NCBI RefSeq assembly: GCF_001624705.1
Contig: NZ_JSEO01000006.1
Coordinates: 244,315-308,314, forward strand
DNA length: 64,000 bases
Reading direction: 5' to 3'
DNA from: Marinomonas sp. SBI8L
GTDB lineage: Bacteria > Pseudomonadota > Gammaproteobacteria > Pseudomonadales > Marinomonadaceae
The notes under the pieces were generated by a model, which worked only from the letters and a program-made list of their open reading frames with translations, did no database searches and was not told the DNA's origin. Both the position numbers and the translations under genes were made by a program. Each line of letters starts with the position of its first letter. The first letter of the stretch is position 1. Positions 1 through 64,000 of the stretch are shown piece after piece.

Positions 1-540
1 GAGACGAGTTTCACAACACTTAGCATCAGCCGCTAAATGAGGCACAAAATTACAAGGCCCATGACGAGAGTCTAGCTGCTCTTTCAAGATGCCCTGCCAA
101 GCCAGATCACATGCTCCTGTTGAACCCGGCATTGCCACCACTAAAGTATTATTAGCAAGTCCAGCTAACGCGCGAGACTGTACAGTAGAAGTACCAATAT
201 CAGCATAAGATAAGTGTCTAAATAACTCACCAAAGCCATCAATGGTTTTATCAAGTAAAGGCGTAATCGCCTCGGGGGTTGAGTCACGACTGGTAAAGCC
301 TGTACCACCTGTTATCAGAACCACATTAACCTCAGCAGCACTGATCCACGCAGATAAATAGGCACGAATTTCATAAATATCATCCTTACAGATGATTTTA
401 TCTTCATAATGATGCCCAGCGCTTTGAAGCGCCTCAACAAGATGTTTCCCCGATGTATCTGTCTGCCTTGTGCGGGTATCCGATACGGTTAAAACAGCAA
501 TACGTAGAGGAACAAACTCTTTACTTACATGGTTTCCCAT
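1..540 (-). CDS. moaB: Molybdenum cofactor biosynthesis protein MoaB (3' end cut by window)
   Basis: My own translation from the ATG at 538-540 stays open to base 1, about 180 codons, so only the last few residues can be missing (E. coli MoaB is about 170). Visible signatures are LITGGTGFTSRDSTPEA at about residues 74-90 and the MPGSTGAC loop, both typical of the MoaB/MogA molybdopterin-binding fold. The family adenylylates molybdopterin in the cytoplasm on the way to the molybdenum cofactor. It lies downstream of napC on the same strand, separated by 139 bp with a large hairpin, so it may be a separate unit or an attenuated end of the nap operon. A link to the molybdenum enzyme NapA is sensible. 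MogA is the alternative, but the start and length favour MoaB. Confidence 0.85.
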   Translation of the reverse strand, partial: MGNHVSKEFVPLRIAVLTVSDTRTRQTDTSGKHLVEALQSAGHHYEDKIICKDDIYEIRAYLSAWISAAEVNVVLITGGTGFTSRDSTPEAITPLLDKTIDGFGELFRHLSYADIGTSTVQSRALAGLANNTLVVAMPGSTGACDLAWQGILKEQLDSRHGPCNFVPHLAADAKCCETRL

Positions 541-597
541 GGTGTCTCCAAAGCCTTCTGTCAGGCAATTAATTATCCAATAGAATTGATAGAGCGC

Positions 598-662
598 GCC
601 TATCTGTAAGACACTATTAGTAGTGATGTTGAACAGCCAATAATAGTGTCCTTGAGATAGGC
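598..662. repeat. Large imperfect inverted repeat between napC and moaB
   Basis: Arms 598-619 and 641-662 pair as 8 bp (GCCTATCT/AGATAGGC), a 4x4 internal loop, then 10 bp (GACACTATTA/TAATAGTGTC) around a 21-base loop. No T-run follows on the minus strand, so it is not a classic rho-independent terminator. It could be an mRNA processing or stabilising hairpin at the 3' end of the nap transcript, or an operator. Confidence 0.55.
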
Positions 663-679
663 AGGTTTATCTAAAAAGG

Positions 680-1282
680 TTAGTGACTTATCCCTTGAAC
701 CCCAGCCATATCAGGTAATTTATGAGCAATCCCTTTATGACAATCGATACAGGTTTTCTCACCACTGGCAAGTGCACCAGAATGCTGAAAAGCCGCTCGT
801 TTGCTTTGTCGAGTAAAGTCCATTGAGTCAAACTCATGACAATTACGACACTCTAATGAATTGTTTGCTTTTAGCCTTGCCCACTCATGCTCAGCTAATT
901 CTCGTCTTTTATTTTCAAATTTCTCACGTGTATTAATCGTGCCAAAAATTTTACCCCAGACCTCTTTTGAAGCCTGCATTTTACGGGCTATTTTGTCACT
1001 CCAAGCATGAGGAACATGGCAATCAGAACAAATCGCTCTCACGCCAGAACGGTTACTATAGTGAATCGTACTCTGCAGCTCCATATACACGTTGTCTTCC
1101 ATCTCGTGACAACTAATACAGAAAGCTTCGGTATTGGTTAATTCCATAGCCGTGTTAAATCCTCCCCAAAAAATCACCCCTGACACAAAGCCTGTGATCA
1201 CCAAAAATCCAAGAGAAAGATGCACCGCTGGACGAGATAGTATCTGCCAGCCCAACTTAATTAATGCCAAAATATTTTTCAT
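680..1282 (-). CDS. napC: Tetraheme c-type cytochrome NapC (NapC/NirT family)
   Basis: This 200-residue protein has an N-terminal membrane anchor (about residues 20-42) followed by a periplasmic domain with four CxxCH heme sites: CISCH at 55, CSDCH at 85, CRNCH at 145 and CIDCH at 178. This is the NapC/NirT layout. NapC oxidises quinol in the inner membrane and passes electrons to NapB and NapA in the periplasm. It is the last gene of napEFDABC, 11 bp after napB. The length matches the family, and the spacing of the four hemes rules out a NrfH- or TorC-type protein with extra hemes. Confidence 0.95.
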
Positions 1283-1293
1283 ACTCGACCTAC

Positions 1294-1791
1294 TTATTTA
1301 GCTGCTGGTTTCATCAAGTCATTTACATCAACAAACACATTGTCTATCAAAGGCTTTGACTCTGTTTGAGTCACATGACATTGAGTACAGAAATAACGTC
1401 TTGGTGACATGCCTGCTTGGTACTCATCTTCACGATTGAGGTAATGACTCACACCTACAGGTGTCGCCTGAACATCACTGGCTTTATCTCTAGCATGGCA
1501 ATCCATACACTGGTTCACATTTTTATCAATTTGATATTTGCTAATAATGTGAGGCACGGTTGGTGGTTGTTGCGGGTAATCACGCATACGTTTCAAGTCT
1601 TTATTTTCTACCTTAGCAATTGCCGGCGGCGCAACCTCCTCGGTTAATAAGATATTGTCACGCATCGTGGCTATTTGGACGTCTTGTGCTTGTGCATTGG
1701 ATACACCAGATACAAACAGACTTAAGCCAAGCAGCCCTAAACCAAAGCAACCTGTTAGCCATTTTTGGGTGAAAATTTTAAACATCATCAT
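1294..1791 (-). CDS. napB: Periplasmic nitrate reductase diheme cytochrome NapB
   Basis: The protein has 165 residues with a signal peptide (hydrophobic stretch about 13-33, AQA cleavage region) and two CxxCH heme sites, CMDCH at 95 and CTQCH at 135. His81 (PHII) and His116 (VSHYL) are likely axial ligands. It is the small subunit that accepts electrons from NapC and feeds NapA. The gene begins with three consecutive ATG codons (1791, 1788, 1785). The GGAG Shine-Dalgarno sits only 2 bases before the first and 8 before the third, so translation may really start at 1785 and the protein would be 2 residues shorter. It lies 10 bp downstream of napA in the operon. Confidence 0.94.
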
Positions 1792-1801
1792 TCTCCTTCA
1801 C

Positions 1802-4297
1802 TTAGGCTTTAACAATTTTGACAGCACATTTTTTAAAGTCTGTTTGCTTAGAAATTGGATCTGTGGCATCCAAACACACCTTATTAATAAGCTGAGTTGC
1901 ATCAAAGAAAGGCACAAAGACTAAGCCCACGGGTGGTTTGTTGCGGCCACGGGTTTCAACTCGCGTTTTAATCTCACCACGACGGGAGATCACACGTACC
2001 TCATCACCTCGGCGTAAACCCCGTTGCTTAGCATCTTTAGGATGCATATAACAAAGCGCATCAGGGAAAGACTTATAAAGCTCAGGCACCCTTTGAGTCA
2101 TAGAGCCTGTGTGCCAGTGCTCTAGCACACGTCCTGTGCTTAACCACATATCAAACTCAGCATCTGGACTTTCTGCAGGGGGTTCATATGGCAAGGCAAA
2201 AATGACAGCTCGGTTATCCGGCTTGCCATAAAACTGATAGCCTGTTCCCGCTTTTACATAAGGATCTGAGCCTTCTTTAAAGCGCCATTGGGTTTCCTTA
2301 CCATTCACCACTGGCCAGCGTAAGCCTCGCTCTTTGTGGTACCTGTCATAATCAGCGAGGTCATGTCCATGCCCCCGTCCAAAAGCGGCATATTCTTCAA
2401 ACAAGCCTTTTTGCAAGTAGAAGCCAAAGTCATTTGACTCTTGGTTCTCATAGTCTTGGCTAATGTGTGACAGAGGAAATTTATCCACTTGGCCATTCTT
2501 GAAGAGGACATCAAACAGGGTTTTACCTTTATAAGCAGGGTTCTTAGCCAAGACTTCGGCTGGCCACACTTCTTCCGTGGTAAAACGTTTAGAAAACTCC
2601 ACCAGCTGCCATAGGTCAGATCGCGCTTCACCGGGTGCGTTAACTAACTGATACCAAGCTTGAGTTCGACGTTCAGCGTTACCATAAACGCCTTCTTTTT
2701 CTACCCACATGGCAGTTGGCAAAATCAAGTCGGAGGCTTCTGCAGTAACCGTTGGATAAGGATCAGAGCAGACGATAAAGTTATCTGGATTACGATAGCC
2801 TGGTAACATTTCTTCGTTAATGTTAGGACCTGCCTGCATGTTGTTATTTACCTGCAACCAGTAAACATTAATCTTGCCGTCCTTTAGGTCTCGGCTTTGT
2901 TTAACCGCATGTGCGCCAGGTTTAGGGTTAAGTATCCCTTTAGGTAGTTTCCATACCTTTTCTGAATAAGCTCTATGCTCTGGGTTAGCGACGACCATGT
3001 CAGCAGGTAAACGGTGAGAGAAAGTCCCAACTTCACGGGCAGTACCGCATGCAGAAGGCTGGCCTGTTAATGAGAAAGGTCCATTACCTGGCTCTGAAAT
3101 TTTGCCTGTTAACAGGTGAATGTTATAAAGCAGGTTATTTGTCCATACTCCACGGGTATGCTGATTAGCCCCCATAGTCCACAAAGACATCACCTTGGTA
3201 CTAGGATCGGCGTAAAGCTTGGCAATTTTTTCGATATTGGCAGCGGGCACACCAGACATTTTTTCAGCATATTCAAAGGTATAAGGTTTCACAAACTCAG
3301 CAAAGGCAGCAAAATCGATGGCTTTAGATGCCCCTGCTTTGTTCGCATTTTTAGCCTTTTTCTCTAGTTCATGAGTCGGCCTTAAACCATAACCAATATC
3401 AGTTACCCCTTCTCTGAAGTTCACGTGTTTTTCAATAAATGACTGGTTTACATTGCCGCTCTCAATAATGTAATTCGCAATCGCATTGAGTAAAACTAAA
3501 TCAGTTTGCGGTGTAAAAATCGCCGGAATATCCGCTAAATCAAATGATCTGTGTTTATAAGTAGATAGGACTGCCACTTTTACATGAGGATGACTCAAAC
3601 GACGGTCAGCAATACGCGTCCATAAAATAGGATGCATCTCTGCCATATTAGAGCCCCAAAGCACAAAAGCATCTGAGCTCTCAAAGTCGTCATAACACCC
3701 CATAGGTTCATCGATACCAAAGGTACGCATGAAGCCACCCACAGCTGATGCCATGCAGTGCCTAGCATTTGGATCAATATTGTTAGACAGAAACCCAGCC
3801 TTCATCAGTTTTACGGCTGCATAACCTTCATGAACCGTCCATTGACCAGAACCAAACATACCTATGCCAGTTGGCCCTTTTGCCTTTAACGTGGCTTTCC
3901 ATTTATCAGCCATGATGTCGAAAGCTTCATCCCAAGACACGGGTGTGAACTCACCTTCTTTATGATAAACGCCATCTCTTTTGCGCAATAAAGGTTGAGT
4001 TAGTCTATCTTTGCCATACAAAATTTTAGATAAAAAGTACCCCTTAACACACGAAAGCCCTTTATTTACCTCGGCTTTCACATCCCCATGAGTGGCAACA
4101 ACCTTGCCATTTTTAGTAGCAACGCTAATACCACAGCCAGTACCACAAAAACGACACGGTGCTTTTGACCAGGTTAGTTCATTCGCAGCACTTGAGGTAA
4201 TCAGGTTACTCGCACTTGCTGGCAAGCTAATTCCAGCGACAGAAGCCGCAACAGTTGCAGCTTGGGCTTTAATGACATCTCGGCGGGTTAATTTCAT
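1802..4297 (-). CDS. napA: Periplasmic nitrate reductase catalytic subunit NapA
   Basis: With the start at the ATG at 4297 the protein has 831 residues and begins [14 protein letters not shown], a twin-arginine (Tat) signal. The same frame is open upstream to 4330, but only 4297 puts the RR motif at the N-terminus, and it has a GGAG site just before it. A [4Fe-4S] site is formed by C48-x2-C51-x3-C55-x27-C83. The likely molybdenum ligand is Cys at about 180 in ARHCMAS. It reduces nitrate to nitrite at a Mo-bis-MGD centre in the periplasm. C-terminal motifs such as [15 protein letters not shown] are typical of the MGD-binding region. NapD, encoded upstream, chaperones the Tat signal. Confidence 0.97.
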
Positions 4298-4398
4298 TCG
4301 GTTTCTCCAGCTCTTACAGGCTTGTGACACACAAACTTTGTTTTCTTGTAACTTTCTATGTTTTCTATCGTCTTACTTTGAGTGAGTTAGAATCAGCT

Positions 4399-4752
4399 TT
4401 AACTGCTAATGGCTGACATCTCTTTTTCACAAAATTGAATGGCGTCTTTAGCCTTTATTAGCTGGCTCGCCTCTTCCTCTTGCACATGATCACCTAACTC
4501 ACTATTTGGCATGATTTGGTGATAAACCATGGAGACATCTATCACGCCATCTAGCTGATTAATTTGTTCAATACGGTCCAAAATAATGCCTTGGTGCGGA
4601 GCTTCTGTGACTAGCACAAACTTGCCGTTACCGTCCTTGCCATGAAGCTCAACATGCTCAACAGCGCTTAATCCTTGCTCAACGGATTGCTGTTTTTCTG
4701 GACGACAATAAAGAATAAAACTACTAATGTGACTATCATTGCTGTTCATCAT
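4399..4752 (-). CDS. napD: NapA signal-peptide-binding chaperone NapD
   Basis: This is a 117-residue cytoplasmic protein with the NapD ferredoxin-like pattern: HISSFILYCRP, then EVELHG..GNGKFVLVTEA, then a helix with DRIEQINQLDGVIDVSMVYHQ. NapD binds the twin-arginine signal of NapA until the cofactor is inserted. The start overlaps the end of napF by 4 bases (ATGA), so the two are translationally coupled. A second ATG follows immediately at 4749. The C-terminal about 35 residues beyond the fold are acidic and less conserved. A gap of 101 bp separates it from napA. Confidence 0.9.
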   Translation of the reverse strand: MMNSNDSHISSFILYCRPEKQQSVEQGLSAVEHVELHGKDGNGKFVLVTEAPHQGIILDRIEQINQLDGVIDVSMVYHQIMPNSELGDHVQEEEASQLIKAKDAIQFCEKEMSAISS

Positions 4753-5327
4753 GAGTGTCCTAACGTATTGGGTGATGCCAGTGCTGACATCATGAAAGAA
4801 TTAGAGGGGCAGATAGAGAGACAGGCTCCACAACCAGTACAATCATCTGACGCTATTTCCGGGACAGGAATGGAAGACAACCATTTCATCGAGATAGATT
4901 CGCTTTCACATACCTCCTGGCAACTTTGACAAGCAACTTTGTGTTTACTTAAACAGGTATCGTCGATTTTCAAATCAAAATAGAAAGGAGCTAAACCGAC
5001 TTTTTTCACAATAGCAGGCGAGCTTTTACTGAGATTTCCATCAAGCAAACCTTGCTTAAACTGACCTTCGCAAGTCTTCAAACATGCCTCACAAAAGCTA
5101 CACTCACCTTTGCTAAAATCTAATTCTGGATAACCGGCATCACCTACTTTGATAATGTTTTCTTCACAGGTATCAATACATAGGTGGCAGCGGCTACATT
5201 GATCGAGAAAGTCACAGTCAGCTAAAGACCAAGGCGGTCTTAAAGGTAAATAGCTGTGCTCACTAGCGTGCTCGGCAACCGTAAAAGGTTTTAAAAAAAG
5301 CGCTCGTCTGGAGTGGTTAATTTGCAT
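4749..5327 (-). CDS. napF: Ferredoxin-type protein NapF
   Basis: From the ATG at 5327 the protein has 192 residues, starting MQINHSRRALF. A run of G plus GGAG precedes this start. The frame is open further upstream but that part overlaps napE and has no conserved content. Four cysteine clusters are seen: CSRCHLCIDTCEEN, CSFCEACLKTCE, CQSCQEVCE and CTGCGACLSICPSN, the usual NapF array of 4Fe-4S sites. NapF is a cytoplasmic accessory protein thought to help assemble the iron-sulphur centre of NapA. It is coupled to napD by an ATGA overlap and starts 10 bp after napE. Confidence 0.92.
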   Translation of the reverse strand: MQINHSRRALFLKPFTVAEHASEHSYLPLRPPWSLADCDFLDQCSRCHLCIDTCEENIIKVGDAGYPELDFSKGECSFCEACLKTCEGQFKQGLLDGNLSKSSPAIVKKVGLAPFYFDLKIDDTCLSKHKVACQSCQEVCESESISMKWLSSIPVPEIASDDCTGCGACLSICPSNSFMMSALASPNTLGHS

Positions 5328-5337
5328 AACTCCCCCC

Positions 5338-5505
5338 CTAGCTACCTGGCGGACCATTAAGAATCTGCAAAAACCAAACAACAAAACCATAAGCGGCGAT
5401 GCCACCTATTGTCAGTAATGGAATCAGGATAAATGTAAGGAACAGAGAGGTGTTTAACTCTGCCATTTTAGTGCGCGGGGTTGGGGTATTTTGCTTGTTA
5501 GCCAT
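5338..5505 (-). CDS. napE: Small membrane protein NapE
   Basis: This small gene was found by translating the minus strand: ATG at 5503-5505, stop at 5338-5340, 55 residues. The sequence starts MANKQNTPTP, has one transmembrane helix (about residues 20-48, with TFILIPLLTIGGIAAYGFVVWF) and ends GPPGS. This is the size, charge layout and hydrophobic pattern of NapE, a single-pass inner-membrane protein of unknown function that is the first gene of many nap operons. It is the promoter-proximal gene here. The site AGGAGGGTG just upstream gives a strong Shine-Dalgarno. Confidence 0.85.
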   Translation of the reverse strand: MANKQNTPTPRTKMAELNTSLFLTFILIPLLTIGGIAAYGFVVWFLQILNGPPGS

Positions 5506-5647
5506 TAGCACCCTCCTATAGTGGTATATCGCTATAGGAGAAAGCTACGCCTTTAGATTTGGTATATCTATGTAAATGAGAGAAGGGTCTGACCTGCATC
5601 AGAGATAAGCATTTTTTATCCCTAATTAGGCTCTAAGTCCCATAATC

Positions 5648-5661
5648 ATGATGTAAATCAG
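5648..5661. promoter_or_regulatory. Candidate FNR/ANR box upstream of napE
   Basis: The sequence TGAT-GTAA-ATCA at 5649-5660 is a perfect palindromic core of the FNR/ANR consensus TTGAT-N4-ATCAA, although the outermost bases are A and G. It lies about 145 bp before the napE start in the 228-bp gap that precedes the operon. This fits anaerobic activation of nap. It could also affect the divergent side, but the gene at 5734-6396 is on the same strand and ends into this gap. Confidence 0.55.
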
Positions 5662-5733
5662 AGCATTTTATTCAACATTGACAAAAGTGAGCTTAAGTTG
5701 AATTTAAGTTATATCTTTAACTTTATATCAGTA

Positions 5734-6396
5734 TTAACGTGTTGGATCTATGGTACCAGATACTGAGTTATTAATACGAAACCAGCCTGCAATACTGTGT
5801 CTTTGGCGATTTGCGGCTATTACTTGGTGAGGAAAATCTTCACTTAAAAATACCGCTAATCGGCCTTTTTTTGGTAAATAACGACCAACTTCTTTTTCAT
5901 GGTCATGTTCATCAAATAATACAAACTCACCCGCATCTTCAGCTTGCCAGTTATCGTTGAGATAAAGCACGGTAGAGAGCACTCGATTGCTTTTTCCTTT
6001 AAACGCGTCAAGATGCTTTTCATAATAACCGCCCGCTTGGTAGCGAGCATAATGAGATTCATAGTCAAACAAACCGAGCATGAATTGGCGGTTTAAAATC
6101 TGCTTAAGCAGATCCATAGCTTGAATGAAGTCACGGCCCGCAGAATGAGAGTCTTCTAACCAACAGATATAATCACGTCTTGAATCTTGCTCTTGTATAT
6201 AATCTTGTTTGCGCCCAACACCCGCAAGCTTCATTTGGCTGACATCAAGTGATTCGGCTTCGTTTTGTAATCTGCTTACCAAGCTATCATCAAGCAAGTT
6301 ATCCTGAATGCTATACCCTTGTAAGCGAATATCTTCAATCAATTGGGTCAAAGCTTCGGCTTGAAAAAAGCCCGTGATATCTGCATCAAATTGCAT
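5734..6396 (-). CDS. 2-oxoglutarate/Fe(II)-dependent oxygenase, prolyl-hydroxylase type
   Basis: A 220-residue protein with the double-stranded beta-helix of prolyl 4-hydroxylase-like (SM-20-type) enzymes. The iron facial triad is visible: YEKHLDAF gives HxD (about 127-129) and FPHQV gives the distal His (about 190). An Arg in RHSIAGWFRIN would bind 2-oxoglutarate. There is no signal peptide, so it is cytoplasmic. Family members hydroxylate protein side chains, sometimes a ribosomal protein or EF-Tu; the substrate here is not shown by the sequence. It is a single gene between nap and radD. Confidence 0.85.
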   Translation of the reverse strand: MQFDADITGFFQAEALTQLIEDIRLQGYSIQDNLLDDSLVSRLQNEAESLDVSQMKLAGVGRKQDYIQEQDSRRDYICWLEDSHSAGRDFIQAMDLLKQILNRQFMLGLFDYESHYARYQAGGYYEKHLDAFKGKSNRVLSTVLYLNDNWQAEDAGEFVLFDEHDHEKEVGRYLPKKGRLAVFLSEDFPHQVIAANRQRHSIAGWFRINNSVSGTIDPTR

Positions 6397-6553
6397 AAAT
6401 ATTCCAAAAATACATTAGGTTAGAATCCAGTGAAGGCGCATAATACGCGAAACAATCTTACTTGTAGAGGCACAAACCTTGATTTCAACCTAGGCCATGA
6501 CCAAGTAATGAGACGAAATAACGAAGAATTTATCCAAGTTTAAGATCACAGCA

Positions 6554-8329
6554 ATGTCAGACTCTATAAAACCCTATACATTGAGGGACTATCAACAGGA
6601 TGCAGTCGATGCAACCCTGTCCCACTTTCGGCAAACCCAAGACCCAGCGGTCATTGTCTTACCGACAGGTGCCGGTAAAAGCTTAGTTATCGCCGAACTT
6701 GCCAATATTGCTCGAGGTCGAGTACTTTGCCTTACCCATGTGAAAGAGTTAGTTGAGCAAAATCATGCAAAATTTTGTCTAACAGGACGTTCTGCTGGGA
6801 TATATTCAGCTGGATTAAAGCAAAAGTCTTTAGATCATCAAGTCACGTTTGCCAGTGTACAGTCCGTCTTACCTAATCTGTCTGACTTTAAAGACCCTAT
6901 TAGCTTATTGGTCATTGACGAGTGTCATAGGGTTGCCATGGATGAAGACAGCCAGTATCAAAAGATATTGGCTCATTTAAGCCAAGTTAACCCAGATATT
7001 AAAACTTTAGGCCTCACAGCGACCCCCTTTCGACTTGGCTTTGGTTGGATTTATCAAAACCACTACCATGGCTTTAATCGCAGCCAAAAAGAGACTGTCT
7101 TTAAGAAGTGTATTTACGAACTGCCACTACGTTATATGATCAAACATGGCTTCCTCACACCGCCGACAGTCCATGACGCCACTATCGCTAACTACGATTT
7201 TAGTGCACTTGAAACCAATGCTTTTGGCAATGCAAGTGAAAAGGATTTAAACCATTTAATTGGTCAATACCCAAGAGTGACTCAAGCCATTTTGGAACAA
7301 GTAATTGAGTTAGCAAAAAAGCGTACTGGTGTAATGATCTTTGCCGCCACCGTAAAACATGCAAATGAGATAATGGGTTATCTGTCAGCTGAATCTGCCG
7401 CGTTAATTACAGGCGCCACCAGTCATGGTGACAGAGATCAAATCATCCAAGATTTTAAACAAAAGCGTTATCGTTTTCTGGTTAATGTATCCGTATTAAC
7501 CACAGGCTTTGATGCGCCCCATGTGGACATGATAGCAGTATTAAGACCAACGCAATCCATTAGTCTTTATCAGCAAATTGTTGGCCGTGGCCTACGTTTA
7601 GATGAAGGTAAAGAAAGCTGCTTAATTCTGGATTATGCGGGTAACGGCTATGATCTATTTGCCCCAGAAGTTGGCGAGAAAAAGCCAAATAAAGATAGCG
7701 AAGCTGTGATGGTAGAATGCCCCCAATGTGGTTTTCAAAATACGTTTTGGGGTAAAACAGACGAGGAAGGTCAACTTATTGAGCATTATGGCCGTCGTTG
7801 CCATGGTATCGCTGAAACCCCAGATGGTGAAGAAGCTTGCGACTACCGCTTTAAATTTAAAAGCTGCCCTCATTGCGATGGTGAAAATGACATTGCCGCT
7901 AGAGTGTGCCAAACCTGTCACAAGGATATTATTGACCCCGATGAGTTACTTAAAAAAGCATTGAATCTAAAAGATGCGAAAATCATTCGCTGTGCAGGTA
8001 TTAAAGTTGAATTAAATGAAAAAGAAAATACCGTATTTGTGCGCTACTTTGATGAAGATGGGAATGAGCTTTCTGAGAATTTCAAACTCAATAATGTAGC
8101 GAGAAGAAAAGCCTTTCAACAAGAGTTTGTCAAACGCATCGCCTCTGGCATCACCCAAGTCACCATAAGCCAGGCAAAGGAAATCACGCCCTTTTTACCC
8201 TATTTACCTCACCCTGATTTTGTTATTGCGCGTAAATCACAACATTATTGGAAAGTGACCCAAAGGCTATTTGATTATCAAGGTGCTTACCGCAAAGCTA
8301 ACCAGCTATCTCATAATGAAAGAGCTTAA
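6554..8329 (+). CDS. radD: DEAD/DEAH-box helicase RadD (YejH)
   Basis: This 591-residue superfamily 2 helicase is close in length to E. coli RadD (about 586). Motif I is LPTGAGKS (about 36-43), motif II is VIDECH (about 119-124), motif III is TATPFR, and the C-terminal helicase motifs include TTGFDAP and QIVGRGLR. A zinc-binding region follows, with CPQCGF, CHGIAE, CPHCDG and CQTCHK. RadD acts in double-strand break repair and helps RecA-mediated strand exchange. The long DEAD core plus C-terminal Zn cluster distinguishes it from RecQ and from restriction HsdR subunits. It is monocistronic and convergent with the TetR gene. Confidence 0.9.
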   Translation: MSDSIKPYTLRDYQQDAVDATLSHFRQTQDPAVIVLPTGAGKSLVIAELANIARGRVLCLTHVKELVEQNHAKFCLTGRSAGIYSAGLKQKSLDHQVTFASVQSVLPNLSDFKDPISLLVIDECHRVAMDEDSQYQKILAHLSQVNPDIKTLGLTATPFRLGFGWIYQNHYHGFNRSQKETVFKKCIYELPLRYMIKHGFLTPPTVHDATIANYDFSALETNAFGNASEKDLNHLIGQYPRVTQAILEQVIELAKKRTGVMIFAATVKHANEIMGYLSAESAALITGATSHGDRDQIIQDFKQKRYRFLVNVSVLTTGFDAPHVDMIAVLRPTQSISLYQQIVGRGLRLDEGKESCLILDYAGNGYDLFAPEVGEKKPNKDSEAVMVECPQCGFQNTFWGKTDEEGQLIEHYGRRCHGIAETPDGEEACDYRFKFKSCPHCDGENDIAARVCQTCHKDIIDPDELLKKALNLKDAKIIRCAGIKVELNEKENTVFVRYFDEDGNELSENFKLNNVARRKAFQQEFVKRIASGITQVTISQAKEITPFLPYLPHPDFVIARKSQHYWKVTQRLFDYQGAYRKANQLSHNERA

Positions 8330-8365
8330 CGCTAGAACCACTTTCACTATGACTATTGATTTAAC

Positions 8366-8986
8366 TTAACCTTTAAAGCGTTCTTCGGCCGTTTGATACA
8401 TATGTTCAAATGGCCTGTTAAGTTGCAATAAACGGGTTAGCCAGGCATTTTTTGTGTCTGCTTGGCTTGCCAACATATCCAATAAAGCCTGCTGAAAATT
8501 TGCCACCATGTTCTCGGCAAAAATACGCGATGAAGTTTCGTCTACTCCAACGGCATCAAACCTTTGCATCACACCTTGCGTCAGTACCTGTAATTGAGTC
8601 TGAAAAAAACCTTTTTGTAATAAGCTTTGCCCCAGCACGAGTAAGGTAAACTCACGATACTCAAGATAGAAGTCAAATAGGTTCTGCGAATAATGGTATA
8701 AAAAATCACAAGGATGAGGTTTTGGTGTGGCGCTTAACTCATTGGCAGATTGATGTAACGAGGCATCCATCTCATCAAAGAAAATTTCTTTAATTAAGGT
8801 CATTTTATCAGGAAAGTGAGCAAAGAAGGTCCCCACAGCAACCTCTGCCTGCGCACTGATTGCACGGGTATTTGTGGCTTCTATTCCTTGCTTTAAAAAG
8901 GATGCCTTCGCTACTTGCTTAAGCTTTGATCGGGTATTCGCTTTTTGCTGCTGGCGAGAATTGGGCATTTTTGTCTTCGCTGACAT
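8366..8986 (-). CDS. TetR/AcrR family transcriptional regulator
   Basis: The protein has 206 residues with an N-terminal helix-turn-helix: RSKLKQVAKASFLKQGIEATNTRAI followed by AEVAVGTFFAHFPDK, the hallmark recognition helix of TetR regulators (about residues 20-63). The C-terminal ligand-binding part is divergent, so the inducer cannot be named. Neither neighbour is an obvious efflux or enzyme target: radD is convergent, and a gene remnant lies on the other side. It may regulate itself or a distant gene. Confidence 0.88.
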   Translation of the reverse strand: MSAKTKMPNSRQQQKANTRSKLKQVAKASFLKQGIEATNTRAISAQAEVAVGTFFAHFPDKMTLIKEIFFDEMDASLHQSANELSATPKPHPCDFLYHYSQNLFDFYLEYREFTLLVLGQSLLQKGFFQTQLQVLTQGVMQRFDAVGVDETSSRIFAENMVANFQQALLDMLASQADTKNAWLTRLLQLNRPFEHMYQTAEERFKG

Positions 8987-9065
8987 AACACAACCTAAGA
9001 GATAAAATAATGCCCGCTATTTTAAAGGATTTGATGATAAAAGCTATATATCACGTTTCATTCTT

Positions 9066-9227
9066 CTAAAAGGCAATATCGTTAATTTCAACGATTTTAG
9101 GGCGATTATCTGTGTATATCATGCCATAACCTACTCTGATAAATTTAGCAATTTGCTCTTGTCGGCGTTCAATATATTGCGAAATAACAGAAACGTTAGA
9201 AGGAATACAAGGGTGATAAATACTAAT
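9066..9227 (-). pseudogene. Possible 5'-truncated coding remnant, unrecognised
   Basis: The minus strand is open for 53 codons between a TAA (9228-9230) and a TAG (9066-9068). It reads like real protein, for example YHPCIPSNVSVIS, then YIERRQEQIAKFIRVGYG, ending KIVEINDIAF. There is no ATG or GTG near its 5' end; the only Met is in the second half. I do not recognise the family. It is either the tail of a decayed gene or a small gene using a rare start. Confidence 0.3.
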
Positions 9228-9230
9228 TTA

Positions 9231-9253
9231 GAGCTAGAGAAACCTGCTAGCTC
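9231..9253 (-). terminator. Hairpin downstream of the DUF1499 gene
   Basis: GAGCTAG (9231-9237) and CTAGCTC (9247-9253) form a perfect 7-bp stem with a 9-base loop, 29 bp past the stop of the gene at 9283. The T-tract afterwards on the minus strand is weak (TAAATTAGTATTT), so termination strength is uncertain. Confidence 0.45.
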
Positions 9254-9282
9254 TTATTTGAGTTGCTTGATTTTATGCTTAT

Positions 9283-10026
9283 CTAAGATTCGTTTAGGTT
9301 TTCTAGGCTTAGGCTAAGTTCAGACATAAAATCTTCTATACGATGAGCATTTTTACCAAAATCATGATTACCAATGCGTGAACAAGAGCGCATATCTACT
9401 CGTGTTTTACCATCAACTGATCTCACCCTAACAACCACATCATCCATAAACCAGAATACAGGAGTTGTAGCAGTTGCCTCTATCACCCCAGCAGTTGGGT
9501 ATAAAGATACCACTTGCCAACCTTGCTGCCTGACAAGGTCCACTACTTTACGAAAAACAAGGCTTGAAGATTCATCTGTGATAACAGGCTGTACTTGTGG
9601 GTAGGCTTTTTCTTGGATGGCTGCAAACTCTTTCGAATAACTGATTTCGTTGTCTCCAGCATGCCTGAAGCTACTCATGGTAATAAAAGCAGGCGGAGTT
9701 TTCGTATCCGTTGTTATATCGTTAATTAAAGGCAAATTCATTTTAGGAACATAAAATGATAACCAAGCACCAGAGTATAAACCAGAGAAAAGAATGCAGG
9801 CTGCTATAAAGCAACGCTTCTCCTTATTACAGGCTTCCTGACATTTCCAATAAGCAAAAATAGAAAAGAAGAAAAGAAAAATAGCCGCTAAAACAGTTTT
9901 TTTAATCAGTATAAAACCAACGACAGGTTCTAGTAATCCAACTCGAACCCCCGCTATTGAAACAAAGGCCATTGAACCGGCCAAAATAATTAATCCGTAT
10001 AATGTAATTGGAATGAAACGTTGCAT
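9283..10026 (-). CDS. DUF1499 family membrane protein
   Basis: A 247-residue protein with about three N-terminal transmembrane helices (about 5-30, 36-58 and 70-90) and a C-terminal DUF1499 domain. Diagnostic pieces are PLINDITTDTKTPP, KEFAAIQEKAYPQVQP, GVIEATATTPVFWFMDDVVVR and the ending MRSCSRIGNHDFGKNAHRI. The domain is widespread in proteobacteria and has no established function. It stands alone, with 189 bp of AT-rich sequence and no gene between it and the ABC ATPase on its right. Confidence 0.82.
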   Translation of the reverse strand: MQRFIPITLYGLIILAGSMAFVSIAGVRVGLLEPVVGFILIKKTVLAAIFLFFFSIFAYWKCQEACNKEKRCFIAACILFSGLYSGAWLSFYVPKMNLPLINDITTDTKTPPAFITMSSFRHAGDNEISYSKEFAAIQEKAYPQVQPVITDESSSLVFRKVVDLVRQQGWQVVSLYPTAGVIEATATTPVFWFMDDVVVRVRSVDGKTRVDMRSCSRIGNHDFGKNAHRIEDFMSELSLSLENLNES

Positions 10027-10215
10027 ATATAACTCAAATATTCTTCTTTAAAAACACAATAGCGTGGAGAGAGAGTAGAAAATAGAGGTGGGAAAGCGAT
10101 TCAAGATTGATTCCTTTTTATTTGCATAATTATCTTTTACAGGCCATTTTACTTACAGAATTGTGCCACAAACTTGTCAAATAACTCGTGTTAGTATTCG
10201 ACTCACTAATATCAC

Positions 10216-11310
10216 TCATAATAAATAATCATCCAAGTAAAGTCTCAACCATTGCTGTGGGAAGCTAACATAAGCTTTTATTTTTGGCACGCTTTGTTCC
10301 TCTCTTAACCTCGCAATAAAAGCAAAATCAGAGATACGTAAGTGCAATAGTTTATAAGTTCCCATGTTATCACATCGCTCTACATCGCATAATAAAGCAT
10401 CCTCGTAGGGCTTATCCCACACATGCACAAACTCTGGTCTTATTCCGACTTTTAACAAGCTATAGGTTTTATTATTTAATTCAGCGATGACTTTTTGCTC
10501 TAATGCAAGATGACAATTACCGATTGAGACTCCCATTGAGTTCAATTTAGCAGGGAAGATATTCATCCCTGGACTACCAATAAAATGCCCTACAAAAGTA
10601 TGAGCAGGATCTTCAAATAATTCTTTTGGTGTTCCAAATTGCACTATTTTACCTTCATACATAACTGCAATTTTATCAGCGAAAGTAGAAGCTTCTAACT
10701 GATCATGGGTTACGTAGATCATGGTGATATTAAACTTGCCATGAATTTGCTTTAACTTTCGACGTAATTTCCACTTCAAAGCAGGGTCAATCACGGTCAG
10801 AGGCTCATCAAATAGAATCGCCGAAACATCATCACGAACAAGCCCTCTTCCCATAGAAACTTTTTGCTTTTCATCAGCAGTGAGTTTTTTAGCTCGCTTG
10901 TTCAGCACCCCATGAAGTTCTAGCAATTCGGCAATTTCATTAACCTTAGATCTCACCTTAGATTCGTGTAATCCAGCATTACGTAAAGGAAAAGCCAAAT
11001 TGTCATATACAGACATGGTGTCATAGACAACAGGAAACTGAAAAACTTGGGCAATATTTCTAGATTCGGGCGGTACTTGATTCACAGACTCTTGATTAAA
11101 AAGCACCTCTCCTTGAGAGGGTTGTAACAAGCCAGAAATGATATTCAGTAAAGTGGATTTACCACAACCAGATGGCCCTAATAAAGCATAGGCTCCACCA
11201 TGCTCCCAAACATGATCCATGGAATGAATAACAAAATCTTCAATGTTGGAGTCTTTAAATTGAGAAGACTGATAACTATGAGCAATATTTTTTAATTCAA
11301 TTTCTGCCAT
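10216..11310 (-). CDS. ABC transporter ATP-binding protein, MalK/UgpC-like (GlpT-type)
   Basis: A 364-residue ATPase with Walker A GPSGCGKST (about 43-51), Q-loop QVFQFPVVYDTM, Walker B ILFDEP, H-loop YVTHDQLEA and a C-terminal TOBE-like region. The signature loop is LTADEKQKVSMGRG rather than LSGGQ. That degenerate signature, together with QFPVVYDTMSVYDNLAFPLRN, resembles the second ATPase of glycerol/sugar ABC importers (GlpT type). Such systems normally have a partner ATPase, two permeases and a binding protein, none of which is nearby. The gene is divergent from a sigma-54 activator across a 390-bp region. Whether it serves distant permeases or is a leftover cannot be told. Confidence 0.8.
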   Translation of the reverse strand: MAEIELKNIAHSYQSSQFKDSNIEDFVIHSMDHVWEHGGAYALLGPSGCGKSTLLNIISGLLQPSQGEVLFNQESVNQVPPESRNIAQVFQFPVVYDTMSVYDNLAFPLRNAGLHESKVRSKVNEIAELLELHGVLNKRAKKLTADEKQKVSMGRGLVRDDVSAILFDEPLTVIDPALKWKLRRKLKQIHGKFNITMIYVTHDQLEASTFADKIAVMYEGKIVQFGTPKELFEDPAHTFVGHFIGSPGMNIFPAKLNSMGVSIGNCHLALEQKVIAELNNKTYSLLKVGIRPEFVHVWDKPYEDALLCDVERCDNMGTYKLLHLRISDFAFIARLREEQSVPKIKAYVSFPQQWLRLYLDDYLL

Positions 11311-11577
11311 TCGATCTTTGTTCCTTTACAAAGCCCTTTAGAAACACAGGTTTATTTAAAACGCACTAACTGAATTGATCTCTATTTAATTAAGTGTCGT
11401 CGTTAAACTGCCTAAACACGAGTAATTCTGCGAGCTTCACCAACTAACTAGACAAGCAAAACTACCTAACCCTCTAAAAATTAGCAATAAATCAATAATA
11501 AATTCGAATAAGAGCAACAAAAAGCGAACAAAAGCGATTGTAAAGTAGCCTTAAAAAGTGTTCATTTCTTGTATAAT

Positions 11578-11593
11578 TGTTCAATTTTGAACA
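11578..11593. promoter_or_regulatory. Palindromic operator candidate 1 upstream of the AcoR-like gene
   Basis: TGTTCA-N4-TGAACA is a perfect interrupted palindrome, 108 bp before the ATG of the sigma-54 activator. It shares the TGTTCA/TGAACA half-site with the next repeat, as expected for tandem sites of one dimeric regulator. The rest of the 390-bp gap (11311-11700) is AT-rich, and I saw no clear -24/-12 promoter. Confidence 0.5.
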
Positions 11594-11601
11594 GTTGACA
11601 C

Positions 11602-11629
11602 TGAACAGTGACAAGAGAGACACTGTTCA
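11602..11629. promoter_or_regulatory. Palindromic operator candidate 2 upstream of the AcoR-like gene
   Basis: TGAACAGTG (11602-11610) and CACTGTTCA (11621-11629) are perfect 9-bp inverted arms around 10 bases. The left arm is part of a second small palindrome, CACTG-AA-CAGTG (11599-11610). The shared half-site with 11578-11593 suggests autoregulation or control of the divergent ABC ATPase. Confidence 0.5.
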
Positions 11630-11700
11630 AACTGATTCTGTAAATGGATTTAGTAGAATGATAATAAAAAACTGCTATCAACGCTTAAGGCAGATGAAAA

Positions 11701-13539
11701 ATGGCCACTGAAAAACCCGATTCACACCAGGAAATCATTGATAACTCTTGGGATAGGTGTCGAAAATATGGTTTAACTCACAGCAGTGAAATCAATATCA
11801 ATCGTCCTCAAGCTGACGTTATATCAGATATTGTTGAAGCCAATAACTTCCTTGTTCATACCACGCACACTGAAGTGTTACCCTACTATGAACACATATT
11901 GTCCAATACTGAATGCCTAATCATGTTGGCAGATCACTCTGGCCGGGTTCTCGACTCTTGGGGTGACCAAAGATTTATGAATTCCGAACGTAAAGCCATG
12001 TTTGAACAAGGGGTAGCTTGGCAAGAAAGGTCCTTAGGCACCAATGCAATAGGGACAGCTTTAGCAACAGGGCAGCCAGTCCAGATAGAAAGAGATGAAC
12101 ATTTTTTAAAAGCCAACCGTTTTATGGTGGGTTCAGCAGCGCCTATTTACGACGTAAATAGAGAGTTGGTAGGTGTGATTGACGTTTCTAGTGATGCTTA
12201 TCTACCTCAAGCGCATACGCTTGGCATGGTTAAAATGATGACACAATCGGTTGAAAATCGTCTAATCATCTCCATGTTTAAAGACGAAGCCTTTACCCTC
12301 ACCTTTAATACCAACTTAGATATTCTAGACAGCCAATGGTCTGGATTAATTGTATTTAACGAGGAAGGTTCGATTATCTCAGCCAACCGTCGTGCTGAAC
12401 TGTTATTAGCGCAAGATTTGGCTCTACTTAATATTGAAAGTATTTTGAACATTAGTTTAAGAGAGCTGAAAAACCACCCAGAAGAGTTACCACTTGATCT
12501 AGTAGCCTGTAATAAATTCCGTATCTATGGCATGTTAAAACGTCCTAATATGCCAAAACCACGAGAGCTTGATTTTAGAAAGCAAATTAAGCCCGTTCCT
12601 CAAGCCTTTACTTTAGAAAGCATAAACCTTGGGGACTCTAAGCTTAAACGGGCAATTGATCAGGCAAGCCGTGTCATCGAAAAAGACATCCCTATCCTGA
12701 TTCATGGCGAAACAGGTGTCGGTAAGGAAGTCTTTGTTAAAGCCCTACACAACTCTAGCAGCCGAGCGCAAATGCCTCTTGTCGCTCTCAATTGTGCAGC
12801 GATTCCAGCAGATCTTGTCGAATCAGAATTATTTGGCTATGAAAAAGGTGCCTTCACAGGTGCCAATAATAAAGGGTCGATTGGCCTCATTCGTAAAGCT
12901 CATAAAGGCACTCTCTTTTTAGATGAACTTGGCGACATGCCACATAATGTTCAAGCAAGGCTTTTGAGAGTACTACAAGAAAGACAGGTCACCCCATTGG
13001 GTAGCACAGAGAACTATTCGGTCGATGTTCGTTTAATTTCTGCCACCCATAAGAGTTTAAAACAGAGTGTTGCTCTTGGAGAGTTTAGACAAGATTTGTT
13101 CTATCGAGTGTCTGGCTTGAATATCTCTTTACCTGCCTTAAGAGAAAGAGAAGATAAGCAACTACTTTTCCAACAGGTGCTTAACCATTATTCAGAAGCG
13201 AATATTCCTCCTCTTTTATCAGCCAGTGTCACTAAACTATTTGGTAGTTACTCATGGCCGGGTAATATCCGACAGCTTGTCAGCGTCTTACAAATTGCCG
13301 AGATAATGTCTGATGGCCAAAGCATCCAGCTTATGGATTTGCCTGATGACTTTATTCAAGAAGTAGAAGAAGAGCAGCGTCAAGTTGAAGAAAATATCGA
13401 TGACGCCCCTCCAGAAAGGCAAGATAACTGGTTAGCCATATTTGAAGCAAATGATAGAAATGTTTCCAGGACAGCAAAAGCGCTCAATATTAGCCGTAAC
13501 ACCCTTTATAAAAAACTGAGAGAGCTGGACTTAAAATAA
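11701..13539 (+). CDS. Sigma-54-dependent transcriptional activator, AcoR-like
   Basis: A 612-residue regulator: an N-terminal GAF-type sensor (about 60-200, with RSLGTNAIGTALATGQPVQI typical of AcoR-like proteins), a linker, then an AAA+ domain with Walker A GETGVGKE (about 337), the sigma-54 contact loop GAFTGA (about 384) and Walker B LFLDELGDM (about 404). A Fis-type helix-turn-helix follows at the C-terminus (RTAKALNISRNTLYKKLREL). Relatives activate acetoin, alcohol or glycerol catabolism genes; the inducer is not deducible here. No matching catabolic operon is adjacent, only the divergent ABC ATPase. TGTTCA palindromes lie upstream. Confidence 0.9.
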   Translation: MATEKPDSHQEIIDNSWDRCRKYGLTHSSEININRPQADVISDIVEANNFLVHTTHTEVLPYYEHILSNTECLIMLADHSGRVLDSWGDQRFMNSERKAMFEQGVAWQERSLGTNAIGTALATGQPVQIERDEHFLKANRFMVGSAAPIYDVNRELVGVIDVSSDAYLPQAHTLGMVKMMTQSVENRLIISMFKDEAFTLTFNTNLDILDSQWSGLIVFNEEGSIISANRRAELLLAQDLALLNIESILNISLRELKNHPEELPLDLVACNKFRIYGMLKRPNMPKPRELDFRKQIKPVPQAFTLESINLGDSKLKRAIDQASRVIEKDIPILIHGETGVGKEVFVKALHNSSSRAQMPLVALNCAAIPADLVESELFGYEKGAFTGANNKGSIGLIRKAHKGTLFLDELGDMPHNVQARLLRVLQERQVTPLGSTENYSVDVRLISATHKSLKQSVALGEFRQDLFYRVSGLNISLPALREREDKQLLFQQVLNHYSEANIPPLLSASVTKLFGSYSWPGNIRQLVSVLQIAEIMSDGQSIQLMDLPDDFIQEVEEEQRQVEENIDDAPPERQDNWLAIFEANDRNVSRTAKALNISRNTLYKKLRELDLK

Positions 13540-13580
13540 TCTTGCCTCATAATAGCCGATTTTCTTGGCACACTCTCTCT

Positions 13581-14297
13581 ATGACAGACTCTAAAACACG
13601 CTTTAATCTGCATCAGGTTGATTATTTGAGGCAATACTGCCAGTCCATATCAACCCGCCCTTTTCTAGCTAGAGGAGCAAGTCTTACACGCTGCCCCTCT
13701 TGCCTTATGGCACATGATGCCTGTTTTTGTGATGCTAGAGTGGAATCCAACTTACCCATTGAAATCGTGCTCTTATATCATAGGGATGAAATTCACAAAC
13801 CAACTAATAGTGGCCGTTTAATTGCAGACCTATTCCCAAAACAGACTCATGCTTTCTTGTGGTCGCGCAAAGACCCAGAGCCTAAGTTACTTGAGCTTTT
13901 AAATGAAGAAGATAGAGAGATAGTTTTACTTTTTCCTGATACAGAGAAAAAGAACCTATCATTTGAGGTTAAACCTGAGGCAAACACGTCTAGCACTAAA
14001 AAAATAACGCTCATTTTATTTGATGCAACATGGAAGCAAGCCAGCAAAATGTTTCACTTAAGCAAATGGCTAAGAGACTACCCTTGTCTAAACATTAATA
14101 TGGAGAAGCAAAAAGCCTTCTTAGTGCGCCACGCCAAGCATGACATGCAGTTTGCGACAGCTGAAGTGACGGCCATGGCGCTGAACGCTCTTGGCCATCA
14201 GGAGCAAGCTAGCCAACTCATGCAATACAATGCAACTTTTAATCAGCACTGTTTGATGAGCCGTAAAAGGTCTGGGCAGATAAGAGCGACTACTTAA
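13581..14297 (+). CDS. DTW-domain tRNA-uridine aminocarboxypropyltransferase
   Basis: From the ATG at 13581 the protein has 238 residues. The frame is open from a TTG at 13542, but neither start has a clear ribosome site; the ATG is preferred because the family starts shortly before the Zn site. The zinc-binding cysteines are C38, C41, C48 and C50 in CPSCLMAHDACFC. The family motif appears as FDATWKQASKM (about 145-155), with Ala in the middle of the usual D-T-W core. DTW proteins transfer the aminocarboxypropyl group of SAM to uridine in tRNA. Its stop codon overlaps that of the convergent gene at 14294. Confidence 0.78.
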   Translation: MTDSKTRFNLHQVDYLRQYCQSISTRPFLARGASLTRCPSCLMAHDACFCDARVESNLPIEIVLLYHRDEIHKPTNSGRLIADLFPKQTHAFLWSRKDPEPKLLELLNEEDREIVLLFPDTEKKNLSFEVKPEANTSSTKKITLILFDATWKQASKMFHLSKWLRDYPCLNINMEKQKAFLVRHAKHDMQFATAEVTAMALNALGHQEQASQLMQYNATFNQHCLMSRKRSGQIRATT

Positions 14298-14773
14298 GAT
14301 TTTTTAGACAATAAGGTACAGGTACCATCACTAAAAAATTGAACAGCCTGCTTCTTCTTTTTCCCTAACAGAAGTGGGCCATTATCAAAGAAAAGGAAGT
14401 TCTTCCAACTACGTTTAAATACACCATAGCTTGTTTCAATCACATCATCTTGGTGATAACAGAAATATATAATATTGTCGTCTTGCCAGTTTTCTAAATG
14501 CACCAACACCTCTTCAGGCAATGGCTCATCATCAGACTCCCAGCGTGTTTGCCAATCTAGATTAAGGCCAATTGCTTCAGGGTCTTGAGACCAATCCTTT
14601 TGATTAAGATGGTCTGGATGAGTACGTTCTTGACTAATGTAATCCCGCCATACTTGATTCGCTCTAAGTTCAGCAAAAGGTTTAATTTGAATGAGATCTT
14701 CAGGTTGTATAAAAGGGTCTGAACGTTTGAATATCCAGGCTTTAGCAAAGCCTTCAAGCGGTTGGTAAGGCAT
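14294..14773 (-). CDS. DUF2947-like hypothetical protein
   Basis: A 159-residue cytoplasmic, acidic protein with no signal or membrane segment. The opening PLEGFAKAWIFKRSDPFIQPEDLIQIKPFAELRANQVW and the later ETSYGVFKRSWKNFLFFDNGPLLLGKKKKQAVQFFSDG resemble the DUF2947 family of gammaproteobacteria, whose function is unknown; I match it from memory only. The aromatic-rich ending is the most conserved-looking part. It ends tail to tail with the DTW gene with overlapping stops, so there is no room for a terminator. Confidence 0.6.
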   Translation of the reverse strand: MPYQPLEGFAKAWIFKRSDPFIQPEDLIQIKPFAELRANQVWRDYISQERTHPDHLNQKDWSQDPEAIGLNLDWQTRWESDDEPLPEEVLVHLENWQDDNIIYFCYHQDDVIETSYGVFKRSWKNFLFFDNGPLLLGKKKKQAVQFFSDGTCTLLSKKS

Positions 14774-15024
14774 TTAAAATTTGATTTCCTAACAATTTAG
14801 AGGGCGAATTTCTGTCGATTAGAAACACGCATTTTATAGATCATAAGATACAGCAAATAGGTCAAATTTAACATAAGTACGCGCTGCTTTTATAAAGCCT
14901 CATATAAAACCTGATAGATGAAATAAATTCACCTATTTGTTGAAAAAGCATCGTTTGTTGAAATATAAATGGCTATCTATAATCCACCGCAGATAGACAT
15001 TAATCCAACTTATAGAGAAACAAA

Positions 15025-15228
15025 ATGAACAACATATCAAGCACAGAAATTTATGACTCAAACACTTTTACTCTTCTTGCAACACTAAAAGAGTACATAG
15101 TTAAAATCAAAAACATGGTCACAAGCCCTGAAAAACTGAGTGACCTGACCATGCAGAACCCTGTTGATCTAGATTCAAGAATTGAATTAATTAACAAAAT
15201 CAACAAACTAGATTTTATGTCAAAGTAA
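15025..15228 (+). CDS. Small hypothetical protein, 67 residues
   Basis: An open frame of 67 codons starting MNNISSTEIYDSNT, mostly helical in appearance, with a hydrophobic-charged pattern (LLATLKEYIVKIKNMV) and no cysteine, signal or membrane segment. The bases AGAGAAAC precede the ATG as a weak ribosome site. It is 46 bp upstream of the HAD gene on the same strand and might be cotranscribed. I do not recognise it. The 251-bp gap on its left holds no gene that I can see. Confidence 0.45.
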   Translation: MNNISSTEIYDSNTFTLLATLKEYIVKIKNMVTSPEKLSDLTMQNPVDLDSRIELINKINKLDFMSK

Positions 15229-15274
15229 TAATATACAATCTAAACTTAGCCTTTATTTATTAAGGAAGTAGAAG

Positions 15275-15940
15275 ATGTCATTTAAAGCCATTATTTTTGA
15301 TTGTGACGGCGTCATAGTCGATACAGAAACTATTTCTAATAATATTTTTCAGGCGAAACTTGCGGCTTTGGGGCACTCTTTAACAGATCAGGATATTCAA
15401 ACCTTATTTACTGGCTATACAACAGAGAAAAACCTAGAAACAGTTACTGAGATTCTTGGCTATTCCTTGCCTAAGAATTTTAAGTCTGAACTAAAAGCTG
15501 CCTATCAAGCTGAAATGGAAAGGCACCTTGAATGCATTCCAGGTATTCCTGAAATACTTCAGAGTCTAAACTGCCCTTTTGCTATGGCGACCAACGCTCA
15601 TCGATCAGATATGGAATTTAAGCTTGTAAAACTTGGGCTGAACCAAATTTTCACTCAAAGGTTCTGCGTTGAAGATGTTAAACAACCTAAGCCATCACCA
15701 GACTTATACTTACTTGCCTCAAAAAATTTAGGCGTTCACGCAAAAGACTGCTTGGTTATTGAAGATTCAATTGCTGGCATCAAAGCAGGTATCGCAGCTG
15801 GGATGACAGTATTTGCCTTTAGCGAGCAAATGAATGAGAGTGAGCAATTAAAAGCAGGCGCTAGTCGATGCTTTGATTCCATGAGAGAACTAAAACATCA
15901 ACTAGAAGAGATGGGCCTATCTCGCCAAATAGCGATTTAA
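15275..15940 (+). CDS. HAD superfamily phosphatase/phosphoglucomutase-like hydrolase
   Basis: A 221-residue HAD subfamily IA protein. Motif I is FDCDGVIVDTE (nucleophile Asp9, acid/base Asp11), motif II is MATNAHRS, motif III has Lys in KQPKPSPDLYL, and motif IV is VIEDSIAGIKAG. The alpha-helical cap lies between motifs I and II (about 17-85). This pattern is shared by beta-phosphoglucomutases and small-sugar or phosphoglycolate phosphatases, so the substrate is open. AAGGAAG lies 8 bases before the ATG. It converges with yejK, with 8 bp between the stops. Confidence 0.85.
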   Translation: MSFKAIIFDCDGVIVDTETISNNIFQAKLAALGHSLTDQDIQTLFTGYTTEKNLETVTEILGYSLPKNFKSELKAAYQAEMERHLECIPGIPEILQSLNCPFAMATNAHRSDMEFKLVKLGLNQIFTQRFCVEDVKQPKPSPDLYLLASKNLGVHAKDCLVIEDSIAGIKAGIAAGMTVFAFSEQMNESEQLKAGASRCFDSMRELKHQLEEMGLSRQIAI

Positions 15941-15948
15941 CAAAACGG

Positions 15949-16980
15949 CTATTTAGCTAAATCCTTTTGCAATTGTTTTAGTAAGCTTCTAGGCAAATCA
16001 TTAATGGTTAATGACTGAGTCGCTTCATTAAATGAAATGCTTTCCCCTAATAAATCACTATCAAAACTCAGAGTGAGTGTTTTGTTACTGCCAGAGTAAC
16101 GTGTTAGTTTTTTCAAACCAGCCTTTTCGACAAAGATTTCTTTTTCAAGATTAAAGCTTTCAGAAGCAGCAAGATCCAAAAACTTACTGGCTTGATCAGC
16201 CGAAAACTGGGTCTCAATTTCGGCAGCGATTTCTTTAAGTTCAATTGGCTCTTTATCTTCGACTTTCTCAAGACAACGATCAGCAACGACTCGTTTTAAC
16301 TCGACAGCGGCTTTTTGCGGTACATTCATTTCTTGGCAGAATGCTGATGTTAAATCCACAAGTTTGCGAGTTTCTTTTGCCGCAGCTGCGGGCTCATTAC
16401 ATCCAATGAAAGCGGTAAAATAATCACTTTCATGGCGTGGCGCGCGTCCAAAACGAAAAGCAATATAACGAGCTTCGTCTTCCGCTTTCCAAGCCGATAA
16501 GTTAATACGCAAGGCCATATGCAACTTATCCATTTCAATTTGGTTAATTTGCTCAAGACTCAAATCTGAATTAAGCACTACACCTTGTTTACGTTTGAGT
16601 AAAACAATTAATAAGAAGCTAGTATCTTGAACTTGATAATGATGGAACCATAAAAGCCCACCTTCTACATCTTCTACAGGTTCTAAGTGTCTAACATATT
16701 CAGCCGCACAAGCTTTGGTGAAGCCAACAAAGTCATTAAAGCCTGAACCATCAAAATGCTGCTTAATTAAGCCGGGTAACTGAGACCCTTCTTCACTTCC
16801 ATCTGGATTACTAAAGCGGCCAGTATTCATCCCAGAGCGATTAAATAAGTCATTAATTTTTTGTGATAATGCTAAGGCTTGATCATCAACAACCATTTCT
16901 TCAGGTCGAGCAATCAGGAGTGCTTTATCGTTGGAACTATTTTTTTGTATTTCGTGAACAATGAGGTTCGAAATAGACAC
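15949..16980 (-). CDS. yejK: Nucleoid-associated protein YejK (NdpA)
   Basis: I place the start at the GTG at 16980, giving 343 residues beginning (M)SISNLIVHEI. AGAGG precedes it by 6 bases, and this matches the beginning of E. coli YejK (335 residues, with a similar IxxxxxHQL). An in-frame ATG at 17034 would add 18 residues but has no good ribosome site. Family features include the GLLWFHHYQ segment, LDLASxESFN, the Lys-Leu-Thr-Arg-Tyr-Ser-Gly block and the ending SISFNEATQSLTINDLPRSLLKQL. NdpA is an abundant nucleoid protein of uncertain role. It is divergent from the small basic protein at 17148. Confidence 0.88.
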   Translation of the reverse strand: MSISNLIVHEIQKNSSNDKALLIARPEEMVVDDQALALSQKINDLFNRSGMNTGRFSNPDGSEEGSQLPGLIKQHFDGSGFNDFVGFTKACAAEYVRHLEPVEDVEGGLLWFHHYQVQDTSFLLIVLLKRKQGVVLNSDLSLEQINQIEMDKLHMALRINLSAWKAEDEARYIAFRFGRAPRHESDYFTAFIGCNEPAAAAKETRKLVDLTSAFCQEMNVPQKAAVELKRVVADRCLEKVEDKEPIELKEIAAEIETQFSADQASKFLDLAASESFNLEKEIFVEKAGLKKLTRYSGSNKTLTLSFDSDLLGESISFNEATQSLTINDLPRSLLKQLQKDLAK

Positions 16981-17147
16981 TATTAGCCTCTTAAAGTATT
17001 CTGTTTTATTAGCCTTGTATTTTGCTGCATTCATGCCAATCTATCTAGTTAAATAAATAAAACTGTTTGTAATTAATCAACTAGTTAGACAATCAGTAAA
17101 ACAATCGCTTTAAATCTAAAACGTTTTGCGGAGCAAGTCCCTTTATT

Positions 17148-17465
17148 ATGGTAAAACCCAAACCGACGAAAAAGGAAACCAGACAAGAAATTGCCGATCA
17201 AATTGAGGCATTCTTAAAGTCTAAAGGGGAAATTAAACAAGCAGATATGGGTGAATCTGGGCTTGTTGACGGCAAATATAATACAAGCCACATAGGTTTT
17301 GGTGAACCAAGGCAAGAAAGAACGCCTTTAAACCATGTTGTTGCTGAAATGCAAAAAAGAAAGAATGGATCGAATACTAAAACACCAGTGACTAAACGCC
17401 GTAAAAAGGTCATCGTATATGATGATTTTGGCGACCCTATTCGCTGGTATTGGGAAGAAAGCTAA
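17148..17465 (+). CDS. Small basic hypothetical protein
   Basis: The protein has 105 residues, is highly charged and lacks hydrophobic segments. It begins KPKPTKKETRQEIADQIEAFLKSKGEIKQ, contains a Gly/Pro-rich middle, a basic TKRRKKVIVYDDFGDP and ends WYWEES. The look is of a conserved nucleic-acid- or RNA-polymerase-associated small protein, but I do not recognise the family. It is divergent from yejK (167 bp between starts) and 58 bp upstream of gloA on the same strand. Confidence 0.6.
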   Translation: MVKPKPTKKETRQEIADQIEAFLKSKGEIKQADMGESGLVDGKYNTSHIGFGEPRQERTPLNHVVAEMQKRKNGSNTKTPVTKRRKKVIVYDDFGDPIRWYWEES

Positions 17466-17523
17466 ATCACTTTAACAACGAGAAAAGCAATTTAAACACG
17501 CGTAATACAAGGACCTATCGTAA

Positions 17524-17946
17524 ATGAGCATAAAATATCTTCACGCCATGATTAGAACATCTCAGCCAGAAGCCAGCCATGAATTTTACACCAAAGGCTT
17601 AGGTCTTATTAAAACCCGTCAATTTGATAGTGAGTCAGGAAAGTTCTCACTTATCTATTACGCAACAGAACAAGGTGCTCCTGAGGTTGAACTAACCCAT
17701 AATTGGGATGATAGAAACTACTCTAATGGAGATAACTTTGGCCATCTTGCTTTTAGTGTGTCCGACATCTACAAAACATGCGAAACCCTAAGTAATATGG
17801 GCGTCAGTATTTTGCGGCCACCAAGAGACGGTCATATGGCCTTTGTAAAAGACCCTAATGGTATTTCTATTGAACTATTGCAAGAAGGTGAACATCTTGC
17901 ACCAGCCGAGCCTTGGCAATCAATGGAGAACACAGGTTCTTGGTAG
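17524..17946 (+). CDS. gloA: Lactoylglutathione lyase (glyoxalase I)
   Basis: A 140-residue vicinal-oxygen-chelate protein closely like E. coli GloA (135). The metal ligands can be placed at His7 (LHAMIRT), Glu56 (VELTHNW), His74 (FGHLAFSV) and Glu117 (GISIELLQEG). FVKDPNGISIELL is the second-repeat signature. The enzyme isomerises the methylglyoxal-glutathione hemithioacetal to S-lactoylglutathione in the cytoplasm. The absence of an extra loop suggests the Ni/Co-type class. A perfect 10-bp stem follows the stop. Confidence 0.9.
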   Translation: MSIKYLHAMIRTSQPEASHEFYTKGLGLIKTRQFDSESGKFSLIYYATEQGAPEVELTHNWDDRNYSNGDNFGHLAFSVSDIYKTCETLSNMGVSILRPPRDGHMAFVKDPNGISIELLQEGEHLAPAEPWQSMENTGSW

Positions 17947-17975
17947 TCTGATACTCAAGACACTAAAGTATTGAG

Positions 17976-18012
17976 AATAGCAAAAGCTAGACTGGTATCC
18001 GTTTTTGCTATT
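17976..18012 (+). terminator. Hairpin downstream of gloA
   Basis: AATAGCAAAA (17976-17985) and TTTTGCTATT (18003-18012) form a perfect 10-bp stem with a 17-base loop, 30 bp after the gloA stop. There is no U-run after it, so it may be a weak terminator or an mRNA 3' stabiliser. Otherwise the 310-bp gap to the next gene holds only that gene's promoter. Confidence 0.5.
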
Positions 18013-18152
18013 TCACCTATAAGTAAAAATGATTTCATAACTAAAATAACGATTACAAATAAGATCAAAAGCTACATTCAATAACATTCCTATCCAATCA
18101 AAATTACAAACCTCGTCTTTTTAACACAAGTTACACAAAGTTCTGCAAACCA

Positions 18153-18180
18153 TTGAAATTTGCTACATTTTTCGTATAAA
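18153..18180 (+). promoter_or_regulatory. Sigma-70-type promoter of the OmpA-like gene
   Basis: TTGAAA (18153-18158), a 16-base spacer, then TATAAA (18175-18180). The predicted leader is about 70 bases to the ATG at 18257. Confidence 0.5.
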
Positions 18181-18256
18181 ACTTTTTCTAGCAATACTTT
18201 ATTATTATTCAATAGTTACTCTGGTAATTTTTATTAGGACTCATTATCGAGACATT

Positions 18257-18871
18257 ATGAAAAAGCATCTTCTATTCATTCTGACGTTACTTATCTGTTC
18301 TCAGATAAATGCCGGCTCCTTATATGGAGACAAGGTTCGCTCGCGCCTTGCAGATACTGATAAAGATGGTGTTATAGATATTAGAGACAGATGTAACAAC
18401 ACCTTATATGGCGCTAAGGTAGACAACTATGGTTGCAGCAAAACAAGCACCAAGCTTTTATCAGTTGAGTTAAAAGTATTATTTGATACAGGTAAGCATG
18501 AAGTAAAACCTGTTTTCTATGGAGAACTTAGAAGACTTGCTAGCTTTCTAAGAAAAAACCCAGCCAGTGCGGTTGTGATTGAAGGCCACACAGATAACGT
18601 TGGTTCAGCTCAAAGCAATCAAGCTTTATCACAACGTCGTGCATCAGCAATTGCAGATGTATTGACCAGTAAATTCCGTATCGCTAAACACAGAGTAGAA
18701 CCAAAAGGCTTTGGGGAAACCGCTCCAATAACTAGTAACGAGACTGATTTAGGCCGTGAAGCTAACCGTCGCGTTGTCGCAGAAGTATTCTCAAGACAAA
18801 CAGCCTCTCTAAAACGCTGGACGATTTATAGTGTTGATGAAGAAAACAAAACGGCTCTGACAAAACGATAA
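18257..18871 (+). CDS. OmpA-family outer-membrane protein with TSP3-like repeat
   Basis: A 204-residue secreted protein: signal peptide (about 1-19, cleavage near NAG), a thrombospondin type-3-like calcium loop (DTDKDGVIDIRDRCNNT, about 33-49) and an OmpA C-terminal peptidoglycan-binding domain (about 72-180). The domain shows VLFDTGKHEV, VVIEGHTDNVGS (Asp and Arg contacts to diaminopimelate), SQRRASAIADVL and NRRVVAEV. There is no N-terminal beta-barrel and no lipobox, so it is a small periplasmic or outer-membrane-associated cell-wall anchor. The gene stands alone. Confidence 0.85.
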   Translation: MKKHLLFILTLLICSQINAGSLYGDKVRSRLADTDKDGVIDIRDRCNNTLYGAKVDNYGCSKTSTKLLSVELKVLFDTGKHEVKPVFYGELRRLASFLRKNPASAVVIEGHTDNVGSAQSNQALSQRRASAIADVLTSKFRIAKHRVEPKGFGETAPITSNETDLGREANRRVVAEVFSRQTASLKRWTIYSVDEENKTALTKR

Positions 18872-19013
18872 AATAAAACGTAAAGCCCTTACAGTAGACC
18901 CTCTTCCCTAATCACGAATAACCTAGACCCTTTGTTAGAAACACCTTTTAAATAAACTGAACAGAAAGAAGACATTCTTTTATTCACCTCATTAGCCCCA
19001 AATGAAAATAAAA

Positions 19014-19074
19014 AAGAGCCTAAATGAGACTTTCAAAACTAACGAGTTAATTAAGAAAGTCTCATTTGGCTCTT
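19014..19074. terminator. Long bidirectional terminator hairpin
   Basis: Arms 19014-19034 and 19055-19074 pair over 20 bp with one bulged T (AAGAGCC...GACTTTC against GAAAGTC...GGCTCTT) around a 20-base loop. On the minus strand the stem is followed by TTTTTTATTTTC, an excellent rho-independent end for the siderophore-uptake operon. It can also protect the OmpA gene side. Confidence 0.75.
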
Positions 19075-19140
19075 CTAACAACCTTTACACATACAAATAA
19101 CTAACTCTATGGCCATACAACTCACCATAGACAGTAAAGG

Positions 19141-20055
19141 CTATTGCTTTTTAAAGTCTCTCTCAGCCACATGAGAAAGAAGTAGGTAAGCAGACCCAAT
19201 TAGCCCGCCCATAGAATCCCCATAGCGGCTTCGATTCAAATATAAAAATTGGTCATTTTTAACCGCAAATAGATTTTTCCATTGAGCCGAATTACGAAAA
19301 TCTTCTGTATCCTCTCTGCTGTCTAACATAGGCTCATAAGTGTCGATAATAATATCCGCATCCATATCACTAATACGCTCTAAGCTATAATTAATGCCTT
19401 TTTTAGCATCCAAATAACCTTGAGGTCGACCCAAGCCCATATCGGCAATCACTTCATCTAATCCACCGCGGCCAATTAACTGGAAATTATCTTCATAAAT
19501 CTCCAGTGTCGTCACTGTAATTTTCTCTGGCTCAGGCACTAGACGTTTAAATTCACTGATAATCCAATCATATTCTTTTTGCTGATCTTCAAAACGAGCT
19601 GATTTGCCCGTCAACTCTGCTAACTGACGCGCCCATTCCTTGATCGTCTTAACCTTGGTTGGAAGAATAACCACAGGGGCTATCTGATCTAACTTATCTT
19701 TAAATTTACTCTGATAAGAAAGGCCAACAATTAAATCCGGCTCAAGTACGGCAATCGCCTCTTCGTCTGGTGACTTATGACTACCAACATAGGTTAAACT
19801 TTCCGTATTAAAACGGTGTTGGACACCCCTAAAAATAGGGTCAGACCATAGTCTTTTTCTAGCGACTGAGCCACATGGTTGAACACCCAGTTCAAATAGC
19901 TGAATAGTTAAACTAAAGTCATGTAATGACACGACACACTCAGGCGCAACTGGCACTTCCACTTTGCCATATTGATTTTCAAAGGTTTGCACTTCTGCTG
20001 CTTGTAAGCTCAGTCCAACCAAACCAACACAAGCTACCGCTAACTTTTTAAACAT
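19141..20055 (-). CDS. Iron-siderophore ABC transporter substrate-binding protein
   Basis: A 304-residue FecB/FepB-type periplasmic protein with a signal peptide (residues about 1-19, cleaved after SLQA) and no lipobox Cys. It shows the type III binding-protein pattern: RVVSLHD-like CVVSLHDFSLTIQLFELGVQPCGS, YVGSHKSPDEEAIAVLEPDLIVG, and the long connecting helix around 150. It delivers the ferric siderophore to the two FecCD permeases encoded just upstream. It is the last gene of the uptake operon (22 bp after the permease). The substrate is presumably the peptide siderophore made by the neighbouring NRPS genes. Confidence 0.88.
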   Translation of the reverse strand: MFKKLAVACVGLVGLSLQAAEVQTFENQYGKVEVPVAPECVVSLHDFSLTIQLFELGVQPCGSVARKRLWSDPIFRGVQHRFNTESLTYVGSHKSPDEEAIAVLEPDLIVGLSYQSKFKDKLDQIAPVVILPTKVKTIKEWARQLAELTGKSARFEDQQKEYDWIISEFKRLVPEPEKITVTTLEIYEDNFQLIGRGGLDEVIADMGLGRPQGYLDAKKGINYSLERISDMDADIIIDTYEPMLDSREDTEDFRNSAQWKNLFAVKNDQFLYLNRSRYGDSMGGLIGSAYLLLSHVAERDFKKQ

Positions 20056-20077
20056 TATTTATTCCTATATAAAATGA

Positions 20078-21139
20078 CTACGCTTTACGTAGACGGCTAA
20101 TCAAAACAATAAAATAAGGAGCACCGATTAACACCAAGACAAGCCCAGCAGGCAATTGCAATGGCGCAAACATGCTCCTTCCTAATGAATCTCCTAAAAC
20201 AACTAAACAGGCGCCAATCACGGCAGACAGAGGAATCAAAGCACCATGACGATTCGCACAAAAGCGTCGCGCTATATGAGGCGCAATTAATCCAACAAAG
20301 GTCAAAGTACCTGCCGTGGCGACAGAAGCAGACGTCAAAGCGACGCATAAAAACAGCAAAAATGGTAATGCTTTACGGTTATTAACGCCCCTTGAAAAGG
20401 CAACTTTATCGCCCAGTATCAAAAGGTTAAGCTGTCTAAAACATAGCCAAGCTAAACTACCTGCTATCAATAACCAAAACATCATGACTTTAACCTGCGG
20501 CCAAGAAGCCTGATGTAAGCTCCCCCCAAACCACATCAAAGCAGACTCAACCAAATCAATATCGCCATAGGTAATCAGCATTTCTGAAAATGCACTTAGC
20601 ATGGAAGTAATACCAACACCTATCAGGACTAATCGGATGGGAGAATAACCTCGTAAAGAAGACAATAACCAGACACATGAAGCGACAATAAAGCCGCCAA
20701 TCATGGCAAAGACGGGTAACAAGAAGATTGGAATGATACCCGGAACAATCACCACAAAAACCAACATGGTGGCACTTGCACCCGCCTCGACACCGATGAG
20801 ACCCGGTGATGCCAAAGCATTGCGCGTGATGGATTGCAAAATCACACCCGCAATCGCAAGTGCAGCACCACATAAAGCGGCTACCAGCAAACGAGGTAAA
20901 CGAAACTCCCAAACCACTCGTACCAATTTTTCAGGTGCCAATTCAGGCGCAAGAATAATCTGCCAGCTTTTTAGGATACTTAATTGATAGCTACCTATTG
21001 CTGCGCCCCAAAGAAGCAGAAACAACAATAATAAACTAAAGAAAGCTAACCAAAAGACATCATTTGATCTGGCATAAAGGCTCACATTTGGAAACAGCTT
21101 TATGTGGATTGGGCGAGAAGAAGCTAATATTTTTTTCAC
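20078..21139 (-). CDS. FecCD-family iron-siderophore permease
   Basis: A 353-residue polytopic inner-membrane protein with about nine to ten helices. FecCD signatures include EFRLPRLLVAALCGAALAIAGVILQ, NALASPGLIGVEAGA, and TFVGLIAPHIARR near the cytoplasmic coupling region. It forms a heterodimeric channel with the permease at 21136-22152; the two genes overlap by 4 bases (ATGA), so they are coupled. A GTLTFVGL segment before LIAPHIARR is conserved in both. The N-terminal about 25 residues before the first helix are unusually long for the family. Confidence 0.92.
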   Translation of the reverse strand: MKKILASSRPIHIKLFPNVSLYARSNDVFWLAFFSLLLLFLLLWGAAIGSYQLSILKSWQIILAPELAPEKLVRVVWEFRLPRLLVAALCGAALAIAGVILQSITRNALASPGLIGVEAGASATMLVFVVIVPGIIPIFLLPVFAMIGGFIVASCVWLLSSLRGYSPIRLVLIGVGITSMLSAFSEMLITYGDIDLVESALMWFGGSLHQASWPQVKVMMFWLLIAGSLAWLCFRQLNLLILGDKVAFSRGVNNRKALPFLLFLCVALTSASVATAGTLTFVGLIAPHIARRFCANRHGALIPLSAVIGACLVVLGDSLGRSMFAPLQLPAGLVLVLIGAPYFIVLISRLRKA

Positions 21140-22152
21140 TTCATTCTCCCCAACACAAGTGCAATAAAGACGGGAGAGCCAACAAAAGCAGTGATAATAC
21201 CGGTATTAATTTCGTAAGGGCGCAAAGCAAACCGTGCTGCAATATCTGAAAGAATAAGCAGTAAGGTGCCAATCAATAAGGAATAGATAAAGAGCCAGGC
21301 ATAGCTATTCCTAACCAATAATCTTGCAAGATGCGGAACCACTAATCCAACAAAGCCAATAGGACCTGCGACAGTAACCACACAACCTGACAGCACGACG
21401 ACTAAAGCTAATCCGCTTATCTTTAGCAGTAAAACATTCACACCTAAACTGGCCGCGACACGCTCTCCCAGATGAAACGCATTTAGAGAACGAACCAAGG
21501 CAAAACAGCCCACCATGGCACAGATTAAATAGGGATATACCCAATGCAGCTTTTTAAGATCAGATGCCCCAATAGCCCCAGTTAGCCAATGCCTTACTTT
21601 CTCAAGACCCTGTTGATCAATCAGTAATAAAATGGCTGTCATAGCAGAGAACAATGCGGTTACTACGACACCTGCTAGCACCAGTCTCTCAGATCCTTGC
21701 TCCCAACCACTTAGCATCATGACAAGAAATGCCGCAAAAGCTGCACCTAAAAATGCAAAAACAGGCACATAACCTTGTCCAAACATAGGTAAAAATAACA
21801 AGCTAGCCACAACAAAAAATGCAGCGCCGCTGTTAATGCCTAGTAATCCTGGATCAGCCAAAGGGTTACTGCTGATCGCTTGCATAATCACACCTGCTAA
21901 GGCAAGTGATGCCCCCACGACTACGGAAACAATAAGGCGTGCCTGACGACTTTCTCTTATGATTACCTGATCCATATCTGCAGTGTTATAGTCGAACAAG
22001 GCATGCCAGATAGTTATCCAATCAATATCTTTAGCCCCAAGACTAAGATGTAAAAATGCAGCGATAACGACAGCCAAAAGCAGCAATACAACACCACTTA
22101 CACGAGCAACTGGAAAGCCACTCATACGATGAGTTTCCACGATACTACGCAT
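21136..22152 (-). CDS. FecCD-family iron-siderophore permease (second subunit)
   Basis: This is a 338-residue polytopic membrane protein. It shows RESRQARLIVSVVVGASLALAGVIMQ, NPLADPGLLGINSGA and PIGFVGLVVPHLARLLV, the same landmarks as its partner, arising from an ancient duplication. It is the inner-membrane half of the ferric-siderophore importer. Its start overlaps the ATPase gene by 8 bases and its end overlaps the next permease by 4, so ATPase and permeases form one tightly coupled block. Confidence 0.92.
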   Translation of the reverse strand: MRSIVETHRMSGFPVARVSGVVLLLLAVVIAAFLHLSLGAKDIDWITIWHALFDYNTADMDQVIIRESRQARLIVSVVVGASLALAGVIMQAISSNPLADPGLLGINSGAAFFVVASLLFLPMFGQGYVPVFAFLGAAFAAFLVMMLSGWEQGSERLVLAGVVVTALFSAMTAILLLIDQQGLEKVRHWLTGAIGASDLKKLHWVYPYLICAMVGCFALVRSLNAFHLGERVAASLGVNVLLLKISGLALVVVLSGCVVTVAGPIGFVGLVVPHLARLLVRNSYAWLFIYSLLIGTLLLILSDIAARFALRPYEINTGIITAFVGSPVFIALVLGRMK

Positions 22153-22975
22153 AATGCATTTGCTGCCTATTGTTCAGATCTGTTGTTGAAGCCACGTTAT
22201 CAGGTGATGTCACCACGGGAAGCGCAATAGGCGTGTCATTGTATGGATCAGTGATGATATTAGCGTTCAGCCCGAACACCGAGTTTAGATTCTCTTTGGT
22301 AAATACATCTTTTACTTTTCCCTGTGTATAGACTTCACCTTCTTTCATCATGACAAGATAATCTGAATAGGTTGCGGCCTGATTCAAGTCATGTAATACC
22401 GCAATGATGGTTTTTCCCTTGGATTTAAGGGATGAAATCAAGTTCATCAATTCAACTTGATGTGCCACATCTAAATAGGTGGTAGGTTCATCTAATAATA
22501 AAACTGGCGTATCTTGTGCAAGCGTCATGGCAATCCAACAACGCTGTTGCTGCCCGCCTGAAAGTTGCTCTAAAGGTAGGTCCAAATAGTTCCTTACATT
22601 GGTCACTTCAATCGCATCATTAACTGCTTTTTCGTCCTCGTCTGACCATTGTTTCCACCAATTTTGCCAAGGAAAACGTCCTTGCATAATCAATTCACGT
22701 GCAGTTAAACCAGATGGAGTCGTAGCGATTTGAGGCAAGAGCGCCAGCCTTTGAGCAACATCCTTGCGCTTCAACGTTAACAAGTTAGTCTCATTCAAAA
22801 AAACATCACCCTTGGTGACCTTTAATAAACCCGAGATAGAATGCAACAAGGTTGTTTTCCCACACCCATTCGCACCCATTAACGTAATAAAGCCACCTTC
22901 CGATAGCGTCAAATTAATGTCTTTTAAAACCTGTTTATTCTTGTAGCCTGCATTTAGGTGCTCGATAACCAGCAT
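22145..22975 (-). CDS. Iron-siderophore ABC transporter ATP-binding protein (FecE/FepC type)
   Basis: A 276-residue ATPase with Walker A GANGCGKTT (about 36-44), Q-loop LLPQIATTPSG, signature LSGGQQQR (about 138), Walker B PVLLLDEPTTYLDV and H-loop AVLHDLNQA. The DEPTTYLD variant of Walker B is typical of iron-siderophore uptake ATPases. It energises the two permeases encoded downstream. It follows the receptor gene by 82 bp, which holds no promoter that I can recognise, so the whole block is probably read from the Fur-controlled promoter before the receptor. Confidence 0.93.
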   Translation of the reverse strand: MLVIEHLNAGYKNKQVLKDINLTLSEGGFITLMGANGCGKTTLLHSISGLLKVTKGDVFLNETNLLTLKRKDVAQRLALLPQIATTPSGLTARELIMQGRFPWQNWWKQWSDEDEKAVNDAIEVTNVRNYLDLPLEQLSGGQQQRCWIAMTLAQDTPVLLLDEPTTYLDVAHQVELMNLISSLKSKGKTIIAVLHDLNQAATYSDYLVMMKEGEVYTQGKVKDVFTKENLNSVFGLNANIITDPYNDTPIALPVVTSPDNVASTTDLNNRQQMHYA

Positions 22976-23057
22976 TCAAATGTTCCATTTCATATAAACA
23001 AAAAATCAGCGCCACTTAAAAAGTGGCACTGATACAATATTTCCTAATTTTTAAAGG

Positions 23058-25385
23058 CTAGAAATCTATACGTGCTGTCGCATAAATGGTACGAGGATCA
23101 CCTTGGCTGATTCGATAAGTGTTACTACCACTGGCTGTGTAATAAACTTCATCCGTTAGGTTTTTCACACCAGCGTTAAGTCGTAATTGAGTCTCTTCTG
23201 ATAGAGGTAAGTAGTACCAAACTGATGCGTCGTAAGTTGTGTAGCTTGGCAGGCTAAAGGTGTTGGTATCATTACCATAACGTTTGCTCACATATTCAGA
23301 CCCCATACCAAAACCTAAACCAGCTAGGTCGCCACCTTTAATTTCGTAAGAACCCCAAAGACGCATTTTATGATCAGGAATATTGTATGGCGTATTACCA
23401 TTATCCTTACCATCATCAGATTGAATGATTTCTGCATCCATATAAGAGTAAGAAGCTAATACGTTTAAGCCTTCTAGGAACTGCATAGTACCACTTACAT
23501 CAACACCATTTGTTTCTGTTTCACCGTTTAGTACTGTGTTTAAATTGCCATCAACAGTCGCCACATTTTTACGCTCTAATGCATAGGTAGAAACACTTAA
23601 GCGTAGCTTGTCATCAAGCATGCTAGATTTTAGGCCCACTTCAATTTGTTTCGCTGTTTCAGGGTCAAAGTCACCGCTGTAAACACCTTCTGTAATAGAC
23701 GGGAAGTTAGGCTTAAAAGATTCTGCATAAGATGCGTAAACAGATACGTCATTTGAAACATCATAGATAGCACCTAGCTGACCGCTGATATGATCATTTG
23801 AACTATCAATATCGACCGCCTGAGGATTAGCAACCTGTGTATAAGAGATATTATTCGTAGTTGTGTAATAAGAAGTGTAATCACCTTTGATCTTATAATA
23901 ATCGTAACGAGCACCCGCTAATACATTCAAACGATCGGTCACATAGGTTAAGTTCTGAATAGACAAACCAAACTCATCGGTAGTGGTATCACTGTTACTA
24001 ATATCCGTTGTCGTTAGCTTAGAGTTCGAAGCAGATGCTGAGTCGGTGATATCAATGACACTAGCATCAATAACCGTAGTTCCAAAGTAGTCAGTAAAGG
24101 CAAGCCCATCCGTCTGATCTTCTTTTTGACTGTGATAATTCACACCAATATATAAGGTGTTATCTAATCCACCTAGCTCATAATCACCCGTTAAGCTATC
24201 TGATAAGAAAATATCACTTAGCTCCATTTCGTTAGAATCAGTACGACGAAGCAGTAAATTATTACTTTGTACAGAAGTTGTATTTACTTGACCACCTAAA
24301 GCCGCAGTTACAATTTGCGCTGTCGTTGCATAATCACTAACTGTACCTGTATTCAAACCGCCGATACCACGGGTTTGATAATCATCCAGCTCTTTTTCGT
24401 AATAACCAATTTTAAATTTGTTGGTCCAACCATTATCTAGCTCATAATCCCAATCAAATTGAATCAGATCATCACTACTGTCACGGATATCATACTCTGA
24501 ACCTAAGGCTCTTTCATAAGGAATATTTGCGATAGAAAGATCACCGCTTCCATCGTTCACCATTACCGTACCACGATCAATCGGTAGCTCTTGCTCCGAG
24601 TGATTTAGACGTAAGGTAAAGGTATTTTGATCATCTGGTGTGTAAGTTATAGAAGGAGATACAGTCAAACTCTTACGTTCTGTATTGAACTTACCATCCG
24701 TAGTAGATACTTCACGGTATGTTTCAGTGTCTTCACCGCTAATCACAATTCGATACTGAGTCGTATCTGACAAAGAGCCAGTACTATCTACTGTCAATTT
24801 TTGCTTTCCATGTTCATCAGCATCCATCTGTACAGAATGAGCACTTTCTTCCTGAGGCTTTTTCGTTACTACGTTAATAAGGCCACCAGGACTCACTTGT
24901 CCATGCAAAATCGACGCTGGCCCAAGAACTACCTCAACACTCTCAATATTGGCAACATCAATATTATAACGGGAACTTACTGGGCTGCCGTCTAAAAACA
25001 GGTATTCGTTTCCAATACCACGAATATTGACTTCCGTTTCAGTACCACCAAAACCATCTGAACGAGTAACCGCCGCAGAATTCGACAATACGTCATTAAG
25101 GTCTTTTGAGTTTTGATCTAGAATTAACTGCTCAGGGATGACCTGAATAGTACGAGGCACTTCATCAATGTCAGTAACAAAACCAGTCGCAGACTCAGCT
25201 TCATCAAACTCATAACGGCTAAGTTTAGTGCCTTGAACCACGATAGGTGTTAATTCAACATTTACTTCTTCTGTATTCTCTTCTGCCATTGCTAAAGGAA
25301 CAGTAAACAAAGATAAAATAGATGCTCGCATCACCTTAAGTTGCACTTCACGACTAACTAAACGAGCCAAAACCGTTCTCTTCAT
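23058..25385 (-). CDS. TonB-dependent siderophore receptor
   Basis: A 775-residue outer-membrane receptor. The N-terminus carries a signal peptide (cleavage near AMA-EEN, about 34), then a TonB-box-like VELTPIVVQGTKL. The plug domain has VPRTIQVIPEQLILDQ, LNDVLSNSAAVTRSDG, TEVNIRGIGNEYLFLDGSPV and VLGPASILHGQVSPGGLINVVTKKP. The beta-barrel ends ATARIDF with a terminal Phe, as in outer-membrane barrels. There is no N-terminal signalling domain, so no FecI-type sigma-factor control. It is the first gene of the uptake operon and opens towards a Fur-box region. It should import the siderophore made by the adjacent NRPS cluster. Confidence 0.93.
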   Translation of the reverse strand: MKRTVLARLVSREVQLKVMRASILSLFTVPLAMAEENTEEVNVELTPIVVQGTKLSRYEFDEAESATGFVTDIDEVPRTIQVIPEQLILDQNSKDLNDVLSNSAAVTRSDGFGGTETEVNIRGIGNEYLFLDGSPVSSRYNIDVANIESVEVVLGPASILHGQVSPGGLINVVTKKPQEESAHSVQMDADEHGKQKLTVDSTGSLSDTTQYRIVISGEDTETYREVSTTDGKFNTERKSLTVSPSITYTPDDQNTFTLRLNHSEQELPIDRGTVMVNDGSGDLSIANIPYERALGSEYDIRDSSDDLIQFDWDYELDNGWTNKFKIGYYEKELDDYQTRGIGGLNTGTVSDYATTAQIVTAALGGQVNTTSVQSNNLLLRRTDSNEMELSDIFLSDSLTGDYELGGLDNTLYIGVNYHSQKEDQTDGLAFTDYFGTTVIDASVIDITDSASASNSKLTTTDISNSDTTTDEFGLSIQNLTYVTDRLNVLAGARYDYYKIKGDYTSYYTTTNNISYTQVANPQAVDIDSSNDHISGQLGAIYDVSNDVSVYASYAESFKPNFPSITEGVYSGDFDPETAKQIEVGLKSSMLDDKLRLSVSTYALERKNVATVDGNLNTVLNGETETNGVDVSGTMQFLEGLNVLASYSYMDAEIIQSDDGKDNGNTPYNIPDHKMRLWGSYEIKGGDLAGLGFGMGSEYVSKRYGNDTNTFSLPSYTTYDASVWYYLPLSEETQLRLNAGVKNLTDEVYYTASGSNTYRISQGDPRTIYATARIDF

Positions 25386-25455
25386 GTACTAATTCCTTAA
25401 TTCAATATGTGTAAGAGTTATAGAAAGTTTTAATGTAATTCATAATTAGCAATAA

Positions 25456-25470
25456 TGGGAATTATTATCA
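25456..25470. promoter_or_regulatory. Fur box in the receptor/thioesterase divergent region
   Basis: TGGGAAT-T-ATTATCA matches the 7-1-7 Fur consensus (TGATAAT-n-ATTATCA) at 12 of 14 positions. It sits 71 bp before the receptor start and 200 bp before the thioesterase start, so it should repress at least the uptake operon when iron is plentiful. Confidence 0.65.
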
Positions 25471-25478
25471 TTTCGTTC

Positions 25479-25496
25479 ATTATTGTCAACAATAAT
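25479..25496. promoter_or_regulatory. Second perfect palindrome beside the Fur box
   Basis: ATTATTGTCAACAATAAT is a perfect 8-bp inverted repeat with a 2-base centre. TTATTGTC recurs at 25501-25508, and ATTGTCT/AGACAAT arms follow at 25503-25509 and 25526-25532. It does not match the Fur 7-1-7 pattern well, so another regulator, or an extended Fur array, may bind here. Confidence 0.4.
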
Positions 25497-25669
25497 TAAG
25501 TTATTGTCTTTGTTAATTTTTATATAGACAATATACGGCCTCAAGGGAGAATCACCCCAAAAGTGAATTACAAACTATAAAGTGAATGAATCAGTGCTCA
25601 TTTTGACAATGAACGAAGAGATGAAATCACAAAACTTAAAAGTCTCGATCTAGGGAGCAATAGCGTAAA

Positions 25670-26416
25670 ATGCAAAAACACACGTCTGTTTTTCCAATCA
25701 ATACACAGATACAAGGAAACCTCCCCACCCTATTTTGTTTACCAAGCGCAGGCGGGTCTGCTGCCATGTATCGTGAATGGCAAAAAAATTTACAAAAGAT
25801 TCAGGTAATCCCAGTGGAATACCCTGGTAGAGGTTCTCGATTTACCGAACCATTTGCTGAAGATATAAAATCCCTAGCGATAGATATTGCTCATACGATA
25901 ATGCAAACTAAAATTACTCATTTCAGTATATTTGGGCATAGTCTTGGTGCGCTCATCAGCTGGGAAATCACGCTTGAGTTAGAAAAGCTCAACTACCCTC
26001 TACCTCAACATCTTTGGGTCTCAGCAAGAAAAGCACCTCACTTTAAACCCTCAACAGAACGCAGAAGTGACTTAAATGACACTCAATTACTGGCATTATT
26101 AAAAGAGATGGGTGGCACTCCTGAAGAGTTCTTAAACAACATTGAATTCCAGGCCTTACTTCTGCCAATTATTCGAGCCGATTTTAAACTGCATGATGAT
26201 TACGTGTTTCACCAAGAGCATAAAGCGCGCCCAATCTTATCAGTTCCAATCATTGCATTAGGTGGGCAAGAGGATACGCAAGTCGCCTATGACACCTTAT
26301 CAGAATGGCGCCTATACTCGGATTTGCGGTTTGAGCAATTTGAATTTCAAGGTGGGCATTTTTATTTACAAGAAGCGTCTTTTTTAGACTGGTTTAAAAA
26401 TAAGATTTGTCTTTGA
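25670..26416 (+). CDS. Type II thioesterase of the NRPS cluster
   Basis: A 248-residue alpha/beta hydrolase of the GrsT/TEII family. It opens with LFCLPSAGGSAAMYREW, typical of these enzymes, and shows the nucleophile elbow FGHSLGAL (Ser about 90), an Asp in LGGQEDTQV (about 204) and the catalytic His in GGHFYLQ (about 233). TEII proteins remove wrong or stalled acyl groups from carrier domains, keeping NRPS lines running. It is the only biosynthetic gene read rightward from the receptor-side control region and is convergent with the nitroreductase gene across a perfect-stem terminator. Confidence 0.9.
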   Translation: MQKHTSVFPINTQIQGNLPTLFCLPSAGGSAAMYREWQKNLQKIQVIPVEYPGRGSRFTEPFAEDIKSLAIDIAHTIMQTKITHFSIFGHSLGALISWEITLELEKLNYPLPQHLWVSARKAPHFKPSTERRSDLNDTQLLALLKEMGGTPEEFLNNIEFQALLLPIIRADFKLHDDYVFHQEHKARPILSVPIIALGGQEDTQVAYDTLSEWRLYSDLRFEQFEFQGGHFYLQEASFLDWFKNKICL

Positions 26417-26494
26417 TTTGTTTTTGATAAAAGAGTGACCTTGTTCGAACAGAGGCCAATGCCAATGTTTAACACGTTTTTTGAAAAGAAAATC

Positions 26495-26527
26495 ATGATG
26501 CACTCTAAATTCTTTAGCGTGCATCAT
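26495..26527. terminator. Bidirectional terminator between thioesterase and nitroreductase genes
   Basis: ATGATGCAC (26495-26503) and GTGCATCAT (26519-26527) form a perfect 9-bp stem with a 15-base loop between two convergent genes. Flanking runs are A/T-rich but not strong T-tracts. Confidence 0.6.
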
Positions 26528-26555
26528 ATTAATTAAACGATAAGAACAAGAAAAT

Positions 26556-27134
26556 CTAAACGCGCTTCCAAGCTGTTAACCCGTTTTCAATGTCCCATGT
26601 TTGAGTAAAGTCAGAAAAGGCTTGTCGCTTGGCCCTAGATGTTTTCTTCGGTGTACCAATAGACAACACGCCTAAAACCTCATCTTTCTCTTTTAAATTG
26701 AGAAGATAACGTAATGCATCATCAGACTCTAGAGTATGCCAAATCCCAGCAAAACCAAGTGCATGTGCCGCCAACAATATATGTTCACAAGCCGCTGCAC
26801 CTGAAAGCTGTTGGTCCAACACTGGCACATGATGCTCTAAAGTAAGGTCAGAACACACAAAGATCATCATGGGTACTGCGGCGATCTCCTCTACAAAAGC
26901 GTCAAGATGCTCTTTTGACATACTGGCTGAGTATTTCTCTTTCACCAACATAGACAGATCTTGAATCCCCTGTCCTTGCACTAGGATAAATCGCCAGGGT
27001 TTTAAATTTCCATGATCAGGCACTGTCATCGCCGCTTGCAGTATGGTTTCAATTTGCGCCTTATCTGGCGCAGGTGCAGCAAGGTTACCACGAGCATATG
27101 AGCGACGACTCATGAGTGTATCAATAGCATCCAT
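26556..27134 (-). CDS. Nitroreductase family protein (YdjA-like)
   Basis: A 192-residue FMN-binding nitroreductase-fold protein. It has the YdjA-like opening MSRRSYARGNLAAPAPDKAQIETILQAAMTVPDHGNLKPWRFILVQG and later LAAHALGFAGIWHT and VLSIGTPKK. YdjA-type enzymes reduce nitroaromatics with NADPH; the physiological substrate is unknown. It is 37 bp after the siderophore exporter gene on the same strand and is therefore probably the last gene of the NRPS operon. A role in siderophore processing or in iron release is only a guess from position. Confidence 0.82.
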   Translation of the reverse strand: MDAIDTLMSRRSYARGNLAAPAPDKAQIETILQAAMTVPDHGNLKPWRFILVQGQGIQDLSMLVKEKYSASMSKEHLDAFVEEIAAVPMMIFVCSDLTLEHHVPVLDQQLSGAAACEHILLAAHALGFAGIWHTLESDDALRYLLNLKEKDEVLGVLSIGTPKKTSRAKRQAFSDFTQTWDIENGLTAWKRV

Positions 27135-27171
27135 TTATAACTTTCTTCCTCATAGACTTTTATACTTTTCT

Positions 27172-28887
27172 TTAAGCTGTTGCTGTTTTTTCAATTGGAG
27201 TGTGAAATAAAGAGTCCGTTTTGAGATCAAACGCACTAATACAACCTCGATCCAATCGATACACTTTATCAGCGGCATCAAAATAACGATCATCATGGCT
27301 AATAGCAATAATGGTTTTTCCTGCTGCTTTCAACTCAGGTAAAATTTCTCTGTAGAAAACATCTCGAAATACTGGATCCTGATCTGCTGCCCATTCATCC
27401 AGCAAGAGCACCTGTCTATCTTCCATATACATTAAGAGTAACGCCAAACGCTTACGTTGTCCCTGAGACAAAGAGGTCGTAGATAGCTTACCTTTCTCAA
27501 TACTCACCTTATGATCTATGGCTAAACGCTTTAAGTAGTAATCGACCCTTTCTTTAAAGTAATCATTATCATGGTTACCTGAATTTGCTTTATGTGAGCC
27601 ATCTAACACATCATCAAATAGAAAGAAGTTCGGGAAAATAGTCGAGAAACAGCTGCGATAATTGGCAACATTGCCAGAAGTAACTGGCTCTTGGTTAAAC
27701 TTAACAAGACCGTCTGTCGGCAAATACAAGCCCGTTAGTAACTTGGCTAATGTAGACTTACCACTACCATTACCTCCAACTAAAAAGATCAACTCTCCTC
27801 GATTTAGCTCTAAATTCGCTGGCCCCAAGGTAAATCCAGTTTCTTCTCCCTGACTTGGATATTGATAGCAAGCATTAACCAAGGTCAGAGACTCAAACTT
27901 AGCTTGTACGACAGGCTCCTCTACACCGCTTTCTTTTTCTACTTCTTTTTCTGTTTCTATATAAGCAGCATCAGCAAGCTTCAGTTTATCAATCGCTTTA
28001 AGGGCAACCGTTCCTCGAATTACTGAAGGAATCGCTTCAAGAATCATGGCGATGGGTGTACGTAAAAACATGGTTGTCAGTACATAACCAACCACCACAT
28101 CCTGTGTGATAGATGCCTGAGTCATGCCCAAGAAAAAGGCCAAACCAATCAAACCGAACACAAGTACTGTGGTCCAATTTAAGTTAATCGCCCACAATAG
28201 ATCCGCTTTAACAGCCGTATCCATTGCGCCTTTTGCCGCAGGTTCGAAGCGTTTATCAAATAAATGCTGACGCCTTGGTTGGCTTAAGCCCAATTCATTA
28301 CGACCCTCAATCACAGCCTCATATTGTTCAAAGAGACGTTCATCATAACGACGCACATCCGCCATCATGACCTTAGTACGCCCCACTAACTTAAAGTCAC
28401 CCCAGACTCCCAAGGCAACCAATACAAGGGTACAAAGAAACAATAAAGGCGAAAGCCAAGCCAAATAACTAATGCCTGCCAATAACAAAAGGCCATTGTA
28501 GAGTGAAATAGGTAATTGCTTGGTCGCATTAGCCACCATGGTGACATCTCGTGTTAGAACGTTATAGAGAGCGGGCCCTCCAAGCTGCTCCTGACGCTCT
28601 AATGAGGTATTTAGAATCCGCCTAACAAGTTGCAAGCGTAACTGATACACCATGCGGTGACCCAATCCGACTAATAAAGATTGAGACCAAACACCACTCA
28701 TAAACAAAATGGCGACCATAACAACATAAGCAATGACAGTATTTGTCAAAGATTCAAAGCCATGTTCCAAGGCATGATTCACACCACCAATAATCATGAC
28801 CCCTGCCACAGCACTTAAAGCACTGGCAACAATGGCCAATAACATAGTACGACGAGACTGTGCCAACAGCTGTTTAATCATCTCCAC
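27172..28887 (-). CDS. Cyclic-peptide/siderophore export ABC transporter (PvdE/SyrD type)
   Basis: A 571-residue half-transporter with the permease and ATPase fused: six N-terminal helices (about 15-300) and a nucleotide-binding domain with Walker A GGNGSGKST (about 377), signature SLSQGQRKRLALLL and Walker B LLLDEWAADQDP, a variant characteristic of the cyclic-peptide exporter subfamily (PvdE, SyrD). It would move the finished peptide across the inner membrane. The start may be the GTG at 28887 (AGGAG 8 bases upstream) or the ATG at 28881 (AAGG 5 bases upstream). It directly follows the last NRPS gene (27 bp). Confidence 0.9.
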   Translation of the reverse strand: MEMIKQLLAQSRRTMLLAIVASALSAVAGVMIIGGVNHALEHGFESLTNTVIAYVVMVAILFMSGVWSQSLLVGLGHRMVYQLRLQLVRRILNTSLERQEQLGGPALYNVLTRDVTMVANATKQLPISLYNGLLLLAGISYLAWLSPLLFLCTLVLVALGVWGDFKLVGRTKVMMADVRRYDERLFEQYEAVIEGRNELGLSQPRRQHLFDKRFEPAAKGAMDTAVKADLLWAINLNWTTVLVFGLIGLAFFLGMTQASITQDVVVGYVLTTMFLRTPIAMILEAIPSVIRGTVALKAIDKLKLADAAYIETEKEVEKESGVEEPVVQAKFESLTLVNACYQYPSQGEETGFTLGPANLELNRGELIFLVGGNGSGKSTLAKLLTGLYLPTDGLVKFNQEPVTSGNVANYRSCFSTIFPNFFLFDDVLDGSHKANSGNHDNDYFKERVDYYLKRLAIDHKVSIEKGKLSTTSLSQGQRKRLALLLMYMEDRQVLLLDEWAADQDPVFRDVFYREILPELKAAGKTIIAISHDDRYFDAADKVYRLDRGCISAFDLKTDSLFHTPIEKTATA

Positions 28888-28914
28888 CTTAAAACTCTCC
28901 TCTGTATACCAACA

Positions 28915-31900
28915 TTAGGCACTCTCTTTTTCTAAATCGTTAACAGGCTTAGTTAGCTGAATCTCATCAACTAATATCAGCAATTGCTGCGCCATTTCGT
29001 TTGAAAACAAAATACTAAAATGATCTGACAAGATATTGTTTCCTATGACTTTATCTGAAGTAAAGGCACACCATGCGTCTATTCCTGAGATATTATTATC
29101 ACTGCACCAAACCCAAAGCGGCACATTAACAACTGGAATAGCTTGTGCATAGAAGATTTTTTTCAGAACCCAGCGCTGCAACACAGTCTGATAAACCCAA
29201 TCCGTTGGTAACTCCTCTCCTAGTAACTGTTGAACATCAGGGTTATCAAGGGCTTCTTTAAGCACATGCTTATAATCAGCAGTAGCGGATGCTTTTGTTG
29301 TTAAATCATTAACTAAAAGATCGAGTTTTTTCGCATCATAATGCCCATTATGAATTGCGAGGTAGTGCTCTAAATCGGCTTTTATCTGTACAAGGTCATC
29401 ATCTTGATTATCTAAGGTTTGCAATGGGTCATAATCAATAATAGAAACAGCCTTAATATCAAACCCTTCTGCTTGTAACCTGTGGGTTAAAAGCATCATA
29501 TGACGAGCGGCTAAACTCCAACCTGCCAATACAATTTTTTCACCTTTTAGGGCCTTAAACTGCTGAACATAATCATCCATGAGGTTTTCAAAATCACTTT
29601 CCTCTGCACTTGATAACAGCTCAGGATTAGACAAGACACCGTAAATGTTGGCCTTGCCTGTTAAGTTTTCAAAAAGTGGCTCATAGTAGTTCACATGACC
29701 ACCATGGGAATGCATCACCACAATTGAAACGTCAGACTCTTCACTGCGACTTATTTCTACTAGGCGAGATTCAGAGGTCTTTTCATGACTTGATGCTTCA
29801 CTGATAAACTCAGCAAGTGCTTCAACACTTTGTTTACGAAACAGTAAATCTGTTGGGAACTCCTGAGCAAAAATTTGTCTCATACGAGCAACCACTTTAA
29901 TCGCAGCAAGGGAGTGACCACCAATATCAAAAAACTTATCTGTCACACTGATACTAGGTTGCTGCAAAATCTCTTGCCATAACTCGCAGAGTGTTTGCTC
30001 AATATCATTACGAGGTGCAACATAAGTACGAAGAGATTTTTGTCGCGCTTGCTCTAACAAATTGTGCCTATCCACTTTGCCATTCGCATTCAAAGGCAAG
30101 TATTTAACGCCAATTAACTGAGTCGGTACCATATAATCAGGCAGCTGTTCTGCCAACCAAGCTTTAAGGCTCTCTTCATCTAGAACTCCGCCCACATAAG
30201 GTACAGCAAAGGCGACTAAATGCGCTTGATCCTCCTCTCCTTGTAGTAATACTGAGCTGTGCTGGACAGTTTGATGAGATGCTAGAAGTGATTCAATTTC
30301 TTCCAACTCCAAACGAAATCCCCGAATTTTAACCTGCTGATCCGCTCTACCAAGAATATCAATACTGCCATCTGCGCGACGCATGGCAAGATCACCCGAT
30401 TGATAAAAACGTCCACCAGCAACAAAGGGGTTTGGAAGATAACGGTCCGAAGTAAGGTCAGAGGCATTCAAATAACCTCGACTTAGGTTAGACCCAGCAA
30501 TATACAGCTCACCAACTTGTCCAGATATCACAGGGGTCATTGACTGATCTAAAAGGTAAACTTGCGTATCACCCATAACCCCCCCAAGAGCAGCATCACC
30601 CGTATCTAAATCAACTTCATTCCACAATACCCCTACTGTCGTTTCGGTCGGGCCATAGTGGTTAAACAGCTTGCAGCTCATTAATTCATCATCTTGATAC
30701 GTTTTTAATTGTGACAAAAGGCCATCACTGATTCGCTCACCACCTAGTACTAAAACTTGTTTAGGTAATAAAACACTCGCATCAGAACCACTCAATAACG
30801 CTGATAGATGAGAAGGGACAATTTTCAGACAATCAAGTGGAGACTGTTCATAATACTTGGCCAAAGCGGTAGCGTCGGTACTTTCTTCACGCCCAATAAG
30901 ATGCACACATCCACCCTGTAACCAAGCAGGAAACAACATGGTATTGCCTAAATCCGCCATCAAAGAAGAAACAAGACCATAGTGCCCTTCTTTAGGTAGC
31001 TCTAATGCCCTAATCGCAGATTGACTATAGTGAAGAATATTTTCATGGGTGACTTGAACGCCTTTTGGCTTCCCTGTTGAACCAGAGGTATATAACAAAT
31101 AGGCAAGATTACTGGGTTTTAGATTCGCTAAAGTAAGCGACAATATATCAGTGAGTGCGACAGTCTCTTCATAAGGTATTTCTGTAACAAGCTGAGACCA
31201 AGCCATCACTTCACTTTCATGCCCTTCTTTGAGTAAGACATCAGCAGAGGCTTTAACTGCCTGATCTAAATTGCTCTGAGCTACATCAGATGTGACAATC
31301 ACAACGGCTTTAGCATCGTTCAAAATACTTTCGATACGTGCCTTAGCTAACTCAGGATCAATCGGCAAATACGCAGCGCCTGATTTCAACACAGCTAACA
31401 TAGCAAGAACCAGCTCAGCGCTACGAGGCAAGCACAAGGCGACAACTGTTTCTGTTTTTACTCCCACTCTTACTAAATTCGTTGCAACAAGATCACTTTG
31501 GCGATCTAAATCTGCATAACTTAATAAGCTATCCCCCTCTCTTAACGCTGGCGCATCTGGATTATGTGAGGCATGTTGACGGATGCTCTCAACTAAACCT
31601 AATGTCAGGTCATGTGCTTTATTATCAACATCATGTACATAAGAGCTAACAAGTGCGTTTTGCTCACTCTCAAGTAATGCGTTCAAGCAACCCAAAGGCT
31701 CATTTGGCGCACTCAAAGCTTGCTCCAGCATGACAGGTAATCTTTCTACTAAACGAACCATAGATAAGGCGCTGTATTTGCTCTCATCATACGTCAGAAT
31801 CCATTCACCAGCCCCACTTTCTGTGGCAACAAGCTGTAGTTGTAATGCATCCCCTTTAGGCAGGTACGCGCTAGTTTCAAGATTCCCAAGGCTAGCTTGC

Positions 31901-32982
31901 GTCACAAATTGAAAATTCACTGAATAGGCATTAACGATAGTCTCAGACACCTGTTGCACATATTCTTGATATTCAGCCTGCTCATCTAATAAAGGCTGAA
32001 AGCCCATGAGTGCTTTTTCCAAGCTCATTGCAGAGATATCGTAGAAAGGCACAGGCAGTCTCTGCTGCACCAAGCCAAAGCAATCGTCTAGCTCTTCATA
32101 ATCGTCTCGACAATCATGATAATGACTAAGTTGGAATTGCTCTCGACCACTGACTCTTTGCAATAATGCGGCCCAAGTGATTAACCCAATTGTTTGAGGT
32201 TCAACCTCCATTGTCTCAGCTTTTTGCGCTAGAAGATCTTGCATTTCCCGGGAGAAAGGCACTCGCACACTTGCTGCTTTGCTTTCTGTTTTTCCTTCAA
32301 CGCTTTTCTCTAGATTTCTGTCAAAACTGGCTAGACGTTCGTTCAGCTCAATACCAGGCAGATCCTGCCACTGAAAGCCTTTCCAGAAAGACACGGCATC
32401 CGCCGCATCTTCATCTTCTTGTAGTTCATTAATCCAGTTTGCATAATCTAAATACTGCATTTCTGGCTCAATATCCGCTTCACGATCACCTATTAGCACT
32501 TCACGAATACGCGCTGCCGTCCCTTCATCCAGCACAAGTTCTGAACCAATGAGAAGTAATCTATTTTGGCTATCTTCCCATTCTGAAGTTTGCACAAACC
32601 AAGCCAATAAATGCGGTTTCTCTGCTGCAAAAGCTTGCTCAGCTTTCACTTCGAGTTGTACTGTTTTGTCAGCCGATGCGCTCTTGTTAATGTCACCATT
32701 AATAATGCCATTATTAACATCATCATTTTGAACAAGAGACCAATTTACACGCGCCGCCTGAACCTGTTGACGCAAGACATTGAAACCCTCAGGTATACTA
32801 AAATCTGTCGTTAAAGCTTGCTGGTGTTCCACCAAGATACGAAGACGTGATTCAACCTCATCTGCGACAGCATCCCCAAGATTTAACCAGAAGCGTCTAT
32901 ATTTTGGCGACTCATCACCCTTCACTATAAGACTTTGTTGGTAAGTAAGTGCGACACCCGCTTGATTATTGTCGTAGCTCAT
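28915..32982 (-). CDS. NRPS 4: interface-like domain - A(Asp) - T - TE (release module)
   Basis: A 1355-residue protein. Residues about 1-440 are condensation-like but the catalytic motif reads SELVLDE (about 146-152) instead of HHxxxDG, so peptide-bond formation is not expected; this fits the interface domain of beta-hydroxyaspartate NRPS. The A domain follows (about 470-970; TSGSTGKPKG about 630) with hand-read code DLTKVGHVGK, one residue from the Asp code. The T domain has FFDIGGHSL (about 1018). The TE has nucleophile GWSLA (Ser about 1155), Asp in IDYDPLQ and His in LSDHFS. Its start overlaps the end of NRPS 3 by 4 bases. It should load the last Asp, present it to the hydroxylase and release the peptide, perhaps by cyclisation. 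Confidence 0.9.
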   Translation of the reverse strand: MSYDNNQAGVALTYQQSLIVKGDESPKYRRFWLNLGDAVADEVESRLRILVEHQQALTTDFSIPEGFNVLRQQVQAARVNWSLVQNDDVNNGIINGDINKSASADKTVQLEVKAEQAFAAEKPHLLAWFVQTSEWEDSQNRLLLIGSELVLDEGTAARIREVLIGDREADIEPEMQYLDYANWINELQEDEDAADAVSFWKGFQWQDLPGIELNERLASFDRNLEKSVEGKTESKAASVRVPFSREMQDLLAQKAETMEVEPQTIGLITWAALLQRVSGREQFQLSHYHDCRDDYEELDDCFGLVQQRLPVPFYDISAMSLEKALMGFQPLLDEQAEYQEYVQQVSETIVNAYSVNFQFVTQASLGNLETSAYLPKGDALQLQLVATESGAGEWILTYDESKYSALSMVRLVERLPVMLEQALSAPNEPLGCLNALLESEQNALVSSYVHDVDNKAHDLTLGLVESIRQHASHNPDAPALREGDSLLSYADLDRQSDLVATNLVRVGVKTETVVALCLPRSAELVLAMLAVLKSGAAYLPIDPELAKARIESILNDAKAVVIVTSDVAQSNLDQAVKASADVLLKEGHESEVMAWSQLVTEIPYEETVALTDILSLTLANLKPSNLAYLLYTSGSTGKPKGVQVTHENILHYSQSAIRALELPKEGHYGLVSSLMADLGNTMLFPAWLQGGCVHLIGREESTDATALAKYYEQSPLDCLKIVPSHLSALLSGSDASVLLPKQVLVLGGERISDGLLSQLKTYQDDELMSCKLFNHYGPTETTVGVLWNEVDLDTGDAALGGVMGDTQVYLLDQSMTPVISGQVGELYIAGSNLSRGYLNASDLTSDRYLPNPFVAGGRFYQSGDLAMRRADGSIDILGRADQQVKIRGFRLELEEIESLLASHQTVQHSSVLLQGEEDQAHLVAFAVPYVGGVLDEESLKAWLAEQLPDYMVPTQLIGVKYLPLNANGKVDRHNLLEQARQKSLRTYVAPRNDIEQTLCELWQEILQQPSISVTDKFFDIGGHSLAAIKVVARMRQIFAQEFPTDLLFRKQSVEALAEFISEASSHEKTSESRLVEISRSEESDVSIVVMHSHGGHVNYYEPLFENLTGKANIYGVLSNPELLSSAEESDFENLMDDYVQQFKALKGEKIVLAGWSLAARHMMLLTHRLQAEGFDIKAVSIIDYDPLQTLDNQDDDLVQIKADLEHYLAIHNGHYDAKKLDLLVNDLTTKASATADYKHVLKEALDNPDVQQLLGEELPTDWVYQTVLQRWVLKKIFYAQAIPVVNVPLWVWCSDNNISGIDAWCAFTSDKVIGNNILSDHFSILFSNEMAQQLLILVDEIQLTKPVNDLEKESA

Positions 32983-35900
32983 AATGCTTCTTCCTTAATC
33001 TGAGTTTGGGCCTCAGCATTTACCTTTTCTTCTAGCTGCTCTCTATGGTAAATATCCCCCATAGCAACGGCCATTTTACGTGTCCCTTCAAACGGGTCTC
33101 TAGCATGAGCTGCCAACATATTATCCAACATAACAACATCACCATGACGCCAATCGAAACGCACCGCATTGGCTTCGTATAACTCGCTAATTAAATCAAC
33201 GGTTGCTTGCTCTAATGGTTCACCATCTCCGTAATAAACATTGCGAGGTAAACCTTCTTCTCCTGCAACAGACAAGAAATGCTCACGAATATCGGCCTCC
33301 AAGAAGCTATAATGGTGCAACTGTATTTGATTAAAAAAGCTCATTTCACCCGTCACAGGATGGCTGATCACAGCAGGACATACCTGACTAATACGTAAAG
33401 TATCTTCTCCATACCATTCAAATTCGATATTGCCCTCACGACAAATAGCTTCAACCTGAGCGCGATCTTCTGTCTTAAAGAAATGCTGCCAACTCACATC
33501 CAAGCCACTAAAATTACGGACATATTTAAGCTGTTTTTCTTGAAGCTTCTTACGCACAGCTTCTGGTAATTTTTGGTATAGGGCACGGCAATCCACAATC
33601 GGCGTACAACCGCCTGATTCAGCCGCAATCTCACAGTAGAACCATTGTCGACGAGGCCACTTATGCTGATGAGAACTTTCGTTATGGAACATGATCATTT
33701 GATCATTTGGATAAGGTGTCGACTGATAGATTTTCTCACCCACTTCTTTCTTTGGAAGATCCCCGTATTGTCCAAATAACTCTGGGTAAATCCCCTCGCA
33801 GAAACGCTCAAACTCAACGGGTGTTGGCAAATTGAAGCCACGGAATACGATACCACCATGCACTTCTAACCATTCCATAATCAGAGCTTGGTTAGCTTGT
33901 GCCCATACATTAGGATCAAGACCTTTTTCATTGCACTCCACTAACAAAGGAAAAGGTGCGTCATCATTTAAGGGGCGAGTACTCACAAGAGGCACTTTCA
34001 CCGCTGGCGCCGCTTTGGTTTTTTTCATTTTACTAAGCTTGTTTAGCTTACGTTTTGTTGGAGATTTTGTGTCCATATTAGGGTTACCATCTGCATTTTT
34101 TGTTAAAGCACTTCGTTTTAAAGACAGAAGAGGCACATTGATGTTTTTGACAATATTCTCAAGCAAGGCGAGTAAATCACGGCCTAAACGCTCCATTGTC
34201 GACGCGTCGAAAAGTGACGTTCGATACACCCAGCGTAATGCCAGCTGCTCTCCCTTAGTCGTCGCTTCTTCACTGGCAAACAAAGCCATATCAAATTTAG
34301 AATGCTGTTGAACATTCATTCTTGGTGTGACTTGTAAATCACCTAAATCCTGTCGTGCATTAGGTGTATTTTGCATCACTAACAGCGCTTGTATTAGTGG
34401 GTGACTTCCCTGTATACGGGCAGGCTGTACCGCTTCAACAACACGATCAAATGGAATATCTTGATAGCTAAAACCTTCAAGGCAAACTTGACGAACCTGC
34501 TGTAGGTAATCTTCGAAAGATTGCATTGAATTAGGCTTCATACGCAGTGCGATTAGGTTGACGAAGAAGCCAATAATGTTCTCCGTATCGCCATGATCAC
34601 GGTTGGCAACATCTGTTCCCATTACGATATCCTGTGATCCTGTTTCTAGATGCAGTTGCGCCGTATAAGCGGCCATCAGCAGCATAAACAAGGAGCAACC
34701 TTGCTCATTCGCTAACTGATTAAGCGATGCGGTTAATGCCTCAGGAATAAGCAAATCTACCGCGCCCCCCTGGTCTCCAGCGGTTGCAGTACGAGAGCGG
34801 TCTAAAGGTAGCGCCAATTGCTCTGGCATCCCCGTCAGGTGGCGACGCCAGTAGCCTAGTCCAGCTTCTTGTTTGGCACTGACCTCTTCGCTGCCTTGCC
34901 AAGCGGCGTAATCCAAATATTGAACAGGCAAGCTTGCTAAAGCCACACTTTGGCCCTGAATAGCTTGCTGATAAGCCTCAATTAGACCATTAATCAGCAA
35001 AGCCATTGACCAACCGTCTGAGGCAATATGATGCTGCACCAGCTGTACTAACCAACGGCTTTCACTTAGTTTGTAGAGTACAAGTCGTAAAGGGCTTTCA
35101 GCAGTTAAATCAAATGGCGTATTTGATGCTTCAAGGATCAAATCACCCACTATCACTTCACGTTGAACAGGACCTTCAGCAGTCAGGTCAACAACAGAAA
35201 AAGCAGGTGTTAAATCAGAATCAACACGCTGATACCCTTCGCCATTGGCATCCGCATGGTAGGTAACGCGTAAAATTTCGTGGCGCTCTGCAACAGCATA
35301 AAGCGCTGCTTGAATTGCATCCGTATTCAGTCCATTAGTTACTGTTTTTCCTAGTTCGGCTTCTGACTTACCTTGCGGTTTGTCGTCTAATTGAAGCGCC
35401 AGCTCGACCACACTACTCATATTGAAGCTTGCATCATTTTTCTTCAGTTGTTGCATAAACCAAAGGCGACGCTGTGCATCTGATAATGGCATCTTTTCTT
35501 GACGTTGTATTAATGGGATAGACTGATCAGAAACATGATGCGAAAGCAAAGACAGGTGCTTTGCTAACTCGCTCAAAATAGGTGTTTCAAACAAAGTCTT
35601 CAGCGATACGTCATAACCTTGAGCACGTAAACGAGAACGCACCTGTGCAGCCATCAGTGAATGACCACCAAGATTGAAAAAGTGATCTTGCTTATTTACT
35701 GCCTCTAAGTTCAGTAACGCCGTCCAAATATCACTGACAATGACTTCGTATTGGGTCAAAACTTGCTCAGCTTGATCATTTAACGCTTTCTCACTTACCT
35801 CATTTAAACCAAACTGGCTTGTGGCAGAAAGCTCACGTTTCGAGAGTGCATTCCTATCCACTTTGCCACTGGCATTTAACGGCAAAGACGATAGCCATTC

Positions 35901-38900
35901 ATAGCCTTGTGGCAACATGTACTCTGGCAAAATTAAGGCTAAATCCGCTTGTAGTTTCTTGATGGTTTCTGAGGACTCAACAGCTGAATGAGAATCCGAC
36001 TCTGAGCTAGGCTCTGAAGTAGGCACGGCAACACACCAAGCAATCAGTCTTTCTTTTTCAATGGTAACGGCAGCTTGTTTAATATTTGGATTAGTTAAAA
36101 GTGCGGCCTCAATATCACCCAGCTCAATTCTAAATCCTCTTAACTTCACCTGCTGATCCACTCGTCCAACAAAGTACAAGGTGCCATCTGCCAAGTATTT
36201 AACCAGATCACCAGTGCGATACAAGCGACCACCATCACCAAATGGATTTGGTAAAAAGCGTTCTGCGGTTAAATCCGCTTGCCCTTGATAACCACGAGCA
36301 ACGCCTTCCCCTGCAATATACAACTCACCAATGACACCCTGTGGAACAGGTTGTAATTGCGCATCCAGTACATGCAAATCATTATTCAACAAAGGTGCGC
36401 CAATGGGTGTCAGTGGCAAAGATGTATCTTGTACCAAGTAAGAGGATGACCAAACTGTCGTTTCTGTTGGTCCATAGACATTAATCAAATCTCGACATTG
36501 ACGTTTTAGCTTGCTTGCCAACTCACTGTCTAATGCCTCACCACCCGCGAGCGCCACGACATTAGATAATGCATCATCCGACACCTCATCTAACAAGCGC
36601 CAACCAGACGGCGTTGCCTGTATCAAATCAATATCATGCTCTATTATTAAGCGACCAATTTGCTCCCCATCACGACGCGCGTCCTCATCAGCCAAAATAA
36701 CAGCGGCCCCATTGGCAAGCGGTAAGAAAAGCTCTAGTCCTGCAATATCAAAGGTAATTGTGGTGAGTGCCAATACTTTCTTGAAAGGCGGTAAAACACG
36801 CTCCATCGCTCGCAAAAAGTTCGCAAATTGACGACGCTCAAGCTGCACTCCTTTTGGCACACCAGTCGAACCCGATGTATATAGGGTGTAAGCAAGAGAC
36901 TGCTCCGGCACGACTAGCTCGGTATTAAGATTAGATTGTGTCGATAATTCTTCAGTGAGAGCATCCAAACTAATCGGAGTTAAACTCTCAACGTCTAAGG
37001 CTTCGAATGTCTGAATCGTGGTGCTGTCACATAAACAAAGTGTTGCACCCGAACGCTCAGCTATCATAGATAAACGTGCTTTTGGTTGAGCTGGATCGAG
37101 TGGCACATAGGCTGCACCGGCTTTTTGAATAGCTAAAAGAGCCACTAAAAGCTGACTATTTCTTGGCAAGCAAAGTGCGACTAAAGGTTCAGATAAGGGC
37201 TCAGATAAGCCATTTTTTCTCACACCTTGCCCTATTAGCCAATGGGCTAAACGATTTGCCTCATGGTTTAACTCACGATAAGACAGTTCTCTATCACAAG
37301 CCTGTAAGGCTAATGCATCTGGCGTCTCTTCAACTTGGACTTCAAAACGTTGAATGAAAGCATCTTGCGAGTTTACTGAGTAAACAGCACCTTGCGCTTG
37401 GCCTTGTGCCATAGAAGGCAGTTGTAATTCATGTAGCGCTTTTCTCACAGCTCCATCAACACCCACCATTTGAGAGATAACAGCTTGATAGTCTTCAAAA
37501 ATCTGTGCCACTGTCGCTTCAGAAAATACATCTCGATTGTATTCAAGCTGAACCCCAAGACTGCCTTGGCGGAACAGATTCAAACTCAGCTCGCTTTTAC
37601 TGCTGATATGCGTTTGCTCTATGGCTTCGATGGCTAAACCAGGTAAAGCAAGCTTTCTTTGCCCTTTTGTATCCACTTGATAATTAAAAAGTGTTTGGAA
37701 CAATGCAGGTCGCGCCATATTACGTTCTGGCTGCATAATCTCAAGTAAGCGCTCTAACGGAATCGATTCGTTAAGGTCTTCCATGGTGCGAGTCGCTGTC
37801 GCAACTAACCACTCATCTAATGGCAAACTGGCATCAATTTGACTGCGACACACCATGGTATTGATAAAAACACCGACCATATTCTGAGTCTGTGAATCAT
37901 CTCGGCCAGAAACAGGCACACCAACGGCAAAATCATCTTGACCACTATAACGCCATAACAAAAGCTTCCATGCGGCAAACAATAATTGGAATGGGGTAAC
38001 GTTTAAGTCTTGCGCTTTCTGATCTAATTGGGCGATTAACTCAGTCGGTATAACACCTTCTACTCGGGCACCATTATCTGTTTGCACTTCTGGATAAGCA
38101 TAATCTGTCGCCAATGAAATCGTTTGCGGCATTTCTGTTAAACGTTCAAGCCAGTAAGACTCAACGTCAGAGGTTTGTTCTGCTTGTTTGGAACCAACCC
38201 AATCAATATAGGTAGTGCCTTCTGATTGACTAGACTCAAGCAGCTCAACTGAATGACCTGCAAGGCTTTGCGAGTAAAAAGCGAGGAACTCTTGTACTAA
38301 CAAGCCCATTGACCAACCATCTGTCGCAATATGATGAATATTGATCAAAAGCTGATACTCAGGAAGAGAATCAGTACCCGGCAAGCAAAAGACATCCAAG
38401 GACCATAATAAGCCCGCTTCTAAATCAAATACGCGATTTTCCTTCTCTTCAACCAAGTTATCCAAACTAGCGTAAGACACTTGATGACAGGTAAAAGGAG
38501 AATCAACTTGATTCATTACTTGCTCAATTGGCAGTACCTGCTGCACAACTTGATCATCTTGACTGATAAAGCTTGTACGTAGAATGTCATGCTTATTCAT
38601 AATGGCATGACAGGCGACTTCTAGCGCTTTAAGGTCCAGCTCACCCTTGATAGACAAGCGTTGCATTACATTCCAAGCACTGCTGTCTGGCGCAATTTGC
38701 TGCATAAACCAGATACGTTTTTGCGCATCTGATAAAGGCTGAGGTTGGTTTCTATCAACTCGTTTAAACGAAGTTTGCTGCAAAGAAGAAGCCTTTTGGC
38801 TCTTATCTACTTGGTTCTTATCTATTGAAGCAATAGCAGCGTCTTTGGCAGTTTCACCCTTATCAGAAGCAGCGTCAGACAATACATTAGCCAAAGCCAT

Positions 38901-41900
38901 TGGCGTTTTATGCTGCGCCAATAATTTAGGAGACAAAGTCACCCCTGCAGTTCGAGCACGAGCAATTAATTGCAAACTCAGGATGGAGTCACCACCGGCT
39001 TGATAAAAATCGGCATTATGATCGAGCTCTGCTTTACCCAAAATATCTCGGTATAAATCTCTCAACTTGATAGCCACTGGATCTACCACTGAGTCTTCAA
39101 CATTCGCTTCAGGTAATGGAAGACAAGATGCCATTGCCCTCAAGGTTCGATGCTTCATCACATTAAGCGGCGTCAATACAGCACCTTGCTGTCGTGCTAA
39201 ACCAATAAGCTGAAGACTTAGAATCGAATCGCCACCTAGCGCATAGAAATCATCATCTAAAGCAACCGCATCGGTTCCAAGCAATTGACACCAAATGTTC
39301 GCTAATAAGGTTTGGTTAGCATTCATCTGCAAAGCATCACTTTGCATTGCTGTATCAGTGGATGATGGCTTATTTTGTTGCTCTTCCAGTCCAAGCTTGC
39401 CTAATTGAAGCCTTTCTAATTGAAAAGACGTTTGATCAGTCACTTTTTGACGATCTATTTTGCCGTTCGCGTTAAGCGCTATCTTGTCTACAAAAACTAA
39501 ATGATCAGGCACCATATAGTCAGGCATGGCAGCCTTCATACGAACCAATAATTCATTGGCCAATTTACTCTCATTGGCATCTGTGCTTATGTGCGTATTG
39601 GAGAGTTCAATGGCTGCAATTAATAAGGTACGTTCATTGCGTTCAAGCACAAGCGCAGAAGCTAGGGAAACCTCAGCCTGAACTTGCAGCCAACCACTGA
39701 CTTCACCTAACTCTAAACGATAACCACGTCGCTTAATTTGATCATCTAATCGGCCAAGGTACTCAAACACCCCTTGATTATTAAGGCGAGCTCTATCACC
39801 TGTTCGGTAATATCTTTGATTTGTGGCGCTCTTTGAAGAGCTAGCAGCACTTTCTACAAAAACTGCATTCAAATCCTTAGATGCGGTTTGAGCTTGAGCA
39901 TCCCCTTTTACAAAGTAGCCGTTAGCCAGTTGCGGACCGCTAATACAAAGTTCACCCATTGCCCCTTGAGGTAATAAAACGCCATTTTCAGAGCGAATTT
40001 CCAAACAAGATTCAGGTAAAGCTCGACCTAAAGGCGCAACCGAACTCATCCCTTCAAAAGAGTCAGTAATTCGATCATTCAGTTCGATATAACTCACGCC
40101 GACCGTAGTTTCACTCGGGCCGTAATGGTTGAAGACTGCCATGTCTGGCGCAAGGCTATGAAGCTGATTTAACAAGGCCTCATCCATCCCTTCACCACCA
40201 CTGATCAAGGCACGCTTTGGCAATATGTCAATTGGAGAAGAGACACTCAGTAGACCTTTCAAATGTGAAGGTACAATTTTTAGATAATCCGCAGGATGCT
40301 GACGTAAAAATTCCGCTAATTCAGGTGGATTAAAAGCAAGCTCTTCTTCTGGTAGCAATAAGGTTTGCCCCTGATAAAGTGCTGCTAGCACAGAGGTTAA
40401 ACCCAAATCTGCTGCCACGGTCGCCAGCGTTAACCAACGCCCACCCTCGACAGAAGGAATCGCTTGAGAAATAGCTGCTGAATAATGAGCTAGCGCTCCA
40501 TGGGAAACCAATACACCTTTTGGTTTGCCTGTTGAGCCAGAGGTATAAAGAATGTAAGCAATGTCTTCAGGGGCAATATCTTCAAAGACCATGCCCTCAG
40601 CAACAAGCTCAAGAGCCGAGATATCAGCGGAATCAGTCTCATCACTTTGTACCTTTAAGTCATTCCATGGGGCCAATGAAAGGCTAGAAACACCTTCACT
40701 TTGCCCATTTTCGATATTTAATAACCACTCAGTGTGCTCAGTGTAAGAAGCATCACTTGGCAACAAGGTGTGAATCACTAAAGTGGTATTTGACTCTTCA
40801 ACCAAGTCTTTAAGTCTTTGCTCAGGCTGCCTTGGGTCCAACATCAAAGCAATGGCACCTATACGCCAACAAGCAAGTAAACTGGCTATTTGACGCGCTT
40901 CTCTTGGCATCAAGATCGCAACTTTATCGCCTTTTTTGATGCCTTTTTGATTAAGCTGAACCACAAGGTTTGTTACAACTGTATCAAGTGCTTGATAGGT
41001 AATTTGCTGCTTGCCAGTATCGAGCGCAATACGTGCATTGTGTTCAGGTTGGGACCAATGCCTCATCACCTGATTCATCAATTGAGCTTTGCTAGATAAG
41101 GTCTCGCCAAGTTGATGACTTAAGCCTGATGTCAATGCAACCTCAGATAAACGTGTCATTGGCTTAGCTAAGGTCTGTACTAGTATCTCTTCTAGGTGAT
41201 TAAGCAAACGAGTCACTGTTTTTGCATCAAACAGCTCAGCGCTATATTCCATCTCAAGGCGAATATCGCCGCCTGATGGCTCTAATACTCGTAAGGTTAA
41301 ATCAAAGCGTGCATGTCGCTGCTCAGGCACTATGATATCAACTTGTGTACCAGGTAAGCTAACACTCTGACTGTCAGGCAATGCCACATGGACAAACATG
41401 ACTTGAAACAGAGACTGGGCCGCTTCTGCTACTTTTTCGTCATCAGATTTAAGTAAGTCGTGTAACTGCTCAAGCGGTAAATCTTGATTATCAAAGGCAC
41501 CGGCTGTCACAGTTTGAGTGCTCTTCAACGCCTCATCAAAACTTGGATTATCATCCAACTGTTGGCGCAATACGAGCGTATTCAATAAAGGCCCGACCAA
41601 GGGTCTAAGTTCTTCTCGACCACGGCTTGCAACAGAGCTACCAAAGCAAAAATCGGTTTGTTGGCTATAGCTTGATAACAACCAGCTAAAAGCCGTTTGA
41701 AAATAAATATACAGAGTATTATTGGTGTCATTGACCCTTTTTCGTAGGGACTCTGAAAACTCATGGGGCAAGGTAATCCCTTGCACGGCACCTGCATAAC
41801 TGCGTTCATGATTGGGTTTGCGTGTACGGTCAAAAGGTAAAGCTAATGATCTTTGGGCTCCCTCTAAGTTTTGCTTCCAATAATCACACTGGCGCTGATA

Positions 41901-42671
41901 ATCATCCCCTTCCAGCCATTCAGCTTGCCAACTGGCATAATCCGAATATTGAATCGCCAGTTCAGGTAATTGCAATGCACCACTCTGAGTGCTCTTACTG
42001 TCTACTGCAGCACTATAAAGTAAGCTAAGCTCCTGATTTAACTGCTGAGATGACCAAGCATCGAAGGCCACATGATGTATGGTGAAGAACACCCAATAAC
42101 TCACATTATCATCAGTCTCAGAGCTATTTTTCAAAGAAACATCTTCAAAGGACTCATCTTCCAAGGACACTTGATAAAGCTCGACTCTTAAGGGGAGTTC
42201 ATTACCTAGGTCAAAAGGCACCTCAAGTTCTTGCTCATATTGGGTTTGATACCAGTTTTTCACTGCCATATCATTCGCCAAAGAAACGGCTTTTGGCGCT
42301 AATAATAAACTAGGTGCTGGCATCACCTCAGGTGTCCAGCTTCCCCTGTCATCCATAATGTATCGAGTGCGTAATACTTGATGGCGCTCCACAAGGGCTG
42401 TAATCGCTTGCTCTAACGCCTCTATATTTAATCCATTATCAAATCGCAGTACCGAGCAAAGGTTATACAGCGCCCTAGTTGACATCTGTTCTGCAACTAA
42501 AAAGCGCTGCTGAGCCAATGACAATTGTGTGCCCGATTGCTCTGTCGGTACAATAGGTAGTTGCCAACTATCAATACCTTGTTGGGCAAGTTTTTCACGA
42601 AATAATTGCCTTTTTTCTTTAGGAAGGCTCGCTAAACGTTTCGCGATGTCTAAATAGCGTGTTTGTTTCAT
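32979..42671 (-). CDS. NRPS 3: C - A(Asp) - T - T - C - A(Gly-like) - T - C - fused aspartyl beta-hydroxylase
   Basis: A 3230-residue protein. C1 has HHVAFDAW (about 199). A1 (TSGSTGKPKG about 712, FNHYGPSETT about 850) has code DLTKIGHVGK, Asp. Two T domains follow in tandem (GGDSILSLQL at about 1148 and 1227). C2 has HHIATDGW (about 1448). A2 (TSGSTG about 1934) has code DILQLGVVWK, Gly-like. T3 is GGHSL (about 2335), C3 has HHIASDGW (about 2550). After a Lys-rich linker (about 2855-2885) comes a TauD/SyrP-like dioxygenase (about 2890-3220) with HNE (about 2996) and a distal His in AAHARDPF (about 3189). The C-terminal fused position matches the interface-associated aspartyl hydroxylase class. 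C3 has no A domain here, so it must serve NRPS 4. Confidence 0.92.
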   Translation of the reverse strand: MKQTRYLDIAKRLASLPKEKRQLFREKLAQQGIDSWQLPIVPTEQSGTQLSLAQQRFLVAEQMSTRALYNLCSVLRFDNGLNIEALEQAITALVERHQVLRTRYIMDDRGSWTPEVMPAPSLLLAPKAVSLANDMAVKNWYQTQYEQELEVPFDLGNELPLRVELYQVSLEDESFEDVSLKNSSETDDNVSYWVFFTIHHVAFDAWSSQQLNQELSLLYSAAVDSKSTQSGALQLPELAIQYSDYASWQAEWLEGDDYQRQCDYWKQNLEGAQRSLALPFDRTRKPNHERSYAGAVQGITLPHEFSESLRKRVNDTNNTLYIYFQTAFSWLLSSYSQQTDFCFGSSVASRGREELRPLVGPLLNTLVLRQQLDDNPSFDEALKSTQTVTAGAFDNQDLPLEQLHDLLKSDDEKVAEAAQSLFQVMFVHVALPDSQSVSLPGTQVDIIVPEQRHARFDLTLRVLEPSGGDIRLEMEYSAELFDAKTVTRLLNHLEEILVQTLAKPMTRLSEVALTSGLSHQLGETLSSKAQLMNQVMRHWSQPEHNARIALDTGKQQITYQALDTVVTNLVVQLNQKGIKKGDKVAILMPREARQIASLLACWRIGAIALMLDPRQPEQRLKDLVEESNTTLVIHTLLPSDASYTEHTEWLLNIENGQSEGVSSLSLAPWNDLKVQSDETDSADISALELVAEGMVFEDIAPEDIAYILYTSGSTGKPKGVLVSHGALAHYSAAISQAIPSVEGGRWLTLATVAADLGLTSVLAALYQGQTLLLPEEELAFNPPELAEFLRQHPADYLKIVPSHLKGLLSVSSPIDILPKRALISGGEGMDEALLNQLHSLAPDMAVFNHYGPSETTVGVSYIELNDRITDSFEGMSSVAPLGRALPESCLEIRSENGVLLPQGAMGELCISGPQLANGYFVKGDAQAQTASKDLNAVFVESAASSSKSATNQRYYRTGDRARLNNQGVFEYLGRLDDQIKRRGYRLELGEVSGWLQVQAEVSLASALVLERNERTLLIAAIELSNTHISTDANESKLANELLVRMKAAMPDYMVPDHLVFVDKIALNANGKIDRQKVTDQTSFQLERLQLGKLGLEEQQNKPSSTDTAMQSDALQMNANQTLLANIWCQLLGTDAVALDDDFYALGGDSILSLQLIGLARQQGAVLTPLNVMKHRTLRAMASCLPLPEANVEDSVVDPVAIKLRDLYRDILGKAELDHNADFYQAGGDSILSLQLIARARTAGVTLSPKLLAQHKTPMALANVLSDAASDKGETAKDAAIASIDKNQVDKSQKASSLQQTSFKRVDRNQPQPLSDAQKRIWFMQQIAPDSSAWNVMQRLSIKGELDLKALEVACHAIMNKHDILRTSFISQDDQVVQQVLPIEQVMNQVDSPFTCHQVSYASLDNLVEEKENRVFDLEAGLLWSLDVFCLPGTDSLPEYQLLINIHHIATDGWSMGLLVQEFLAFYSQSLAGHSVELLESSQSEGTTYIDWVGSKQAEQTSDVESYWLERLTEMPQTISLATDYAYPEVQTDNGARVEGVIPTELIAQLDQKAQDLNVTPFQLLFAAWKLLLWRYSGQDDFAVGVPVSGRDDSQTQNMVGVFINTMVCRSQIDASLPLDEWLVATATRTMEDLNESIPLERLLEIMQPERNMARPALFQTLFNYQVDTKGQRKLALPGLAIEAIEQTHISSKSELSLNLFRQGSLGVQLEYNRDVFSEATVAQIFEDYQAVISQMVGVDGAVRKALHELQLPSMAQGQAQGAVYSVNSQDAFIQRFEVQVEETPDALALQACDRELSYRELNHEANRLAHWLIGQGVRKNGLSEPLSEPLVALCLPRNSQLLVALLAIQKAGAAYVPLDPAQPKARLSMIAERSGATLCLCDSTTIQTFEALDVESLTPISLDALTEELSTQSNLNTELVVPEQSLAYTLYTSGSTGVPKGVQLERRQFANFLRAMERVLPPFKKVLALTTITFDIAGLELFLPLANGAAVILADEDARRDGEQIGRLIIEHDIDLIQATPSGWRLLDEVSDDALSNVVALAGGEALDSELASKLKRQCRDLINVYGPTETTVWSSSYLVQDTSLPLTPIGAPLLNNDLHVLDAQLQPVPQGVIGELYIAGEGVARGYQGQADLTAERFLPNPFGDGGRLYRTGDLVKYLADGTLYFVGRVDQQVKLRGFRIELGDIEAALLTNPNIKQAAVTIEKERLIAWCVAVPTSEPSSESDSHSAVESSETIKKLQADLALILPEYMLPQGYEWLSSLPLNASGKVDRNALSKRELSATSQFGLNEVSEKALNDQAEQVLTQYEVIVSDIWTALLNLEAVNKQDHFFNLGGHSLMAAQVRSRLRAQGYDVSLKTLFETPILSELAKHLSLLSHHVSDQSIPLIQRQEKMPLSDAQRRLWFMQQLKKNDASFNMSSVVELALQLDDKPQGKSEAELGKTVTNGLNTDAIQAALYAVAERHEILRVTYHADANGEGYQRVDSDLTPAFSVVDLTAEGPVQREVIVGDLILEASNTPFDLTAESPLRLVLYKLSESRWLVQLVQHHIASDGWSMALLINGLIEAYQQAIQGQSVALASLPVQYLDYAAWQGSEEVSAKQEAGLGYWRRHLTGMPEQLALPLDRSRTATAGDQGGAVDLLIPEALTASLNQLANEQGCSLFMLLMAAYTAQLHLETGSQDIVMGTDVANRDHGDTENIIGFFVNLIALRMKPNSMQSFEDYLQQVRQVCLEGFSYQDIPFDRVVEAVQPARIQGSHPLIQALLVMQNTPNARQDLGDLQVTPRMNVQQHSKFDMALFASEEATTKGEQLALRWVYRTSLFDASTMERLGRDLLALLENIVKNINVPLLSLKRSALTKNADGNPNMDTKSPTKRKLNKLSKMKKTKAAPAVKVPLVSTRPLNDDAPFPLLVECNEKGLDPNVWAQANQALIMEWLEVHGGIVFRGFNLPTPVEFERFCEGIYPELFGQYGDLPKKEVGEKIYQSTPYPNDQMIMFHNESSHQHKWPRRQWFYCEIAAESGGCTPIVDCRALYQKLPEAVRKKLQEKQLKYVRNFSGLDVSWQHFFKTEDRAQVEAICREGNIEFEWYGEDTLRISQVCPAVISHPVTGEMSFFNQIQLHHYSFLEADIREHFLSVAGEEGLPRNVYYGDGEPLEQATVDLISELYEANAVRFDWRHGDVVMLDNMLAAHARDPFEGTRKMAVAMGDIYHREQLEEKVNAEAQTQIKEEAL
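42140..42169. repeat. 2 x 15-bp repeat inside NRPS 3, C1 domain
   Basis: CATCTTCAAAGGACT (42140-42154) is followed by CATCTTCCAAGGACA (42155-42169), with a weaker third copy at 42125-42139. They encode the acidic DESFEDVS stretch before the HHVAFDAW motif. Confidence 0.5.
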
Positions 42672-42685
42672 ATCAAAAAGTATTC

Positions 42686-45600
42686 CTAATCTTCAAATTC
42701 ACTGAGCAACTGATCCATAAAGTCCAGCTCATCATCTTGTTGCTCATCAGAGCCAGTAATTTGTTCTGCTAATGCAGCAATTGTCGGTTTCTCAAAAAGG
42801 GATTGCAGTGCCAAACGAATGCCAAACTCGGCTTCCACTTTCGCGATCATTTGCATCGCCAATAAAGAGTGACCACCTAGTGCAAAGAAGCTATCTTCTG
42901 CTCTTGGTGAGGTGCCAAGTAATGCCTGCCAAATATCAGCAAGACGGTGTTCAACATCCCCTTCTAGCGCACGGCTTTGCGCCATATTTGATGTGGTTTG
43001 AATCTCAAGTTCTGAGGCTTGAGAAGTCAAGGCTTTACGATCAATTTTACCGTTACTGTTAAGGGCAAACTCACTCACACAAACACACTGGTAAGGCACC
43101 ATGTAAGCAGGTAGCTCAGCCTCTAATCGTTCACGCATGGTTAGGCTGGAAATGCTTTCTTGTGTTTGCAGGAAGGCCGCTAAGCGCTGTTTATCATCTG
43201 CAACGACGACAGCCTCAGACACGCCCTCAAATTTGCGCAAGCTGTTTTCAATCTCACCAAGCTCGATACGGAAGCCACGAACCTTAATCTGAAAATCACT
43301 GCGACCAATGTATTCAAGCACGCCATTCACACCAAGACGCACAAGATCGCCCGTTTTATATAAACGTGAACCATCTTGGCTAAATGGGTCTGGCATAAAG
43401 ACGCTCGCAGTAAGATCTGGGGCATTTTGATAACCACGTGCCACACCTTCACCCGCTATATACAATTCACCGGTTGCACCAAGTGGCACAGGCTGTAAAT
43501 GATCATCCAATATGTAACAGCGGTTATTCAGAATAGGCGTACCAATGGCAGCCACACCGTCTTCGCTTATGCCTTTTTCAACAGCACCTTTCTCATTGAA
43601 CGAAAGAGTCGTTGACCATATTGTGGTTTCAGTTGGCCCATAGGCATTTACTAGAGTGACACCTTTTTCCATCAGCTTTTTAGCCAGATAGTTAGGTACT
43701 GCCTCTCCTCCAACAATGCCTTTCAATGCTGGCCAAACAGCGTCATTCTTAGTCAATAGCATTTGCCAACTTGTCGGCGTCGCCTGAAAGACTGTGGCTT
43801 GACTGAGCAGCTCAAACAAAGCATCAACGTCCATAGTTTGCTGGCTATCCGCTAACAAGAGCGTCGCACCTTGTAATAGAGGTAAGTAGATTTCGAGGGC
43901 ACTAATATCAAATGAGGTAGTCGTCACCGCCAACCAAGAATCCGTTTCAGAAATGGCGATTTTTTGTCCCATACCATGAAGGAAGTTCGCTAAGTTACCT
44001 CGACTAATAGCTACCCCTTTAGGCTTACCCGTAGAGCCCGAGGTGTAAATCACATAGGCTAATTGGCTATAGTGAATGCTTCTAGATGGGTTTAGATTCC
44101 AATCATGATTGATCAAAACACTTTCTTGATTGAAGGCTAAAACACCTTCACTAGGAAGGGAGTTCAGAGAAAGTACATCAACACTAGAATCAACCAAACT
44201 ACTGTTTTCTTTCTGAGTGATTAACAAACTAGGTTTTGCATGCTGACAGATATAACTCAGCCTTTCTGCAGGTTGAGCAGGATCAAGTGGAACATAAGCC
44301 CCCCCAGCCTTTAATACAGCTAGATGAGCAATCACCACTAGCGAGCCACGATCAAGCAAGATAGCCACTTTTTGCTCTGCCCCTACCCCTTTATCCATCA
44401 GATAATGAGCAAGTTGGTTAACCTCGGCATTTAATTGTCGATAACTCATAGATTCATCATGGAAGCGAATAGCGATCACCTCTGGCGTGCTTTCCACCTG
44501 TGATTCGAAACGACGGACCAAATCATAATCGTCTTTCAGCTCACCGCTTGTATCATTAAAGCCTTGTCCTAACGTCTCATCTAAATTGCCATTTAAATGG
44601 CCATCTGATTCGGACAATATCTCTATTTGACATAACAGTTTTTGCGGCTCAGACAGCATGCCTTTCAACAGGTTTAGATAGTGGCGAGCGTAACGCGCCA
44701 TGGTGTCTGACAGGAATAATTCGCTGCTGTATTCCAACACGCAGAACCATTCACTCTTACCTTGTTCATTCTGGCCTTGCTCAATCTGCATTCCGATTTC
44801 ACTCAACGCCGTGCCTTCATCTAACTTGATTCGCTCAGTAGTGAAGCCAGCAAAGTGAGAATCTGAGTCCAATTGAATCAGGTTAAATAGAGACTGGAAC
44901 AAAGGTGCACGGCCGTTATCTCTTGGTAAATCAAGTGCTCCAACCAGCTGTTCAAAAGGAAGATCCTGATTTTGCTGCGCCTCTGTTAGAGTTTGCTGTA
45001 GACGCTCCCAGCTTGTTTCCACCCTATCCTGTAACGCAAGTGGCGCTTTAACCACTTGGGTAGAGGCAAAATAACCAATTAATTTGCCGCTATAAGCCTG
45101 TTGACGATTCGCCACTGGGATACCAATCTGAATATCATCTTGGCCACTGTAACGAGACAGCAATAACTGCCATGCATTAAGCAAAGGAACAAAGGCCGTC
45201 ACCTGACGTTGTGAACTTTGCTGCTTTAGCTGAGCAACCAGATTTTCAGGTAACTTGAAACGATAACGCTGACCTTCAGAACTTAACTGTTTTGGTCGAG
45301 GGAAGTCCGTCGGCAGGTCCAATAACGGCTGCTCGCCTGCTAGTTTCTCTTTCCAATAGTTAAGCTGCTGCTGAAGCGTGTTACGGGTTTCTGAACCTTG
45401 CCACCAGCTTGCATAATCACCAAATTGATAAGGCAGTGATTCACGTTCTTCAATATTGAATGCATCTGCCACTGAGTCCGAATACAAAGTCTGCAACTCA
45501 TCAAAGAAGACTTTTAAAGACCAAGCATCTGCAATGAGATGGTGCATACACAGCTGTAAAACATGTTCTTCAACCTGCTCAGATTCAAGCACGTCTAAAC

Positions 45601-48600
45601 GCCATGGTGGCTTTTCTTCTGGGGTAAATGCTTGATTAGATAAATCACGCAAAGTATCCACCAATAATGTCTCATTCGCCTGTTCAAACAAGTTCGAATC
45701 AAGAGTATGTACATTAAGCGGTACCATAAGATGACAAGTCTCTGTGCCAGCAAGTACTTCTTGATACAAGTCGCCGTCTTGCTCTACAAAAATAGTACGC
45801 AGGCTATTTTGCTCTGACATTAATACGGCTAGCGCCTGTCGTAGGGCGGTTAAATTAAGCTTACCTTTCACTCTTAAAGATAAAGTCAGCTGATAAGCTC
45901 GGCTTGCACCGCTGAACTTTTCTAAGAACCAAAGACGTTTTTGCGTCGCATGCATAGGAAACAGGTTCGCACCTGATGATGCTTCAGCCATCTTACGAGA
46001 CGGGATAATGAAAGGTCGGCTATCATCTGTCGACTGTTCAAGCAGCTCAATCTCTGCTGCTAGAGCCATTAATGTCGGCTTTTCAAATAGGCTACGAAGC
46101 GGCACATCCACCGCAAAGTCTTCTGCCAATGCCGCCACAATACGTGCAGCTAGTAGGGAATGACCACCGAGCGAGAAGAAATTATCTTCACGGGCAATGT
46201 CCATTTGCTCACTGCTATTATCAAGAGTCTTATCAACAAGCTCATCTGTACGACCCAACAAGACCTGATTCCATATGCCAGCAAGACGTTTTTCCCAAAG
46301 GCTTTGAGGGGCTGTTCGCTCGCCGGTTTGAGACTGCGCACTCGCCAAACTCGGAAGAGTCAAAGCCTTTAGTGCTGCACGATCTACCTTACCATTGGCA
46401 TTTTGTGGCAAGACTTCTAGCCATTGCCACAAAGTAGGCACCATATATTCAGGCAGACTCTTCGACAGATGTTCGCGCAAGACAGTGGATTCGTCTTGCT
46501 CACCGCTCCAATAAGCGACTAATTTTGCTTGATCACCTTTGCCCTCTAACAAGACGACCGCATTATCAACACCATCAAGTTGAGGCAACAAGGCTTCTAT
46601 TTCACCTAGCTCAATCCTGAATCCACGCAATTTCACTTGGAAGTCATTTCGTCCTAGATAATCTAACGTGCCATCAACTCGACGACTCACTAAATCACCT
46701 GTCTTATAGAAACGTTCATGTCCAGCAAATGCAGTGCTATAGGGATTAGCAACAAAGGCTTTTTCGGTTAAATCAGCGGCCTTATGATAACCAAGACCCA
46801 CACCGTCCCCACTCAAATAAAGCTCACCGGTTACACCCACAGGCACAGAGCGCATTGCGCCATCTAAGACATGGGCAGATAACCCTTTTACTGCCTTACC
46901 GATTGGTAGCGTTGCACTCGCTGTTGCACCATCACAATCAGCAAGTGTGACAGGGTGGAAGGTAGAATAAACCGTCACTTCTGTCGGGCCGTAGCCATTA
47001 ATCAGCTTTGCGCCACGCATCAGAATTTGACGCCCTAGTTCTGCGCTCAAGGCTTCACCACCAGCAATTGCCGTCACCCCATCAAGGGAGCGACGAGAGC
47101 GAGCTAACAACATACTCCAAGTGGCAGGTGTTGCTTGCATTAAGCTGACAGGGGTGTGATTTGCAGACGTATCAAGTAACTGATCCAAAAGACGAGGATC
47201 TTTAGCTTGTTCATTGGATGCAACCAAGATGCTGGCGCCCTGTGTCAATGGATACAAGAGCTCAACAATGGAAATATCAAAGCAGTAGGTTGTCAGAGAC
47301 AGTACCTTGTCCTTAGCTGAAAGCGGAACACGACCAGATAACTCACGACATAAATGCGCAAGATTATCGATACTGATCTCCACCCCTTTAGGTCGCCCTG
47401 TTGACCCTGAGGTGTACAGAATATAAGCCAGTTGATCTGGCTTTTCTGTATCTGCCCTTTCTGTATCTGGCTTTTCTGTATAAACATGAGATTGTTCTGC
47501 CGTTACTTGGCTATCGCTATCATCATTGGCTAATTCAACCCAAGTATCAGCACCTATAGCCAAACAAGCTAACTCAGGCTGAAGCTCTGTTACCTTGCTT
47601 TGATATGCTCCATTAACCAAACATAGTGCTGGGCTTGAGTGCGCCAAAACATAAGCCATACGATCTGCTGGCCATTCAGGTTCAATCGGCACATAGGCCG
47701 CACCAGACTTAAGAACCGCCAAGATACAAACCAACATATGTTGATTTCGATCGACACAAAGAGCGATTCGATCACCTTGTTTGATGCCTGATTTCTGTAA
47801 CTGAATCGCTAAACGATCACTATGCTTATCAAGCGTGGCATAAGTAAGAGGGCTTGAATCCGCTTCTCCACCTTGAACACCAATAGCGTCAGGCTGATTT
47901 CTAACCTGCTCTGCAAACTGACTCAAAACACTCTTGGCCTTAGGAGTCAACTCAACCTCTAACATCTCAGTAGCAGTCGGTTGCCATAAATCCATCTGAG
48001 TCAGCTCAGACTCTGGATTCTCAAGCATCCATTCCAAAATACGCTCAAAGTCATTCGCCATACGAATAACCGTATCTGGATGGAACAACTCAGTGCTGTA
48101 TTCGAAGCTTAAATTAAATGTCCCTTCATGAGCCTGTACATCCAGTTTGAAATCACATAATGCCGTGTCTGGACGGTTATCTATGGCGGCTACCTCAAGG
48201 CCACCAAGATCTAATTGATCTAGCGCCTTACCAGACAGGTAATTAAACATGGATTGAAATAGCGGGTTATAGCTTGTCTGGCGATCAACGCCCAACTGGT
48301 CAATCAAGTAATCGAATGGCAAGTCTTGATTCGCTTGGGCTTGTTGCGCCTGCTCGACAATCGATTCAATTAACTGCTCAACACTTTGAGTCGGCGTCAG
48401 ATCAGCACGCTGTACCAAGGTATTAATGAAGCAGCCAAATATGTCTTGGGTCTGTGCATGGTGACGGTTAGCCACTGGCACACCAATCAGAATATCTTTT
48501 TGACCACTGTAAGCACCTAATAGCAACTGGAATGCCGCCATGGTAGAGGCAAAATGACTGCGCCCAGCCGTGCGATCAAAGTCAGTCAGCTTTTGGGCAA

Positions 48601-51600
48601 TACTCGCTGACAAGGTGGTCACATAACGTTTGCCTTCTCCACTTGGCTGTTCTGGTCTTGGATAGTCGCTACTAAGGGATAAAACAGGCAGTGCTAATGA
48701 CTCATCAGACGTAGACTGCTCTTTTGGCTGAAGCAGCGTCTTCCAGTAGTCTAGTTGCGATTCTAAATGGCCCTCATCCATCAGCTCTCTTTGCCAAAGT
48801 GCATAGTCTGAGTATTGTAATTCTGGGGCTGCCAAAGCAACGGCTTGGTCATTCACAATGGTTTGATAAATTTTGCAGAACTGGTCAACCAAAAGACGCA
48901 AAGACCAAGCGTCAGCGATAATATGATGACAGTTAAATGCCAACACTTGGCTGTGCTCAAGCTCATACAAACTCACACGTAACAAAGGACCTTGATCCAA
49001 TGAAAACGGCTGCATGGCATCCGCTTTGAGCGCTTTATCTAAGACTGCAGATTCAGATAAGGATTCATTCTCTGTTTCTAGGTGCGATACAGAAATTGAA
49101 ATGTCGCCCTTTGGAGAAATCACCTGAACAGGTTCACCCTGCTCAACTACAAAGTGAGTTCTCAGAATATCATGCTGAGAAATAATGCTATTCAGGGCTT
49201 GTTCAGCCACAGTCACGCTAAGTTTTTTGCCTTCAGGCGTTTTATGAATTCGAATCGCTGCCGGTAAATTGTAAGCGGCACTTTCTGGGTCCAATTGCTG
49301 TAAGAACCACATGCGTTGTTGTGACCAAGAGAGTTTTACATTCTCATTTTGGCTGGAAGACTTGTTATTCTCTTGCGCAGATTTCAGCGGTGGCAGTACA
49401 TTTTGCCCCTCATTCGCGTCAATCCAGCTCGCTAGTAAAGCAATTGTCGGCTGTTCAAAAATACTTCGAAGAGGCACTTCTCGGCTCAATAAGCGCGTTA
49501 ATTGTCCCGCCATTTGAGTGGCTAATAAGGAGTGTCCACCCAGCTCAAAGAAGTTGTCATGGATACCAATACGATCCAAGCCAAGCAACGATTGCCAAGT
49601 CTCACATAAGGACACTTGTAAATCCGTTTTAGGCGCAACATAGCCTGCCCCGAGTTGTTTGTTAAAGTCCACACTCGGTAGCTGCTTACGATCGACTTTA
49701 CCGTTGTTATTACGAGGGAGTTTTGGCAAGCAAACAAAAGCACTCGGTATCATGTAATCCGGTAAACCTTGGGCCACAAAATCACGCAGCTCGCTCCAGT
49801 TATTTTGCTCATGCTGCTCTTTTGTTACAGCATTTAGTGTTTCACCCGCTATGTATGCCACCAGCACCTTACCGCGCTTTTTATCATTCGCCGCAAGCAA
49901 TACCACTTCATCAACATCTGGGTGCTGAGCCAATCTAGACTCAATTTCACCCAACTCAATACGATAACCACGTACCTTAACTTGATAATCGACTCGCCCT
50001 ACATATTGCAAACTACCATCTGCTAAGTAACGGGCAAGATCACCCGTACGATATATACGCTCGCCATTATTCGAAAACGGATTCGGTAGGAAAACACCCG
50101 CTGTACGCTCAGGCTCATTAAGATAACCACGGCCAATACCCGTACCTGCCACGTAAATTTCACCAATCGCACCGATTGGCACCAACTCAAGTTCAGGGCT
50201 TAATAAGTAGAGACGGTTATTCGCTGTTGCTGAACCAATTGGCACATGCAGTACTTGGTCACTAAGGCGATCCACAATAGGATAAAAGGCAACATCGTCT
50301 GAACACTCAGCCGGGCCGTAGGCATTCATTAAAGGAATAGCAGGATATTGCTCTATCCATTGCTGAGCCAATACGGGCGGTAAGGCTTCACCTGTTGGTA
50401 AGACCCATCTTAGTGTCGACAAAGACGACTTAGAGTCTGGTGTTTCAGTAGCAAGCATGCCTTGAATTAAGGCTGGCACTGGCTCTAAGACGGTGATACA
50501 ACGACGATCAATTTCAGTGACTAATCGAGCAGGATCTTGGCTTATACAATCAGGTAGAATTTCGACTCTTGCCCCAAGAATGGGCGCAATCAAAAACTGC
50601 CAGACAGAGATGTCGAAACATTGAGAGGCGGTTTGAGCAATGACATCTTGATCGGTTAATTGCAAAGGCGCAAATTTACCCAACATATTATTCAACATGC
50701 CATTTCGAGTCACCATGGCACCTTTTGGCGTGCCGGTAGAGCCAGAAGTGAAAATGACATAGGCTAGGTTTTGTCCAGCCAGCTTATGATCTGGCGTTTT
50801 AGCAGAATCAAGAGCCAATTCGCAGCTAGAAGAAACCTCATAGCCAGCAGAAGCATCACAGCAGGTAGACCATTTGCCTGCCTCATAGGTTGCGACACTC
50901 GGCTTATCAGCATCTAAATCTCTCTCTGACATGGCAGATTCTGACAAAGCTTCTAGAGCCAAGCCTTCAAACTGAGGATTTGCCAATACCAAGCTCGATC
51001 GGCTTTGCTTTAAGACTTGAGCAATACGTAATGAAGGATGACTAGAGTCGAGTGGTAAATACGCAGCACCCGATCTTAGTACCGCTAATATCATGACCAG
51101 AAAATCGCTATTACGCTCACCTAAAAGAGCAACCACGCTATCGACTTTGACACCTTGCTGAATTAAATTCTGAGTCAAGGCATTAACTCGCTGATTCAAT
51201 GACGCATAGGTCAGTGTCGTTTCACCATCACTGACGACGACTTTATTTGGATTAGCTTTAACTTGCGCTTCAAAACGCTCAATATAGCTCTCGCCCAAAT
51301 CAAACTTGTCACCCTCAGACCATAGCTTTTGTTGCTCGACTTCTTCGGCTTGTAACATAGGCAATTGACTCAAAGTCGCCTTTGAATCAAGCGTCAACAT
51401 AGACAGCAATAGGGTTTTAAAATGGCCCAACATGATACTTACTGCATCATGGGAGAAGTCTTGGCCTTGATAGGTCAATTGCAAATGCAGAGACTCACCA
51501 GGAATAATCACCACAGTAATTGGGTAGTTAGTATGGGTTCTGTTAGTCGCATTTTGGACGATAAACTCAAGGTTTTCCTGACTCAAACCCGCATCCATTG

Positions 51601-52726
51601 GGGCGTTCTCAAACACGAACAAACTTTGAAATAGATCCTGCCCCTCAACATCGCTCCATTGTTGAATATCAGCCAAGGAGCTGGTTTCATGCTCACGCAA
51701 AGCAAGGTTTTCAGTTTGTAAGGCACGCAGCCATTCACCTAAAGACGCGGTTGGTCTAACATTCCAACGAAGCGGCAAAGTATTAATAAACAAGCCAACA
51801 ATGGATTCAATGCCTTCCATATGCGTCGGACGACCTGCCACAGTCACACCAAAAAGCAAATCTTGCTCACCACTGTATCGGTTTAGCAATAACGCCCAAG
51901 CCCCCTGTATTAGGGTATTAAGTGTCACTTTATTTTGTGCCGCTAAAGCTTGTAGTTTGGCGGTGTCATCAACACTTAGATGCTCGACAAGGTCAACAAC
52001 AGAATCAGCCTCTAAATATTGTTTAGGCTCACGGATACCAAGAGAGGTAGGTACATCAAAACCAGCGAGCCTTTGCTGCCAAAAACCTTTGTGGGTATCA
52101 GCAGGTTGTTCACGTAGCCAGCGAATAAAGTCTTGATAAGGACGTGGTTTTGGAAGTGTTACCAGCTCTCCTTTTGCAAAAGCGCGGTAATAAGTCAAAA
52201 AGTCCATCATGATTAATGAGAAGCACCAAGCATCCATCAAGATATGATGATAACTACGGACAAACTGATAACGCTTTTCATCCAGTTGAATAAGGCGCAC
52301 ACGCATAACAGGCGCTTTATTAAAGTCCAGCTCTTCTTGTCTTTCTTGGGCTAACAGAGCTTCTAACTTTTGTTGCTGCTCTTGCTCACTGACACCACGC
52401 CAATCCATTAACTCAACAGGTAAATCAACGTCTTTAAAAACAACTTGCAAAGGACGCTTTTGCTGCTTCCAGACAAATGCCGTTCTAAGCAGTTCGTGAC
52501 GCTGTACTACCGCATTCCAAGCTCGCTGAAACGCCTCAAAATCAAGAGATTCCATCTCCATAACGTGGCGATATTGTAGTAGATACATACCTTGTTCAGG
52601 ATTCATCAAGGTATGAAATAACAAGCCTTCTTGCATAGGGGCAAGTGGGTAAATCGATTCAATTTTATTCGACAAAGCATTCATTTCTGGTGATGCATGA
52701 GAAATTGAAGTCATTAGGTTCTTCAT
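42686..52726 (-). CDS. NRPS 2: C - A(Dab?) - T - C - A(unassigned) - T - C - A(Gly-like) - T
   Basis: A 3346-residue protein with three complete modules. C1 opens IYPLAPMQEGLLFHTL, typical of C domains that accept a D-residue, with HHILMDAW (about 162). A1 (TSGSTGTPKG about 662, AYGPAECSDD about 804) has code DIWELTADDK; its acidic E/D/D pocket suggests a cationic residue such as diaminobutyrate. T1 is about 1064. C2 has HHIIADAW (about 1269); A2 (about 1500-2010) has code DIVQIGGVYK, not assigned. T2 is about 2186. C3 has HHLIADAW (about 2398); A3 (about 2640-3120) has code DILQIGAIWK, Gly-like. T3 (GGHSLLAMQ about 3284) is near the end. No epimerisation or thioesterase domain is present. 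Confidence 0.92.
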   Translation of the reverse strand: MKNLMTSISHASPEMNALSNKIESIYPLAPMQEGLLFHTLMNPEQGMYLLQYRHVMEMESLDFEAFQRAWNAVVQRHELLRTAFVWKQQKRPLQVVFKDVDLPVELMDWRGVSEQEQQQKLEALLAQERQEELDFNKAPVMRVRLIQLDEKRYQFVRSYHHILMDAWCFSLIMMDFLTYYRAFAKGELVTLPKPRPYQDFIRWLREQPADTHKGFWQQRLAGFDVPTSLGIREPKQYLEADSVVDLVEHLSVDDTAKLQALAAQNKVTLNTLIQGAWALLLNRYSGEQDLLFGVTVAGRPTHMEGIESIVGLFINTLPLRWNVRPTASLGEWLRALQTENLALREHETSSLADIQQWSDVEGQDLFQSLFVFENAPMDAGLSQENLEFIVQNATNRTHTNYPITVVIIPGESLHLQLTYQGQDFSHDAVSIMLGHFKTLLLSMLTLDSKATLSQLPMLQAEEVEQQKLWSEGDKFDLGESYIERFEAQVKANPNKVVVSDGETTLTYASLNQRVNALTQNLIQQGVKVDSVVALLGERNSDFLVMILAVLRSGAAYLPLDSSHPSLRIAQVLKQSRSSLVLANPQFEGLALEALSESAMSERDLDADKPSVATYEAGKWSTCCDASAGYEVSSSCELALDSAKTPDHKLAGQNLAYVIFTSGSTGTPKGAMVTRNGMLNNMLGKFAPLQLTDQDVIAQTASQCFDISVWQFLIAPILGARVEILPDCISQDPARLVTEIDRRCITVLEPVPALIQGMLATETPDSKSSLSTLRWVLPTGEALPPVLAQQWIEQYPAIPLMNAYGPAECSDDVAFYPIVDRLSDQVLHVPIGSATANNRLYLLSPELELVPIGAIGEIYVAGTGIGRGYLNEPERTAGVFLPNPFSNNGERIYRTGDLARYLADGSLQYVGRVDYQVKVRGYRIELGEIESRLAQHPDVDEVVLLAANDKKRGKVLVAYIAGETLNAVTKEQHEQNNWSELRDFVAQGLPDYMIPSAFVCLPKLPRNNNGKVDRKQLPSVDFNKQLGAGYVAPKTDLQVSLCETWQSLLGLDRIGIHDNFFELGGHSLLATQMAGQLTRLLSREVPLRSIFEQPTIALLASWIDANEGQNVLPPLKSAQENNKSSSQNENVKLSWSQQRMWFLQQLDPESAAYNLPAAIRIHKTPEGKKLSVTVAEQALNSIISQHDILRTHFVVEQGEPVQVISPKGDISISVSHLETENESLSESAVLDKALKADAMQPFSLDQGPLLRVSLYELEHSQVLAFNCHHIIADAWSLRLLVDQFCKIYQTIVNDQAVALAAPELQYSDYALWQRELMDEGHLESQLDYWKTLLQPKEQSTSDESLALPVLSLSSDYPRPEQPSGEGKRYVTTLSASIAQKLTDFDRTAGRSHFASTMAAFQLLLGAYSGQKDILIGVPVANRHHAQTQDIFGCFINTLVQRADLTPTQSVEQLIESIVEQAQQAQANQDLPFDYLIDQLGVDRQTSYNPLFQSMFNYLSGKALDQLDLGGLEVAAIDNRPDTALCDFKLDVQAHEGTFNLSFEYSTELFHPDTVIRMANDFERILEWMLENPESELTQMDLWQPTATEMLEVELTPKAKSVLSQFAEQVRNQPDAIGVQGGEADSSPLTYATLDKHSDRLAIQLQKSGIKQGDRIALCVDRNQHMLVCILAVLKSGAAYVPIEPEWPADRMAYVLAHSSPALCLVNGAYQSKVTELQPELACLAIGADTWVELANDDSDSQVTAEQSHVYTEKPDTERADTEKPDQLAYILYTSGSTGRPKGVEISIDNLAHLCRELSGRVPLSAKDKVLSLTTYCFDISIVELLYPLTQGASILVASNEQAKDPRLLDQLLDTSANHTPVSLMQATPATWSMLLARSRRSLDGVTAIAGGEALSAELGRQILMRGAKLINGYGPTEVTVYSTFHPVTLADCDGATASATLPIGKAVKGLSAHVLDGAMRSVPVGVTGELYLSGDGVGLGYHKAADLTEKAFVANPYSTAFAGHERFYKTGDLVSRRVDGTLDYLGRNDFQVKLRGFRIELGEIEALLPQLDGVDNAVVLLEGKGDQAKLVAYWSGEQDESTVLREHLSKSLPEYMVPTLWQWLEVLPQNANGKVDRAALKALTLPSLASAQSQTGERTAPQSLWEKRLAGIWNQVLLGRTDELVDKTLDNSSEQMDIAREDNFFSLGGHSLLAARIVAALAEDFAVDVPLRSLFEKPTLMALAAEIELLEQSTDDSRPFIIPSRKMAEASSGANLFPMHATQKRLWFLEKFSGASRAYQLTLSLRVKGKLNLTALRQALAVLMSEQNSLRTIFVEQDGDLYQEVLAGTETCHLMVPLNVHTLDSNLFEQANETLLVDTLRDLSNQAFTPEEKPPWRLDVLESEQVEEHVLQLCMHHLIADAWSLKVFFDELQTLYSDSVADAFNIEERESLPYQFGDYASWWQGSETRNTLQQQLNYWKEKLAGEQPLLDLPTDFPRPKQLSSEGQRYRFKLPENLVAQLKQQSSQRQVTAFVPLLNAWQLLLSRYSGQDDIQIGIPVANRQQAYSGKLIGYFASTQVVKAPLALQDRVETSWERLQQTLTEAQQNQDLPFEQLVGALDLPRDNGRAPLFQSLFNLIQLDSDSHFAGFTTERIKLDEGTALSEIGMQIEQGQNEQGKSEWFCVLEYSSELFLSDTMARYARHYLNLLKGMLSEPQKLLCQIEILSESDGHLNGNLDETLGQGFNDTSGELKDDYDLVRRFESQVESTPEVIAIRFHDESMSYRQLNAEVNQLAHYLMDKGVGAEQKVAILLDRGSLVVIAHLAVLKAGGAYVPLDPAQPAERLSYICQHAKPSLLITQKENSSLVDSSVDVLSLNSLPSEGVLAFNQESVLINHDWNLNPSRSIHYSQLAYVIYTSGSTGKPKGVAISRGNLANFLHGMGQKIAISETDSWLAVTTTSFDISALEIYLPLLQGATLLLADSQQTMDVDALFELLSQATVFQATPTSWQMLLTKNDAVWPALKGIVGGEAVPNYLAKKLMEKGVTLVNAYGPTETTIWSTTLSFNEKGAVEKGISEDGVAAIGTPILNNRCYILDDHLQPVPLGATGELYIAGEGVARGYQNAPDLTASVFMPDPFSQDGSRLYKTGDLVRLGVNGVLEYIGRSDFQIKVRGFRIELGEIENSLRKFEGVSEAVVVADDKQRLAAFLQTQESISSLTMRERLEAELPAYMVPYQCVCVSEFALNSNGKIDRKALTSQASELEIQTTSNMAQSRALEGDVEHRLADIWQALLGTSPRAEDSFFALGGHSLLAMQMIAKVEAEFGIRLALQSLFEKPTIAALAEQITGSDEQQDDELDFMDQLLSEFED
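47436..47480. repeat. 3 x 15-bp tandem repeat inside NRPS 2, A2 domain
   Basis: Units 47436-47450 and 47466-47480 are identical (TCTGGCTTTTCTGTA); the middle unit differs at two bases. In protein it gives DTEKP/DTERA/DTEKP just before the A3 core motif. Confidence 0.7.
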
Positions 52727-52752
52727 AGTCAGTCTTATGAGAGCTTTCGCTC

Positions 52753-55700
52753 TCAGGCCTCCAATTCTGCAAGTAAATCAATAAATTCCGCGTCTGTGAT
52801 GTCAGCGTCAGGAAAGTCTACGGCCGTCGCACGACCCGTATTTGGGTGGCAGCAATGCTCAATCAGCAAGACCAATTCATTCATATAGTTCTCGGCAATA
52901 TCAGGCACACAGGCATAAAGGTCATGGCTGTTTTCGCTATTTTCCTGTTGATTTGATGCTGGGTAAGTCCATTCAAGATGTAACTCACCCGACAAAATAA
53001 CAGCATTAATATCTAAAACATGAGGTCGTAGTGCCGTCGCGGCTTTCATGCCAGGACATAAAGGCGTGGATAATGAGAATGGGCTATCCCCGGCTAATCC
53101 GTCTTGTTGCCCTAAATAGTTAAAGGACACAAAACTGTGACTTCTCTCATTAAAGGTTTGCTTAAAGCTTGGCTTGGCTGCTGCTTCTTGAGAGCCAGTG
53201 TCTGTACCATAACCAGAGAGACTCAAATACCTTAATAGGCCATATTCCAAGCCTTTTTCCGGTAGGCGGCGCAGTTGCTCTTTGTTGTGAATCAATGCAG
53301 ATTCCCAGTCCACTACGGCAGATAATTTCTGCGGGAAGCGGCTAGTAAACCAGCCAATACTGGTGGACAAATCCAAGTCACTGTCACCAGATTCTCGTCC
53401 ATGACCTTCAAGTTCTATGGTCACATCTGGCAATTGCTGCCATTGCCCTAGCACTTTTGCCAAGGCGGTCAGTAATAACTCCTGCACACGGGTTTTGTAA
53501 GCCACATTGGCATCACCTAGCAATTTCTGAGTGAGCTCTTGGCTTAAACTAAGGCTAAGCTGTTGGCTATTTTGATAAGTATTATTGGCATCCACTTGTG
53601 GCAACTCAGTTTGAATCTGAGATGTCCAATAAGCAGTAGCCGCCTCTACATCCAGTTGGATTGCTCGCTCAGCTAGGAAATCTTGCCACTGATCGAAACG
53701 CGCCACATCTGAAGCAGATAAAGCGTCAGACTGGTTAGTTAACGCAGCTTTATAATAAGCATGAAGATCTTGTAGTAATACTTGCCAACTGACTGCATCC
53801 ATAATCAAGTGATGAGCGGCACATAGCAGTTGCTTCGATTTTGACAGCCACACAAATTTAACAAGAGGTGCTTGATCGAGTTTAAAATCAGATTGCAGTG
53901 AGGCCAGAACAGGGCTATTTACATCCCCTGCGTTAACATCTTCGCCATCATATTCCTGAACTAAACGCTCTCCCCAGTTTGACTCAATCGGCTGATAAAT
54001 CTGCTGCCAAACTTCAAGGGATTGCTCTGATCCTTTAGAAAATGCCAAACGTAAGCTTGGGTGACGCTCTACCAATTTCAGAGCGGCCGCACGTAAAGCG
54101 ACTAAATCTAAGTCGATACTAGCGTCAAGCAGAAGCGACTGATTCCAATGGGATAAACTTTCCTGTGGTGTCTCGCTTTGCTGCTCAAAGAACCATGCTT
54201 GTATTGGGGTAAGCGCAAATGGCTCACTAGGAAGAACAATTTCTTTCGAACTTGTTTCAGCTTTATTTGATGAAGCCTTAGCGGTATTTGCCTCTTGTGC
54301 AGCAAGGGCGAGCTCTGCCATTGTTTGATGTTCAAACACCTGCTTTGGTGTCAATGCAATACCCGCTGCTTTGGCTTTCGCTATGATCTGCAAACTCAGT
54401 ATTGAATCACCACCGACCGCAAAAAAATTATCCTTTGCGGTGAGGTTTGGCTTCCCTAAAACGTCTTTAGCAATTTCAAGTAAAGCCTTTTCCAGTTTGT
54501 TTTCTGGCTTTTCAGGTGTTTTTGCTACCAAGGCAAGCTCAGCAACGGTTTGATGCTCAAAAATGGCTTTAGGCGTTAGGGTGATGTCTTCTTTTTTCGC
54601 CTTGGCAATAATCTGCAAGCCTAGAATCGAGTCGCCGCCATTTGCAAAAAAGTTATCATGTATGGTCAGCGCAGGCTTACCCAGTAATGTCTGCCAAATA
54701 GTCAGTAAGGCACCTTCTGTAGGCGTAAGTGATGTGCTTTCGCTGACATTAGATTCAACTAGATTGGCCTTTTCAATATAAGCATCTGCATCAGGCAAGC
54801 CTTTGCGATCTAGCTTTCCGTTTCCTAAAAGAGGCAAGCTCTCTAGCGGAATCCAAACAGCAGGAACCATATAGTCCGGCAATTCAGACAACATATTAGC
54901 TTTAAGAGAATCCAACTTCTCATTGATAGAAGAAGCCTTACCTTCTTCTTCATCAGTAACAATATAAGTGACGAGTCGATTATTTTGTCTTTCATCAGGC
55001 ACATTCAGTACGACAGCATCATCAAGATGCTGCTTTAGCCAAGCTTCAACTTCGCCTGGCTCAACACGATAGCCTCGAATCTTAATTTGAAAGTCACTAC
55101 GACCAATAAAGTAAAGCGCTTCACCCACTTGCTTCACCCTATCACCCGTACGATACCAAGACTTTCCATCGATCTGATGGAAGCGCTCTTTGGTTAATTC
55201 TGTTTGACCAAGATAGCCATTTGCTAAGGTCGGACCAGAGACTTCTAATTCACCAGCAAAGCCTTGTGGTGCAACTCGCCCACAGGCATCAACAACGCGT
55301 GTTTCTACGTTCGCTAAAGGTCGTCCTAGGGCGACACCCTCACTAAATAAATCAAGCTTTTTAGCCACGACGCCAATAGTCGTTTCTGTCGGGCCATAGT
55401 GGTTAAAAATAGACATGGTCTTTTTGCGAACAGAAACTTTGGCAACTAGCTCTGGCGATATGGCTTCACCACCAAGAATCAAGGCTTCACTTGGCAACCA
55501 CTCTGAACGTGCTGTTGCCAGCAAGATGCCATTTAAATGAGAAGGCACAATCTTAAGGCAATCCACTGGAGACTCAGCTAACTCCTCCGCCAGCGCTTCA
55601 GCATCAAAGGCTAAATCTTCTGCTAACAAACGCAGTGTACGGCCACTCAATAATGCCCCGTAAATGGCGGTATAACCTAGATCAGCACCATTGCTGGCAA

Positions 55701-57975
55701 GGGAAGCTAGGCTTGCCTTCTCAGACAATTGCAAACGATCCAGCACACCTGTGACATAGTGAATCAAGTTAGATTGACTGACTTCCACCCCTTTAGGTTG
55801 CCCAGTTGAGCCTGAGGTGTAAATCACATAAGCCACATCCTTTTCACCCGGAAGCTGACTTTGAGCCAAAGCGTCTGTTTGCGAAAGATCGCCCCTCTCT
55901 TGAGAAGAAAGAGTCGATTCAGAAGAGAACGTAGACTGATTTACCCAAAGACACGCTTCTGGCAACCAACTTGGAGTCTCTGTATTTTCTAGGCTTTCAG
56001 TTTTTTCTAGGCTTTCTGTTTTTTCTGAGCTCTCAAAAGCACCTTCATCATGGCCCACCACAAGCACTAACTCTGCATCTTGGCAGATAAACTGCAATCG
56101 GCTATCAGGCCACTTGTGATCCATCGCTACATAGGTCGCTCCTAAACGCCAACAAGCCAACATAGCAACGATCTGCTCAACACTTCGCTCTAAACAGATA
56201 CCAACACGTTTACCGGAGTTAACCCCTTTTTGCTGCAAGAACACAGCAACAAGATCGACCTTTTGCATCAAGTCAGCATAACTCAGGGACTGACTTTCAT
56301 TTTTTAGAGCAATATTATCTGGCTGTGTTTGAGCAATGTTTGCAAATGCATTCCATGCTGTGTCTGTCACTGGCGCAAGTGTTTCACCAATTAATACCGA
56401 AGCCGTCTCTGCGCTTGCTAAATCCAAAGATGCCAAAGGTTGTGACACATTTTTCAGCAGCTGATTGATAAAATGGATAAAGCTATCACGAATACTTTCA
56501 ACGGTTTCACGGCGATATAAACTATTGTTGTAACGCCATTTGCCAAGAAAACCGGTGCGATTATCGACAACGACTAAGTTCAAATCATGGGCAGCACCAC
56601 GCTGCTCCGCTAGCAGCTCAGCTTCCACGATGCCTTGCATACCTGCTTCTGGTCTCTCGTGGTTTAGAGTAAACATATGCTGGAAAACAGGTGATCGACC
56701 CGCTTCACGCTTCACGTCTAACTTTTCGATCAAGGCAGAAAATGGGTATCCTTGATGCCTCATTACCTGCTGTGTTTGTTCATCAACTTGCGCGACCCAA
56801 GCATCAAAACCCTGAAGTAAATCAGGTCGACACCTTAGGGCTAATGGGTTAACCAAATACCCGACTAGTCGAGCATCTTCTGAGGACAATCGACCAGAAC
56901 TTGGGGTACCAATAATAAAATCATCTTGGCCAGATAAACGCCCCATAAACCATTGAAACGCAGACATAAACCAAACATAAGGCGTCACTTCCAATTGACG
57001 ACATTGCTGTCGTAATTGCGCCCCTTGAGATTTAGTCAAATTAAATTGAATCTCTTCCCCGTCTGAGCCTGTTTTAGCACTGTGCGGGAAGTCTGTTGGT
57101 AAATTAAGTTGCGGCAAGTCGGCCAATTGCGCTAGCCAAAATTGCTCTGTCGCTTCCCCTGTTAATACGCTTTGTTGCTGCTTGGCACACCAATCACGAT
57201 AACTTGTGCTTTCAACAGGCTGAGCGTCCAGTTTATCAATGTTTTGGCCACCTAATAATTGCAGAAGCTCCTGGCGCAAGACTTCAAATGACATGAAGTC
57301 AGCCGCGATATGGTGAATCACCATAGTTAAGTAAAGATGTTGCTCGTCACCTAGGGTATTGGCCAGTAACGCACCACGACACACCTGCCCCTCATCCAAC
57401 TTCAAAGCCTTGTCCGCTTCACGGGAAACACAGCCATTAATTTGCTTTTGGTTAGCATTATTTAGCGACAGTACAGACAGGCTATGACTGCTCTCTATAC
57501 CGTCTATACCCTGCTGGCTATCTGACGTTGCCAACCATTGAACAGGGTCTCCATCTCGCTCCCCATAAGCACTACGCAAAATAGGATGACGTTTTAATAA
57601 TTCAACAAAGGCTTGTTGAACTGCGTCAAGGGTTACACAGCTATTCAGCTTAATTGCGTAAGCCATGTTATAAGCAGAGCTCTCAGGCGCCATGCGATAT
57701 AAGAACCAAAGGGATTTCTCATTAAGCCCTAAAGGTCTTGGTGCAAAATAATCTGACTGCTGAGTTAGCGCCTCAATAATAAGCGCTTTATTAGTCCGTA
57801 TTTGAGCAAGCAGAGCTTGATCCATCACACCTTTTGCAGCTTTAAAGGTTAACTTACCTTGGTTTAGCGTTAAGGTGACGCCTTTTAACCAACACTCTCT
57901 AAGTAGTGGAAGGACGGTTTGAGTACTGCTTGTCTGAGGGCTATTTTTTTTAGCGCTGTTTATTTGAGAAACCAT
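52753..57975 (-). CDS. NRPS 1: TubC docking - C - A(Asp) - T - T - E (first module)
   Basis: A 1740-residue protein. Residues about 20-75 (LLRECWLKGVTLTLNQGKLTFKAAKG) look like a TubC-type N-terminal docking domain, expected to meet the acyl-ACP of the FAAL. The C domain has HHIAADF (about 221), unusual in ending DF instead of DG. The A domain (TSGSTGQPKG about 722, NHYGPTETT about 860) has code DLTKIGHIGK, identical to the Asp code. Two T domains follow, GGDSILGLQI (about 1114) and GGDSILSLQI (about 1188), about 75% alike, evidently a recent duplication. The E domain has HHLIMDAVS (about 1391). It should attach the fatty acid to Asp and epimerise it to D. Confidence 0.92.
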   Translation of the reverse strand: MVSQINSAKKNSPQTSSTQTVLPLLRECWLKGVTLTLNQGKLTFKAAKGVMDQALLAQIRTNKALIIEALTQQSDYFAPRPLGLNEKSLWFLYRMAPESSAYNMAYAIKLNSCVTLDAVQQAFVELLKRHPILRSAYGERDGDPVQWLATSDSQQGIDGIESSHSLSVLSLNNANQKQINGCVSREADKALKLDEGQVCRGALLANTLGDEQHLYLTMVIHHIAADFMSFEVLRQELLQLLGGQNIDKLDAQPVESTSYRDWCAKQQQSVLTGEATEQFWLAQLADLPQLNLPTDFPHSAKTGSDGEEIQFNLTKSQGAQLRQQCRQLEVTPYVWFMSAFQWFMGRLSGQDDFIIGTPSSGRLSSEDARLVGYLVNPLALRCRPDLLQGFDAWVAQVDEQTQQVMRHQGYPFSALIEKLDVKREAGRSPVFQHMFTLNHERPEAGMQGIVEAELLAEQRGAAHDLNLVVVDNRTGFLGKWRYNNSLYRRETVESIRDSFIHFINQLLKNVSQPLASLDLASAETASVLIGETLAPVTDTAWNAFANIAQTQPDNIALKNESQSLSYADLMQKVDLVAVFLQQKGVNSGKRVGICLERSVEQIVAMLACWRLGATYVAMDHKWPDSRLQFICQDAELVLVVGHDEGAFESSEKTESLEKTESLENTETPSWLPEACLWVNQSTFSSESTLSSQERGDLSQTDALAQSQLPGEKDVAYVIYTSGSTGQPKGVEVSQSNLIHYVTGVLDRLQLSEKASLASLASNGADLGYTAIYGALLSGRTLRLLAEDLAFDAEALAEELAESPVDCLKIVPSHLNGILLATARSEWLPSEALILGGEAISPELVAKVSVRKKTMSIFNHYGPTETTIGVVAKKLDLFSEGVALGRPLANVETRVVDACGRVAPQGFAGELEVSGPTLANGYLGQTELTKERFHQIDGKSWYRTGDRVKQVGEALYFIGRSDFQIKIRGYRVEPGEVEAWLKQHLDDAVVLNVPDERQNNRLVTYIVTDEEEGKASSINEKLDSLKANMLSELPDYMVPAVWIPLESLPLLGNGKLDRKGLPDADAYIEKANLVESNVSESTSLTPTEGALLTIWQTLLGKPALTIHDNFFANGGDSILGLQIIAKAKKEDITLTPKAIFEHQTVAELALVAKTPEKPENKLEKALLEIAKDVLGKPNLTAKDNFFAVGGDSILSLQIIAKAKAAGIALTPKQVFEHQTMAELALAAQEANTAKASSNKAETSSKEIVLPSEPFALTPIQAWFFEQQSETPQESLSHWNQSLLLDASIDLDLVALRAAALKLVERHPSLRLAFSKGSEQSLEVWQQIYQPIESNWGERLVQEYDGEDVNAGDVNSPVLASLQSDFKLDQAPLVKFVWLSKSKQLLCAAHHLIMDAVSWQVLLQDLHAYYKAALTNQSDALSASDVARFDQWQDFLAERAIQLDVEAATAYWTSQIQTELPQVDANNTYQNSQQLSLSLSQELTQKLLGDANVAYKTRVQELLLTALAKVLGQWQQLPDVTIELEGHGRESGDSDLDLSTSIGWFTSRFPQKLSAVVDWESALIHNKEQLRRLPEKGLEYGLLRYLSLSGYGTDTGSQEAAAKPSFKQTFNERSHSFVSFNYLGQQDGLAGDSPFSLSTPLCPGMKAATALRPHVLDINAVILSGELHLEWTYPASNQQENSENSHDLYACVPDIAENYMNELVLLIEHCCHPNTGRATAVDFPDADITDAEFIDLLAELEA
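55985..56038. repeat. 3 x 18-bp tandem repeat inside NRPS 1, A domain
   Basis: Three consecutive 18-bp units (55985, 56003, 56021), the first two differing at one base, encode EKTESL/EKTESL/ENTET-like repeats in the linker shortly before the TSGSTG motif. Confidence 0.7.
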
Positions 57976-57977
57976 GA

Positions 57978-60122
57978 TTAAATCTCTCCCTCAAGCAGGC
58001 ATTCGTCTTCATTTACATCTAGATCCACTTCCTGAGATTTGGAGATAACTGAAGTCGATGCAAGGTATGCTGCCAACGCCTTGGTGGTCGGGTATTGCCA
58101 AATTAATTCCGCTGATAGATCAAGATTAAGGCGCAGAGAAAGCTCGTGAGTTAATGTCATTGAATCAACCGAATCAAGCCCTGTTCCAGCTAGCTTTTGC
58201 TCCGGATTCACATCATCAATAGCAACCTGCAAACGCTGTGCGATCCAATAACACATCCAGTGAGAAATCGATTCTGCATCACCTGATTTCAGTTCAGGTT
58301 CATCAGACACCTTCTCTTTATGAGTGTTTTCTGCTTCGCCATCTTTCTGCCATTGCGCTACCGCATTTAAGGCACCTTGTTCGTACAAATCGCGGTTTTT
58401 AAGGCGCTGAATTTTACCCGATGTCGTTTTTGCCAATGACACAGGTTTAATTAACACCACCACCGACAGGCTAATTTCATACTCTTCAGCAACCGCTTGG
58501 CGAATGCTTAGAATAGTTTCTTCATAGTTTTTGCTACGCATGCCTTGGCGAGTGACTTCTTGTACCAAGACAACTTGATTATCTGTTGTTTGGAACACGG
58601 CCCCACCATGTGGCGCTAGACCTTCATCAACCGCCTGTACGCTTGCTTCAATATCTTGAGGATAAAGATTTCGACCATTCACTATGACAACTTCTTTTGC
58701 ACGACCACTGACATAAAGCCAGCCATCTAAAATGAAGCCAAGATCACCTGAACGTAAATAGCCTCCGTTATTTTCAGCAACATCTTTGGTAGTTTGTGGA
58801 TCACAAAGTACTTCATTATTGAATACCTCGGCATTCACTTCAGGCTTATTCCAATAACCTTGTGCTACGCTACCACCGCGAATCCAAATCTCCCCCACCC
58901 TGTCATCTGCAAGTACTTGCTTAGTTTCAGGGTCAACAATGCAAACAGACATTTGGTCATTCAAACGACCAGAAGAAGGCACAGACACCAGCTCATCCAA
59001 CAAGGCATCATCATTTGAGTGAGTAACATTTGCTCTTACCAGCTTACCTTTTTGCAGCTCGGCCTTATCAAGCTGAACACTTCGACTCGGCTGATCACTG
59101 GCCGTAGTAGTGACAAACAAGCAGGTCTCTGCCATGCCATAACAAGGTTTTAGTGTATTTGCAGACAGTCCACATTCAGCAAAAGCTTGGTTGAACTTTT
59201 CCAAAGTCGCTGTATGAATTGGCTCAGCACCATTTGCTGCAAAACGCCAATGACTTAAATCTAGTGCCTGTTTTTGCTCTTCACTGACTCGTGCAACACA
59301 ATGCTCATAGATAAAGTTCGGCCCACCACTCACAGCCGCTTTATAATCAGAAATGGCCTTAAGCCAAAGGAATGGTGCTTGCAAAACAACAGGTGGGAGC
59401 AGTAACCATACAGAGGTACCAGCACATATAGGCGCCAAGACACCACCTACAAACCCCATATCATGGTACATAGGTAACCAAGTCACGACATTTGCGCTCT
59501 CAGTTATTGAGAACTCTTGCACAATTAAAGCCGTATTGTGTATTAAATTACCGTGCCCCAGCATCACGCCTTTTGGCGAACCGGTTGAACCTGAGCTGTA
59601 TTGTAGGTAAGCCACACTATCAGCATGAATGTTTGGCATGACCCATTGTTCTGCTGAGGTAATTATCTCTTCACCCACAACAAATTGCTGACAACTTTGA
59701 TCACTATCTACCAACCAAGCTTTCACCTGATCTTGATGTTCAGCACTACAAAGCGCGAGGCTTGCATCTGAATCTTTCAAAATACTACTCAAACGACCCC
59801 AATCACGACGACGTTGTTGCGGCGCATAGGCAGTTACCGCAATAAGCCCAGCATATATACAGCCAAAAAAGCCCACTATATAGTCGATACCATTTGGCAT
59901 TAACAACATAGCTCGATCGCCCGGGTCAGAAAACGCCCTCAACTCAACCGCCATGGCACGCGCACGCGTACTTAACTCGGCATAACTAATCGTTTCAGCG
60001 ACATCAGAACCATTCGCCAGCAAGGTAAAACAAGTTTTATTACCATTAGAAGCTACTTGGTGCTCCAACAGTTCGATAAGATTTGAATAAGAAGGGGTAT
60101 CAATCAGATAATCCTGACCCAT
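57978..60122 (-). CDS. Fatty acyl-AMP ligase fused to acyl carrier protein (lipoinitiation)
   Basis: A 714-residue protein. The ligase part (about 1-580) has the nucleotide loop SSGSTGSPKGV (about 179), the FAAL-type LPMYHDMGFVGG, NGAEPIHTATLEKF and CYGMAETCLF, and a C-terminal lid with SGRAKEVVIVNGRNLYPQDIE. A FAAL-style insertion between the two parts explains why it makes acyl-AMP rather than acyl-CoA. The last 90 residues are an ACP with phosphopantetheine Ser in GTGLDSVDSM (about 650). It activates a fatty acid and loads its own ACP, starting the lipopeptide. It is 2 bp from NRPS 1, so translation is probably coupled. Confidence 0.92.
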   Translation of the reverse strand: MGQDYLIDTPSYSNLIELLEHQVASNGNKTCFTLLANGSDVAETISYAELSTRARAMAVELRAFSDPGDRAMLLMPNGIDYIVGFFGCIYAGLIAVTAYAPQQRRRDWGRLSSILKDSDASLALCSAEHQDQVKAWLVDSDQSCQQFVVGEEIITSAEQWVMPNIHADSVAYLQYSSGSTGSPKGVMLGHGNLIHNTALIVQEFSITESANVVTWLPMYHDMGFVGGVLAPICAGTSVWLLLPPVVLQAPFLWLKAISDYKAAVSGGPNFIYEHCVARVSEEQKQALDLSHWRFAANGAEPIHTATLEKFNQAFAECGLSANTLKPCYGMAETCLFVTTTASDQPSRSVQLDKAELQKGKLVRANVTHSNDDALLDELVSVPSSGRLNDQMSVCIVDPETKQVLADDRVGEIWIRGGSVAQGYWNKPEVNAEVFNNEVLCDPQTTKDVAENNGGYLRSGDLGFILDGWLYVSGRAKEVVIVNGRNLYPQDIEASVQAVDEGLAPHGGAVFQTTDNQVVLVQEVTRQGMRSKNYEETILSIRQAVAEEYEISLSVVVLIKPVSLAKTTSGKIQRLKNRDLYEQGALNAVAQWQKDGEAENTHKEKVSDEPELKSGDAESISHWMCYWIAQRLQVAIDDVNPEQKLAGTGLDSVDSMTLTHELSLRLNLDLSAELIWQYPTTKALAAYLASTSVISKSQEVDLDVNEDECLLEGEI

Positions 60123-60236
60123 GAAAACTCTCCTACGACCTCATCTCTTTTAGAGGTCGCTTTAAAATGACGTTAGTGCCCTGACAATTTGGACTTTAAA
60201 AACTTAGATTTCGGATGAAATTCGCTGCCTACTGGG

Positions 60237-61220
60237 TTATTGATTTGACTCAGCCATAGCCACAACCACTTTGCGCTCACCTTTAAAGGTGCCTCGCGCG
60301 TGAGCCGCTAGCATGTTATCCAGCATCATGATGTCGCCTTCTTCCCACAAGAATTTCACTTCACAGTCGTCCATTACTTGGCGCACATGGTCTAGATCTT
60401 TTTCATCAATGGCAGTGCCATCACCGTAATAAACATTACGAGGCAGGTTCTCTTCACCAACGATAGAAATTAAGGTTTCACGTACATGAGGTTGTAAATT
60501 AGATACGTGGAAAAGGTGTGCTTGGTTAAACCAAACTTTCTCACCTGTTCTTGGGTGAGCAATAGTGGCTTGGCAGATTTGACGAGTACGCAACTCATCA
60601 TCGTTTAACCATTCAAATTCAATCTGATTTTCTCTACAGAAGGATTCAACTTGCGCCTTGCTTTCCGTGTTGAAGGCTTTTTCCCATGGCAAGTCCAGAC
60701 CATTACCATAATTGCGAACATACATGAGCTTCTTTTGCTCAAAGCGAGCGCGAATGTCTGGATCAATTAAATTATAAATTTGTCGACTATCGGCAATCGG
60801 TGTTTCACCACCTTCTTCTGCCACTTTCAACGAACAGAACCAAATCCTCATTGGCCAACTTAAGGTATAAGCTTGTTCATTATGCAAAGGGATCACTTGG
60901 TGAGCTGGGTATTCTGTTGATGTATAAACCTTACCTTCCACATTACTGCGAGGTGTCGAGGCATAGTCGTAACTTAAAAGTTCTTCACCAAAGGATTTCG
61001 CAAACTCTTGAAAATCTTTTTCATCAGAAACTTTGAATCCGCGTAATAGAACGCCGCCCACTTTTTCTAACTGAGTGTCGATCACTTCTTTAATATCGGC
61101 AAAACAAGCACGCCAGTTCACTTCTGCTTTAGGTTCAATTACAAGCGGCAAGAGACCTTGACCTTCCAACTGACGAGTAGACACACTGCTCTCAACAATT
61201 TCTTCTTTCTGAATTAGCAT
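60237..61220 (-). CDS. Stand-alone TauD/SyrP-like aspartyl beta-hydroxylase (T-type)
   Basis: A 327-residue Fe(II)/2-oxoglutarate dioxygenase starting MLIQKEE at 61220; GTAGGG lies 7 bases upstream. The in-frame codon at 61223 is TTG. Iron ligands are HNE (about 113-115, in IPLHNEQAY) and a distal His in AAHARGTF (about 309), with Arg317 or Arg in KGERK for 2-oxoglutarate. Motifs NLPRNVYYGDG and MMLDNMLAAHAR are shared with the fused domain of NRPS 3, so both are of one family. Stand-alone members are known in other siderophore clusters to hydroxylate carrier-bound Asp. It is the first gene of the minus-strand operon, 114 bp before the FAAL, behind a Fur-like box. Confidence 0.9.
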   Translation of the reverse strand: MLIQKEEIVESSVSTRQLEGQGLLPLVIEPKAEVNWRACFADIKEVIDTQLEKVGGVLLRGFKVSDEKDFQEFAKSFGEELLSYDYASTPRSNVEGKVYTSTEYPAHQVIPLHNEQAYTLSWPMRIWFCSLKVAEEGGETPIADSRQIYNLIDPDIRARFEQKKLMYVRNYGNGLDLPWEKAFNTESKAQVESFCRENQIEFEWLNDDELRTRQICQATIAHPRTGEKVWFNQAHLFHVSNLQPHVRETLISIVGEENLPRNVYYGDGTAIDEKDLDHVRQVMDDCEVKFLWEEGDIMMLDNMLAAHARGTFKGERKVVVAMAESNQ

Positions 61221-61343
61221 CAAAAAACCCTACAAATCTAAAAAAAATTTTCACAAACACTTCAGCTACTTTGCTATGTACCAGCATATAAGTGGATATT
61301 AGGAGGCGATCATACACAATTTATGCAAAAAACAGAATAAGAT

Positions 61344-61358
61344 TGATTATTATTTGCA
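61344..61358. promoter_or_regulatory. Fur-like box between hydroxylase and mbtH
   Basis: TGATTAT-T-ATTTGCA matches the 7-1-7 Fur consensus at 11 of 14 positions. It lies in the 227-bp divergent region, 124 bp from the hydroxylase start and 90 bp from mbtH, and could repress both biosynthetic transcripts under iron sufficiency. Confidence 0.5.
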
Positions 61359-61447
61359 TTTAAATTATAAACTACACCCTCAATATCATTTACAAAAAGC
61401 ATCATTTAAAAATACTCAATTTGATGGATCAGAATACGGAGAAAAAC

Positions 61448-61654
61448 ATGAGTCTTGATAATCCAAACACCACATTCAGTGTCGTCGTTAACAATGAAGA
61501 GCAATATTCAATATGGCCTGAATACAAAGACATTCCTGCTGGATGGAACCAGGCTGGAAAACAAGGAAACAAGGAAGAGTGTCTAAGTTGGATTAAAGAA
61601 AATTGGACAGATATGCGCCCTAAAAGCCTTCAGGATGCCATGGCTAATCAATAA
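61448..61654 (+). CDS. MbtH-like protein
   Basis: From the ATG at 61448 the protein has 68 residues. This start is preferred over 61421 because GGAG lies 6 bases before it and the family begins just there. The core shows [24 protein letters not shown], a conserved Cys in [10 protein letters not shown] and the ending DMRPKSL, with the three Trp residues of the family. MbtH-like proteins bind A domains and help them fold or react. It is in a short rightward operon with the diaminobutyrate aminotransferase. Confidence 0.92.
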
Positions 61655-61734
61655 GTTAAAAACTGGTTAAATAGCCTTTGCACTCAGTTAGAGCAAAATA
61701 TTTCTAAGTGTATTTTTTATAGTTTGGAGTCACA

Positions 61735-63183
61735 GTGAATTACACCAATAGCGAGATCGTCGTACCAAAGCACGATCAAACGATGTTATCGATCAAGGGT
61801 TCGAATAAAGAGCCATTAAATTTAAATACATTTTTAGAGCAACCTACCCGCGCTCTAGAATCGACTATTCACTTAGAGAATCAAGAAAATAGGGAATCAA
61901 ACGCACGCAGTTATCCTCGACGCATCCCTTTAGCGCTAACAAGAGGCCAAGGCATATTTTTACAAGACACTGAACAACAAGTCTTTATTGACGGTTTAGC
62001 AGCTGCCGGAACACTCGCATTAGGTCATAGCCATCCTGAGATTGCTGAAACCATTACGCAAACCCTGAATAGTGGCGTTCCTCTTCAAACTTTGGATATC
62101 ACCACGCCTGTTAAAGAAGAGTTTATCGACTCACTGTTTCAGCTACTTCCAACTAACATGGCAAAACAAGCGCGCGTGCAATTTTGTAGCCCATGCGGAG
62201 CCGATGCTGTAGAAGCAGCCATCAAGCTTGCCAAGACAGTAACAGGGCGAAATACCATTCTTGCTTTTTCCGGTGCTTATCACGGCATGACCCAAGGCAC
62301 CCTTTCCATTATGGGTAACCTAGGCCCTAAATCTGCGATTGGCGCCATAGTGCCCGATGTACAGTTTATGCCTTACCCTTATGCACCACGCTGCCCTTAT
62401 GGTCTTGGTGAAGACGGGGTAAAAGCCAGCTTAAATCAGCTTGAAACCATGCTGACCGATCCAGAATCTGGCGTACTAAAACCTGCTGCAATCATACTTG
62501 AAGCGGTGCAAGGTGAAGCCGGCGCTATTCCTGCAGATAACGAATGGCTAAAAGGCCTTAGAAGACTCACTCAAAAGCATGGCATTTTACTCATAGTTGA
62601 TGAGGTGCAAGCAGGCATGGGAAGAACGGGCGAAATTTTTGCCTTTGAGCACGCCTGCATTGAGCCTGACATTATCGTATTATCAAAAGCAATTGGCGGC
62701 GGTCTGCCAATGGCGGTCATCGTCTATAAGAGTGAAATTGACCTTTGGAAACCAGGCGCACACGCAGGAACCTTTAGAGGTAACCAACTTGCCCTCGCAA
62801 GTGGCCGTGTTGTAATGCGCCACCTTCTAGAAGAAAACCTTCACCTGCATGCAAGAGACATGGGCGCTAGACTCAAAACCCATTTAGCCAAGATCAAGAG
62901 CCCGCTTGTGGGTAATGTTCGCGGTCGTGGACTCATGCTTGGGGTCGAGATAGTTAACCCACTTGCAGAAAAAGATGGCCTTGGGCAACACCCTGTAGAT
63001 GGCGAACGCGCTAGAGCAATACAACAAGAAGCCCTCAAGTTAGGCTTAATCGTCGAACTCGGCGGCCGCTTTGGCTCAACTATTCGCCTACTTCCGCCGC
63101 TTATCATTAAAGAGGAAGAAGTCGATACGATTGCAGAAAGGCTAGCTGAGGCAATTGATATCGTTACACTTAAAACCACCTGA
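61735..63183 (+). CDS. Diaminobutyrate-2-oxoglutarate aminotransferase (PvdH/EctB type)
   Basis: A 482-residue class III PLP aminotransferase. It starts at a GTG at 61735 with GGAG 5 bases before it. Features are YPRRIPLALTRGQGIFLQDTEQQVFIDGLAAAGTLALGH, the PLP-phosphate loop CSPCGADAVEAAIKLA, AFSGAYHGMTQGTL, VDEVQAGMGRTG, and the Schiff-base Lys in LSKAIGGGLPMA (about 318). The GTLALGH and SGAYHGMTQGTLSIMGN pieces are typical of diaminobutyrate aminotransferases, which make L-2,4-diaminobutyrate from aspartate semialdehyde. There are no ectA or ectC genes, so it serves the NRPS, not ectoine. The 50-residue N-terminal extension is long. Confidence 0.85.
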   Translation: MNYTNSEIVVPKHDQTMLSIKGSNKEPLNLNTFLEQPTRALESTIHLENQENRESNARSYPRRIPLALTRGQGIFLQDTEQQVFIDGLAAAGTLALGHSHPEIAETITQTLNSGVPLQTLDITTPVKEEFIDSLFQLLPTNMAKQARVQFCSPCGADAVEAAIKLAKTVTGRNTILAFSGAYHGMTQGTLSIMGNLGPKSAIGAIVPDVQFMPYPYAPRCPYGLGEDGVKASLNQLETMLTDPESGVLKPAAIILEAVQGEAGAIPADNEWLKGLRRLTQKHGILLIVDEVQAGMGRTGEIFAFEHACIEPDIIVLSKAIGGGLPMAVIVYKSEIDLWKPGAHAGTFRGNQLALASGRVVMRHLLEENLHLHARDMGARLKTHLAKIKSPLVGNVRGRGLMLGVEIVNPLAEKDGLGQHPVDGERARAIQQEALKLGLIVELGGRFGSTIRLLPPLIIKEEEVDTIAERLAEAIDIVTLKTT

Positions 63184-63193
63184 TTAGGTGGTT
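63174..63193 (+). terminator. Terminator overlapping the end of the aminotransferase gene
   Basis: AACCACCT-GATT-AGGTGGTT is a perfect 8-bp stem with a 4-base loop that includes the stop codon. Only a short T-run follows (GGTTTT at 63201). Confidence 0.55.
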
Positions 63194-63244
63194 GAGATAG
63201 GTTTTAAGGCGATCTTAAAACAAAGAAAAAGTGCCCCCCCTCTT

Positions 63245-63271
63245 GCCGCTAAGTAGTTTTTATTTAGCGGC
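63245..63271. terminator. Second hairpin after the biosynthetic block
   Basis: GCCGCTAA (63245-63252) and TTAGCGGC (63264-63271) form a perfect 8-bp stem with an 11-base T-rich loop. Together with 63174-63193 it separates the siderophore locus from the right end. Confidence 0.5.
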
Positions 63272-63370
63272 TTCGTTCTAAAATCGAGAAAGCTAAACCC
63301 CGCTCCTAGAAGCTGCCAGCATCAGCATGACAGAACTGGACCAAAGCATTACAGATTATGATGCAGCACC

Positions 63371-63619
63371 ATGACCCTTGAAGAGTTTGAAGCCTTGCTT
63401 GATAGGGTCACCGCAGAACTGGCCAGCAGTTTAGCCGGTATATTGGGCAGGATTTCGAATGAAGTGATGATGCTGGATAATATGTACAAACAACACATGC
63501 AAATGACTAAGTCGATGGGATTTAGTGCGTTATTGGATGACCCTTGTGTAAGGCCGTTCTTAGTGGGGTTGGCTAACCCAGAAATCACCCAAATGTTATT
63601 GAGGTTGGGAATTTGGTGA
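63371..63619 (+). CDS. Small hypothetical protein, coupled to a micro-ORF
   Basis: The protein has 82 residues, starting MTLEEFEALLDRVTAEL, helical in look, Met-rich in the middle (MMLDNMYKQHMQMTKSM) and ending LRLGIW. Its ATG overlaps the TGA of a 15-codon micro-ORF (63327-63375, MTELDQSITDYDAAP) in an ATGA pattern, as seen in compact phage or toxin operons. I do not recognise either product. An antisense frame over the same bases has no better claim. It may be a decayed fragment. Confidence 0.35.
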   Translation: MTLEEFEALLDRVTAELASSLAGILGRISNEVMMLDNMYKQHMQMTKSMGFSALLDDPCVRPFLVGLANPEITQMLLRLGIW

Positions 63620-63738
63620 AGTGAGTTTTTCTTTTGTAAATTAGAGACGTAAATTGCTCCAGTTTACAAACATCAGCCATCAATTAATTTAATGATTAGT
63701 ATTATCACGTCAATTCCAATATTTATGATTACTTTAGT

Positions 63739-63918
63739 TTAAACACGTTTTTTAGCAATATAAACACTATCTCCAAATGCATGATCAAAATGTTTTATAA
63801 GTATTCCTATTATAAACTCTCCATCATCACTGTGATTAATCTTTAATGGCATATGCTCTAAAAATTGATATTTCTTAGATTGCAGCAATAACCGACACAC
63901 TTGGTATAGATAAGAGAG
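63739..63918 (-). pseudogene. C-terminal remnant of an unrecognised minus-strand gene
   Basis: The minus strand is open for about 59 codons down to a TAA at 63739-63741 and reads like a protein C-terminus (YQFLEHMPLKIN, then EFIIGILIKHFDHAFG, ending SVYIAKKRV). Its 5' side meets a stop exactly inside the left inverted repeat that starts at 63918, so the gene looks cut off there. Family unknown. Confidence 0.35.
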
Positions 63919-63997
63919 TCAGTTGCCTATAGGCTTCGAGTTCTCACACAATCCACCAAGGTCGTCCAAAAATGAACAACCAATATAAGCAACTGAC
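63918..63997. mobile_element. 80-bp element with terminal inverted repeats (MITE-like)
   Basis: GTCAGTTGCCTATA (63918-63931) and TATAAGCAACTGAC (63984-63997) are inverted repeats matching at 13 of 14 positions around 52 bases with no coding capacity. This resembles a miniature inverted-repeat element or an IS end. Target-site duplication cannot be judged because the window ends 3 bases later. Confidence 0.4.
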
Positions 63998-64000
63998 ATT

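Follow-up and report, generated by a model that had tools for sequence, protein, structure and literature searches.

A Marinomonas gene cluster predicted to make an acylated peptide siderophore with three beta-hydroxyaspartates

The stretch of Marinomonas sp. SBI8L DNA analyzed here (64,000 nucleotides, hereafter the window) ends where its contig ends. At 26556-63183 lies a complete locus with a FAAL-ACP and four NRPS genes, as the original prediction had described it, and both ORFs and domain profiles agreed with that description. Pfam and cluster-built profiles yielded the NRPS domain orders listed in Table 1. Downstream of the FAAL-ACP they comprise seven A domains, seven C domains with HHxxxD, one E domain and one motif-less C-family domain, matching the seven canonical C and seven A domains counted previously. 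The E domain of NRPS 1 retains intact EGHGRE and FNYLG motifs, the nucleophile motif of the NRPS 4 TE is GWSLA, and the FAAL-ACP matched NCBIfam FAAL models at scores under their equivalog cut-offs. The two aspartyl hydroxylases noted earlier were recovered by Pfam as TauD-type enzymes, one stand-alone and one fused. The MbtH gene, the tandem carriers of Asp modules 1 and 5, the interface-type domain, the PvdE-like exporter, the nitroreductase and the receptor and importer genes (19141-25385) had been absent from that description.

Table 1. Features of the locus and adjoining genes (positions in the window)
Feature	Positions	Strand	Evidence
Ferric-siderophore ABC importer: ATPase, two FecCD permeases, binding protein	19141..22975	-	
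TonB-dependent siderophore receptor	23058..25385	-	TIGR01783 305 bits, cut-off 223.5
Fur-box-like site between receptor and thioesterase	25451..25469	.	15/19 matches
Type II thioesterase	25670..26416	+	PF00975 E 8.4e-39
Nitroreductase-family protein	26556..27134	-	PF00881
PvdE-like cyclic peptide export ABC transporter	27172..28887	-	TIGR01194 381 bits, cut-off 286
NRPS 4: HH-less C-family domain-A(Asp)-T(GGHSL)-TE	28915..32982	-	domain profiles, A code
Interface-type domain, condensation family without HHxxxDG	31693..32982	-	PF00668 57.6 bits
NRPS 3: C-A(Asp)-T-T-C-A(Gly-like)-T-C-TauD	32979..42671	-	domain profiles, A codes
Fused C-terminal hydroxylase domain of NRPS 3, IbetaH_Asp-like	33042..33962	-	PF02668 E 6.2e-44
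NRPS 2: C-A(Dab)-T-C-A(X)-T-C-A(Gly-like)-T	42686..52726	-	domain profiles, A codes
NRPS 1: TubC dock-C-A(Asp)-T-T-E	52753..57975	-	both T GGDSI; domain profiles, A code
FAAL-ACP, predicted fatty acid loading	57978..60122	-	PF00501, PF23024, PF00550
Stand-alone TauD-type Asp beta-hydroxylase, TbetaH_Asp-like	60237..61223	-	PF02668 E 1.9e-46; 0.992 clade with Tistrella MobD
MbtH-like NRPS accessory protein	61448..61654	+	PF03621 E 1.2e-23
Diaminobutyrate--2-oxoglutarate transaminase, predicted Dab supply	61735..63183	+	NF005393 688 bits, cut-off 671

Fur-like sites with at least 15 of 19 matches did not occur in five order-1 Markov controls; the number with at least 14 was not above chance, and the best site at the operon itself reached only 13/19. 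No Rfam match attained its gathering score within 23000-64000. Searches of solved structures returned two distant matches for the stand-alone hydroxylase and none at E ≤ 0.1 for the interface-type domain.

Ten-residue codes were re-extracted from the A domains (A1-A4, DLTKIGHIGK, DIWELTADDK, DIVQIGGVYK and DILQIGAIWK; A5-A7, DLTKIGHVGK, DILQLGVVWK and DLTKVGHVGK) and agreed with the assignments read by hand before, which we take to be Asp-Dab-X-Gly-Asp-Gly-Asp, that is, three Asp, one Dab, two Gly-like residues and one unassigned. The last code, DLTKVGHVGK, is tabulated for beta-hydroxyaspartate (OHAsp) in PMC10391617. Residue 4 has a Gly-like code in the window, whereas ten relatives have DMPQLGAVWK or DMSQLGAVWK at this place. 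The A3 domain, for residue X, shares 28-40% identity with the cluster's six other A domains, and none of six code strings, the window's own included, was found in the literature searched.

Every Asp module of the locus bears a published hydroxylation signature, as judged from sequence. In modules 1 and 5 the carriers are tandem and all four have GGDSI; module 5, on NRPS 3, is without an E domain. A stand-alone TbetaH_Asp acting with a GGDSI carrier is described as giving L-erythro OHAsp (PMC10391617), and the stand-alone hydroxylase of the locus fell in the TbetaH clade with Tistrella MobD, hydroxylase subtypes being assigned here by tree only. Across the 14 parsed clusters with a strong interface-domain match, GGDSI was present in 55/55 carriers of modules 1 and 5, and GGHSL in all 70 others. 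Among carriers directly before a C domain in 17 parsed sets (six rows without an A code left out), GGDSI occurred in 9/10 Asp modules versus 1/20 other modules (p = 6.7e-6), and, without three Marinomonas relatives, in 6/7 versus 1/11 (p = 0.0025). A single carrier at Asp1 in four sets (G744, L097, L098 and G018) indicates that tandem carriers are not essential. Two hydroxylases would be enough for three OHAsp if the stand-alone enzyme serves two modules, as the carrier types suggest; its expected targets are Asp1 and Asp5.

The Asp7 module comes after the fused hydroxylase and the interface-type domain. Reitz reportedly defined the interface domain in 2019 as a C-family domain that has lost its catalytic motif and stands before an Asp A domain, and the motif-less C-family domain of NRPS 4 occupies this position. 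It grouped with the HH-less domains of cyanochelin B and Kamptonema (support 0.97), two other HH-less domains (L030 and L095 15295) being placed elsewhere in the tree, and the C-terminally fused hydroxylase formed a clade with its cyanochelin B counterpart (support 1.0). Placement of the C domain after Asp5 on the L side was weakly supported (0.507, 0.321), and six C domains that follow a carrier without E also fell in the D-type clade. The elements of the antiSMASH rule for beta-OHAsp NRP metallophores, as quoted in PMC12971057, are all present: Condensation and AMP-binding domains and an Asp beta-hydroxylase, its subtype taken from the tree. Siderophore transport genes adjoin the cluster, and the Orn/Lys N-hydroxylase that would mark a mixed OHAsp/hydroxamate lipopeptide is absent from it.

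All 14 clusters that were parsed and had a strong interface-domain match shared one module order, with Asp at the same places; four come from Marinomonas, one from a genome in a second family and nine from a third. Assembly lines of the weaker relatives G018 and G252 differ. The nitroreductase-family gene adjoins 2/13 related clusters. Receptor matches in nine clusters of the G233 type had only 23-25% identity. Nine genes compared with Marinomonas sp. MED121 gave dN/dS values of 0.03-0.15; in the comparison with G020, synonymous sites were saturated. A class-wide sample of 369 genomes contained three matches at 1e-20, one from the genome itself and two that were weak, at 133.5 and 78.5 bits, and the known spread thus lies within the order.

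The corrugatin group (ornicorrugatin and histicorrugatin) is likewise acylated and has alpha-hydroxycarboxylate-type residues, but uses OHHis besides OHAsp. We assign to this group the G252 locus, which has A codes for His, Dab and Asp as well as fused hydroxylases and HH-less domains. Cyanochelin B (Leptolyngbya sp. NIES-3755 plasmid AP017310; PMC12628792) shares acylation, the succession of fused hydroxylase, HH-less domain and Asp module, a stand-alone hydroxylase, and a peptide that, as described, is without hydroxamate or catechol. By contrast, it has two OHAsp, a PKS/thiazoline part and an ethanolamine end, and its stand-alone enzyme belongs to another clade and acts before an HH-less domain. 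In the same account, the module that follows the fused enzyme bears L-threo OHAsp. Potashchelins and cupriachelin (PMC7100376, PMC10484230) are lipopeptides for which one stand-alone and one fused hydroxylase are described as giving different OHAsp isomers; potashchelin also shares the order FAAL-ACP-C-TauD-C-A(Asp), and cupriachelin contains Dab. Both differ in having two OHAsp, together with cyclic hydroxyornithine in potashchelin and ornithine in cupriachelin. Lactuchelin (Pseudomonas lactucae; PMC12904278) is acylated with seven residues and OHAsp at positions 1 and 7, but has two OHAsp, is Ser-rich and carries an Orn and hydroxybutyrate bridge. The MobD/MobH system of tistrellabactin (PMC10391617) combines a stand-alone TbetaH_Asp, an Asp module and a GGDSI carrier to give L-erythro OHAsp, but its product is a mixed-ligand siderophore with one OHAsp, graminine and hydroxamate.

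Domain order, A codes, the two hydroxylase types, the E and interface-type domains and the transport genes were read from the sequence, and the chemistry that follows is predicted throughout. We consider it probable (about 0.77) that the locus makes, exports and retrieves an N-acylated heptapeptide siderophore of the form acyl-OHAsp-Dab-X-Gly-OHAsp-Gly-OHAsp, in which three OHAsp would provide three bidentate iron ligands. The FAAL would load a fatty acid, which the starter C would join to Asp1, and in modules 1 and 5 the stand-alone TbetaH_Asp would hydroxylate Asp attached to the tandem GGDSI carriers (3R centre). The enzyme fused to NRPS 3 would act on the interface-type domain of NRPS 4. 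The TE would then free the chain, linear or cyclised, for export by the ABC protein, and the receptor and FecCD importer would take the iron complex back up, probably under Fur control. The signatures of the Asp modules and the module order kept in 14 clusters strengthen the three-OHAsp acyl heptapeptide originally proposed.

Each OHAsp probably has a configuration of its own, giving three different diastereomers. GGDSI carriers, the stand-alone enzyme and the E domain would yield D-threo at residue 1; the same combination without E would leave residue 5 L-erythro; and at residue 7 the fused enzyme, acting with the interface domain, would give L-threo. Counting against this scheme, a bokeelamide Asp module that includes an E domain is described as giving L-erythro rather than D-threo, and a tistrellabactin module with a GGDSI-type carrier, an E domain and an Asn-type code bears unhydroxylated D-Asn/Asp (PMC10391617). 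In PMC7100376 the pairing of enzyme and isomer in the abstract and results is opposite to that in the introduction. No siderophore with three OHAsp was found in the literature searched, which covered part of the field. We put at even odds the broader proposal of a conserved, undescribed family in at least three bacterial families, binding iron by three OHAsp alone with D-threo, L-erythro and L-threo set module by module.

A siderophore in which only two Asp are hydroxylated, residue 1 or 5 staying Asp and other groups filling the last two ligand positions, appears unlikely. For cyanochelin B, which has two OHAsp, the published account proposes that other groups complete the ligand set, and a GGDSI-type carrier is also described as serving E domains, so that its presence in module 1 is not necessarily a sign of hydroxylation. 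An epimerase role, however, leaves unexplained GGDSI in module 5, which is without E in 14/14 clusters, and the module 1 starter C groups with those of four relatives having a stand-alone hydroxylase gene directly upstream. A lipopeptide with a non-siderophore role, such as an antibiotic, is far less probable: OHAsp lipopeptides of this kind exist, turnercyclamycin being a false positive of the PMC12971057 profiles, but FecCD permeases, an importer ATPase and a receptor match were found in 12/13 relatives' fetched stretches and a PvdE-like exporter in 13/13, a Fur-like site precedes the receptor, and both hydroxylases form clades with siderophore enzymes.

Hydroxamate or catechol supplied by genes elsewhere, entering at module 3 or as a cap, would fit the unassigned code of X, and the genome does hold three Lys/Orn N-hydroxylase family matches and two DHB-AMP-ligase matches above 500 bits; all lie on other contigs, in agreement with the original prediction that the window has no ornithine hydroxylase or catechol genes. 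Yet the genome's N-hydroxylase adjoins DHB-ligase-like and NRPS genes of its own, and the A3 code is unlike the hydroxamate-type codes DGEGSGGVTK and DGEDHGTVTK seen in L097 and L098 next to N-hydroxylase genes. Moreover, 6/16 genomes with a strong interface domain, including MED121 (96% complete assembly), gave no Orn/Lys N-hydroxylase match at E ≤ 1e-20, and in the others the gene was on a different contig or at a distance of at least about 68 kb. These N-hydroxylase and DHB-ligase searches (for catechol, in the genome itself only) make a mixed ligand unlikely, and we regard it as the least probable of these readings. The genome also contains no IucA/IucC-type siderophore synthetase (PF04183).

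If the three-OHAsp reading is correct, a peptide siderophore would draw its whole iron-binding set from one residue type and have three potentially photoreactive sites. Cyanochelin B, with its two OHAsp, has been reported to undergo light cleavage with release of Fe(II) to neighbours (PMC12628792), and light could similarly cut this chelator, freeing Fe(II) for neighbours. Product analysis in MED121 would be clean, since no Orn/Lys N-hydroxylase was found in that assembly. Three configurations of one amino acid in one molecule, each predicted from its own module, would put the published rules of OHAsp stereochemistry to a stringent test.

The window takes up the final 64 kb of its contig (308,314 bases) in a 5.19-Mb draft genome. 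On the minus strand it encodes, in order, a stand-alone TauD-type hydroxylase, FAAL-ACP, NRPS 1 to 4, a PvdE-like exporter and a nitroreductase; MbtH and a Dab aminotransferase (score above the curated cut-off) are divergent from the NRPS operon, and a type II thioesterase, a TonB siderophore receptor and a FecCD importer lie past the nitroreductase. Pfam and profiles made from the cluster's own domains gave concordant domain orders. Together with the A-domain codes, extracted at GrsA-anchored positions, these orders confirmed the complete locus of the original prediction. Among named relatives, Marinomonas sp. MED121 has the closest stand-alone hydroxylase (93%), and dN/dS against that strain was 0.03-0.15 across nine genes. 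An additional large NRPS cluster in the window's own genome (L102, L103) carries two A codes, DITQLGLVYK and DITQIGLVYK, similar to that of module 3.

A-domain codes with the residues we take them to specify, and coordinates of features discussed in the text
Feature	Position	A code	Presumed residue
Module 1		DLTKIGHIGK	Asp
Module 2		DIWELTADDK	Dab
Module 3		DIVQIGGVYK	
Module 4		DILQIGAIWK	Gly-like
Module 5		DLTKIGHVGK	Asp
Module 6		DILQLGVVWK	Gly-like
Module 7		DLTKVGHVGK	Asp
NRPS 4 TE	window 28915-29724		
Second Fur-like site	window 63688-63706		
A-less module, L096	NZ_CP154268.1 13421-19696		
A-less module, G018	C8 about 20674-27348		
DHB-AMP ligase, own genome	C1 381038-382624		
L105, L106, own genome	C12 200000-235000		
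L102, L103, own genome	C12 387000-414000		

The carriers of Asp modules 1 and 5 are paired, and all four are GGDSI. Module 7 has a GGHSL carrier, is preceded by an HH-less C-family domain and lies downstream of the hydroxylase fused to NRPS 3; its A code is tabulated for beta-hydroxyaspartate (OHAsp) in PMC10391617. We analyzed carriers directly before a C domain and with a readable A code in 17 parsed sets (six code-less rows dropped). GGDSI was present in 9 of 10 Asp modules versus 1 of 20 others (p = 6.7e-6), and in 6/7 versus 1/11 (p = 0.0025) after removal of three Marinomonas relatives. The sole Asp exception, a carrier in comparison locus L030, comes after an HH-less domain, which is what the scheme would lead one to expect.

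In a C-family tree of 115 entries (one domain present twice), the HH-less domain of NRPS 4 clustered with its cyanochelin B and Kamptonema counterparts (0.97). A further two HH-less domains were placed elsewhere. The first C domain of NRPS 2, downstream of the NRPS 1 E domain, fell in a clade rich in post-E C domains that includes six C domains directly after a carrier, and the C domain after Asp5 lay on the opposite side with weak support. A TauD tree grouped the fused domain with that of cyanochelin B (support 1.0) and the stand-alone enzyme with Tistrella MobD and others (0.992), a clade outside which the cyanochelin B stand-alone enzyme lies. By the features tested, the locus belongs among the beta-OHAsp NRP siderophores and should operate as they do, joining TbetaH_Asp and IbetaH_Asp logic. 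In loci L096 (Vibrio harveyi plasmid), L097, L098 and that of Marinomonas G018, the first Asp module is followed by a C domain that was placed among post-E C domains, though no E intervenes. The siderophore-type L096 and G018 loci also have an A-less module (C, GGDSI carrier or carriers, E), which may obtain Asp from another A domain, since its C domain clusters with that of the window Asp5 module (0.996).

Stand-alone TbetaH_Asp with a GGDSI carrier is described as giving L-erythro OHAsp (PMC10391617), and the beta carbon as S from fused and R from stand-alone enzymes (PMC12628792, citing Reitz 2019). The potashchelin abstract and results assign L-threo to fused and L-erythro to stand-alone enzymes; the introduction of the same paper gives the opposite pairing (PMC7100376). 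The NRPS 1 E domain retains its HHxxxD, EGHGRE and FNYLG motifs. The inferred configurations are D-threo for residue 1, L-erythro for residue 5 and L-threo for residue 7. Two descriptions count against this assignment: bokeelamide has an E domain, yet its OHAsp is L-erythro (PMC11574851), and the tistrellabactin Asn-type module with E yields unhydroxylated D-Asn/Asp (PMC10391617).

No Orn/Lys N-hydroxylase was found at E<=1e-20 in six of 16 genomes (G036, G233, G421, G428, G744 and G355); in the other ten, it was on a different contig or at least about 68 kb from the cluster. The own genome has one (400.9 bits) on contig C12, in another siderophore-like locus (L105, L106) that also holds a DHB-AMP-ligase-like gene and NRPS genes with HH-less C-family domains. 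On C1, a DHB-AMP ligase exceeds its curated cut-off (725.1 versus 723.55 bits), marking a possible catechol siderophore locus.

The stand-alone enzyme was matched in 27 of 49 genus genomes (own included), mostly distantly. The own genome, G036 (MED121), G020 and G001 combine it at 67-100% identity with the fused enzyme, encoded in a long NRPS frame, and have identical module order; G018 (61%) has a different assembly line. Order-wide, 28 of 390 genomes matched the interface domain (E<=0.001). Among the three best others, which we parsed, G355 and G233 have the window module order and G252 is corrugatin-like. Judging by the size of the genus and the corrugatin-like locus, G233 probably belongs to Pseudomonas. 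In that genus a six-sequence profile hit 135/398 genomes at 1e-20, just 12 reaching at least 368 bits (next, 168.9); nine were parsed (G709, G780 and G530 left out), all nine with the window module order. All 14 parsed clusters with a strong interface-domain match have Asp at 1, 5 and 7, Dab at 2 and DILQLGVVWK at 6. At position 3, ten share DIVQIGGVYK and four have a variant. At position 4, ten have DMPQLGAVWK or DMSQLGAVWK, three have a DILQ-type code, and the remaining one, G020, has DMLQVGAVWK. Module 1 and 5 carriers were GGDSI (55/55) and the remainder GGHSL (70/70), G744 having one carrier only at module 1. Nine clusters have GWSLA as the nucleophile motif of the NRPS 4 TE; the other five have GWCLA, with Cys.

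Around the clusters of 13 relatives, we found the exporter in 13, FecCD permeases and importer ATPase in 12 each, a receptor match in 12 (23-88% identity), the binding protein in 11, Dab aminotransferase and MbtH in five each, FAAL in four (Marinomonas and G355), type II thioesterase in three and nitroreductase in two. FAAL was not found in nine G233-type stretches; because the fetched stretches were limited, absences are no proof. A Fur-like site precedes the receptor (15/19), and the one upstream of the operon scores only 13/19. A second 15/19 site lies close to the contig end.

Compared with known compounds, as far as their descriptions go, the window locus differs in that hydroxylation signatures mark three Asp modules and no other known ligand genes accompany them. 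The analysis supports the three-OHAsp siderophore originally proposed as the predicted product (probability roughly 0.77); that its residues would also be three different diastereomers is about an even bet. Our search of open-licence papers found no three-OHAsp siderophore. PMC12971057 counts 1093 metallophore regions that resemble none of the references, and this family may be among such entries without having been named.
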